Positions 1-31,941 of a stretch of DNA of 31,941 bases are shown in pieces; within the stretch, counting starts at the first letter, position 1, and every line of letters starts with the position of its first letter. Under the pieces are notes generated by a model, which was not told the origin of the DNA, made no database searches, and saw only the letters and a program-made list of their open reading frames with translations. This DNA is from a virus: IMG/VR virus record IMGVR_UViG_3300047557_001664, positions 1 to 31,941 of that record. One strand, given 5' to 3'. The translations under genes and the position numbers were made by a program.

Positions 1-45
1 TGCTTAGGCTACGTGATTACCAGTCATCGCCCCTATGCTGAGTTG

Positions 46-156
46 TTACCCTGTCCACATCATGTTGAATGTTTCACGCATAATGTACGCTGCTATGTTG
101 TCTGCTCTGCATTGCGCTAACGGTGCCATAGCCACCGGGTCAATTATCGTCGCCAC
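46..156 (-). CDS. possible small ORF, perhaps the 3' part of a broken gene
   Basis: A GTG-started reading frame of 36 codons with no clear ribosome-binding site. The peptide (ends NMMWTG) looks protein-like. Just upstream on the minus strand, two further protein-like stretches lie in shifted frames: one starting MWCKRIDKPNP near 239, and one containing TKEQYYKNPVTTF. Joining them needs a -1 shift near a CCCC run and a later +1 shift. This could be a decayed gene, sequencing error, or chance. I see nothing else in bases 1-266. Confidence 0.2.
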   Translation of the reverse strand: MATIIDPVAMAPLAQCRADNIAAYIMRETFNMMWTG

Positions 157-266
157 ACGCTACTTTCAGGAAAGTAGTAACCGGATTTTTGTAGTATTGT
201 TCCTTAGTCAGGGGTTTGGCTTGTCAATACGTTTGCACCACATCTTTACTAAGGTACTACAAAACT

Positions 267-342
267 TGGCTGCTCAGGTAGGGATCGAACCTACGACATC
301 CTGATTAACAGTCAGGCGCAACTACCGCTGTGCTACTGAGCA
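267..342 (-). tRNA. tRNA-Asn (anticodon GTT)
   Basis: The minus strand folds as a cloverleaf: acceptor TGCTCAG pairs with CTGAGCA, discriminator G, then an encoded CCA. The anticodon loop CTGTTAA gives GTT, and the T loop has the TTCGA signature. It is the last gene of the left tRNA cluster, 8 nt after tRNA-Asp. Confidence 0.95.
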
Positions 343-349
343 ATAATTC

Positions 350-427
350 TGGCGACATGTACGGGATTCGAACCCGTGGTCTCCGCCGTGACAGGGCGGC
401 GCATTAGGCCAACTATGCTAACATGCC
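350..427 (-). tRNA. tRNA-Asp (anticodon GTC)
   Basis: Acceptor GGCATGT pairs with ACATGTC with one G-T pair; discriminator G and encoded CCA follow. The anticodon stem CCGCC/GGCGG carries loop CTGTCAC, so the anticodon is GTC. The T loop is TTCGAAT. It lies 8 nt from both neighbouring tRNA genes (Gln and Asn), so the three are probably cut from one transcript. Confidence 0.95.
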
Positions 428-434
428 ATATTCT

Positions 435-510
435 TGGCAGGAGGTACAGGACTCGAACCTGTGCATGTCGGAATCAAAATCCGATGCCTTACCAACTTGG
501 CGAACCTCCA
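435..510 (-). tRNA. tRNA-Gln (anticodon TTG)
   Basis: The anticodon stem TCGGA/TCCGA carries loop TTTTGAT, giving TTG. The acceptor stem GGAGGT/ACCTCC is followed by G and an encoded CCA. Positions 1 and 72 are T and T, so the first pair is open. A weak 1-72 pair is a known identity feature of bacterial tRNA-Gln. Confidence 0.94.
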
Positions 511-592
511 ACTGAACCATTTAGAAACACACTAGGACTTCACAGAAGATAATTACCTTTGGAACAACCCTCAGAACTAATGTGTTTTTAGA

Positions 593-668
593 TGGTGGGG
601 CCACAGGGATTCGAACCCTGACCTGACGGATTAAAAGTCCGCTGTCTTAACCGTTTGACTATAGCCCC
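593..668 (-). tRNA. tRNA-Lys (anticodon TTT)
   Basis: Acceptor GGGGCTA pairs with TGGCCCC (one T-G pair), then discriminator A and encoded CCA. The anticodon loop is CTTTTAA, giving TTT, and the T arm is CAGGG/CCCTG around TTCGAAT. It lies between a small protein gene (711-902) and tRNA-Gln. Confidence 0.95.
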
Positions 669-710
669 GTTATCTTACCACTCTTGTCACTGTCCATAAT
701 GGACTCTCCT

Positions 711-902
711 TTATTTTACAAAAAACCCTGATTCATTTGAATGATACAATCGAACACTTTGATTCAGTTTTACAATTTTATATTCTTTACCTTTCAGCAG
801 AGAATAACCTCGTTGGAAAAACTTTGCTTCTTTCATACCAATTGCAACTTTTTCTCCAACTTTGTACTTATTGAAACGACCAATGTAACGATTCGTATTC
901 AT
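711..902 (-). CDS. small hypothetical protein between tRNA genes
   Basis: A 63-residue protein rich in Lys, Tyr and Phe. The start has a GGAG box 7 nt upstream. It sits between tRNA-Glu and tRNA-Lys in the same direction, so it should be cotranscribed with them. The sequence (…YKVGEKVAIGMKEAKF…) hints at a small beta-rich fold, but I recognise no family. Confidence 0.6.
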   Translation of the reverse strand: MNTNRYIGRFNKYKVGEKVAIGMKEAKFFQRGYSLLKGKEYKIVKLNQSVRLYHSNESGFFVK

Positions 903-924
903 ATAATCTCCAATAATTTAATCT

Positions 925-1000
925 TGGTACACCCAACGGGATTCGAACCCGTGTTGCTGCCTTGAAAGGGCAATGTCCTAGGCCTCTAGACGATGGGTGC
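925..1000 (-). tRNA. tRNA-Glu (anticodon TTC)
   Basis: Acceptor GCACCCA pairs with TGGGTGT (G-T at the first pair), then discriminator A and encoded CCA. The anticodon stem TTGCC/GGCAG carries loop CTTTCAA, giving TTC. It is the first tRNA downstream of the promoter at 1151-1179. Confidence 0.95.
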
Positions 1001-1083
1001 ATTTCAAAAACTAACAAGGAACTGACTATTACATGATGCCGAAGTCATTGCCGCATCAAACCCTTGCTAAACTCTTTTTCAGA

Positions 1084-1096
1084 GAACGGACCGTTC
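1084..1096. repeat. 13-bp palindrome in the tRNA-operon leader
   Basis: GAACGG-A-CCGTTC is a perfect 6-bp inverted repeat around one base. It lies downstream of the promoter at 1151-1179 and before tRNA-Glu. It could be an operator, a leader hairpin, or chance. No protein is encoded in the roughly 220 bases between tRNA-Glu and tRNA-Pro. Confidence 0.35.
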
Positions 1097-1121
1097 ACTT
1101 CCGTTTTTTTTGCTGCTTACT

Positions 1122-1133
1122 TTTTAAAGATCA
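1122..1133 (-). promoter_or_regulatory. boxA-like antitermination element
   Basis: On the minus strand this reads TGATCTTTAAAA, 18 nt downstream of the -10 box at 1151-1156 and ahead of tRNA-Glu. The E. coli rRNA boxA consensus is TGYTCTTTAAMA, so 11 of 12 positions fit. In rRNA operons boxA loads NusB/S10 so that untranslated RNA escapes Rho. That role here is inferred from match and position only. Confidence 0.4.
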
Positions 1134-1150
1134 ATCACTCAACAAACATC

Positions 1151-1179
1151 ATTCTACAGAAATACCACATCTTTGTCAA
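1151..1179 (-). promoter_or_regulatory. sigma70 promoter of the tRNA operon
   Basis: Exact -35 TTGACA at 1174-1179, 17-bp spacer, -10 TAGAAT at 1151-1156. It should drive tRNA-Glu, the 63-residue gene, and tRNA-Lys, Gln, Asp and Asn. tRNA-Pro lies upstream of it and is not covered. Confidence 0.75.
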
Positions 1180-1226
1180 GCATTTTATTGTGTTGTTGTT
1201 TTACAACACATTACTACTTTGATAAC

Positions 1227-1300
1227 TGGTCTCGGTAGAAGGAATCAAACCTTCGACACATGGTCCCAAACCACGTATGTTATCACTACACCACACCGAG
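1227..1300 (-). tRNA. tRNA-Pro (anticodon TGG)
   Basis: Acceptor CTCGGTG pairs with TACCGAG, with the C1-G72 pair typical of bacterial tRNA-Pro, then A and encoded CCA. The anticodon loop TTTGGGA gives TGG. Its 5' end directly abuts the U-tract of a terminator-like hairpin at 1303-1338, an odd arrangement for expression. Confidence 0.94.
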
Positions 1301-1302
1301 AA

Positions 1303-1338
1303 ATAAAAAACCCCGAAAACTTTTGATTTTCGGGGTTT
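1303..1338 (-). terminator. Rho-independent terminator-like hairpin
   Basis: On the minus strand the stem is AACCCCGAAAA with TTTTCGGGGTT around a 7-nt loop, followed by TTTTATTT. This is a strong intrinsic terminator for the genes to the right. The U-tract ends at the first base of tRNA-Pro, so tRNA-Pro would depend on read-through, or the hairpin could serve processing instead. Confidence 0.8.
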
Positions 1339-1366
1339 GTGTAATCTTAAAACTACAAACTATATT

Positions 1367-1462
1367 CTATACACAAACTCCCGTTTGAATCGCCCATGAG
1401 CCATTATCGCTAAATGTGCGATATTCTTGGCAGGGCTTCGTATTGTGTATATGTTTGTTCAT
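1367..1462 (-). CDS. 31-residue hypothetical protein
   Basis: A short frame starting 4 nt after the stop of the gene at 1467, so translation is probably coupled. The peptide (…YRTFSDNGSWAIQTGVCV) looks protein-like. The ribosome-binding site is weak. It precedes the terminator at 1303-1338, making it the last gene of that unit. No family recognised. Confidence 0.4.
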   Translation of the reverse strand: MNKHIHNTKPCQEYRTFSDNGSWAIQTGVCV

Positions 1463-1466
1463 AATC

Positions 1467-1865
1467 TTATTTATACATTTTAACTCTGAAAATCATCTCA
1501 TCCAAAAATATATTTCGAATATATTGTTGAATGTGGTCTTGAGTTTTAAGTATAGCCTCAATATGTTCTGTTGTCAAGTCTTTTAACGGTACATATTTCA
1601 AAGGCTGCTTACCATCTTTGCCACGTGTACCCCACTTAAATGCTTCACGAATTACATCATGTGGATCATCCGAATACACCGACAATTCCTCATAAGGTGC
1701 TTCATCATGTACGTTACGACGAAGATAATCTAAGCCGCCATCGACCATGTATATAAGTCCATTTTTATCGGGATGAGATTTAAAATCATGCCGATGCATG
1801 GACTCAAGAATCGTACCGTCAGGTGTACGGATACGATTCGATACGATTCTTTCTTTACTCATCAT
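1467..1865 (-). CDS. conserved hypothetical phage protein
   Basis: About 132 residues, soluble, highly charged, with a helical C-terminal half (…LTTEHIEAILKTQDHIQQYIRN…). Two start codons lie in tandem (MMSKERI); both overlap or follow the TGA of the upstream 55-residue gene. The middle has YSDDPHDVIREAFKWGTRG. I do not recognise a catalytic motif. A promoter-like element lies inside the gene at 1549-1577. Confidence 0.8.
   Translation of the reverse strand: MMSKERIVSNRIRTPDGTILESMHRHDFKSHPDKNGLIYMVDGGLDYLRRNVHDEAPYEELSVYSDDPHDVIREAFKWGTRGKDGKQPLKYVPLKDLTTEHIEAILKTQDHIQQYIRNIFLDEMIFRVKMYK
1549..1577 (-). promoter_or_regulatory. internal sigma70 promoter
   Basis: TTGACA at 1572-1577 and TATACT at 1549-1554 with a 17-bp spacer, inside the coding region of the 132-residue gene. 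It would transcribe the 31-residue ORF and read toward the terminator before tRNA-Pro. Being inside a gene, chance is more likely than for the intergenic promoters. Confidence 0.45.
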
Positions 1866-2029
1866 TCTACACACCAACCTTCATCAATCAAGCCACGTGC
1901 CGTTCGACCATACGAACCTTGCAATTTCCAAACAAGTCCAGAATCGATCAATTCTTGAAACAATTCGATAGTGGCCTCAAAATCTAGTTTGCCTTGTTCA
2001 AAAGCGATAATTTTATCTATATGATCCAT
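1862..2029 (-). CDS. small conserved phage protein (DUF7417-like)
   Basis: A 55-residue helical protein, M-DHIDKIIAFEQGKLDFEA…, followed by LFQELIDSGLVWKLQGSYG. From memory this pattern is common in T4-like and other phages as a DUF7417-type protein; its function is unknown. The start was chosen because GGAGG lies 7 nt upstream of ATG 2029. Its TGA overlaps the next start. Confidence 0.8.
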   Translation of the reverse strand: MDHIDKIIAFEQGKLDFEATIELFQELIDSGLVWKLQGSYGRTARGLIDEGWCVE

Positions 2030-2031
2030 GA

Positions 2032-2421
2032 TTAAGCCTCCAGAGCATAAGGTTTGTTCCACTTACCGATGTTTACGTCGATATACCAACCAACATTAAA
2101 GTAATCGACTTGTGCATCAGATTTGTCCCAGTTACCAGCATTCATTGCTGGAATCACTTCACTCAAAAAGTGATATGCTTCACCATTGAAGTGGCTTTTG
2201 TAATGATACGGATTTACCTGAATACCAAATTTCTCAGCATCGGCACGTGTTTCTGGTGTATCACCGTAGTCACCGATAAAATCCACTTTACCAGATTTTA
2301 CATTCAGCACCAGCGTAGAATGATTGCGTACTGCAAGGCTGGCTTTGACGCCATACTTTTTGCAGATTGCCTTAATCTTAGGTGCCAACTTTGCCTTCAA
2401 ATCTTGCGAAACGTAAGCCAT
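2032..2421 (-). CDS. conserved hypothetical phage protein (LPD29-like C-terminus)
   Basis: About 129 residues. The start MAYVSQ has GGAGG 6 nt upstream. The middle (AVRNHSTLVLNVKSGKVDFI) and end (VGWYIDVNIGKWNKPYAL) recall widespread phage proteins, possibly related to the large-polyvalent-protein LPD29 domain. No known activity. It is the first gene after the promoter at 2455-2483. Confidence 0.8.
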   Translation of the reverse strand: MAYVSQDLKAKLAPKIKAICKKYGVKASLAVRNHSTLVLNVKSGKVDFIGDYGDTPETRADAEKFGIQVNPYHYKSHFNGEAYHFLSEVIPAMNAGNWDKSDAQVDYFNVGWYIDVNIGKWNKPYALEA

Positions 2422-2454
2422 CACAAACCTCCATGTAATTAATCAACATGTATA

Positions 2455-2483
2455 ATTATAGCGGCACTGCGGTACTCTGTCAA
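2455..2483 (-). promoter_or_regulatory. consensus sigma70 promoter
   Basis: TTGACA (2478-2483), 17-bp spacer, TATAAT (2455-2460): a full consensus match. The start codon of the next gene is 33 nt beyond the -10 box. It should drive the genes from 2421 leftwards. Confidence 0.9.
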
Positions 2484-2719
2484 CCAGTATTTTTGTTGCT
2501 TTTTAGCAACATTTCTTCTTCGGTGTTGTCAAGTTGAAAATGCTGGACAACATCATCCCAGAAGTCTATTGCATACCCGTCAAATTGCTGTTTTTGAAAC
2601 ACTTGGTATATTTCTGACAACACATTCAAAGTGTATGCTTTTTGATAAGTTTCAAAGACGGCAGGATAAAAACTGCCGCCTGTTTGCAGTGCTAAATCAT
2701 TCAGCAGTTTTTGATTCAT
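2480..2719 (-). CDS. hypothetical phage protein
   Basis: 79 residues, acidic and helical, with YQKAYTLNVLSEIYQVFQKQ and a Glu-rich end. Its start lies inside the 3' end of the phosphatase-like gene (23-nt overlap), so the two are probably coupled. Its last codons overlap the promoter at 2455-2483. No family recognised. Confidence 0.75.
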   Translation of the reverse strand: MNQKLLNDLALQTGGSFYPAVFETYQKAYTLNVLSEIYQVFQKQQFDGYAIDFWDDVVQHFQLDNTEEEMLLKSNKNTG

Positions 2720-3068
2720 AACGCTCCTTGATCAACTCAATTAGTTCTGGATTGCGATACTCATAGATATCAGGAATTTGCAAATCAATGATTGGCTTAT
2801 CAATCATCCATTCCATCATTTTATTCCGTACCCACAATGCGTGTTCGGTATCAGCGCACACAACCTCATCAGCCCACATCAGCAAATCTTCCGTAACAGG
2901 AATCAATGCAAATCCTGCCGTGCCTGCCGACCGTGTATTGAAGTTATACGGGTCAGCAGATAGAATGTGTGCTATCGTAGGCGACCGTAACATATTGGCC
3001 GAGCAAACTGTCAACACACGTTTATAGTCGCCTTGAAAGCGATTGGAGTGAACGCCGTATCTATTCAT
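2697..3068 (-). CDS. low-molecular-weight protein-tyrosine-phosphatase-like protein
   Basis: About 123 residues from ATG 3068, which overlaps the upstream stop and has GGA 5 nt ahead; ATG 3077 is an alternative. VLTVCSANMLRSP gives the C-X5-R-S phosphate loop (Cys22, Arg28). It is followed by SAGTAG, a strand ending in WADEVVCAD as in the family, and a possible general acid near IPD100. LMW phosphatases and arsenate reductases share this fold, and the loop differs from the usual CxGNxCRS. Activity is therefore plausible but not certain. The substrate is unknown. Confidence 0.7.
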   Translation of the reverse strand: MNRYGVHSNRFQGDYKRVLTVCSANMLRSPTIAHILSADPYNFNTRSAGTAGFALIPVTEDLLMWADEVVCADTEHALWVRNKMMEWMIDKPIIDLQIPDIYEYRNPELIELIKERYESKTAE

Positions 3069-3648
3069 TTTTTCCATTCAATTTATCAAACTCTTCTTTG
3101 AGTTCGGTTAATGTTTGTTTCATTTCTTCTTCTGTTAATTCTGAAGAAGAATTATCGGGACCATCCCAACTATCCCATTCTTCTTCTGTTTCCCAATCAC
3201 GTTTGTATTGTGCTATGCCATACGTATCTTCGAGAATTTCTGGCAATTCTTCTTCGATTTCATCAGCAGACAATTCTGCATACTCATAATAATTATCCGC
3301 ACCATCTTCGTAGATACCAGCAAAGGCCATACCAGGTTCGTTATACAGGCCTTCTACTTCCCAGCCATCTTGCTCAATGTATTCGTATAGTGTAATAGGT
3401 GGTCCCCATGCTGTTTCAAAGGTAACATAAATGGTATCATCACCAGTTCGTTCCCAATCAATGATTCTTGCATCCCATTTGGTGCCCCAATTCTCTACAC
3501 ACCAACCATAATCCCATTCACCTTCATATGGCCGAAAATGTGCAAGTAACTGTGCATCATCACCTTTATTTAACTCTGCTTCAAGTTCATCTATTTTTGA
3601 CTTTTCGGCATGGCGAACCGTCAGTGAATTGTCGCACCAATTGGGCAT
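3061..3648 (-). CDS. Api92/DUF1281-like ferredoxin-fold protein
   Basis: 195 residues starting MPNWCDNSLTV, the hallmark N-terminus of phage and plasmid Api92/DUF1281-like proteins. The next part has ENWGTKW and TFETAWGPP, also typical. The C-terminal third is strongly acidic (runs of Glu and Asp). The start has AAGGAG 8 nt upstream. Function of the family is unknown; the acidic tail might mimic nucleic acid, which is a guess. Confidence 0.8.
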   Translation of the reverse strand: MPNWCDNSLTVRHAEKSKIDELEAELNKGDDAQLLAHFRPYEGEWDYGWCVENWGTKWDARIIDWERTGDDTIYVTFETAWGPPITLYEYIEQDGWEVEGLYNEPGMAFAGIYEDGADNYYEYAELSADEIEEELPEILEDTYGIAQYKRDWETEEEWDSWDGPDNSSSELTEEEMKQTLTELKEEFDKLNGKNE

Positions 3649-3663
3649 AATATATCTCCTTAT

Positions 3664-3822
3664 TTACAGTTTACAAACCGCTTGTACTTCTACAGCGTTA
3701 TAACCTTTAGCGATTGCTACCTCACGACAACTCTGGCGCATCGTGGCCTCATAGACCGAAACAAATGTCAGTGTACCAATAAACACCAGAAAACCAGTCA
3801 AAAACAAAAGACCTTCTTTCAT
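3664..3822 (-). CDS. small single-pass membrane protein
   Basis: 52 residues from ATG 3822, chosen for AAGGAG 7 nt upstream. One hydrophobic segment near residues 4-22 (LLFLTGFLVFIGTLTFVSV) is followed by a short tail with two cysteines. Unknown function. It follows another small membrane gene at 3834-3980. Confidence 0.7.
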   Translation of the reverse strand: MKEGLLFLTGFLVFIGTLTFVSVYEATMRQSCREVAIAKGYNAVEVQAVCKL

Positions 3823-3833
3823 TTCACTTCTCC

Positions 3834-3980
3834 TTAAAAAATCGATGATAGTGCAGAAGCACCGTTCCAAGCCGATACTATCAAATAGGTCCATGCCCAT
3901 CCAGTACGACCTTCATCGGCCGCTATTGTACAGGCATTCCAAAATATCAATGCAAAAACAACGTTAATCAATAATAGCAT
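3834..3980 (-). CDS. 48-residue membrane protein
   Basis: An intact frame filling the gap between its neighbours. It has two hydrophobic stretches, MLLLINVVFALIFWNACTIA and WAWTYLIVSAWNGASALSSIF. Its TAA sits just upstream of the ribosome-binding site of the next gene. A purine-rich but weak site precedes the start. Unknown function. Confidence 0.6.
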   Translation of the reverse strand: MLLLINVVFALIFWNACTIAADEGRTGWAWTYLIVSAWNGASALSSIF

Positions 3981-3995
3981 ACTTTTATTCTTTAT

Positions 3996-4394
3996 TCAGG
4001 TTTTATTTTGATGATGATTATCACACAGTGTACGAATCCAACCGCTGGCTGTCGAATAGCCAGGTGCACCACATTCTTCACAGGTGTGCCGACTTATTTC
4101 TTCGGCCATGCGTAGCACACCGTCAGTGTATTCATTACCACCACGGTGATAGATTGTCAACATACCAAACTTTTCTTTGACCTGCTCAAAGACAACTTGC
4201 TCAATCTCTATACCACGGCGACGAGACATATCGATATGCGACTGCACCAGCCTCATGGCACTGTCGAGGATGTTATACCAGCCGTCACCATGATCAAAGC
4301 CCCAACACATGGCCGTTTGCATGGCACCGAGGCGCCGTTCAGCCATTATGTCAGGGTATTTTTCACACAGTTTTCTATCGAGGTCAGGACTCAT
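3996..4394 (-). CDS. conserved phage protein with C-terminal zinc-binding motif
   Basis: About 132 residues from the ATG of MSPDLD, which overlaps the upstream gene. MCWGFDHGDGWYNIL, a KEKFGMLTIY segment and C-terminal CEECGAP…GWIRTLCDNHH recall a widespread phage family. The four Cys/His positions could bind zinc. Function unknown. Confidence 0.82.
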   Translation of the reverse strand: MSPDLDRKLCEKYPDIMAERRLGAMQTAMCWGFDHGDGWYNILDSAMRLVQSHIDMSRRRGIEIEQVVFEQVKEKFGMLTIYHRGGNEYTDGVLRMAEEISRHTCEECGAPGYSTASGWIRTLCDNHHQNKT

Positions 4395-4548
4395 CTTTGC
4401 GGTTGATTTTCTCAACTTCCATGAGAATGAGCATCAGCGCCGCAAAGATACTCAAATCAATCCGACCCAGAAACAAACACACAACCATCAGACCAGACCA
4501 GACAAACCCTAGACCAGTCCGCAGTCTTTCCTTTGTAAACCATTCCAT
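4384..4548 (-). CDS. 54-residue membrane protein
   Basis: Two hydrophobic segments (GFVWSGLMVVCLFLG and IDLSIFAALMLILMEV) separated by an Arg-Asp turn, with a charged C-terminus. The start overlaps the upstream TAA (TAATG) and has GGAG 7 nt ahead. Its end overlaps the next start. Unknown role; it resembles a small hairpin membrane protein. Confidence 0.65.
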   Translation of the reverse strand: MEWFTKERLRTGLGFVWSGLMVVCLFLGRIDLSIFAALMLILMEVEKINRKDES

Positions 4549-4847
4549 TATACCACTCCTGTCCAGGTTGTACGATTCAGATACGAATCAGGTTTGAACA
4601 CATTGCCACGCACAAAGTTTCGAGCCGGCGATTTCCACGATGCCGCTCTCCAGATATCACCGGTGGCCTTATCGATAAACGAATGTACCGAGCGGGAGCC
4701 CCAGGACACCGACACCACTTTTACATATTTGTTGCCTTCATCAAACTCAATGCCGAACCGTTCACCGTTCGGATTTTCATATCGTAACTCATAATGGCGA
4801 ACGATAGCATCTTTATAACCAATCAGTGCAGTAGCCAAATCAGACAT
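4548..4847 (-). CDS. conserved hypothetical phage protein
   Basis: 99 residues, soluble, with NKYVKVVSVSWGSRSVHSF then DKATGDIWRAASWKSPA, a pattern I recognise from many phage genomes without a known function. AAGGAG lies 8 nt upstream of the start. Coupled to the membrane gene that follows. Confidence 0.85.
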   Translation of the reverse strand: MSDLATALIGYKDAIVRHYELRYENPNGERFGIEFDEGNKYVKVVSVSWGSRSVHSFIDKATGDIWRAASWKSPARNFVRGNVFKPDSYLNRTTWTGVV

Positions 4848-4857
4848 AATTTTCTCC

Positions 4858-5532
4858 TTAATTTACAGTAGCACCAAACTTCGGAATCGACCGAGCGATA
4901 TTGTTTTTCAGCACACTCATATACGATTCAGTGCGAGCCTTGGCACATTTCTCAGCATAGAATACATCAGGCTCAGGTGCCACCACTTCACAATTATGTG
5001 CCCAGACCCAGATCATATTCTTGTAATTCTCATACACTTTACCATTTCGCTCAACAGTCACCTTTTCATCATCCAGTGCAATACCAAGTTTATCACGCAT
5101 GACCGAGCGATAGCCCATACCGTATTGCATTTCTTTTACGACAACCACACGACCCTCTTTACCCTTCAGTGCTTTGTCACGACCACCGACCACACGCACC
5201 AGGCGACCACGTTTTGCAGGATTCTTTGCTTCGTACTCAGCATTCTCCAACTCAACATTCAGAAATCGAGCATACTCAGCAGACTCAATCTCAGGGAGTA
5301 ACGAACCAAAATCCGCATCAATTTCGACCACAGCATCATTGTCCAACCACTGCTCACGAATCACCTTGCCGTCCCAGTAGAAAGCCTTGGTGACCATCTC
5401 CCAGATATCCGACATAATTTGCTCAGAATCGTTACGAATAAACAAAGTGGTACCTACACCAATCGATACAGGCACTTTGACAATTGCACCACCGACCACT
5501 GAAGGATATTCAGTTTTGGTAAAGTTAATCAT
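4858..5532 (-). CDS. hypothetical phage protein with a KOW-like segment
   Basis: 224 residues. Around residues 105-150 the sequence RGRLVRVVGGRDKALKGKEG and the following strands look like a KOW or SH3-like barrel, which in other proteins binds RNA or protein. The N-terminal half is acidic. It is the first gene after the consensus promoter at 5565-5593. The function is unknown and the KOW match is only by eye. Confidence 0.75.
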   Translation of the reverse strand: MINFTKTEYPSVVGGAIVKVPVSIGVGTTLFIRNDSEQIMSDIWEMVTKAFYWDGKVIREQWLDNDAVVEIDADFGSLLPEIESAEYARFLNVELENAEYEAKNPAKRGRLVRVVGGRDKALKGKEGRVVVVKEMQYGMGYRSVMRDKLGIALDDEKVTVERNGKVYENYKNMIWVWAHNCEVVAPEPDVFYAEKCAKARTESYMSVLKNNIARSIPKFGATVN

Positions 5533-5564
5533 TTCGTATCTCCATTCACTCTCAACATGGATCC

Positions 5565-5593
5565 ATTATAGCCGAGGTCGGCCAGATTGTCAA
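5565..5593 (-). promoter_or_regulatory. consensus sigma70 promoter
   Basis: TTGACA (5588-5593), 17-bp spacer, TATAAT (5565-5570). The next start codon is 32 nt beyond the -10 box. The -35 box overlaps the stop of the membrane gene at 5590. Confidence 0.9.
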
Positions 5594-5838
5594 GCAATTC
5601 CATATAGTTTCATAAAAGCAACAAATGCACCTACACCGAGTATGATCGGCAGAAAGCGAATCACCAGTTTAATTGCAATATATGCAACAAATGCAAAAAT
5701 GAAAAGAATTGCTGTATCGTTATCAAAAACAAAATCTGGTATGTCCACAGAAGGTGTTGTCTTTTGCACAACCACCTCAGTGGTTTCAGTTATCTCAGTT
5801 ATCTCAGAAGACTCAGCGGGAACCAGTGTTATTGGCAT
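5590..5838 (-). CDS. small membrane protein with Thr/Glu-rich N-terminus
   Basis: 82 residues from ATG 5838, which has GGAAAG 6 nt upstream. The first 30 residues are rich in Thr, Glu and Val (ITEITETTEVVVQ). Two hydrophobic stretches follow (ILFIFAFVAYIAIKLVI and FLPIILGVGAFVAF). The N-terminal part probably lies outside the membrane. Unknown role. Confidence 0.65.
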   Translation of the reverse strand: MPITLVPAESSEITEITETTEVVVQKTTPSVDIPDFVFDNDTAILFIFAFVAYIAIKLVIRFLPIILGVGAFVAFMKLYGIA

Positions 5839-5959
5839 TTTTTGCTTTCCGTAAGTAATAGTGAAGCCAACCAGAATTAGAATCCTGGTAACGAAAGTAT
5901 AATACAACTAACAGATTAACAACGACATAGATTGCCAGAGCGATATAAAGAATTTTCAT
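5813..5959 (-). CDS. 48-residue single-pass membrane protein
   Basis: A frame beginning MKILYIALAIYVVVNLLVVL, a signal-anchor helix, then a basic polar tail. ATG overlaps the upstream TGA (ATGA), and its end overlaps the next gene by 26 nt. Unknown function. Confidence 0.6.
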   Translation of the reverse strand: MKILYIALAIYVVVNLLVVLYFRYQDSNSGWLHYYLRKAKNANNTGSR

Positions 5960-6456
5960 TTTTGCAAGTGTGCTAAACGTTTACGCCGATATGAACTCCA
6001 ATTTTCCTTTGGCAATTGTGCAGGAATACGTTCAGTCAATATACGTTTTTGTTTACCATAATATTTGCTCATTTCTTTATACTCAGCCTCAGCAAACCCA
6101 GGTGAATAATCAGGCCTCCACCAACCTTCGATATAATCAATGATATTCACCAAATCATTCTCAGTTAGCTTGTACCATTCACCACGAACGTTCTTAGGTG
6201 CATACCAACGTTTCATTGTATGCTCATACCTAGCCGCATACTTGTACATAAAATCGGTTACGTAAATGACCTTCAACTCTTCCCAGTGATTTGCTTGCAA
6301 GTCCTTGAGCCGATTCGCAATAGGACTCCGTGTGATGCCAATCTTTGTAGCAGAGCCACGTTTTCCAGAACCAATCAAATACAGATAAGCGGGAGGCTGC
6401 AAATCCCTGAGCCAATCAGCACGTAGGTCAGGTTCAATATCATAGACATAAGCCAT
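5956..6456 (-). CDS. GIY-YIG-type protein, T5orf172/MUG113-like
   Basis: 166 residues. AYLYLIGSGKRGSATKIGIT matches the first strands of the T5orf172/MUG113 branch of GIY-YIG nucleases. It is followed by NRLKDLQ (catalytic Arg region), YEHTMKRWY and GEWYKLT. Such proteins may be stand-alone homing-type nucleases or non-catalytic DNA binders. The start has GGAGAG upstream. The last 50 residues are basic. Confidence 0.75.
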   Translation of the reverse strand: MAYVYDIEPDLRADWLRDLQPPAYLYLIGSGKRGSATKIGITRSPIANRLKDLQANHWEELKVIYVTDFMYKYAARYEHTMKRWYAPKNVRGEWYKLTENDLVNIIDYIEGWWRPDYSPGFAEAEYKEMSKYYGKQKRILTERIPAQLPKENWSSYRRKRLAHLQK

Positions 6457-6505
6457 TGTTCAACTCTCCACACTCCGGTGGTTCCAAAAAAAATTTTAGT
6501 GCGAT

Positions 6506-6607
6506 TCAGTGGTGGAAGTGCAAATCGACCACAGAACCAGACGCTCGATAAGGTTGCTTCGAAAAAGCATGTTCCTTTAAGGAATCCCTTTTTTCTATAC
6601 CGCTCAT
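6506..6607 (-). CDS. possible 33-residue protein
   Basis: A frame beginning MSGIEKRDSLKEHAF and ending VVDLHFHH. A GGTG element lies 6 nt before the ATG. An upstream in-frame ATG at 6619 is possible. The His-rich end is unusual. Support is only the ribosome-binding site and the otherwise empty gap (6457-6649). Confidence 0.3.
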   Translation of the reverse strand: MSGIEKRDSLKEHAFSKQPYRASGSVVDLHFHH

Positions 6608-6649
6608 CGATTTCACCATAACACACACTACACACTGCCTTGTAGTGCC

Positions 6650-6796
6650 CTATGCACCCTCAGGGCGCCCGTATTGCTCTAGTACATTGGCCACAGTGAT
6701 TGCAGCAAGCCCCAGTCTATCGGCAATGGCCGTTACACTCAGGCCGGCATCATTCAACTCTAGCACCTCAACGATTAAGTTCTTGTAATAGCCCAT
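6650..6796 (-). CDS. 48-residue helix-turn-helix protein
   Basis: After an N-terminal helix, LSVTAIADRLGLAAITVANV fits a helix-turn-helix with recognition helix AAITVANVLEQYG. It probably binds DNA as a small regulator. The start overlaps the end of the upstream gene by 29 nt. This stretch is more GC-rich than most of the window. Confidence 0.6.
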   Translation of the reverse strand: MGYYKNLIVEVLELNDAGLSVTAIADRLGLAAITVANVLEQYGRPEGA

Positions 6797-6977
6797 TGAT
6801 TTCCTCTTCCTCATCATGTATATTCACAGCAGGCGGCTTACGGGTATTTGGATTTTCCCCGTACAGTGTCACATCACCATTTTTTCCACCTGCCACCACT
6901 GTACGTGGGGCCATGTATTGCGTAAACTCATCAGCAGCGGCCATGGCCTCAGCATCAGTGAACAGTGCCTTTTTCAT
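6768..6977 (-). CDS. hypothetical protein, MK-ALFT family member 1
   Basis: 69 residues starting MKKALFTDAEAMAA, then GGKNGDVTLYG and an acidic end. The N-terminus resembles that of the next upstream gene (MKALFTEAEVAEA), suggesting a tandem duplication. Start and upstream stop overlap as TAATG. No family recognised. Confidence 0.65.
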   Translation of the reverse strand: MKKALFTDAEAMAAADEFTQYMAPRTVVAGGKNGDVTLYGENPNTRKPPAVNIHDEEEEINGLLQELNR

Positions 6978-7150
6978 TATGCAAAGGCCTTTCGTGGATA
7001 GCCGGCGGCAATACCACCAGTGCCCTTCACAAAGCCCTTAGAGGCCTTAGCACGGCATACTGGCTTTTTGGCCTTACGGGGTTTGCATAGTGTAGCACCC
7101 ATGCCCTTAGTGGCCTCTGCTACCTCTGCTTCAGTGAATAGTGCTTTCAT
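6977..7150 (-). CDS. 57-residue basic protein, MK-ALFT family member 2
   Basis: Starts MKALFTEAEVAEATKG and becomes strongly basic (CKPRKAKKPVCRAKASKG), ending GYPRKAFA. The GGAG box lies 7 nt ahead. The basic middle could bind nucleic acid. Shared N-terminus with the neighbour at 6768-6977. Confidence 0.6.
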   Translation of the reverse strand: MKALFTEAEVAEATKGMGATLCKPRKAKKPVCRAKASKGFVKGTGGIAAGYPRKAFA

Positions 7151-7160
7151 TATATGCTCC

Positions 7161-7295
7161 TTATAGTTTCCACGCTGTAATAGCGGCCTTTACATCGGCC
7201 ACTGCAAGATTCAGTGCCCATGCAATGTGGCCATATGAGCGGCCTTCATACAGCATGGTCGAAATGGCATTCAATGTTTCACGGCGGACAATCAT
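7161..7295 (-). CDS. 44-residue helix-turn-helix-like protein
   Basis: Starts at the second of two ATGs, 5 nt after GGAG. The sequence EGRSYGHIAWALNLAVADVK fits a helix-turn-helix, like the protein at 6650-6796. It is the first gene after the promoter at 7325-7353. Confidence 0.55.
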   Translation of the reverse strand: MIVRRETLNAISTMLYEGRSYGHIAWALNLAVADVKAAITAWKL

Positions 7296-7324
7296 CATCA
7301 CTCCTTTATCATCACCACACAGGC

Positions 7325-7353
7325 ATTATACAAAAACCACTGGATTCTGTCAA
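7325..7353 (-). promoter_or_regulatory. consensus sigma70 promoter
   Basis: TTGACA (7348-7353), 17-bp spacer, TATAAT (7325-7330), a perfect match. The start codon at 7295 is 29 nt beyond the -10 box. It drives the small helix-turn-helix and MK-ALFT genes. Confidence 0.92.
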
Positions 7354-7368
7354 CCAGCGGATCGGCAA

Positions 7369-7461
7369 TTATGCGCCTTTTCTGTCACGATAGGCATCCC
7401 ACAAAATATACGCCATTGCAAAAGGTGCAATTATCACAAAAACAAGTGCCGCTGCATCCAT
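7369..7461 (-). CDS. 30-residue membrane peptide
   Basis: MDAAALVFVIIAPFAMAYIL is one membrane helix, followed by a charged tail WDAYRDRKGA. GGAGG lies 7 nt upstream and the start overlaps the upstream TAA (TAATG). Unknown function. Confidence 0.6.
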   Translation of the reverse strand: MDAAALVFVIIAPFAMAYILWDAYRDRKGA

Positions 7462-7634
7462 TACGCTGCCTCCATTAATTGATAACCTTCGACCACATTA
7501 AACAAATTTTCACGCTGCCAGTCCCAGGTGTCCGATACACGATTGCACACTGGCCCCACACGAACTGTCGTACCATCAGCAAATTGCAACTCAGTACGCC
7601 AGCCACCCACGATAGAAATAGTTGTCACTTTCAT
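7461..7634 (-). CDS. 57-residue hypothetical protein
   Basis: Starts MKVTTISIVGGWRTELQFAD; a small beta-rich soluble protein with a Trp-rich middle (SDTWDWQRE). No good ribosome-binding site, but the start is 4 nt after the stop of the 28-residue gene, suggesting coupling. No family recognised. Confidence 0.6.
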   Translation of the reverse strand: MKVTTISIVGGWRTELQFADGTTVRVGPVCNRVSDTWDWQRENLFNVVEGYQLMEAA

Positions 7635-7638
7635 ATTA

Positions 7639-7725
7639 TCAGCCCAGAGTAGTAACAGCACCAGGGGCAGCAGCCAGAACACCCCACACCATCAAAGCCG
7701 CAAACAGTATCAAAATCGCAAACAT
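7639..7725 (-). CDS. 28-residue membrane peptide
   Basis: MFAILILFAALMVWGVLAAA is a membrane helix. The start has a strong GAGGAG box 6 nt upstream and is the first frame after the promoter at 7760-7788. Confidence 0.55.
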   Translation of the reverse strand: MFAILILFAALMVWGVLAAAPGAVTTLG

Positions 7726-7759
7726 TTCAAACTCCTCAATATCAACTCATCACGGTTAG

Positions 7760-7788
7760 ATTATGGCGGAATAGGCGGGCTTTGTCAA
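7760..7788 (-). promoter_or_regulatory. sigma70 promoter
   Basis: TTGACA (7783-7788), 17-bp spacer, CATAAT (7760-7765). The flanks (CATCACGGT, ATTATGGCGGAA on the plus strand) are closely shared with the promoter at 11659-11687, so this is a repeated cassette. Confidence 0.82.
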
Positions 7789-7817
7789 CCACTTTGTGCG
7801 GTGTTGTCATTGTGCTA

Positions 7818-7934
7818 CTAGGTGTAGTGGTGTGCAGTGCGAATATTGCAACATTTAGTATGCCGCTGCCACACACGGTTCCAGCACGCCATAAATAGTG
7901 CGTTTACATCCCACAATATCCCACTTTCCCACAC
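7818..7934 (-). CDS. possible 38-residue protein with GTG start
   Basis: GTG overlaps the upstream TAG (TAGTG). The peptide contains WDVNALFMACWNRVWQRH, which looks protein-like with Trp and Cys enrichment. There is no separate ribosome-binding site. It ends just before the promoter at 7760-7788. Confidence 0.4.
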   Translation of the reverse strand: MWESGILWDVNALFMACWNRVWQRHTKCCNIRTAHHYT

Positions 7935-8158
7935 TATTTCACACGGAAATATACCAGCCTGGATTCCTCTACACGAAATGCATACTCACGGATACCAGCG
8001 GCTTCCTCTCTATATCTTATCACGAAATTTCTTCGTGCGGAAACAGAGGATAGTGTTCTATGTGGTAGAAAATTTTCTTGAATATATCTGGCTGAATGCG
8101 TTTCGGCATATTGTCGGACGATTTTATCTTCTGTAATTTTCCAGGGTACTCTTTTCAT
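7934..8158 (-). CDS. Myb/SANT-like helix-turn-helix protein
   Basis: 74 residues beginning MKRVPWKITEDKIVRQYAET, then YIQENFLPHRTLSSVSARR. The pattern of a Trp, an acidic helix and a basic recognition helix resembles small phage SANT/Myb-like DNA-binding proteins. GGAG lies 8 nt upstream; the start overlaps the previous TAA. Confidence 0.65.
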   Translation of the reverse strand: MKRVPWKITEDKIVRQYAETHSARYIQENFLPHRTLSSVSARRNFVIRYREEAAGIREYAFRVEESRLVYFRVK

Positions 8159-8358
8159 TATGCAGTCTCCGCAGCATCTTTGGCAATGAGCCTTGCCCAC
8201 CGCTTATGGAATCGTTGTATATCTTGCATCACCTTATGGGGGTGCTGTCCGTATATAAATGCTATCATGGCCAACTCAGCGGTACTATTACTATCGACCG
8301 TTAGCATTTTAGCAGCCATCTCCACGGCATCATTATAGGTTTTGGTTTTGAATTTCAT
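8158..8358 (-). CDS. 66-residue hypothetical protein
   Basis: An all-helical, basic protein: MKFKTKTYNDAVEMAAKML… then HKVMQDIQRFHKRWARLIA. GTGAAG lies upstream. Coupled to the SANT-like gene that follows. Function unknown. Confidence 0.65.
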   Translation of the reverse strand: MKFKTKTYNDAVEMAAKMLTVDSNSTAELAMIAFIYGQHPHKVMQDIQRFHKRWARLIAKDAAETA

Positions 8359-8473
8359 TTGATAAACTTCACTGGTTTCGATAATTAAGCACGTAGTTAA
8401 GAGGCGGTCATGCTATCACACACATTATCGATGGGGCACCATGCACCAGCAGCATCGGTTGAAAGTGACCGCT

Positions 8474-8632
8474 TTAGTATACCTCACGCTCAAATACATC
8501 AAATTCATCGATGGTGCCGTCGAATACTAGCCCTTCGCCGTATGCTATGGCATCATTGTATTTGTTGAATACACGGAGGACGGTATCTCCCTCATAGGCT
8601 TCACATTCTACTACAATGAAAACTTTAGTCAT
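8474..8632 (-). CDS. 52-residue conserved phage protein (DUF7336-like)
   Basis: Starts MTKVFIVVECEAYEGDTVLR and has VFNKYNDAIAYGE, a pattern I associate with small DUF7336-type phage proteins of unknown function. Start overlaps the upstream TAA. The 115 bases after it (8359-8473) hold no convincing gene. Confidence 0.6.
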   Translation of the reverse strand: MTKVFIVVECEAYEGDTVLRVFNKYNDAIAYGEGLVFDGTIDEFDVFEREVY

Positions 8633-8829
8633 TATGCAATCTCCGTATAGTGGTCTATTCTGGCATCAAATTGTTCTAGTGCTTCATAGTATTCGGTGTT
8701 CAGGAGTGTAACAGTCCGACGATAGAGTCCTGTACCAATTTCCAGTTCGTAGGCATACTCGCCGGTACGCCAGAGGATTACACGCTCATCACGGCCGTTT
8801 CGCCCGTCTATAATATACTGTATGCTCAT
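8632..8829 (-). CDS. 65-residue hypothetical protein
   Basis: Starts MSIQYIIDGRNGRDERVILW, chosen because GGAG lies 6 nt upstream; an in-frame ATG four codons earlier lacks one. Beta strands then a helical acidic end. First gene after the promoter at 8861-8889. Confidence 0.65.
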   Translation of the reverse strand: MSIQYIIDGRNGRDERVILWRTGEYAYELEIGTGLYRRTVTLLNTEYYEALEQFDARIDHYTEIA

Positions 8830-8860
8830 TTGCTTCTCCAATTCATCTCACTATGGACAT

Positions 8861-8889
8861 AGTATAGTGGAAATTGGTAGGATTGTCAA
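8861..8889 (-). promoter_or_regulatory. sigma70 promoter
   Basis: TTGACA (8884-8889), 17-bp spacer, TATACT (8861-8866). The start at 8829 is 31 nt beyond the -10 box. Confidence 0.85.
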
Positions 8890-8897
8890 GTGGCTTG

Positions 8898-8947
8898 TGA
8901 TACTCGGAGGTTGCAGGAATAGCAAGAAAATGATACTTGGAGGTTAC
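8898..8947. repeat. 17-bp direct repeat pair
   Basis: TGATACTCGGAGGTTGC at 8898 and TGATACTTGGAGGTTAC at 8931 differ at two positions and are 33 bp apart start to start. They lie between the lipoprotein gene and the promoter at 8861-8889. Possible binding sites upstream of the promoter, or a remnant of a local duplication. Confidence 0.4.
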
Positions 8948-8951
8948 TTGC

Positions 8952-9095
8952 TTATTTGCTACTACATATGATTTTGTTATCTTTTAGACAATGGTTCTGG
9001 CTGGTGTTGGACTCTGAGATTACTCGGATTGTAATCATGTGGTGGGTGCAGGCGGACAGCAGTGGTAATGCTATAATGACGATATATTTGACCAT
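8952..9095 (-). CDS. small lipoprotein
   Basis: 47 residues. MVKYIVIIALPLLSACTHH is a signal peptide with lipobox LSAC; lipidated Cys16 would leave a 32-residue mature chain (Cys16 included). The ribosome-binding site is weak, and the start lies inside the 3' end of the MazG-like gene. Phage lipoproteins of this size include Rz1-type lysis proteins and superinfection-exclusion proteins such as T5 Llp; nothing here decides between them. Confidence 0.6.
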   Translation of the reverse strand: MVKYIVIIALPLLSACTHHMITIRVISESNTSQNHCLKDNKIICSSK

Positions 9096-9334
9096 AGTTT
9101 TAACTTTTCTCGTTTGGCTCGGGCATAATGCTGGAGGCGGAGTGGTTTGATTATACCTTGCTCGATACACAGGTCAATCATACACTGAAGGTCGCCTAGT
9201 TCTTTGTGTAGCGTTTCAATGCTAGACTCGCCTGTAATTGAATTGTGGTTATCAATGCCGAATCGGTGTATCTTTGAGATTGCATGGATTACTTCGGCGG
9301 CTTCCTCTTGGAGAATGACTAGGGTTTCGTTCAT
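9071..9334 (-). CDS. MazG-like nucleotide pyrophosphohydrolase
   Basis: 87 residues, all helical. EEAAEVIHAISKI followed by ELGDLQCMID matches the EExxE and ExxD metal-binding motifs of the all-alpha NTP pyrophosphatase (MazG) superfamily, with Glu10, Glu11, Glu14, Glu45 and Asp48. Known members hydrolyse NTPs, dNTPs or (p)ppGpp-related substrates. Phage versions are common, and the substrate here is unknown. Start overlaps the upstream TGA. Confidence 0.75.
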   Translation of the reverse strand: MNETLVILQEEAAEVIHAISKIHRFGIDNHNSITGESSIETLHKELGDLQCMIDLCIEQGIIKPLRLQHYARAKREKLKLWSNISSL

Positions 9335-9561
9335 TCTTTGGCTCCAAAATGTTCTAGTATAGCAGCGGCATAATATGTCGGTCTTTTGTCAATTTCAAGT
9401 CCGATCTTACGCTCAATGGCATTATCATACATTACCTTTACACATTCTCGCACAATCAAATCGGCGAACTTTTCTGTATCAAAGTAAGTAAATCGATTTA
9501 GACCCATAATGCCAGGTATAAACCCAGCCTGTTCAGCCAGGTCTTTGATTCGCTCATTCAT
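9331..9561 (-). CDS. phage FAELIVREC-family protein, copy 1
   Basis: 76 residues from MNERIKDLAEQAGF, with TEKFADLIVRECVKVM and the ending ILEHFG. This family (N-terminal NERI, central F-A-x-LIVREC, C-terminal HFG) is frequent and often multi-copy in T4-like phages; function unknown. Two more copies lie at 9835 and 10567. Confidence 0.8.
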   Translation of the reverse strand: MNERIKDLAEQAGFIPGIMGLNRFTYFDTEKFADLIVRECVKVMYDNAIERKIGLEIDKRPTYYAAAILEHFGAKE

Positions 9562-9731
9562 TAGTTCTTGTCCACTGGTACGGCAATGATTGTGCAATGA
9601 ACATTTCGTGGCAGTTCTTTTTGACATTCAGTGACGGCTACTTTTCTATCATAATCGCCTACCATGTAGCCCACCAGACCACCAAAAATAAAACCGATTG
9701 CTACAAAAAATGCTACGGCAACTTCATCCAT
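9561..9731 (-). CDS. 56-residue single-pass membrane protein
   Basis: Starts MDEVAVAFFVAIGFIFGGLV, one glycine-rich membrane helix, then a polar domain of about 35 residues with two cysteines. Its TAA overlaps the next ATG (TAATG). Unknown function. Confidence 0.6.
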   Translation of the reverse strand: MDEVAVAFFVAIGFIFGGLVGYMVGDYDRKVAVTECQKELPRNVHCTIIAVPVDKN

Positions 9732-9734
9732 TTT

Positions 9735-9842
9735 TCAACTCCAAAGATATTTTATCATTGAGGCTATAGCCAGCAAATAAGTCAAGCCTTTACCGATTGT
9801 AAATAATCCCACCCACCACATTTCCATTTCACGTTCAGTCAT
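9735..9842 (-). CDS. 35-residue membrane peptide
   Basis: MTEREMEMWWVGLFTIGKGL then LTYLLAIASMIKYLW, one membrane helix. GGAG lies 6 nt before the ATG, and the frame overlaps the end of the preceding gene. Unknown function. Confidence 0.55.
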   Translation of the reverse strand: MTEREMEMWWVGLFTIGKGLTYLLAIASMIKYLWS

Positions 9843-10056
9843 TGTCAACTCCAAAGTGTTCTTTTGTTTTCCAAATCGCAAAGTCTAAATCACCATCACA
9901 GTTTTCCATGGTATTCAAACATTCTCGGACAATCAACTCGGCAAACTTTTCAACATCATTGTAAAGTAATGACATATCGGCTAGACTTTTTCTATCATAA
10001 TGATTCATCCAGTAATTAGCCTTTTGTTGACAAAGTTGTCGAATTCGTCCGTTCAT
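9835..10056 (-). CDS. phage FAELIVREC-family protein, copy 2
   Basis: 73 residues from MNGRIRQLCQQKANYW, with VEKFAELIVRECLNTM and ending KEHFGVDND. Clear paralogue of the proteins at 9331 and 10567. ATG overlaps the upstream TGA. Confidence 0.8.
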   Translation of the reverse strand: MNGRIRQLCQQKANYWMNHYDRKSLADMSLLYNDVEKFAELIVRECLNTMENCDGDLDFAIWKTKEHFGVDND

Positions 10057-10328
10057 CGTCGTCCCCAATGACCGCCACCATAATTCATATCTCTACCATC
10101 TCGTAATTTTTCGTTCTCCATTCTTTTATACTCTTTTTCACACATCGATTCAAACTCTTTGAGCCTATCAATTTCATTTGCAGCCTCTTCTAACAGGTCG
10201 GCTATGCGGTCGGGTTTGTTTTCTTGCACACTCTTGCGGTCTGCTATGTTTCGCCGAATCTCGGCTCGTTTTCGCAGGCGGTAGACTAAACTTTGCTCAG
10301 ATACAGGTAGGTGGCTTTCGTCATTCAT
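10053..10328 (-). CDS. hypothetical coiled-coil protein
   Basis: 91 residues, mainly helical. RIADLLEEAANEIDRLKEFE and the following charged region suggest a coiled coil; the end is Gly/His-rich (NYGGGHWGRR). The start overlaps the upstream stop. No family recognised. Confidence 0.7.
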   Translation of the reverse strand: MNDESHLPVSEQSLVYRLRKRAEIRRNIADRKSVQENKPDRIADLLEEAANEIDRLKEFESMCEKEYKRMENEKLRDGRDMNYGGGHWGRR

Positions 10329-10570
10329 TCTATCAATGTCCTATTTTGAATGTCCCAGAATCTTTGTGTGGCTTCTTTGGCAAATTCCATTGAAATGTAT
10401 TGACCCAGGTGTTTTTCATCTTGAACGGTGAAACTGTATTCGCCGATATACACCAGAGATATCCATACCTCTTGCAGTGCAATCTTACTGACGGTGCCGA
10501 CGATCTTGCCGGTGGCTACATTGTAGTAATAATACCTATCACCAAATCGTTCCCACTTGTATTCATTCAT
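10325..10570 (-). CDS. conserved phage protein
   Basis: 81 residues: MNEYKWERFGDRYYYYNVAT then KIVGTVSKIA, and ending EATQRFWDIQNRTLIE. I recognise this as a widespread phage protein, often next to FAELIVREC-family genes. Beta-rich with a helical end; function unknown. Confidence 0.82.
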   Translation of the reverse strand: MNEYKWERFGDRYYYYNVATGKIVGTVSKIALQEVWISLVYIGEYSFTVQDEKHLGQYISMEFAKEATQRFWDIQNRTLIE

Positions 10571-10824
10571 GGTGTATCATACTTTCGACCGTATTGTGTA
10601 TGATGCCCCTGTGGATCAGGAGCAGGATATTTTACATCACTCTCGGTGGGTAGATTGTATGCACTCAGTATGTTTTTACGGTCGGCCTTGGCCATGCATA
10701 GGGATGCACAGTGAGTGACAATCAGTTCGGCAAACTTTTCAAGGCAGACAATTTGCTTGGTGCTAGTAAGATACTCCACACTGATACTAGCCTCAGCAGC
10801 AAATTTATTTAATTGCTCGTTCAT
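10567..10824 (-). CDS. phage FAELIVREC-family protein, copy 3
   Basis: 85 residues from MNEQLNKFAAEASISVEYL, with CLEKFAELIVTHCASLCMAK. It diverges after the core and ends in a Pro/His-rich tail in place of the usual HFG end. Start and stop overlap its neighbours. Confidence 0.75.
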   Translation of the reverse strand: MNEQLNKFAAEASISVEYLTSTKQIVCLEKFAELIVTHCASLCMAKADRKNILSAYNLPTESDVKYPAPDPQGHHTQYGRKYDTP

Positions 10825-11054
10825 GCCGGCACGCCTGGTAGATTAGCAGCAGCCTTAGCAGCCAGTTCGGCTATTGCACGACCAGCAGATTTACGGCTTT
10901 CTGAAAATGCATAGTCATTACTTAGACTATTGTAGCCGTCATAAAACTTCCACACACCATTCTCCAAAACTTCTACCTTAACATCATACAGTACATCAAA
11001 AGGTGAACCGTCATGTACGATTCGTACCTTACCAAAATCATGCGCTACATACAT
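10821..11054 (-). CDS. hypothetical protein
   Basis: 77 residues from MYVAHDFGKVRIVHDG, chosen for GGAG 6 nt upstream. The N-terminal two-thirds is beta-rich. The end is Ala-rich and helical (GRAIAELAAKAAANL), possibly amphipathic. No family recognised. Confidence 0.7.
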   Translation of the reverse strand: MYVAHDFGKVRIVHDGSPFDVLYDVKVEVLENGVWKFYDGYNSLSNDYAFSESRKSAGRAIAELAAKAAANLPGVPA

Positions 11055-11055
11055 A

Positions 11056-11211
11056 TTAAACTCCACAAGCCTTATAAAATTTGTCAACATCAAATCGTGG
11101 ATTTGCCTCTGCACAAGCAGAACCTACTGCAACAGCCGCTTGCAGCCTTGCATGGGGATCCATGATACCAGAAATATACTTCGCCAACGCTTCAAAATGT
11201 TTCCTAGACAT
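11056..11211 (-). CDS. 51-residue conserved phage protein
   Basis: MSRKHFEALAKYISGIMDP then FDVDKFYKACGV. From memory this short family (N-terminal SRKHFEALA, C-terminal ACGV) is common in phages of proteobacteria and has no known function. Starts on the upstream TAA (TAATG). Confidence 0.75.
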   Translation of the reverse strand: MSRKHFEALAKYISGIMDPHARLQAAVAVGSACAEANPRFDVDKFYKACGV

Positions 11212-11417
11212 TACAGAACTCCTTTCACACACTCAGACTCAAGAATCACGCTTTCACGTATCTCACCGAACACCGTTATAGGATTATCCAGTGTTACATG
11301 ATGCGAAATACCACCACCGTAGGTCACACGTGATAAGCGAACTACACCAGACACGGCATAGTCACCCATATACATGCCGATCACACGCTTACCATCTAAA
11401 AATGTTTCGCCGATCAT
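11211..11417 (-). CDS. conserved hypothetical phage protein
   Basis: 68 residues, probably a small beta barrel: SGVVRLSRVTYGGGISHHVT then LDNPITVFGEIRESVILE. Similar small proteins occur widely in phages. Function unknown. Overlaps its neighbours by 4 nt or less. Confidence 0.75.
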   Translation of the reverse strand: MIGETFLDGKRVIGMYMGDYAVSGVVRLSRVTYGGGISHHVTLDNPITVFGEIRESVILESECVKGVL

Positions 11418-11626
11418 ACGATTTCCCTTCCGTCAGAACTAACTAAAACGTACTCTTCTTTAGGTGCAAACATACGGGCACCATCACGCAGAAATTGCTT
11501 CAACTCACGGCGCACCTCAGAAGGGTACTCATCTTCCATCTCAACGATAAACTGAATTGCTTCGAGCAAACCGTAGCCCCATGCATCCTGTATTACCTTT
11601 GCTTCAGCCAGTAGATTCTTGTACAT
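11414..11626 (-). CDS. hypothetical protein
   Basis: 70 residues, helical N-terminus (MYKNLLAEAKVIQDAWGYG) and short beta end (EYVLVSSDGREIV). GGAG lies 8 nt before the start. First gene after the promoter at 11659-11687. Confidence 0.7.
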   Translation of the reverse strand: MYKNLLAEAKVIQDAWGYGLLEAIQFIVEMEDEYPSEVRRELKQFLRDGARMFAPKEEYVLVSSDGREIV

Positions 11627-11658
11627 TTGTCATCTCCAAATCAAATCATCACGGTATT

Positions 11659-11687
11659 ATTATGACGGAAAGTCAGGGGTTTGTCAA
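11659..11687 (-). promoter_or_regulatory. sigma70 promoter
   Basis: TTGACA (11682-11687), 17-bp spacer, CATAAT (11659-11664). Flanks resemble the promoter at 7760-7788 (CATCACGGT and ATTATGACGGAA). The next start is 32 nt beyond the -10 box. Confidence 0.82.
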
Positions 11688-11917
11688 GGGCTATTATTTG
11701 TTTCTAAATTGATAATTGATTTCTTTTTAATACAGACAAAGCCACCTTGCTTTTCTTGCAACAGTACACCGTTGCGATTATTGCAAGCCTCTTCGGCGGC
11801 TTCAAATTGACTACGGACTACATTGTAGCCCGTAATGACGATAAGAATACATGATGCGTAAAAACCATACAGCACCACGTATTCCCAATTAATTTTCCGT
11901 AACAGGCGGTTGAACAT
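11684..11917 (-). CDS. small membrane protein
   Basis: 77 residues from MFNRLLRKINWEYVV, chosen for a GAG element about 4 nt upstream; an earlier ATG is poorer. One membrane segment (YVVLYGFYASCILIVITGY) then a polar tail with two Cys. Unknown function. Confidence 0.65.
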   Translation of the reverse strand: MFNRLLRKINWEYVVLYGFYASCILIVITGYNVVRSQFEAAEEACNNRNGVLLQEKQGGFVCIKKKSIINLETNNSP

Positions 11918-12158
11918 CGTTCTCATTTCCACTCACACATACATCACCAACAAAAATATAAACATTCGAATCAATGGACTTTTGTGCATACAATTGATTA
12001 TTATAGCACAGATAGGGGTCTTTGTATCGTTGCAATGCATAGTATGCCCCATAGCCTATGCCTGATAAAACCATCAGTATTGGAATGTATTTGATATACT
12101 TGACCAATTCGGGCATCATGCCCAATAACTTTGGCAGTATCTCCAATAACTGTCTCAC
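11889..12158 (-). CDS. membrane protein of unknown function
   Basis: 89 residues. An amphipathic N-terminus (MRQLLEILPKLLGMMPEL) precedes one membrane segment (IPILMVLSGIGYGAYYAL). A polar domain with two cysteines follows. It resembles the next gene in layout, suggesting related small envelope proteins. Confidence 0.68.
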   Translation of the reverse strand: MRQLLEILPKLLGMMPELVKYIKYIPILMVLSGIGYGAYYALQRYKDPYLCYNNQLYAQKSIDSNVYIFVGDVCVSGNENDVQPPVTEN

Positions 12159-12367
12159 TTCACTTTACCTTTGTCTTTGATTGCTTGCGATAACATGCCT
12201 TTTATAATCAATAGCACTCGACCTTTTTCCATCTCGGTCAGAGTTTTCACCAAAATTAATTTGTCGTCGTAGGATTTTGCTTCTTGTAGAAATTCGGCTG
12301 GTACTGCTAATTTTTTCTTTTTGGGTCTATGTTTTTTGAGTTCTTCTTTAGGGTCTTTTTCTGGCAT
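12155..12367 (-). CDS. basic hypothetical protein
   Basis: 70 residues. The first 20 are very basic (KKHRPKKKK), the rest helical (LILVKTLTEMEKGRVLLIIK). It may bind nucleic acid through the basic tail. It follows a large inverted repeat at 12383-12428 and has a weak ribosome-binding site. Confidence 0.65.
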   Translation of the reverse strand: MPEKDPKEELKKHRPKKKKLAVPAEFLQEAKSYDDKLILVKTLTEMEKGRVLLIIKGMLSQAIKDKGKVK

Positions 12368-12382
12368 GATTGCTTCGATTAG

Positions 12383-12428
12383 AATTATTCACCGAACCAT
12401 ATTATTATTTATGGTTTGTCGAATAATT
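12383..12428. repeat. nested inverted repeat, possible RNA hairpin
   Basis: Outer arms AATTATTC/GAATAATT and inner arms AACCATA/TATGGTT enclose an 8-nt AT-rich loop, with short unpaired bulges between them. It fills the gap between two genes. There is no U-tract on the minus strand, so it is not a standard terminator. RNA processing or a protein-binding site is possible. Confidence 0.5.
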
Positions 12429-12656
12429 TCAAACAATCTCAGGTGTAGTGACCGTAAATCCTGGCTTTGCAGCCCATAGTTTACCGAATTTGGTGCATTC
12501 TGCACCGGGACCCAATCTCATCTCACGGCAGGTTCGTTTTGTATGCTCACCATAAATTGGATCATCATATTTTACCGCCTGCGGGTGTAAACAAAAAGCC
12601 TCTTTTTCAGAGGCTTCTTGAAAGTATTTACAGTCCTTACATAACTTCATTGTCAT
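12429..12656 (-). CDS. small Cys-rich, probably zinc-binding phage protein
   Basis: 75 residues. CKDCKYF near the start, then FCLHP, CREMR and CTKFG, so five to six Cys/His positions could bind a metal. Such C-x2-C-KYF proteins occur in many phages. The ATG overlaps the upstream TGA. Function unknown. Confidence 0.72.
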   Translation of the reverse strand: MTMKLCKDCKYFQEASEKEAFCLHPQAVKYDDPIYGEHTKRTCREMRLGPGAECTKFGKLWAAKPGFTVTTPEIV

Positions 12657-12844
12657 CCCATCTCACCGTAGGCAATGGCATCAAGGTCCCACGAATGAGC
12701 CGCATATAACATGGCTTGATGTTCGGCAAACATTTCATCTAGCATAGACTCATACTCGGCTTCGGCATCTTCGGCCAATGTAGCCTCGGCAATTTCCCTT
12801 GCTAATTCGTTAATTACATCATCGTCAACAACAGGCGTAGTCAT
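12653..12844 (-). CDS. acidic hypothetical protein
   Basis: 63 residues from MTTPVVDDDVINELARE, chosen for GGAG 6 nt upstream. Very rich in Glu, Asp and Ala and almost all helical. It could be a nucleic-acid mimic or a partner-binding protein. First gene after the promoter at 12875-12903. Confidence 0.68.
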   Translation of the reverse strand: MTTPVVDDDVINELAREIAEATLAEDAEAEYESMLDEMFAEHQAMLYAAHSWDLDAIAYGEMG

Positions 12845-12874
12845 CACAATCTCCATATCAACTCAAGAATTAAT

Positions 12875-12903
12875 AGTATAGCAGCAAGTAAAAACTTTGT
12901 CAA
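12875..12903 (-). promoter_or_regulatory. sigma70 promoter
   Basis: TTGACA (12898-12903), 17-bp spacer, TATACT (12875-12880). The start at 12844 is 30 nt beyond the -10 box. Confidence 0.86.
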
Positions 12904-12904
12904 G

Positions 12905-13162
12905 TCAGCCACCCTTAGCTTTTATCACTTTGATAAGCATATCGATCTCAGGCCAATCGTTGCGTTCTTGATAACTACCAACGTAGAACCCACGAATAGT
13001 GCTGAGGCCACGCAGTGCATTAGGACCATAGACATATCGAAAATCATAATCACAACCAACCATTCTTTTACGAATTACAAAATCATCGTATTCATCTTGA
13101 TTGCCCGCTACGATGAAAAGCGGACCTAGCTTACCCGCCACGGCTATTGAATCCCAATTCAA
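12905..13162 (-). CDS. conserved hypothetical phage protein
   Basis: 85 residues. LGPLFIVAGNQDEYDDF then NALRGLSTIRGFYVGSYQER suggests alternating strands and helices. The V-A-G-N and RGL pieces recall a phage family of unknown function. Its start overlaps the upstream gene by 32 nt. Confidence 0.72.
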   Translation of the reverse strand: MNWDSIAVAGKLGPLFIVAGNQDEYDDFVIRKRMVGCDYDFRYVYGPNALRGLSTIRGFYVGSYQERNDWPEIDMLIKVIKAKGG

Positions 13163-13388
13163 ATTCCATCATCAACATTTTTGCGATATTGATATATTGT
13201 CTTGCCGCTTCAGGATTACCCTGAAGGACCTCTTGTGCATCCGACAGATAACTTGCAACTACCATACCTGGTCCCGAAAGTTTAAAAGTAATTGAATCTT
13301 TCACAGACTCTACGATTTCATCTTTGTACCCACCGTAAGCCTGCATTTCCCATTTTCTTTGTACAGCAGCATTTACTAAGTTACTCAT
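13131..13388 (-). CDS. hypothetical phage protein
   Basis: 85 residues from MSNLVNAAVQRKWEMQ, chosen for GGAG 6 nt upstream; an upstream ATG at 13400 lacks one. Mostly helical, with YLSDAQEVLQGNPEAARQYI. No family recognised. Confidence 0.7.
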   Translation of the reverse strand: MSNLVNAAVQRKWEMQAYGGYKDEIVESVKDSITFKLSGPGMVVASYLSDAQEVLQGNPEAARQYINIAKMLMMEFELGFNSRGG

Positions 13389-13399
13389 CACGTTCTCCA

Positions 13400-13672
13400 T
13401 TATTTAAACACAATCAAAGCCAACAGTATGCTATTGAAGAAGAATCCGACAGCGTTACTGATTATGTATAACTTATCGTTCCTACCCAACGCACGAACCA
13501 GAAACAGAAACAAACCACTCCACACCATCAACACCATGCTAAGTGGTGGCAACTTATCACTGTAACCCAGAATCACACCCAGACTAGTTGGTAGAGTAGC
13601 AGCATGAATCATCACCATGCCAACCCAGCCACACAACTCACTTATATCAAATTTGCTAACTTTCTTACTCAT
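13400..13672 (-). CDS. conserved phage membrane protein with three helices
   Basis: About 90 residues from MSKKVSKFDISELCGW, with GAGAG upstream. Hydrophobic segments are GWVGMVMIHAATLPTSLGV, LSMVLMVWSGLFLFLVRAL and ISNAVGFFFNSILLALIV. This three-helix pattern recurs in phage genomes, and I have no firm function for it. First gene after the promoter at 13700-13728. Confidence 0.72.
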   Translation of the reverse strand: MSKKVSKFDISELCGWVGMVMIHAATLPTSLGVILGYSDKLPPLSMVLMVWSGLFLFLVRALGRNDKLYIISNAVGFFFNSILLALIVFK

Positions 13673-13699
13673 CATTTCTCTCTTTCTCATCACATTGTT

Positions 13700-13728
13700 A
13701 GTATGGCGGAAAGCGGTAAGATTGTCAA
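13700..13728 (-). promoter_or_regulatory. sigma70 promoter
   Basis: TTGACA (13723-13728), 17-bp spacer, CATACT (13700-13705). The start codon is 27 nt beyond the -10 box. Confidence 0.78.
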
Positions 13729-13731
13729 CCA

Positions 13732-13794
13732 TTATCTGCTAGGTGCCTGCCTTTTTCGCCATAATGATTTCTTTTTGACAACTTTTTCAGACAT
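13732..13794 (-). CDS. possible 20-residue basic peptide
   Basis: ATG overlaps the upstream stop (ATGTCTGA). The peptide is MSEKVVKKKSLWRKRQAPSR, very basic. It ends just before the promoter at 13700-13728. Too short to judge alone. Confidence 0.25.
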   Translation of the reverse strand: MSEKVVKKKSLWRKRQAPSR

Positions 13795-14218
13795 TTGTTA
13801 CCTTTCTGATAACACGAACCTGCTCGTCGGGTGTTACATAAATTCTAGCACGAACTATTGTTTCCATTCTTGCAACATCTTGCTGTTTTGTAAACTCAAT
13901 GTACCTGCCGTCCATCAATTCTCTTACCAATTTCGTAATCAATCTGTTTTTAAGTTCTATGTCATCCATTTGTATGGCTTCATTGGCATCAAGTCTCATT
14001 TCAGCAGCAACCATTTGACCTTTGATTATATCAAGCGAAGCATTTGTCACATTGCCATTGATACTGCCGACACCAGTTACATTGTTGCCAACGCCAGAAT
14101 TCCAACGCATCACTGAGGCATGATCAACTACTGGAGGATAGTCTTTTACACTTGCAGTAAGTGACTTATTTGTCAGCATATCATCAATCCAAACATCTAC
14201 ACTTTTCAAGTCACTCAT
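13787..14218 (-). CDS. hypothetical phage protein
   Basis: 143 residues, soluble. The middle has a Gly/Asn-rich piece (NSGVGNNVTGVGSINGNV) followed by helices. The C-terminal 50 residues look like helix then strands. No family recognised. Start overlaps the upstream TGA. Confidence 0.72.
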   Translation of the reverse strand: MSDLKSVDVWIDDMLTNKSLTASVKDYPPVVDHASVMRWNSGVGNNVTGVGSINGNVTNASLDIIKGQMVAAEMRLDANEAIQMDDIELKNRLITKLVRELMDGRYIEFTKQQDVARMETIVRARIYVTPDEQVRVIRKVTNV

Positions 14219-14463
14219 TGCACATTCTCCATTCGTTCACGCCAATAGTTTCGTTCTGCCCAATGCACAATACACCAATCATTGATACAATTTTCTTTTG
14301 TGATTTGTTTTGAGATTAAATGATGAGGATTTACTTCTGCCACTTTACTTGACCAATAATCCCAATAACTGTCCAGAATTTCTTGTTCAGATAATGTTTC
14401 CCAATGTACGTATTCTTGACCTAGAATATTGTGGTCGGGATAACATATGGTATAGTATTTCAT
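14215..14463 (-). CDS. conserved phage protein
   Basis: 82 residues, MKYYTICYPDHNILGQEYVH then WETLSEQEILDSYWDYWSSK and NCINDWCIVHWAE. I recognise this Trp-rich pattern from many phage genomes. Function unknown. Confidence 0.82.
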   Translation of the reverse strand: MKYYTICYPDHNILGQEYVHWETLSEQEILDSYWDYWSSKVAEVNPHHLISKQITKENCINDWCIVHWAERNYWRERMENVQ

Positions 14464-14972
14464 TACAACAATCCATTTTCATTCTGCGGTGGTGATGGCG
14501 GCTCTGCATCCGATTGTCGATATTCGTAGATAGGTTTATCTGGTACAGCATAGGGAAAAGTTACGAATACTCTGCTGTCTCTGTTTGTGTAATATGATTT
14601 TACTGCTTCACCAGTTTCTTCATCACGAATCCATTCCCAAAATACTTTACCATCGATATCATATGCCTCACCGTCTTTACTTTCTTTGAATACGGATGAA
14701 CATCTTTTGTTTTGATATGTTTTACCAGATTCACCATAGTTATGTTCATACCATTCATCATCTTCACCCGTCAACGGTGACAGTGGTTTGAATCGCATTA
14801 ATTTTTCAAGGCATTGTAGTGCATAATTAGCAGAGAAGCCAGAATGTCCTTCTTCAGAAAATTCTTTGACCATGTGCAGCAAATGCTTTCGCATCATGCC
14901 ATTCATGTCACCATCATCGGTCATACCAATGCGGTCCAATTCACTTTCAGCATATTTGACTAGATTGCTCAA
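14463..14972 (-). CDS. conserved phage protein
   Basis: 169 residues. An N-terminal helical part (MSNLVKYAESELDRIGM; EEGHSGFSANYALQCLEKL) is followed by LSPLTGEDDEW and QNKRCSSVF. It ends with YYTNRDSRVFVTFPY. This is a widespread phage protein of unknown function with a probable beta-sheet C-terminal domain. Confidence 0.85.
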   Translation of the reverse strand: MSNLVKYAESELDRIGMTDDGDMNGMMRKHLLHMVKEFSEEGHSGFSANYALQCLEKLMRFKPLSPLTGEDDEWYEHNYGESGKTYQNKRCSSVFKESKDGEAYDIDGKVFWEWIRDEETGEAVKSYYTNRDSRVFVTFPYAVPDKPIYEYRQSDAEPPSPPQNENGLL

Positions 14973-15325
14973 TTGTATTCTCCTTGTTCATTCTTCAATG
15001 CGGGTTTACGGCGTAGCATACGACTAAGTTTATATAACCATGTCCAGTGCCACATATGATGAAAGCCAATAAACACTCTCAGATATAGAACAACAAAACC
15101 AATTGTTATACTATCTGGTGCAAGATTGATTTCAGCACTGAATGAGGGAGATTCTAGTGTCCAAATTCTGAATATCAACCAATGTAGTGACCAGTTGTTG
15201 GCATTCCATTCATCACCTGGTCGATACTCAAATCTTGGAACTAAGGGGCAAGCATCGTTGCACCATATTTGATGAAGTGGGTAATGTTCCCACCAGTATT
15301 TTTCCCTCACTGCTACTTCACTCAT
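14969..15325 (-). CDS. conserved phage protein, possibly membrane-associated
   Basis: 118 residues. WSLHWLIFRIWTLESPSFSA then ITIGFVVLYLRVFIGFHHMW: aromatic-rich and hydrophobic, a pattern shared by many phage proteins of unknown role. GGGAG lies 9 nt upstream. It begins 20 nt after tRNA-Arg. Confidence 0.8.
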   Translation of the reverse strand: MSEVAVREKYWWEHYPLHQIWCNDACPLVPRFEYRPGDEWNANNWSLHWLIFRIWTLESPSFSAEINLAPDSITIGFVVLYLRVFIGFHHMWHWTWLYKLSRMLRRKPALKNEQGEYN

Positions 15326-15344
15326 AATATAATCTCCCTTGTAT

Positions 15345-15419
15345 TGGCACGGCTAGCAGGAATCGAACCCACATTTAGGGAGTAGAAATCCCCTGTATTA
15401 TCCATTATACGATAGCCGC
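15345..15419 (-). tRNA. tRNA-Arg (anticodon TCT)
   Basis: Acceptor GCGGCTA pairs with TAGCCGT (G-T first pair), then G and encoded CCA. The anticodon stem GGGGA/TCCCT holds loop TTTCTAC, giving TCT, which reads AGA and AGG. T loop TTCGATT. It lies 6 nt after tRNA-Leu. Confidence 0.93.
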
Positions 15420-15425
15420 TTTGAT

Positions 15426-15508
15426 TGGTACGGGTAGACGGACTCGAACCGTCAAGCCGAAGCGGGAGATTTTAAGTCTCCTGAGTTTACCAATTTCTCC
15501 ATACCCGC
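15426..15508 (-). tRNA. tRNA-Leu (anticodon TAA)
   Basis: Acceptor GCGGGTA pairs with TACCCGT, then A and encoded CCA. The anticodon stem GGAGA/TCTCC holds loop CTTAAAA, giving TAA, and a long variable arm (CGCTTCGGCTTG) marks a class II tRNA. Its first base directly follows the stop codon of the gene at 15509. Confidence 0.94.
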
Positions 15509-15697
15509 TTAATAATATTTAATGTAAATACATCTCGGACTTACACGATAGCCATCCATACGCCATTGTTCTTTCACTCTATCACGTTCTTTGTGACATT
15601 GCTCAAGGCTACGTTGTGGTGCTTCTATCACACCTTTGCTTTGCACAAGTTCGGTGTTTGATTGTAGCATATACAGGCTAATCATTAAAACCCACAT
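15509..15697 (-). CDS. small signal-anchored protein
   Basis: 62 residues with a short hydrophobic N-terminus (MWVLMISLYML) then a charged domain with two Cys. Its TAA is immediately followed by the first base of tRNA-Leu, so mRNA and tRNA must be separated by processing. Function unknown. Confidence 0.62.
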   Translation of the reverse strand: MWVLMISLYMLQSNTELVQSKGVIEAPQRSLEQCHKERDRVKEQWRMDGYRVSPRCIYIKYY

Positions 15698-16455
15698 TAA
15701 TAACCACCACTCTGTCCATTTGGTCGTGGCTCTTTGCGCTGTGGTGCATCCAAATCTTGTTCTTTCAAATGTAAACCAGTCAAACTATGCTCATCGCCAA
15801 TATAACCTTTAAGGAATGTATTGATAGCAATACTCACTCTGGTATCGTTGCTTGTTGTTTGTTCCACCATATGAGTAAGATATGATGGGAAAATAACAAT
15901 ATCACCAGTGCCTACAGAGAACCACCATGACTCCGAATTGTATGGATTAAAGTTCTCTGTGGGCAAATTGATTCTATTATATTTGTCATTATAAAATGTA
16001 ATGCGGTCTTTTTCACGGTCGGTACTCACATAAATGCAACCAGACAACCAACTGTTTGGGTGTGCGTGTTTGTGATGAAATTGACCAGTCTTAGTGTAAT
16101 TCATCCATGATTGTGTAATATATGCCTCAACTGGATATTTTGGTGCATATATTTTTTCCATGTAGTAATTGATATAAAACTGATAGTAATCACGAATGTC
16201 CTTCATTACAGGATGGTCTAGCACATATCGGTCTGCACTTGTTAGATTGCCAGTATTTTGTGTGGTAGATTTCGCAGTCTCATTGAAAAACTTTTTCTCA
16301 TCGTCTGTCCATTCACGGTGAAAACGTGCAAACAATACAGGCGTAGGAAATAAACCATGCACATTTGGCTCAGGCATGATTCGAATTGTGCTGCTTGCAA
16401 GTGATGCAGGTTGAATAGTTGGTTCTGGATTACTTTGTTTCTTTTTCTTTGTCAT
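15697..16455 (-). CDS. 2-oxoglutarate/Fe(II) oxygenase family protein
   Basis: About 252 residues from MTKKKKQSNP, with GGGA 5 nt upstream. After a basic Pro-rich N-terminus, LFPTPVLFARF starts the domain. The metal-site region HHKHAHPNSWLSGCIYVS and the distal THMVEQTTSNDTRVSIAIN match the TIGR02466 / 2OG-FeII_Oxy_5 pattern of phage dioxygenases, with a distal His and an Arg for 2-oxoglutarate. T4-like cyanophages carry several of these; substrates are mostly unknown. Confidence 0.85.
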   Translation of the reverse strand: MTKKKKQSNPEPTIQPASLASSTIRIMPEPNVHGLFPTPVLFARFHREWTDDEKKFFNETAKSTTQNTGNLTSADRYVLDHPVMKDIRDYYQFYINYYMEKIYAPKYPVEAYITQSWMNYTKTGQFHHKHAHPNSWLSGCIYVSTDREKDRITFYNDKYNRINLPTENFNPYNSESWWFSVGTGDIVIFPSYLTHMVEQTTSNDTRVSIAINTFLKGYIGDEHSLTGLHLKEQDLDAPQRKEPRPNGQSGGY

Positions 16456-16564
16456 TTTCTTCCCTATCAATTTCTAGCCAGATATATCCGGCAGTCTCAT
16501 CTATAACTCGTTGCGACCACATTTCTTCATTCTCAAGAACGGGAATGTCATACTCTGGTGCCAT
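16430..16564 (-). CDS. 44-residue acidic hypothetical protein
   Basis: Begins MAPEYDIPVLENEEMWSQ, contains AGYIWLEID and ends in a run of Lys and Glu. It starts 8 nt after the stop of the upstream gene and overlaps the oxygenase start by 26 nt, so coupling is likely. Function unknown. Confidence 0.5.
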   Translation of the reverse strand: MAPEYDIPVLENEEMWSQRVIDETAGYIWLEIDREENDKEKETK

Positions 16565-16571
16565 CCAGGGT

Positions 16572-16790
16572 TTACTTATATTTGCTTTCGAAGTATTCAT
16601 TTACTTTAAACTTTGCTTCTTCCATTGATGCTGCAATGACTCTTACCCATGCTACACCGCCGGCAATTTCCATATCAAATGGTACGGGACCATCGAATTG
16701 AAATTCTTCAGGCACCACTATTTCAACCTCATATTCATCAAGATTACGAATGCGATTCATCACTGCTTCAAATTCGGCTCGGCGTGTCAT
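16572..16790 (-). CDS. 72-residue hypothetical protein
   Basis: Starts MTRRAEFEAVMNRIRN, chosen because GGAG lies 6 nt upstream; an ATG two codons earlier sits on the box itself. Helix, strands (YEVEIVVPEEFQFD; VAWVRVIAAS), helix layout. It has its own promoter inside the upstream gene (16810-16838). Confidence 0.7.
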   Translation of the reverse strand: MTRRAEFEAVMNRIRNLDEYEVEIVVPEEFQFDGPVPFDMEIAGGVAWVRVIAASMEEAKFKVNEYFESKYK

Positions 16791-17652
16791 AATCATCTCC
16801 TATCACTCCATTATACACAACTCGTTTCACAGTGTCAACTCTCTGTGACGGATTACGTGCGCCCATTACAACTATTACCTCATGATAATCTCGGTCACCT
16901 TCTGTTTTATGTACCATAATGGCTACACAAAATCCTGCCGGGTTCGTGTAGCCGGTCTTGCTCACCTGAACACCATTCACTTGTGATAATATAGCAGTGT
17001 TCGTATTATGTAGAACTAAAACTCTATTTTTCTGTTTGACCTGTGTCAAAATTGTTGCCACTTTTTTGGTAGAAATCTCACGAATCTCAGGATAGTTTGA
17101 AGATTCAATTACCATCTGTGTTACATCACTGGCGGTGCTTACATTGTATTTACTCAAGCCTGAAGGATCATCAAAACTTGTGCTATACATGTCCAGCATC
17201 AATGCTCTTGAATTCATATGATGAATGAATCGTTGGCGGCCACCAGGATAGTCTGACGCCAATGTTTCTGCTGCTGCATTATCACTTTTAATCAATAGCA
17301 TATGAAACAATTCACCACGTGTGTATTCACGCTTAGGCATTTTGCTGCCAGCATTTTTACTCAATACAAGTTTACGGCTCATATCACGATCATAGTCTAG
17401 TGCAATCATGGCAGTCATAAGTTTTGTCATACTAGCCAATGCACGGACTTGGTCAATATTTTGTGAACGTGTAATTGCATTGTCGGTGATATTTGTTACC
17501 ATCACCGATATATTGCCATAAGTTTGCACCGTATGCTGCTTGGCTTTCTTTTGTTTCTTGTGTTTGGGTTTAGCATGTACAGATTGAATACTGAGAAAAA
17601 ACAAAATAAAAAAGAATGCTATCCACCGTGTGAGTGTAAATTGTTTATTCAT
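16768..17652 (-). CDS. D-alanyl-D-alanine carboxypeptidase/endopeptidase (peptidase S11)
   Basis: 294 residues. A signal peptide (hydrophobic 9-25, likely cleaved after VHA) and a Lys-rich stretch precede the penicillin-binding domain. All three motifs are present: S74-M-T-K77 with the nucleophile Ser, S123-D-N125, and K232-T-G234. Length and motif spacing fit PBP7/PbpG-type enzymes without the extra C-terminal domain. It should trim or cut peptidoglycan peptides in the periplasm. Such genes are normally bacterial. Here it sits in a phage operon, overlapping the next gene. Confidence 0.9.
   Translation of the reverse strand: MNKQFTLTRWIAFFFILFFLSIQSVHAKPKHKKQKKAKQHTVQTYGNISVMVTNITDNAITRSQNIDQVRALASMTKLMTAMIALDYDRDMSRKLVLSKNAGSKMPKREYTRGELFHMLLIKSDNAAAETLASDYPGGRQRFIHHMNSRALMLDMYSTSFDDPSGLSKYNVSTASDVTQMVIESSNYPEIREISTKKVATILTQVKQKNRVLVLHNTNTAILSQVNGVQVSKTGYTNPAGFCVAIMVHKTEGDRDYHEVIVVMGARNPSQRVDTVKRVVYNGVIGDDYDTPSRI
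16810..16838 (-). promoter_or_regulatory. consensus sigma70 promoter inside the peptidase gene
   Basis: TTGACA (16833-16838), 17-bp spacer, TATAAT (16810-16815), within the last codons of the D,D-peptidase gene. The next start (16790) is 19 nt beyond the -10 box. It would drive the 72-residue gene and the oxygenase. Confidence 0.8.
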
Positions 17653-17741
17653 CTGATTAGTAAAGAAATTGTGAACGGTAAAGACATCACCGTGAAGAAT
17701 ATGATGATATAGAAGAATAGATATCTGAATAGTGTGTTCAT
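17649..17741 (-). CDS. 30-residue membrane peptide
   Basis: MNTLFRYLFFYIIIFFTVMS is a hydrophobic helix and the peptide ends with Arg. A strong GGAGAGG lies directly before the ATG, and its TGA overlaps the start of the D,D-peptidase. Possibly it couples translation to that gene or acts as a small membrane peptide. Confidence 0.55.
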   Translation of the reverse strand: MNTLFRYLFFYIIIFFTVMSLPFTISLLIR

Positions 17742-17758
17742 CGCCCTCTCCTTGGGCG
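17742..17758 (-). promoter_or_regulatory. hairpin presenting a ribosome-binding site
   Basis: On the minus strand CGCCC and GGGCG pair around the loop AAGGAGA, which is the ribosome-binding site of the 30-residue gene; the ATG follows the stem directly. The fold could display or hide the site. There is no U-tract, so it is not a terminator. Confidence 0.5.
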
Positions 17759-17764
17759 ACAAAC

Positions 17765-18016
17765 TTATTTCAGTTTATCACCCACTTGTTTAATTGTTTT
17801 TTCGTAGCCTTCACAAAGTTCCATGTAATATCGAACCTCATTCCACGCATGTAATAATTGAAATTTTGCCTCATATAGCGTATTTGTCAGTGCCTTGTAT
17901 CTGTCCCTGGGACCATTTTCAATAAGTGTTATCAGAATATCAAGTTTATCAATGATGCTAACATCATCGGTTTCAATCTTATCATCATCACCAAAACTAT
18001 CGGGATCTTCTGTCAT
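17765..18016 (-). CDS. acidic hypothetical protein
   Basis: 83 residues. The N-terminus is very acidic (MTEDPDSFGDDDKIETDD) and the rest helical (IIDKLDILITLIENG; ALTNTLYEAKFQLLHAW). The ATG overlaps the upstream TGA. No family recognised. Confidence 0.68.
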   Translation of the reverse strand: MTEDPDSFGDDDKIETDDVSIIDKLDILITLIENGPRDRYKALTNTLYEAKFQLLHAWNEVRYYMELCEGYEKTIKQVGDKLK

Positions 18017-18183
18017 TTTTCGCCTTTTTCAAGCAGATTAATTGCATCTTTTGTAAATCTTATTTCTTTGTTAAGGTTATCACGAATTTCATGTAATTCT
18101 AGCAACTTTGCCCGTAAACGATTGAGTTCCACATTTTCATCTGCGGACTTTTGTTTGGGTGTAAATGTATATATCTCAGCCAT
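18013..18183 (-). CDS. 56-residue coiled-coil protein
   Basis: Starts MAEIYTFTPKQKSADENVEL and continues as one helix with heptad-like Leu spacing. No ribosome-binding site is visible. The promoter at 18190-18218 ends 6 nt before the ATG, so the message may be leaderless. Confidence 0.58.
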   Translation of the reverse strand: MAEIYTFTPKQKSADENVELNRLRAKLLELHEIRDNLNKEIRFTKDAINLLEKGEK

Positions 18184-18189
18184 AATTGA

Positions 18190-18218
18190 AGTTTATCATC
18201 ACTATCAATTTTTGTCAA
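18190..18218 (-). promoter_or_regulatory. sigma70 promoter, probably leaderless
   Basis: TTGACA (18213-18218), 17-bp spacer, TAAACT (18190-18195). Only 6 nt separate the -10 box from the ATG of the next gene, which would place the transcript start at or next to that ATG. Confidence 0.55.
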
Positions 18219-18355
18219 GAAAATGTGTCATCTTCATCCATTAATGCCCACATGAACAGAAAACCTGCCATGGCAATGAGTATGCCGAACATATCACCCA
18301 TTCGCATACCGAGAATCATTAGGAATAGAAACAATAAAAAGATAAATGTTTTCAT
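18215..18355 (-). CDS. 46-residue membrane protein
   Basis: Two hydrophobic segments (FIFLLFLFLMILGMRMGD and MFGILIAMAGFLFMWALM) and an acidic tail. Met-rich. Starts on the upstream TAA (TAATG). Unknown function; a small hairpin membrane protein. Confidence 0.6.
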   Translation of the reverse strand: MKTFIFLLFLFLMILGMRMGDMFGILIAMAGFLFMWALMDEDDTFS

Positions 18356-18669
18356 TACCATTTCTCCGCTCGTTGCCATGTGTCATCATAGTCTGCCACA
18401 TAGTCGGTAACATCAGGAATATTTACCACATAATCTTCCATGTCGGGTATGTGTATCTCTTCACCTTTTCTAAGGGCTGTAAGATATTTGCCGGCCTTTG
18501 CACGTGTTGCTGCACCTTCGGGTGTTTGATGGTAGTCTAATAGTTTTTGTGAACGAACTGCTTTGTCTTCTTCAGTATGTTCACGCACATTGCCACACGA
18601 ACGTGAACAATATGGTCCACGTTTATTGTGTGATACGCCACATCTAGGGCATGTTTTTTGTGCGGGCAT
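18355..18669 (-). CDS. zinc-ribbon phage protein
   Basis: 104 residues. KTCPRCGVSHNKRGPYCSRS followed by CGNVREHTEED gives C-x2-C and C-x3-C pairs, a treble-clef or zinc-ribbon start seen in many phage proteins, some linked to HNH-type DNA binding. A basic helical middle follows, then acidic repeats (IPDMEDYVVNIPDVTDYV). Function unknown. Confidence 0.75.
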   Translation of the reverse strand: MPAQKTCPRCGVSHNKRGPYCSRSCGNVREHTEEDKAVRSQKLLDYHQTPEGAATRAKAGKYLTALRKGEEIHIPDMEDYVVNIPDVTDYVADYDDTWQRAEKW

Positions 18670-19267
18670 TTTCTTCTAGTGTTTTCTCTATGTATTCACA
18701 GAGCCAATGACCTAAAATCAAATGACCTTCTTGTATGCGGGGTGTTGATGTTGATGGCACGGCAATATAATAATCTGAGTATTGTTGCATCCACGTTGTT
18801 TTCATACCGGTGAGTGCAACATTAATCAAACCATTGATACTACCAAACTTCATTGCTTCTAATACATTCTCAGATTTACCAGAAGTTGAGAGATAGATTG
18901 CCACATCACCTGGTCTTGAGAGTGCTTGTAGTTGCCTTGAAAAAATATATTTGAAACCTAAATCGTTACCAATTGCAGTGAGAATCGAAGTGTCCGTATT
19001 TAATGCAATGGCTGCATATGCATCACTTTGTAAATTAAAATAAGAAACCAATTCACCTGCAAGGTGTTGTGCTTCTGCTGCTGAACCACCGTTACCCATG
19101 AAAAAGATTTTATTGCCACGTTTCAATGCTTCGACACATGCTTCAGCGGCAAGTTTAGTTTGTTCTAATGGATTTGGTATTGGTCGTGATGCAAATTCAA
19201 GTGGGGCATCTGTCAATAAACAATCAATCACTGCTTTGGTGTCCTTCAAAGACTCATATATGTTCAT
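18644..19267 (-). CDS. gmhA: SIS-domain sugar isomerase, D-sedoheptulose-7-phosphate isomerase type
   Basis: 207 residues, the usual GmhA length. FMGNGGSAAEAQHLAGEL (around 56-73), DTSILTAIGNDLGF, YLSTSGKSENVLEA and TPRIQEGHLILGHWLCEYIE match GmhA, including Glu65 and the His of RIQEGH. GmhA makes D-glycero-D-manno-heptose 7-phosphate, the first step to ADP-heptose for LPS cores. No other heptose gene is visible, so the phage may top up or redirect the host pathway. Confidence 0.88.
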   Translation of the reverse strand: MNIYESLKDTKAVIDCLLTDAPLEFASRPIPNPLEQTKLAAEACVEALKRGNKIFFMGNGGSAAEAQHLAGELVSYFNLQSDAYAAIALNTDTSILTAIGNDLGFKYIFSRQLQALSRPGDVAIYLSTSGKSENVLEAMKFGSINGLINVALTGMKTTWMQQYSDYYIAVPSTSTPRIQEGHLILGHWLCEYIEKTLEENARTKNMP

Positions 19268-19275
19268 AACAACTC

Positions 19276-19536
19276 CTATGCTGATTGAAAAATATCTTGT
19301 GCCCTACATGTGGTAATGAAATTGATGAATGCAACTGCTTCACCTTCGTCTTCATAATAACGTAGAATTGTTTGACCTGTGTATTTTGAAATGATCATCA
19401 ATAAGATAAAGTGGTCACGGTAGGTGGAGAATTTAATCCACCAACCGTTTCTGACCACTGGCTGCCAAAATTTGGTTTTACCCTCTATATCAAGCCTTAG
19501 ATTCTTTGTTTTCCGATTTGATGATTTTTTTTGCAT
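19276..19536 (-). CDS. conserved phage protein
   Basis: About 86 residues from MQKKSSNRKTK; a TTG three codons earlier is possible. DIEGKTKFWQPVVRNGWWIK then HFILLMIISKYTGQTILRYY: a strand-rich core I associate with T4-like phage proteins of unknown function. Its start lies inside the upstream gene. Confidence 0.72.
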   Translation of the reverse strand: MQKKSSNRKTKNLRLDIEGKTKFWQPVVRNGWWIKFSTYRDHFILLMIISKYTGQTILRYYEDEGEAVAFINFITTCRAQDIFQSA

Positions 19537-19741
19537 CTTCTGCAATGTTGTTATTCAGGTTTACCACTTTCTTTGTATATGTAGTAAAACTGTTCTCTGT
19601 AACACTGTCAAAATAGGCAATGGTGTGGTCAATTAAAACTTTGTTGAAATCGATTGTTTTAATTGCTGCACTTTCAGCCTTACGCTGAATATCATTCCAT
19701 GAGTAGAATGTTGGGAACTGAGGTGCTTGTGTGAAAAACAT
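19490..19741 (-). CDS. helical protein, weakly phasin-like
   Basis: 83 residues. After MFFTQAPQFPTFYSWND the chain is one long amphipathic helical region, Thr/Asn-rich, ending in Lys and Glu. The layout resembles phasins, which coat polyhydroxyalkanoate granules, but sequence support is weak. GGAG lies 8 nt before the start. Confidence 0.6.
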   Translation of the reverse strand: MFFTQAPQFPTFYSWNDIQRKAESAAIKTIDFNKVLIDHTIAYFDSVTENSFTTYTKKVVNLNNNIAEDAKKIIKSENKESKA

Positions 19742-19752
19742 AATTATCTCCT

Positions 19753-19783
19753 TAAAAATTAAAACAGCCCTGTCGGCACTGTC
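19753..19783 (-). terminator. probable Rho-independent terminator
   Basis: Just after the stop of the GIY-YIG gene, the minus strand reads ACAGTGCC-GACA-GGGCTGT followed by TTTTAATTTTT. The stem has one imperfect position. It would end the transcript coming from 20.2 kb before the next unit. Confidence 0.55.
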
Positions 19784-19789
19784 TTATCA

Positions 19790-20209
19790 TTATATAGTAT
19801 TTTTGCTGCTTTGCACAATAGATTTAAGGTGGTCTTTGCGTATCTTCGCCGTGACCCAATCATTATAATAATTTTCACTTAGCAACGCATGTCTGGAAAG
19901 TATCTCATAGGTTTCCCAATATGAACATTCCGATTTACTTTTACAAAGATGTAGAATTATTCTTCGGTAGTTGTTTTCGCTGGTTTCTGCAAGTTCTCTT
20001 TTGAGTGTTTCATTGGAACCCCAATAGGTTTGCCAGTCTGAAGGTTTTCGTATCTTTTTTTTCTTGCCGTTGACTTGCTTGTAGCCAGCAAGTGTAAAGT
20101 ATTTGCGTCCAATATATTTTCTTCCTGTAATTAGATTCTCTATCAGGTAGACAAAACCAAAATGTGTGCCGTCATCTTCATACGGCACACCATTGTAATA
20201 CCATGTCAT
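19790..20209 (-). CDS. SegE-like GIY-YIG endonuclease
   Basis: 139 residues. FGFVYLIENLITGRKYIGRK carries the GIY-YIG strands (VYL … KYIG). It is followed by a basic loop (KKKKIRKPSDWQTYWGS), YWETYEIL with the usual Glu, and a C-terminal YYNDW. This fits the T4 SegE-type putative endonucleases, free-standing enzymes that cut DNA to favour gene transfer. Activity is not shown here. Confidence 0.78.
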   Translation of the reverse strand: MTWYYNGVPYEDDGTHFGFVYLIENLITGRKYIGRKYFTLAGYKQVNGKKKKIRKPSDWQTYWGSNETLKRELAETSENNYRRIILHLCKSKSECSYWETYEILSRHALLSENYYNDWVTAKIRKDHLKSIVQSSKNTI

Positions 20210-20382
20210 AGAGGCTCTTCGTCATCATCGTCATGAAGGTCTTCGTCTTCAAAACTTTCATCATCAAGTATCAAGTATTCGCCACAAAACGGGCAATGTG
20301 TTGGGTCTGATTCTGTATTCATCTCATTGTAGGAGATTGCAAATTCAGAACCACACGCTGTGCATTCATGTTGTATTCTCAT
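20206..20382 (-). CDS. 58-residue zinc-ribbon protein with acidic tail
   Basis: CTACGSEF and CPFCGEYL form two C-x2-C knuckles about 25 residues apart, typical of a zinc ribbon. The last 25 residues are nearly all Asp and Glu. ATG and TGA overlaps place it in the same operon as the nuclease genes. Function unknown. Confidence 0.68.
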   Translation of the reverse strand: MRIQHECTACGSEFAISYNEMNTESDPTHCPFCGEYLILDDESFEDEDLHDDDDEEPL

Positions 20383-20384
20383 AA

Positions 20385-20819
20385 TTAATTACACCATGAT
20401 TGTTTCGCCTCACCGTAGTATTCACGTGCAAAGCCATTTTGTATTAACATCGAACGAAGACTTTGATTATCTAAAACGATATCACCCAAGACACGACCAC
20501 CAAATTTATCCCACCCATAGAGAATGACCTGACGCTTAGTTGATTTAGCAACGGCGTTGGTTGTAAATTTAGTAGCAAGTTTTCCTCTTTCATCCTCTTG
20601 TGGGCATTGGGCACGAAAGCCTTTCTCTGGTGTATCAACGCCATAGATGCGAACTGCTAATTCAGGTTTCAATGGTGCTGGTAAAAATGGTGCTGAAATA
20701 ACCACAGTATCACCATCGTTTACACGCAAAATTTGTGCATCATATGTTACGCCTTGCGGTGCTTTTTGTGCCAGTGCCAGTGATGGCAATAGCAGAAGTG
20801 CTAATAGTATTTTTTTCAT
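20385..20819 (-). CDS. secreted thermonuclease (staphylococcal-nuclease-like)
   Basis: 144 residues with a signal peptide (MKKILLALLLLPSLALA). The mature part has NDGDTVV, VRIYGVDTPE, ERGKLATKF and GRVLGDIVL, which match the SNase family's Ca2+-binding Asp residues and catalytic Arg/Glu positions. The C-terminal GFAREYYGEAKQSWC is also typical. It should cut DNA or RNA in the periplasm or outside the cell. Possible roles are nutrient recovery or destruction of incoming DNA. Confidence 0.88.
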   Translation of the reverse strand: MKKILLALLLLPSLALAQKAPQGVTYDAQILRVNDGDTVVISAPFLPAPLKPELAVRIYGVDTPEKGFRAQCPQEDERGKLATKFTTNAVAKSTKRQVILYGWDKFGGRVLGDIVLDNQSLRSMLIQNGFAREYYGEAKQSWCN

Positions 20820-21271
20820 ATTGATTCCTTACATACAAGATTGAGAATATCGAAACGTGTGGTATGTGGCACATTCAAAGGAACAATGTGTGTGTTGACT
20901 TCGTATGCATTACGAAAAACTATTTTATTGTTTGCGTCAACGTACATATCCATGAGTAACATCAATTGTTGTCTACCACAATGCAATGAACCAAAGACAT
21001 ACAATGCATTTACGGGAACGGTTGCGCCATATATGTATTCAGGGTTGTGATATGGAACAAAAGCATGAAATCTGACAATCTCATCTTTTGCGCTTAACAT
21101 ACCTTTCTCAATGTATATATCATAGTCATCAGACTGAACCACAAAGTGCCAGTCGTTTTCATTGTGAATAATCACCTCATCATCGGTGATATTCAGTGTA
21201 TAATCTCTCTGACTGGCATATGAGAAAGATGTAAGGAGTATTGCCATGATAAAAGTAAATAAATGTTTCAT
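20816..21271 (-). CDS. secreted surface-adhesin-E-like protein
   Basis: 151 residues with a signal peptide (MKHLFTFIMAILLTSFSYA). WHFVVQSDDYDIYIEKGML, two Cys (SLHCG and LVCKE) and the strand pattern between them resemble the small surface-adhesin protein E family of proteobacteria. The two Cys probably form a disulfide. Its 3' end overlaps the nuclease start, so the two are made together. Confidence 0.62.
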   Translation of the reverse strand: MKHLFTFIMAILLTSFSYASQRDYTLNITDDEVIIHNENDWHFVVQSDDYDIYIEKGMLSAKDEIVRFHAFVPYHNPEYIYGATVPVNALYVFGSLHCGRQQLMLLMDMYVDANNKIVFRNAYEVNTHIVPLNVPHTTRFDILNLVCKESI

Positions 21272-21311
21272 GATGCCTCCCTATGTTAGGCAGTAAACAT
21301 TTATTTAGAAC

Positions 21312-21338
21312 ATTAAAAAAGCCCCTTTCGGGGCTTTG
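21312..21338 (-). terminator. strong Rho-independent terminator after the porin gene
   Basis: On the minus strand AAAGCCCC-GAAA-GGGGCTTT is an 8-bp stem with a stable GAAA tetraloop, followed by TTTTAAT. It starts right after the porin stop and separates the pstS-porin unit from the adhesin/nuclease unit. Confidence 0.92.
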
Positions 21339-21339
21339 A

Positions 21340-22746
21340 TTAGAAGTTCAACTGGCTTCTGAACATTACTGCTTTATCACCATTTACACGACTTCCTGAA
21401 CTACCCACAAGCGCATCAAATTTAGTATCAACATAATTTACCATGAAACGAAGATTGTCAGTAGCAAACCATGTAATACCATATGTCATGGAAGTAGCAC
21501 GATTTGTTTTACCTGTTGCAACCACGATAGGACTTGCATCAAATTCACTTGCACGAACACCAACTTGCCATGCACCACGACCACCTTTATCTATGGCATT
21601 TGCTGGTTTGATTGAACTGAATGCACCATCTTTGTAGTTGAATGATTCGCCAGTTAGATTGTACACAGCCTGCACATAATAACCTTTGATTTCTTGATTA
21701 CTACCTGTTGTCGGGTCATATTTAAAATTAAACTGTTCACCTTGAATCTTCAAAGCCTTATAAGCAATTGCTGCTTCTAAACCTTGGCGTGTTCTTTCAG
21801 TATTACCACTCAACGCAGAACCAGTAAAGAAAGCACTTTGTGACCTTGCTTCGGTACGACCACTAGCAGGAGTTACACCACCTTTGATGTCACCTATGCT
21901 ATATGCTGCACCCAAGTGAGCAATGTATTCTTTGCTACCTGTGAGTTCAGCAATATTTGTGGTAACACGACCGATGTAATCAAAACCATCATTGACTGCA
22001 TCTTTATTACCACGACCACGACTTGCAGCAACGGCATAGGTTAAACCTGCTTTTGGTACACCATGCACCATAAATCCAGTTTCTTTTGAAGGAATAAATT
22101 CACCCTCAACTTGGCCAATCAAACTACGCTCCATAAAATCAATATTGTTTGAACTGGTCAACTGCTCAAGACTAAATGGCATCTTGAATAGACCAAATTG
22201 AAATTGCATTTCAGGATTGGCTGCATAGTTTACCCATGCTACATCCATTGTTGTTGAAGAACTGGATGCACCAATATCATTGCCAAAGTTGCCAACGATT
22301 TCATATTTGAAGTCTTTTTGAAACTGACCACGCACACCAAATCTAGCACGACGAACTTCTGCTAGGTTCTGATACGAATCCGTGGTTTGACCAAGACCAT
22401 AATCTGGTGTGTAGTGTCGATAGTCCATGTGTAATCGACCTGTAAATTGGGCAGTCGTGTTACCATCTTTGGATTTGAGTCCAAGTCCGTTTTCTGTGAC
22501 TGCACCATCATTTGCTCTTGCTTGTCTGTATTTGACTGAATCGCTAACATCTTTGTCGATTCTTTGCTCTGCAAATCTTTTGTTTTCTTCTCTTTCTTCA
22601 TATGCTTTCAGTTTGGCTTCATATTCTTGTTGAGTGATTACATTTTTCTCTCTTAGAATGCTCAGTGTGTCTTTATACTCATCAGCATATGCTGGAATTA
22701 CTGCTGCTAACGCAACTACAATAGAAAGTTTTTTGAGTAATTTCAT
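21340..22746 (-). CDS. phosphate-selective porin, OprO/OprP type
   Basis: 468 residues. A signal peptide (cleaved near AYA-DEYKD) is followed by a helical region with VITQQEYEAKLKAYEERE, as in OprO/P-family porins. Then come about 16 likely beta strands, for example TAQFTGRLHMDYRHYT and MQFQFGLFKMPFSLEQ. The last residue is Phe, the outer-membrane assembly signal. Family members are trimeric anion channels, often for phosphate or pyrophosphate; specificity cannot be read here. AAGGA lies 6 nt before the ATG. It follows pstS by 9 nt and ends at a strong terminator. Confidence 0.88.
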   Translation of the reverse strand: MKLLKKLSIVVALAAVIPAYADEYKDTLSILREKNVITQQEYEAKLKAYEEREENKRFAEQRIDKDVSDSVKYRQARANDGAVTENGLGLKSKDGNTTAQFTGRLHMDYRHYTPDYGLGQTTDSYQNLAEVRRARFGVRGQFQKDFKYEIVGNFGNDIGASSSSTTMDVAWVNYAANPEMQFQFGLFKMPFSLEQLTSSNNIDFMERSLIGQVEGEFIPSKETGFMVHGVPKAGLTYAVAASRGRGNKDAVNDGFDYIGRVTTNIAELTGSKEYIAHLGAAYSIGDIKGGVTPASGRTEARSQSAFFTGSALSGNTERTRQGLEAAIAYKALKIQGEQFNFKYDPTTGSNQEIKGYYVQAVYNLTGESFNYKDGAFSSIKPANAIDKGGRGAWQVGVRASEFDASPIVVATGKTNRATSMTYGITWFATDNLRFMVNYVDTKFDALVGSSGSRVNGDKAVMFRSQLNF

Positions 22747-22755
22747 GATATATCC

Positions 22756-23781
22756 TTATTTCCAAATTGGGTTGTTATCTGGTCCACGGAAGTCTTTCTT
22801 CCAATTTTCTTGTACTAACTTAATTACATCGGCTGGCATATGAACATATTCCAACTCTGTTGCCATCTGACCACCATTTTTATATGACCAGTCAAAGAAT
22901 TTAAGAACTGCACGACCTGTTAATGCGTCTGCCTGTTGTTTGTGCATCAAAATAAAACTTGCACCTGTTGCTGGCCATGCATCTTTGCCTGTTTGCCATG
23001 TGAGCAACAAATACATACCTGGTGCATTGTTCCAATCAGCGTTTGTTGCTGCTGCTTTGAATGTAGAATCATCAGGTAATACAAAAACACCATCACGATT
23101 CTTTAACGAAGCAAATGCAATTTTATTCTTTTTAGCGTATGCATATTCGACGTAACCAAATGCACCTTTGACACGTTGAACATTGGCTGCAACACCTTCA
23201 TTACCTTTGCCACCAACACCAGTTGGCCATTTTACTGCTGTACCTTCACCTACAGTTTTTGCAAACTCAGCATTTGCTTTGCCCAAGAAATTTGTCCAAA
23301 TGAATGTGGTGCCTGAACCATCGGCACGATGAACTACGGTGATGTTCATGGCAGGCAAATTCAAACCAGGATTCAAATCAGTGATTGCTTTATCATTCCA
23401 CTTTGTAATCTTGCCAAGATGAATGTTTGCAATAATTTCTGGCGTCAGTTTCAATTGACCTGGTGCAATACCATCAAGATTGAATACTGGTACGACACCA
23501 CCAATGATTGCTGGAAATTGTACAAGACCTTCTTTATCCAATTCTTCTTTCTTCAATGGCATATCAGATGCACCAAAGTCAACTGTCTTTGCTTTGATTT
23601 GACGAATACCACCACCTGAACCGATTGATTGATAATTTAGACCAATGCCAGTTTGTGCTTTATATGCTTCAGCCCACTTTGCATAGATTGGAAATGGAAA
23701 AGTCGCACCAGCGCCAGTAAACTCTGCTGCTGATACGACCGAAGATACTGCAAATAGAATAGATGTTAAAAACTTCTTCAT
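22756..23781 (-). CDS. pstS: periplasmic phosphate-binding protein PstS
   Basis: 341 residues, the full bacterial length. A signal peptide (cleaved near VVSA-AEF) is followed by FTGAGATFPFPIYAKW, GSGGGIRQIKAK, DFGASDMPL and HRADGSGTTFIWTNFL, the phosphate-binding loops of PstS. It delivers phosphate to the PstCAB transporter, whose other genes are absent here and must come from the host. Phage pstS is known in marine cyanophages. Here it is paired with a porin. GGAG lies 7 nt upstream, and a Pho-box-like repeat lies about 40 nt upstream. Confidence 0.93.
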   Translation of the reverse strand: MKKFLTSILFAVSSVVSAAEFTGAGATFPFPIYAKWAEAYKAQTGIGLNYQSIGSGGGIRQIKAKTVDFGASDMPLKKEELDKEGLVQFPAIIGGVVPVFNLDGIAPGQLKLTPEIIANIHLGKITKWNDKAITDLNPGLNLPAMNITVVHRADGSGTTFIWTNFLGKANAEFAKTVGEGTAVKWPTGVGGKGNEGVAANVQRVKGAFGYVEYAYAKKNKIAFASLKNRDGVFVLPDDSTFKAAATNADWNNAPGMYLLLTWQTGKDAWPATGASFILMHKQQADALTGRAVLKFFDWSYKNGGQMATELEYVHMPADVIKLVQENWKKDFRGPDNNPIWK

Positions 23782-23818
23782 ATTATCTCCTTTGAGTTAA
23801 ACTACTAAAATTATTCTG

Positions 23819-23836
23819 CTGTAACGGAACCGTAAC
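23819..23836. promoter_or_regulatory. Pho-box-like direct repeat upstream of pstS
   Basis: CTGTAAC-GGAA-CCGTAAC gives two 7-bp repeats 11 bp apart, the spacing of a PhoB box (CTGTCAT-4-CTGTCAT), with partial palindromy. It lies in the gap between nrdB and pstS. The repeats read on the plus strand, opposite to pstS, so PhoB control is only a hypothesis. An AATAAT box lies close downstream on the minus strand. Confidence 0.45.
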
Positions 23837-23895
23837 AATTTAGAATTTTTTTTAATAGTCCAACCGCCGAAGACAATCAGACTTTATATTTAGTA

Positions 23896-24888
23896 TTATG
23901 CTGCTTTACCCCACACTGTTTCCCAATTACCTGTTAATGCACCTTTTGAATAATCTGTTGCACGATTTTCAAAAAAGTTTGTGTGTGTTGGTGCATTAAT
24001 CATTTCTTCAACCCAAGGTAACGGATTCTTTTTAACTTTGAATACACCTTTGAGACCAAGACTAATAAGCCTACGATCAGCAATGTAACGTATGTAGAGT
24101 TTAACGTCATCAGAAGATAAACCAGACATGTCACCCATATTGAAAGCAAGATCAATAAACTTGTCTTCGAGTTCAACCATCTTTTCAGCAATGGTATAAA
24201 TTTTTGATTTGAGGTCGTCATTCCATATTTCCTTATTCTCTTCAATATAGGTACGGAATAATTTAATCATAGACTCTGCATGTTGTGTTTCATCCACGAT
24301 TGACCATGTAATGATTTGACCCATGCCTCTCATTTTGCCTTGGCGTGGGAAGTTAAGTAACATGATAAAGGAACTGAATAGTTGCATCCCTTCGGTGAAA
24401 GCAGAGAATACTGCAATATGAGCAGCAGTAGAAGCCCTATCGCCATTCTGTGCGCTAAGATTAAGAACGTAATCATGTTTGTCTTTCATTGCTTGGTATT
24501 CCATAAACTCAGTGTACGTGGTGTCTGGCATACCAAGTGTTTCAATCAAGTGTGAATATGCGGCAATGTGTAATGCTTCACGTGCAGCAAATCCCAACAA
24601 CATCATACGAACTTCTGGTTGTGGAAAATATGGCAGATAGTTTTTGACATAACCACCTGCAACATCAATGTCACCCTGAGTAAAGAATCTGAATATATGA
24701 GTAAGAAAATCTTTTTCGTTTTGTGTAAGTTTATTTTTCCAATCTTTAACATCTTCAAGCATTGGTACTTCAGTGTGTAGCCAGTGTGATTGTTCATGTT
24801 TTAGCCACGATTCATATGCCCAAGGATAAGCAAATGGTTTAAATGATGTTCTTTCATCTGTTAGTTTCGTGTTCTGCTTTTTAATCAT
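23896..24888 (-). CDS. nrdB: ribonucleotide reductase class Ia, beta subunit
   Basis: 330 residues. The diiron ligands are all present: Asp73, Glu104, His107, Glu166, Glu200 and His203, together with radical Tyr111 in EALHIAAY. Spacing follows E. coli NrdB, although the loop between Glu104 and Glu166 is shorter. It forms the radical used by NrdA to make dNDPs for phage DNA. The start overlaps the thioredoxin stop. Confidence 0.95.
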   Translation of the reverse strand: MIKKQNTKLTDERTSFKPFAYPWAYESWLKHEQSHWLHTEVPMLEDVKDWKNKLTQNEKDFLTHIFRFFTQGDIDVAGGYVKNYLPYFPQPEVRMMLLGFAAREALHIAAYSHLIETLGMPDTTYTEFMEYQAMKDKHDYVLNLSAQNGDRASTAAHIAVFSAFTEGMQLFSSFIMLLNFPRQGKMRGMGQIITWSIVDETQHAESMIKLFRTYIEENKEIWNDDLKSKIYTIAEKMVELEDKFIDLAFNMGDMSGLSSDDVKLYIRYIADRRLISLGLKGVFKVKKNPLPWVEEMINAPTHTNFFENRATDYSKGALTGNWETVWGKAA

Positions 24889-25126
24889 TGATGAATGCCT
24901 CTATTTCTTGTTTTGTTTTATTACCTACTAATCTTTTTGTTGCTACATTATCTTCCATCATCACCAATGTTGGTACACCACGAATTCCAAATTCTGCTGC
25001 GACATCTGGAAATACATCAATATCAACAACTTCAAATGGTATATCCGTTTTTACTTCATCTAGTGTTTTGGCCAGCATCTTGCAAGGACCACACCATGCT
25101 GCCGTAAATCTAACAATCTTTTTCAT
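24881..25126 (-). CDS. thioredoxin-like protein
   Basis: 81 residues, short for a thioredoxin. WCGPCK (Cys12, Cys15) and the cis-Pro loop GVPTLVMM are present. Position between nrdA and nrdB suggests that it reduces the NrdA disulfide during dNTP synthesis. Could also be called a glutaredoxin-like protein, but WCGPC favours thioredoxin. Confidence 0.9.
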   Translation of the reverse strand: MKKIVRFTAAWCGPCKMLAKTLDEVKTDIPFEVVDIDVFPDVAAEFGIRGVPTLVMMEDNVATKRLVGNKTKQEIEAFIND

Positions 25127-25260
25127 CGGCCTTGACCTCTGTATTTTTTGTGTGAACGTTTTTCATGTTTATTCATGCTTGCTGTTTTTTTGATGCCACC
25201 TTGTTTGGTTCTCTTATGAACTTTTTTGTGTTTACTTGTTGTTGCGCCTTTGATTGACAT
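25123..25260 (-). CDS. 45-residue highly basic phage protein
   Basis: Starts MSIKGATTSKHKKVHKRTK and ends KYRGQGR; about 40 percent Lys, Arg and His. I recall similar small basic proteins (…MNKxKKR…YRGQG) in T4-like phages. It probably binds nucleic acid. Stop overlaps the thioredoxin start. Confidence 0.7.
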   Translation of the reverse strand: MSIKGATTSKHKKVHKRTKQGGIKKTASMNKHEKRSHKKYRGQGR

Positions 25261-25268
25261 ATTATCTC

Positions 25269-25904
25269 CTATTCATACATTACGGTATCTGTATCACCTA
25301 AACTCCACTTTGGATTCTGTTCAACGACATACTTCTTTGTGCAAACTTTGAAGTCTGGAAACTTCAACTGTTTGGGATTACTTGCAGCATCTAAAAACAA
25401 ACAACGATTGTTTGGCTGTGCAGCATATTGTCCATTATCTAGTTCGATAAAGTTAAAACTCTTATGGTCCTCTGGCCATTCAGCATAACTTGTATCGATT
25501 ATATTCAAATCTGGTGCTGAGTGGTCAACTGTAAACATATAATTGCCAGAGTAAAATTGTTTATCTTTGGCATAAAACTTTGCTGTAAGATTACGCAGAA
25601 ATGCTTTTTGTATTACAGTGAAATCATAACTGAAACAGTCCCAGATTTGTAATGTATCTAAAGGTAAAAGTTGCTTTGGGATAATATTCTCTGTGCGTGA
25701 TACAAACGCATGGAGAGGTAACTTGTCATAAAGTGCGCCATAGTTGGGTAGATATGCCTCTATTCTAAATGCTTGACCACGAATACTTTTGAGTGTGACC
25801 CAAATGCAAGGTTCGTATTCACCATGTCCCTTCTCAAAGTCATAAAGAAACTCTTTACGAATGTAACAGTGAACTGGCGGTATGTTTGCAACTAAATGTG
25901 CCAT
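25269..25904 (-). CDS. conserved T4-like phage protein of unknown function
   Basis: 211 residues: MAHLVANIPPVHCYIRKEFL, then SIRGQAFRIEAYLPNYGALY, LPLHAFVSR and LQIWDCFSYDFTVI. Long beta-rich chain with several aromatic clusters. I associate this with T4-like phages of aquatic bacteria, often near nrd genes, but know no activity. Confidence 0.8.
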   Translation of the reverse strand: MAHLVANIPPVHCYIRKEFLYDFEKGHGEYEPCIWVTLKSIRGQAFRIEAYLPNYGALYDKLPLHAFVSRTENIIPKQLLPLDTLQIWDCFSYDFTVIQKAFLRNLTAKFYAKDKQFYSGNYMFTVDHSAPDLNIIDTSYAEWPEDHKSFNFIELDNGQYAAQPNNRCLFLDAASNPKQLKFPDFKVCTKKYVVEQNPKWSLGDTDTVMYE

Positions 25905-26146
25905 TTTTTCTCATGTAAGTGAAATTTCATGCCGACATATGTACCAGCAAAAGCACCTAACACTGCTGGTATAATCATCATGTTGTTGCTAGTGTAGTTG
26001 ATAATTGCTACACCACCAAGAAATGTAATCAATGATGCCCAAATGCTTGATGCAAATGGTTTATCATTCTGAACTGATTTGAGTAACTGTGTGTACACAA
26101 TGTCTGTCACAAACATACTCACAAATGTAAAAATATAAGGCCACAT
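25892..26146 (-). CDS. small three-helix membrane protein
   Basis: 84 residues from MWPYIFTFVSMFVTDIVYTQ, with a purine-rich GAAGAAAAAA upstream. Membrane segments near 3-20, 32-48 (ASLITFLGGVAIINY) and 52-70 (MMIIPAVLGAFAGTYVG), and a His/Lys tail. Start overlaps the upstream TAA. Unknown role. Confidence 0.72.
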   Translation of the reverse strand: MWPYIFTFVSMFVTDIVYTQLLKSVQNDKPFASSIWASLITFLGGVAIINYTSNNMMIIPAVLGAFAGTYVGMKFHLHEKKWHI

Positions 26147-26277
26147 TATTTTTTCTTCTCTTCTTGAACTATTACGACAGGAGTTGGCTCTGGTGGCCAT
26201 ACCTGGTCTTTTATGTAATTTGCTCCAATCCAGCCCCATGCTGAAAAGAAACCCCATACAACCATGTCTAATATCAT
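26146..26277 (-). CDS. 43-residue membrane-anchored protein
   Basis: MILDMVVWGFFSAWGWIGAN is an N-terminal membrane segment; a Pro-rich linker (VWPPEPTPVV) and Lys/Glu tail follow. Coupled to the next membrane gene. Unknown function. Confidence 0.62.
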   Translation of the reverse strand: MILDMVVWGFFSAWGWIGANYIKDQVWPPEPTPVVIVQEEKKK

Positions 26278-26278
26278 T

Positions 26279-26920
26279 TTACTTCTCCAATAATTTATTT
26301 ACAAACTCTCTTAATAATGCATGATGTTGATTATCGTTCCAATGTCTATGCAAATAAGGTTTGTCGTACCAAAATTCTTGTGCTTCTAAATGTGGACCTA
26401 TCAATCCAATTTTTCCTTGGATGATTGCAGCAGGGTCTCCATTGGTATATCGTGCAACAACTTCATAGCAGGACTCATCTCCGATAAATGCAGGACCATC
26501 GTAAAAGAAGAATTTTCCCTCTCTGCCGTTCCAGTTACAATCCACTGCTTTGCTATAGGACCTTCTGGTACATGTGTTTGGACGACGAATGTATTGCTTA
26601 GATTCCACAGAGTCCATAATGTCCAGATAATTCCTGTCAGCCCAGTAAGCACCCATACAAATTCCAAGGTACCTACCACCATTCCTAATGTAGCGTCTGA
26701 TATTTCGTTCATGATGTTTAAAGCATACACTATAGGAATCAGCGTCACCGACCCCACCAGGAAAACACACAAGGTCCACATTATCAAAGAAATTGTCTTC
26801 CGTTTCATGCTTTGTAAATACTTTATAGTTATAGTCTTTACCTAATGCCTTGATTACACCATTTGTTGATTGTACAGAGCATTTAGGATGCTGTACGAAA
26901 AGAGCAATTGTACAACTCAT
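26279..26920 (-). CDS. class I glutamine-amidotransferase-like protein (BPL_N type)
   Basis: 213 residues. VCFPGGVGDADSY, then GGRYLGICMGAYWA with the nucleophile elbow Cys88, and IGLIGPHLEAQEFWY with the expected His. This is the GATase-like fold seen in the N-terminal part of biotin-protein-ligase-related proteins (BPL_N, PF09825). The Cys-His pair suggests hydrolase or amidotransferase activity, but no partner domain is present. It is embedded between nrdA and nrdB. Confidence 0.78.
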   Translation of the reverse strand: MSCTIALFVQHPKCSVQSTNGVIKALGKDYNYKVFTKHETEDNFFDNVDLVCFPGGVGDADSYSVCFKHHERNIRRYIRNGGRYLGICMGAYWADRNYLDIMDSVESKQYIRRPNTCTRRSYSKAVDCNWNGREGKFFFYDGPAFIGDESCYEVVARYTNGDPAAIIQGKIGLIGPHLEAQEFWYDKPYLHRHWNDNQHHALLREFVNKLLEK

Positions 26921-27042
26921 TTTTCTTCTTTTTTATTCTCCTGTTCTTTCTTCTTTGGTTGTGGTTGAACAGGAGTTTTTTCCTTGTAAGTTGGCCTCTT
27001 TGGATGTGGCTTTGGTTTTTTTGAATTTATTTCGAATGTCAT
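26917..27042 (-). CDS. 41-residue Lys/Pro-rich protein
   Basis: Starts MTFEINSKKPKPHPKRPTYK and ends in a Lys/Glu run; no hydrophobic core, so probably unstructured. The nrdA stop lies just upstream with a GAGG box 5 nt before the ATG, and its stop overlaps the next start. Unknown function. Confidence 0.6.
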   Translation of the reverse strand: MTFEINSKKPKPHPKRPTYKEKTPVQPQPKKKEQENKKEEK

Positions 27043-28836
27043 TTAGCCCTCACACGCTAAACAGACCTCCTCTGTAGCCAGTTGCTTCAAATCGATCTCT
27101 TGTATAATTTCACGTTCGATCTTTTTGGATACTTTGTCGGCCTTTGCTAGTTTCTCTGAACGGCAGTAATACAATGTTTTCAGTCCTTGTTTCCATGCCT
27201 GAAAGTGTACTGCATGTAGGTATTTAACATTCACATCAGGTCTAAAAAAGAGGTTAATGGATTGCGCCTGGTCAATGTAATGTTGTCTGTCAGCGGCGTG
27301 GTCCACAACCCATCTTTGGTCAATTTCCATACCAGTTTTGTAGACATCCTTGGTGTATTCATCCAGGAAATCCAAGTGCTGGACGGAACCGTCGTTTGCA
27401 ATGATACTTGACCAGATTTCTTGATAATCCAATTTGCTGTCTGCATCACATTTCTCCTTGATGATTTTATCCAAGAATTTATTTTTGTTCAGGTATGCAC
27501 CTGAGAGGGTATCTTGTCTGTAGGCGTTTGCACGGTACGGCTCCACGCTAGGAGAAGTATTGCCCATAATAATAGAAGAAGAAGCATTGGGTGCAATAGC
27601 CATGAGATGAGAAAAGCGTTTGCCAGTACCAAGTGCATCAGGAGCCTCACCACGAATTTTGCCGAGTTCAAGATTTGCATTGTCTAGTTTCTCTCTGATA
27701 TGTTTGAATACTTGATTGTTGAATGACTTTGCTACCGCAGATTCGAACGCAATATTTTTTTTCTGAAGAAGAGCATGATAGCCAAGAGCCCCCACACCAA
27801 TGCTGCGCTCTTGTTCAGCGGAGAACCTGGCTCTGTAAATAGCATCAGGAGCATTGTCAATAAAATACTGAAGTACATTATCAAGCATTTCCGCCACGTC
27901 CCGCAGAAAAAGTTCATTACTCTTCCAATCATCATAATACTCCAAATTTACAGAAGAAAGGCAGCAAACTGCTGTACGTTCTTTATCTGTAGGTAAAATA
28001 ATCTCACTGCATAAATTTGATTGTTTGATGCTCAGGCCTTTTTTCTTTTGAAATTCTGGCATCAAACGATTGCTTGTATCGATGAAGTGAATGTATGGTT
28101 CACCAGTCAGCATACGTGTTTCAAGAATACGCTGCCATAGTTCACGTGCAGATACTTTATCTTTAACTTCACCTGAATGTGGGTCTTTAAGTTCCCATGT
28201 ATCATCAGCATCATGGTCAAGCATACACTTTTCAATCAGATGCATAAAATCATCCGTGATATTGATGCCATGATGCAAATTCAATGTGCGTAAATTAGGA
28301 TCACCCGTAGGCTTACGCATTTCTAAGAAAGAAATAATATCAGGATGACTGATATCAAGATAGGCAGCATAAGAACCACGACGGGTGCGACCTTGCCTAT
28401 ATGCCAACGAAGATGCGTCATAAGTACGTAAATGAGGCATGATGCCAACGGACTTATCATCAGCAGAACGAATTCCCAATCCAATCCCAACTCCGCCTCC
28501 TAACATTGATAACCAGTTTACTTCCGAAAGAGTATTGACCAAACCTTCTGCTGAATCATCCAAATAGGGAAGAAAGCAACTAATAGGAAGGCCACGCTTA
28601 CTACGACCAAAAGACAAAATAGGAGTAGAATAAGATAACCAATGCTTGCTACTATAATCATAGAGCCTTTGAGCATGAGCATTATCAGTTGCAAAGGCAG
28701 CGGATACAAATGCAAATCTTTCTTGAGGACTTGTTTCATCCTCACGCATGTATGATTCTTTGAGTCTTTTGATTCCGAGTTCATCGAATAATTTATCTCT
28801 TTCTAGGTCTATTGTAATGCTGCTCTTATCTACCAT
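27043..28836 (-). CDS. nrdA: ribonucleotide reductase class Ia, alpha subunit
   Basis: 597 residues. Catalytic residues are present: Cys87 (ISCFLP), Asn274-Cys276-Glu278 (SNLCSEI), Cys291 or Cys292, radical-path Tyr556-Tyr557, and the C-terminal Cys592/Cys595 (VCLACEG) that receives electrons from thioredoxin. It is much shorter than E. coli NrdA because the N-terminal ATP cone is missing, so dATP shut-off is probably absent. It works with NrdB in the cytoplasm to make deoxynucleotides. Confidence 0.96.
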   Translation of the reverse strand: MVDKSSITIDLERDKLFDELGIKRLKESYMREDETSPQERFAFVSAAFATDNAHAQRLYDYSSKHWLSYSTPILSFGRSKRGLPISCFLPYLDDSAEGLVNTLSEVNWLSMLGGGVGIGLGIRSADDKSVGIMPHLRTYDASSLAYRQGRTRRGSYAAYLDISHPDIISFLEMRKPTGDPNLRTLNLHHGINITDDFMHLIEKCMLDHDADDTWELKDPHSGEVKDKVSARELWQRILETRMLTGEPYIHFIDTSNRLMPEFQKKKGLSIKQSNLCSEIILPTDKERTAVCCLSSVNLEYYDDWKSNELFLRDVAEMLDNVLQYFIDNAPDAIYRARFSAEQERSIGVGALGYHALLQKKNIAFESAVAKSFNNQVFKHIREKLDNANLELGKIRGEAPDALGTGKRFSHLMAIAPNASSSIIMGNTSPSVEPYRANAYRQDTLSGAYLNKNKFLDKIIKEKCDADSKLDYQEIWSSIIANDGSVQHLDFLDEYTKDVYKTGMEIDQRWVVDHAADRQHYIDQAQSINLFFRPDVNVKYLHAVHFQAWKQGLKTLYYCRSEKLAKADKVSKKIEREIIQEIDLKQLATEEVCLACEG

Positions 28837-28849
28837 TTCTTCTCCATTG

Positions 28850-29503
28850 TTATTTTTCTAGTGCTGCTACTACATTTGGAAATTTATCACGAATAATTTC
28901 CCAACATTCTGTTGCTACTTCCATATGTTCTTTTTGTGTGCCATTGGCCATACGCAACTGACAGTAATGAATCCATGAACGTAAACTTCCATTCATGTAC
29001 ATACGTGATTGTGTATTACCTTCTGGTAATACTGAACGTGCTTGTTCTTTTGCAATACCATTTTCAATCGCCCATTCATATGCTTGCTTTGCTTCTGCAA
29101 TGACACCCATCTGTTTGATTATCCATTCAGATTTCAGTTCATTGTCCTCAGTTTCAATACTGTTTTGGCGATTCTTTGTATCTTGTAATCTTGCTTCACG
29201 TAAATCGAATCCTAAATCTTTTGTTGGGTCAGCATATCGTTGACTGAATTCTTGAAAGGAAAAACTCCTATGTCGCAAGATTTGTCTTGCGATGTCTCTT
29301 GTTGTACTTATTTCCATAACAACGTTGACCATTTCAAATGGTGACCAATGTTGATTTTTGATAAGATAACGAATAAGTTTCTCATCACCCCGTGTCATAT
29401 CTTGATTGCTAGGATTTGACACACGTGCCATGTACACAATCATATCTTCAGCAGAATTGTGTCCTACACAGGGTGCAGTGACACCAATTAATTTCACACT
29501 CAT
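28850..29503 (-). CDS. thyX: flavin-dependent thymidylate synthase
   Basis: 217 residues from MSVKLIGVTAP, with GGAAGAG 4 nt upstream. RHRSFSFQEFSQRY (Arg77, His78, Arg79, Ser87) is the RHR-x7-S ThyX signature, and the C-terminal SRMYMNGSLRSWIHYCQLR is also typical. It makes dTMP from dUMP with FAD, NADPH and methylene-folate. The start overlaps the primase stop, linking dTTP supply to replication. Confidence 0.95.
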   Translation of the reverse strand: MSVKLIGVTAPCVGHNSAEDMIVYMARVSNPSNQDMTRGDEKLIRYLIKNQHWSPFEMVNVVMEISTTRDIARQILRHRSFSFQEFSQRYADPTKDLGFDLREARLQDTKNRQNSIETEDNELKSEWIIKQMGVIAEAKQAYEWAIENGIAKEQARSVLPEGNTQSRMYMNGSLRSWIHYCQLRMANGTQKEHMEVATECWEIIRDKFPNVVAALEK

Positions 29504-30549
29504 AATCTCTTCCAAAACGTAAATTTGGCTATCGCCTCAAGTCCATAAAATGTATTACTATCTATGATTTCCTGGATTTCGCCTGTTGAAAAATCATTTA
29601 ACACCATCTCATTAATATCTTTACCTTCAATGTTGTCTGGCCAAATAACGACATTGTGATTCGATTTGATTGCATTTTCAATTAACTTACACACTTCTTT
29701 ATTTCTTGGTTCATTATCAAATACAAGCGTAATTTTTTCTGCTTGAATATTTTTCACCGTTAAAGATAAATTTGCATCACCACTTGCTACACAATTCTTC
29801 AGAAACAAACTATCTAGTGGTCCTTCAACAAGATATACACGTTCTTTTAAATTCACACGGTCCATACCATAAACAAGTTTATTATCAGAATCATTTGTTC
29901 TCAATGTAACATAGCGTAGTGTGCGGTCGCTTGTCTCTAATGCACGACCAGATACAGCAATCAATTCATTCTGATAATTAAAGTATGGAATAACCAATCG
30001 TGCATCTTCAACTAGATTTTTATCGTGATTTGGAATTAAGGCATCACAAAATGCTTTGTAGTTTGAAGTGAATAATAACTTATCGTAATGTTCTTCAGGA
30101 ATCAGTCGATTCTCTGCATACGTTAAACAAAAATGTCCACTTGGTAAACTACTGAGCCATTCCCCATGTTCAAATATACTGCGCTTTTGGATGTGACCAA
30201 ATTTGGGTGGGTTGGTGACGATTCTTGGTGGTACTTCACTTTTTCTGTGATGCGTGTTGGCAGTTCCGGTTGTGCCCGACTTGTATTTTTCGAGTATGTA
30301 CTCTCCATGTAAGGATGAGTCGATGTGCTTGAGGAAATTGGCGACATTTGTTCCTACTCCACAGTTATGACAGCGATAGAATAAATCATTACCCTTGGCA
30401 TAAACATAGCCTCGGGCTTTGATTAAATTTGTTTTGGAATCACCACAATAAGGGCATGAAAAATTCCACAGATTGGTACTCTTCTGCTTGAAGTTACGCA
30501 AGCGGGAAGAAACCATTCTCACATATTTTGCATCGATATAAAGAGCCAT
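29500..30549 (-). CDS. DNA primase, T4 gp61/DnaG type
   Basis: 349 residues. An N-terminal zinc ribbon (CPYC at 32-35, CHNC at 60-63) is followed by a Toprim domain with VYLVEGPLDSLFL (Glu242, Asp246), TLVFDNEPRN (Asp278, Glu280) and GKDINEM. It should make RNA primers with a replicative helicase, which lies outside this window. No ribosome-binding site precedes the ATG. A -10 box lies 6 nt upstream, so the message may be leaderless. Confidence 0.9.
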   Translation of the reverse strand: MALYIDAKYVRMVSSRLRNFKQKSTNLWNFSCPYCGDSKTNLIKARGYVYAKGNDLFYRCHNCGVGTNVANFLKHIDSSLHGEYILEKYKSGTTGTANTHHRKSEVPPRIVTNPPKFGHIQKRSIFEHGEWLSSLPSGHFCLTYAENRLIPEEHYDKLLFTSNYKAFCDALIPNHDKNLVEDARLVIPYFNYQNELIAVSGRALETSDRTLRYVTLRTNDSDNKLVYGMDRVNLKERVYLVEGPLDSLFLKNCVASGDANLSLTVKNIQAEKITLVFDNEPRNKEVCKLIENAIKSNHNVVIWPDNIEGKDINEMVLNDFSTGEIQEIIDSNTFYGLEAIAKFTFWKRL

Positions 30550-30555
30550 ATATTC

Positions 30556-30584
30556 ATTATAACACTACTACTCACAAAAATCAA
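30556..30584 (-). promoter_or_regulatory. sigma70-like promoter, probably leaderless
   Basis: TTGATT (30579-30584), 17-bp spacer, TATAAT (30556-30561). Six bases separate the -10 box from the primase ATG. It is the only clear sigma70-type promoter in the replication half of the window. Confidence 0.6.
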
Positions 30585-31013
30585 TTAATTGAAAAACTTT
30601 GCCAGGTATTCGAATTTGACGTTAGAAATAATCCATGCGACAACGACAACACCGCCGGCAACCATCCACTTCCACTGCATCAGAGATTTTAGGTCATCAT
30701 CTTCTTTTTGGTTGTGTTCGGTGATATGATCACGCAACGATTTGATTTCATCCATGATTCTACGCTCAGTCAGTTCTATTTTATCGGATAGATTTCTGTC
30801 TGTGGTGGTAATACGTGAATGAAGTTCTTTGATATCGTTTACGGTATCTTCTTTTCTTTTGTCCATGTCTTTGTAAATCTGGTTGACAATGTTGGCATTG
30901 TTATCAGAAAGTTTCTCGATAACACGGTCCATCTTCTCACAAAGGTCTACAAGTGTATAGACCTTTTCTTTGAGAACGCCAACCTCTACTTTGAGTGCTA
31001 CATCTCCGTCCAT
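30585..31013 (-). CDS. coiled-coil protein with C-terminal membrane anchor
   Basis: 142 residues. Residues 1-110 form a long coiled coil (LKEKVYTLVDLCEKMDRVIE; KEDTVNDIKELHSRI). One membrane segment near 115-131 (MVAGGVVVVAWIIS) follows. It looks like phage XhlA-type membrane-associated proteins. Such layout is seen in lysis helpers and in tail-anchored proteins; the role is unknown. Confidence 0.7.
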   Translation of the reverse strand: MDGDVALKVEVGVLKEKVYTLVDLCEKMDRVIEKLSDNNANIVNQIYKDMDKRKEDTVNDIKELHSRITTTDRNLSDKIELTERRIMDEIKSLRDHITEHNQKEDDDLKSLMQWKWMVAGGVVVVAWIISNVKFEYLAKFFN

Positions 31014-31014
31014 T

Positions 31015-31212
31015 TTATTTCTTCTCTGGAATCTTAGTGCCTTCTAGTTTCTTATGAACTTTGATGGTCTTGCAAACTTCTTTTTCTTTTTTAGTTTTGT
31101 TGTCGAATTCTTTGACACAAACTTTCTTTTCTTCGGCAGCAAATGCTGCTTTAGTCAATGGTGCAAAAAGCAGAAATAAAATCATTGACATTAGTGCTAG
31201 TTCTTTTTTCAT
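31015..31212 (-). CDS. small secreted Lys-rich protein
   Basis: 65 residues. A signal peptide (MSMILFLLFAPLTKAAFA) is followed by a short, very basic mature part with two Cys (KKVCVKEFDNKTKKEKEVC). Probably periplasmic with one disulfide. Function unknown. Confidence 0.65.
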   Translation of the reverse strand: MKKELALMSMILFLLFAPLTKAAFAAEEKKVCVKEFDNKTKKEKEVCKTIKVHKKLEGTKIPEKK

Positions 31213-31436
31213 TTCTTTTCCTTTGATGTGAATTTTTCAGATGCAGTAAAACCCAACCCACCTAGCACAATATACATTATAACATCATATGTTTGTGGAT
31301 TCAACTTTTTTTCAAAAAATAGTTCGGCAATAAACCCAGTGGCAAGCAACAAGAAAGCAAGAAAGGTAATTACTCTCTTGCTGCTTGGGTTATTTTCACC
31401 TTCACCTGATAACATCTTGACGATGAAATTAATCAT
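31209..31436 (-). CDS. two-helix membrane protein, possibly holin-like
   Basis: 75 residues. NPSSKRVITFLAFLLLATGF and IMYIVLGGLGFTASEKF give two membrane helices, and the C-terminus is basic. Size and charge fit small holins, but many T4-like phages carry similar proteins that are not holins. Overlaps the starts and stops of its neighbours. Confidence 0.65.
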   Translation of the reverse strand: MINFIVKMLSGEGENNPSSKRVITFLAFLLLATGFIAELFFEKKLNPQTYDVIMYIVLGGLGFTASEKFTSKEKK

Positions 31437-31885
31437 AGTTCTGGATGTGAAGGTTGTGCAGGTGCTTCTTTACCACCAAAACCTGTTGCTACCGCTGGTG
31501 TAAACGCTGCGACTGATGCTATAGCCGGTGCAGAGTCAAACATGCTTGGTGCGGATATAACTGGTGCAGGTGGTGCTGGTGGTGGTACATATGGCTTGTT
31601 TGCAGCATCAATTGCTTTTGCTCTCAAGTCTTTGTCATCACCTGCCAACATAATGCCTGATAATGTACCAGTCAAGAATGTAGCAATTGGAATAATCAAT
31701 TCAAAAAATTTGTTATCTACAGGACTCATGCCGTTCATTGGCTGAGTGACAAAGATTAAACTGTATAAAACAACAAAAACAATACCAAATAATGTTAGAC
31801 CTAAAACGATACCAATAAAGAACTTCAATCGTGCATTTAGTTCTTCAGTTGTATATCTCTCTCCTGACCATAATTCTCTAATCAT
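31433..31885 (-). CDS. membrane protein with Pro/Ala-rich tail
   Basis: About 150 residues from MIRELWSGERYTTEEL, 7 nt after GGAG; the ATG two codons earlier is too close to the box. Two membrane helices (FFIGIVLGLTLFGIVFVVLY; ELIIPIATFLTGTLSGIML), then a flexible tail rich in Pro and Ala. Function unknown. Confidence 0.72.
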   Translation of the reverse strand: MIRELWSGERYTTEELNARLKFFIGIVLGLTLFGIVFVVLYSLIFVTQPMNGMSPVDNKFFELIIPIATFLTGTLSGIMLAGDDKDLRAKAIDAANKPYVPPPAPPAPVISAPSMFDSAPAIASVAAFTPAVATGFGGKEAPAQPSHPEL

Positions 31886-31941
31886 TTGCATTCTCCTTTA
31901 CTTGGAACTTGTTGTAATTGTTGTGTTGATGAAGGTTGACC
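31882..31941 (-). CDS. 3' end of a gene cut by the window edge
   Basis: An open frame enters from the right edge and ends at TGA overlapping the next start. The visible 19 residues are GQPSSTQQLQQVPSKGECK, Gln/Ser-rich. Consistent with the end of a cotranscribed upstream gene; nothing can be said of its function. Confidence 0.5.
   Translation of the reverse strand, partial: GQPSSTQQLQQVPSKGECK

Follow-up and report, generated by a model that had tools for sequence, protein, structure and literature searches.

The stretch of DNA analysed here (the window, 31,941 bases, which is the whole length of its record) is part of the genome of a freshwater phage of T4-like (Kyanoviridae) type. It carries an array of TTGACA-containing sites that are very probably the early promoters of a lytic phage of this kind, read by host RNA polymerase with its primary sigma factor. 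Each site would combine a consensus -35 hexamer, a spacer of exactly 17 bp, a near-consensus -10 hexamer and a short 5' leader with a Shine-Dalgarno sequence, the leader being approximately 20-27 nt long if transcription starts at the usual 7 nt past the -10. We infer both transcription and its timing: the host sigma-factor polymerase would read the sites right after DNA entry, and they would drive the tRNA cluster and short runs of small variable-region genes, while the structural genes, as mapped in a syntenic relative, would use late-type (gp55-type) promoter matches instead. The first-pass annotation had read the sites as early-gene promoters used by host RNA polymerase, and the sequence supports promoters of this sigma70 type. 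For a clade of freshwater T4-like phages that is abundant but uncultured, the array supplies a set of predicted early promoters that is both clean and conserved. It separates early from late-type control on sequence alone and makes likely early genes recognisable by position, e.g., the Tad3-type anti-Thoeris gene of this arm.

The promoter array and its placement

Nearly all substantial ORFs of the window lie on the minus strand. Its right end encodes primase, ThyX, NrdA, a ferredoxin-family protein, NrdB, a PstS-like protein and a phosphate-selective porin family protein. The nearest isolates for primase and ThyX include the T4-like Pelagibacter phage Mosig, Methylophilales phage Melnitz and cyanophages, at approximately 40-60% identity. 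The nucleotide search against phage isolates returned tRNA matches only, and the Rfam scan of the window gave nothing above the gathering score except tRNAs. The Pfam search for MotA and AsiA in seven records yielded no match, and the control genomes also gave none. In the early arm, ORF 14463-14972 (minus strand) matched Pfam Tad3, a type I Thoeris inhibitor (E 2e-42), and is likely an anti-defence gene. ORF 6650-6817 (minus strand, 55 aa) showed weak similarity to HTH_23 (E 2.9e-5), making it a candidate small regulator in the same arm.

All twelve minus-strand sites of the first-pass annotation were recovered in place, each with an exact TTGACA and a 17-bp spacer; ten had at most one mismatch in the -10 hexamer and two had two (Table 1). 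A sigma70-type preference of the host polymerase is assumed in applying this consensus. The chance level was determined from 500 dinucleotide shuffles of the window, and the reversed sequence served as a second control. Ten strict sites (exact TTGACA-N17 followed by a -10 with at most one mismatch) were counted on the minus strand and none on the plus strand, as against a mean of 0.18 (maximum of 3) in the shuffles and 0 in the reversed sequence, so the -35/-10 fit with 17-bp spacing of T4-type early promoters is found here. The preference for this spacing was sharp, with no minus-strand strict matches at 13-16, 18 or 19 bp and one each at 20 and 21 bp. When up to two mismatches to TTGACA-N17-TATAAT were allowed, 20 matches were obtained where 7.4 are expected by chance, and the minus strand held 19 of the 20. 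Across the related loci (L009-L168, approximately 2.1 Mb), 269 matches occurred at 17 bp versus 4-26 at other spacings, and the reversed control of these loci gave 10 at 17 bp.

The description of the promoters as near-identical holds for the hexamers but not for the spacers, whose mean identity within the window was only 0.36. Among 182 pooled sites, A was present at 56-61% five to seven bases 5' of the -35, an A-rich stretch that may correspond to the proximal UP element it resembles. The TGn extension of the -10 was found among the listed sites only at 12875 and 18190, and it was weak in the pooled relatives. This shortage counts against T4-type early promoters, but it was not treated as excluding them, because TGn is a frequent and not a required feature in T4. 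In T4, the early promoters are of a strong sigma70 kind, and their consensus extends beyond the hexamers (PMC2988021). The window set resembles them in being strong sigma70-type, suited to host polymerase, present in many copies per genome and located in regions of small non-essential genes (PMC2988021), and differs in its scarcity of TGn and in its leaderless-type members.

Table 1. Predicted promoters and late-type motif matches in the window (-10 mismatches and distances to the start codon are given where available)
Position	Strand	Feature	Sequence	-10 mismatches	-10 to start (nt)	Context
1151..1179	-	Predicted promoter	TTGACA-N17-TAGAAT	≤1		Heads tRNA cluster (267-1300 region); ortholog before tRNA cluster in six relatives
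1549..1577	-	Possible intragenic promoter	TTGACA-N17-TATACT	≤1		Inside DUF7695 gene 1467-1862
2455..2483	-	Predicted promoter	TTGACA-N17-TATAAT	≤1	33	ATG of ORF ending 2032; orthologous in six relatives
5565..5593	-	Predicted promoter	TTGACA-N17-TATAAT	≤1	32	ORF 4858-5532; orthologous in G010
7325..7353	-	Predicted promoter	TTGACA-N17-TATAAT	≤1	26	45-aa ORF, then small ORFs
7760..7788	-	Predicted promoter	TTGACA-N17-CATAAT	≤1	34	Very short ORF (ATG near 7725); orthologous in G013, G010, G005
8861..8889	-	Predicted promoter	TTGACA-N17-TATACT	≤1	31	ORF 8632-8829; orthologous in G005
11659..11687	-	Predicted promoter	TTGACA-N17-CATAAT	≤1	32	ORF 11414-11626; orthologous in G013, 042453
12875..12903	-	Predicted promoter	TTGACA-N17-TATACT, TGn	≤1	30	ATG of ORF 12653-12841; orthologous in G013, G010, G006, 042453
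13700..13728	-	Predicted promoter	TTGACA-N17-CATACT	2	24 or 27	ORF 13400-13676; orthologous in G013, G010, 042453
16810..16838	-	Predicted promoter	TTGACA-N17-TATAAT	≤1	19	In 3' end of peptidase S11 gene (16768-17652); next ORF ends 16572
18190..18218	-	Predicted promoter, leaderless-type	TTGACA-N17-TAAACT, TGn	2	6	ATG of ORF 18013-18183
30556..30584	-	Predicted promoter, leaderless-type	TTGATT-N17-TATAAT, TGn		6	Primase ATG (ORF 29500-30549); absent from first-pass list
21302..21308	-	Late-type match	CTAAATA			Upstream of ORF 20816-21271; matching place in G013 (88300)
23887..23893	-	Late-type match	CTAAATA			Upstream of PstS-like gene 22756-23781; matching place in G013 (85684)

All strict sites of the window lay below 17 kb. 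The earlier claim of a single site in the right half needs qualifying: two listed sites (16810 and 18190) are right of the midpoint, and no strict site was present past 16.84 kb. The distribution was followed further in the syntenic relative G013 (133,235 bases), whose PstS is 89% identical to that of the window and which carries the same promoter array at 92.9-106.4 kb, before the same genes. Its gene map was made with Melnitz proteins, among which those tested gave no match at 58-79 kb. Neck, sheath, tube, portal, capsid and terminase genes were located at 8-23 kb, gp55, gp47 and gp46 at 31-35 kb, the clamp, clamp loader and polymerase at 43-53 kb, the primase to NrdB segment at 79-86 kb, and gp33, gp59 and gp32 at 130-132 kb. 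Outside long genes, exact-TTGACA sites were found in G013 only at 36.5-41.7 kb (five sites) and 91.5-125.3 kb (17 sites), and none were present at 1-32 kb (gp13-gp23, terminase) or 58-91 kb. A restriction of the pattern to the early arm is supported, the mapped structural module of G013 being free of such sites; on the G013 map the placement in early and replication regions, outside structural modules, is that of T4-type early promoters.

A homolog of gp55 is present in G013. The heptamer CTAAATA occurred in this genome 12 times in the forward and 0 times in the reverse orientation, in some cases just before gp18 and gp19; single matches are no proof, because the reversed-sequence control contained 6. 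Two matches in the window suggest, from their position before the PstS-like gene and ORF 20816-21271, that the phosphate genes may be expressed late.

The window's promoter set fits the kind known from T4, Melnitz and cyanophages. In Melnitz, 31 sigma70 early and 15 late promoters were predicted, with no phage RNA polymerase and no middle promoters recognised (PMC9004378), and our scan returned 16 strict sites in its genome. Sigma70-like motifs accompany the early genes of S-PM2 and Syn9; homologs of motA and asiA are missing from T4-like cyanophages, whose late motif is NATAAATA (PMC2984593). Common to Melnitz, S-PM2, Syn9 and the window clade are sigma70-like early and T4-type late promoters, with middle ones unrecognised (PMC9004378, PMC2984593). 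The window clade differs in being freshwater and uncultured, and in its late-type motif, which is mainly CTAAATA and not TATAAAT/NATAAATA.

Inheritance of the promoters and a leaderless-type minority

When grouped by the gene they precede, the promoters formed orthologous sets across the window, G013, G010, G005, G006, G007 and record 042453. Orthologous promoters precede orthologous genes in these seven genomes, and the promoters are therefore considered vertically inherited. Leader identity was 0.66 between orthologs in different genomes versus 0.31, the chance level, between different promoters of one genome, and no shared flanking or leader sequence beyond chance was detected among the latter. 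Upstream hairpins accompanied 13 of 57 promoters versus 13 of 105 control positions, which is not clearly above control, and the leaders were unstructured. Approximately 11 ORFs follow the promoter at 11659 before the next listed one, and most promoters head several genes. Consequently, the earlier reading of the sites as stand-alone cassettes is not supported, as they are mostly multigene, look vertically inherited and are without a clear stem-loop partner.

These data also bear on mobile promoter/stem-loop (PeSL-like) cassettes, which would move by recombination and reassort early genes among phages. Composite elements of this type are known in T4-type phages (Arbiol 2010 and Comeau 2014, as cited in PMC4503421), and what that source relates of them, repeated early promoters among small variable genes, is seen in the window as well; moreover, some sites have an upstream hairpin, e.g., 2455 (z -2.7). 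Nevertheless, we regard this explanation as improbable, given the orthologous synteny in seven genomes, the lack of shared flanks or leaders within a genome and the hairpin frequency in the controls. In comparison with the PeSL elements as cited there, the window promoters have neither a consistent stem-loop partner nor shared flanks, and show orthologous synteny instead. The evidence gives no support for placing the set among PeSL elements or stoperator systems.

The start codons had been said to lie mostly 27-34 nt past the -10. This was nearly so at seven sites (26, 30, 31, 32, 32, 33 and 34 nt) but not at 16810 (19 nt) or 18190 (6 nt). Most distances from the -10 to the ATG, taken over the window plus six relatives, were 28-34 nt, and a minority of 6-10 nt recurred at the same genes across relatives. 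The primase promoter stood 6 nt from the ATG in the window, G013, G010 and record 042453, the promoter of a 55-57-aa gene 7 nt from it in G010 and record 042453, and those of a 118-aa and a 130-aa gene 9 nt each. The place of 18190 is kept in several relatives with a better -10 (TATAAT or TAAAAT) and 7 nt to the ATG. With the -10 six nucleotides from the ATG at 18190 and 30556, the transcripts would therefore be leaderless, and messages of the short group in general would have almost no leader if transcription starts approximately 7 nt past the -10.

The 118-aa early gene with its leaderless-type promoter was observed at L203 (G013, 121655 region), with orthologs in G007 and G010. The spacer of this promoter and the first codons of the gene hold partly complementary GAAGGTAG/CTACCTTC-like stretches, which suggests a dyad around the -10 and the ATG.

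Rewriting of promoter bases in related lineages

In a pool of nine genomes, spacers of the same genome resembled each other more than those of different genomes did (z 10.1). In 23 groups the likeness was strongest right after the -35 (z 12.8) and was also present on both sides of the -10 (z 5.4 and 6.9); the flanks showed it little or not at all. Per lineage, homogenisation was clear in G002 (ATT), G010 (AGT, then GG after the -10), G014 and others, and was absent in G013, the lineage of the window (z ~0). Spacer homogenisation was accordingly rejected as a property of the window, the signal being a pooled one and the per-lineage test negative in the window's own lineage. In the close clade, it was restricted to the three bases after the -35 and the discriminator.

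Some sister phages had the three bases after the -35 and the two after the -10 rewritten at most of their promoters. In G010, the orthologs were changed to TTGACAAGT with GG following the -10, and neither flanks nor genes moved. Most G010 promoters with orthologs elsewhere carry AGT where other relatives have ATC, AAG or GAG; together with the preceding C, the rewritten bases form a CTTG-A-CAAG dyad. The IMG/VR scan for the G010-type promoter gave mostly single matches among the matches listed. A 264-kb IMG/VR contig (L337) contains fifteen TTGACA-N17-TATATT-like sites in 8.5 kb, most of which share a cagct..aatg spacer, the spacer consensus of that phage. A spacer consensus in general is not new, because it has been noted for T4 (PMC2988021) and is seen in other IMG/VR phages; concerted promoter rewriting between close relatives may be new.

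Possible causes of the rewriting are a trans-acting phage factor, a changed preference of the host polymerase and selection for promoter strength, any of which would suffice. That it marks early promoters co-evolving with a trans-acting factor, a candidate for T4-like early shut-off, is unlikely. If the lineage rewriting were caused by a phage factor, it would make early shut-off in T4-like phages testable.

A further proposal is that the promoters double as operators, with a phage regulator reading the bases beside the -35 and -10 and thereby switching the regulon. It would accommodate the homogenised bases beside the -35 in G010, G002 and G014, the change of the G010 orthologs with their flanks kept, the small HTH_23-like ORF in the early arm and the shut-off of T4 early promoters, which is unexplained (PMC2988021). 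We nonetheless consider it very improbable for the window: the homogenisation signal is absent from its own lineage, the candidate regulator is hypothetical, and the sister lineages are accounted for just as well by a difference in host or polymerase or by selection for promoter strength. Cluster A mycobacteriophages have many operator/stoperator sites away from promoters (PMC6550527). The likeness to that system is that sites overlap early promoters and the consensus differs between phage lineages (PMC6550527), whereas here the phage is of lytic type, no repressor is known and the motifs are tied to a -10. Indeed, no free stoperator-like sites were found for the extended -35 motifs of G010 and G014, which occurred only with a -10; one exception was present in G002.

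Sites within genes and adjacent sequence features

Chance matches in an AT-rich coding arm have next to no probability as an explanation of the whole set, and this reading is refuted by strict matches that exceed each of 500 shuffles, share a single strand and spacing, and are conserved at orthologous positions, even though loose (9/12) matches were in modest excess in the left half (56 versus 42.8 shuffled, sd 6.5) and equal to chance in the right half (55 versus 53.8), and 17021, possibly also 1549, look like coding coincidences.

The site at 16810 was compared among 16 homologs, in which the Val codon starting the -35 and the Asn codon ending the -10 were invariant and the codons between them varied more. 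As the hexamer-end codons are unchanged, a real promoter is supported here. The 1549 hexamers were kept in eight of nine homologs, with no start codon nearby. Its status as a promoter is uncertain, because mean synonymous conservation (0.71) was about the average of the DUF7695 gene (0.64) and one homolog had lost the hexamers. Both 1549 and 18190 may have little promoter activity or none. The orthologs of 13700 in G013, G010 and record 042453 have TATACT as the -10 in two cases.

Just upstream of the 8861 promoter, a near-perfect 15-bp direct repeat, AACCTCCRAGTATCA, was observed at 8931-8945 and 8898-8912 (minus strand), possibly an operator. Approximately 18 nt past the -10 of the tRNA-cluster promoter lies GATCTTTAAAAAG (1120-1132, minus strand), which we take to resemble the boxA antitermination site of rRNA operons. 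Similar TTCTTTAAAAAG sequences were found downstream of the orthologous tRNA-cluster promoter in G005, G007 and G009.
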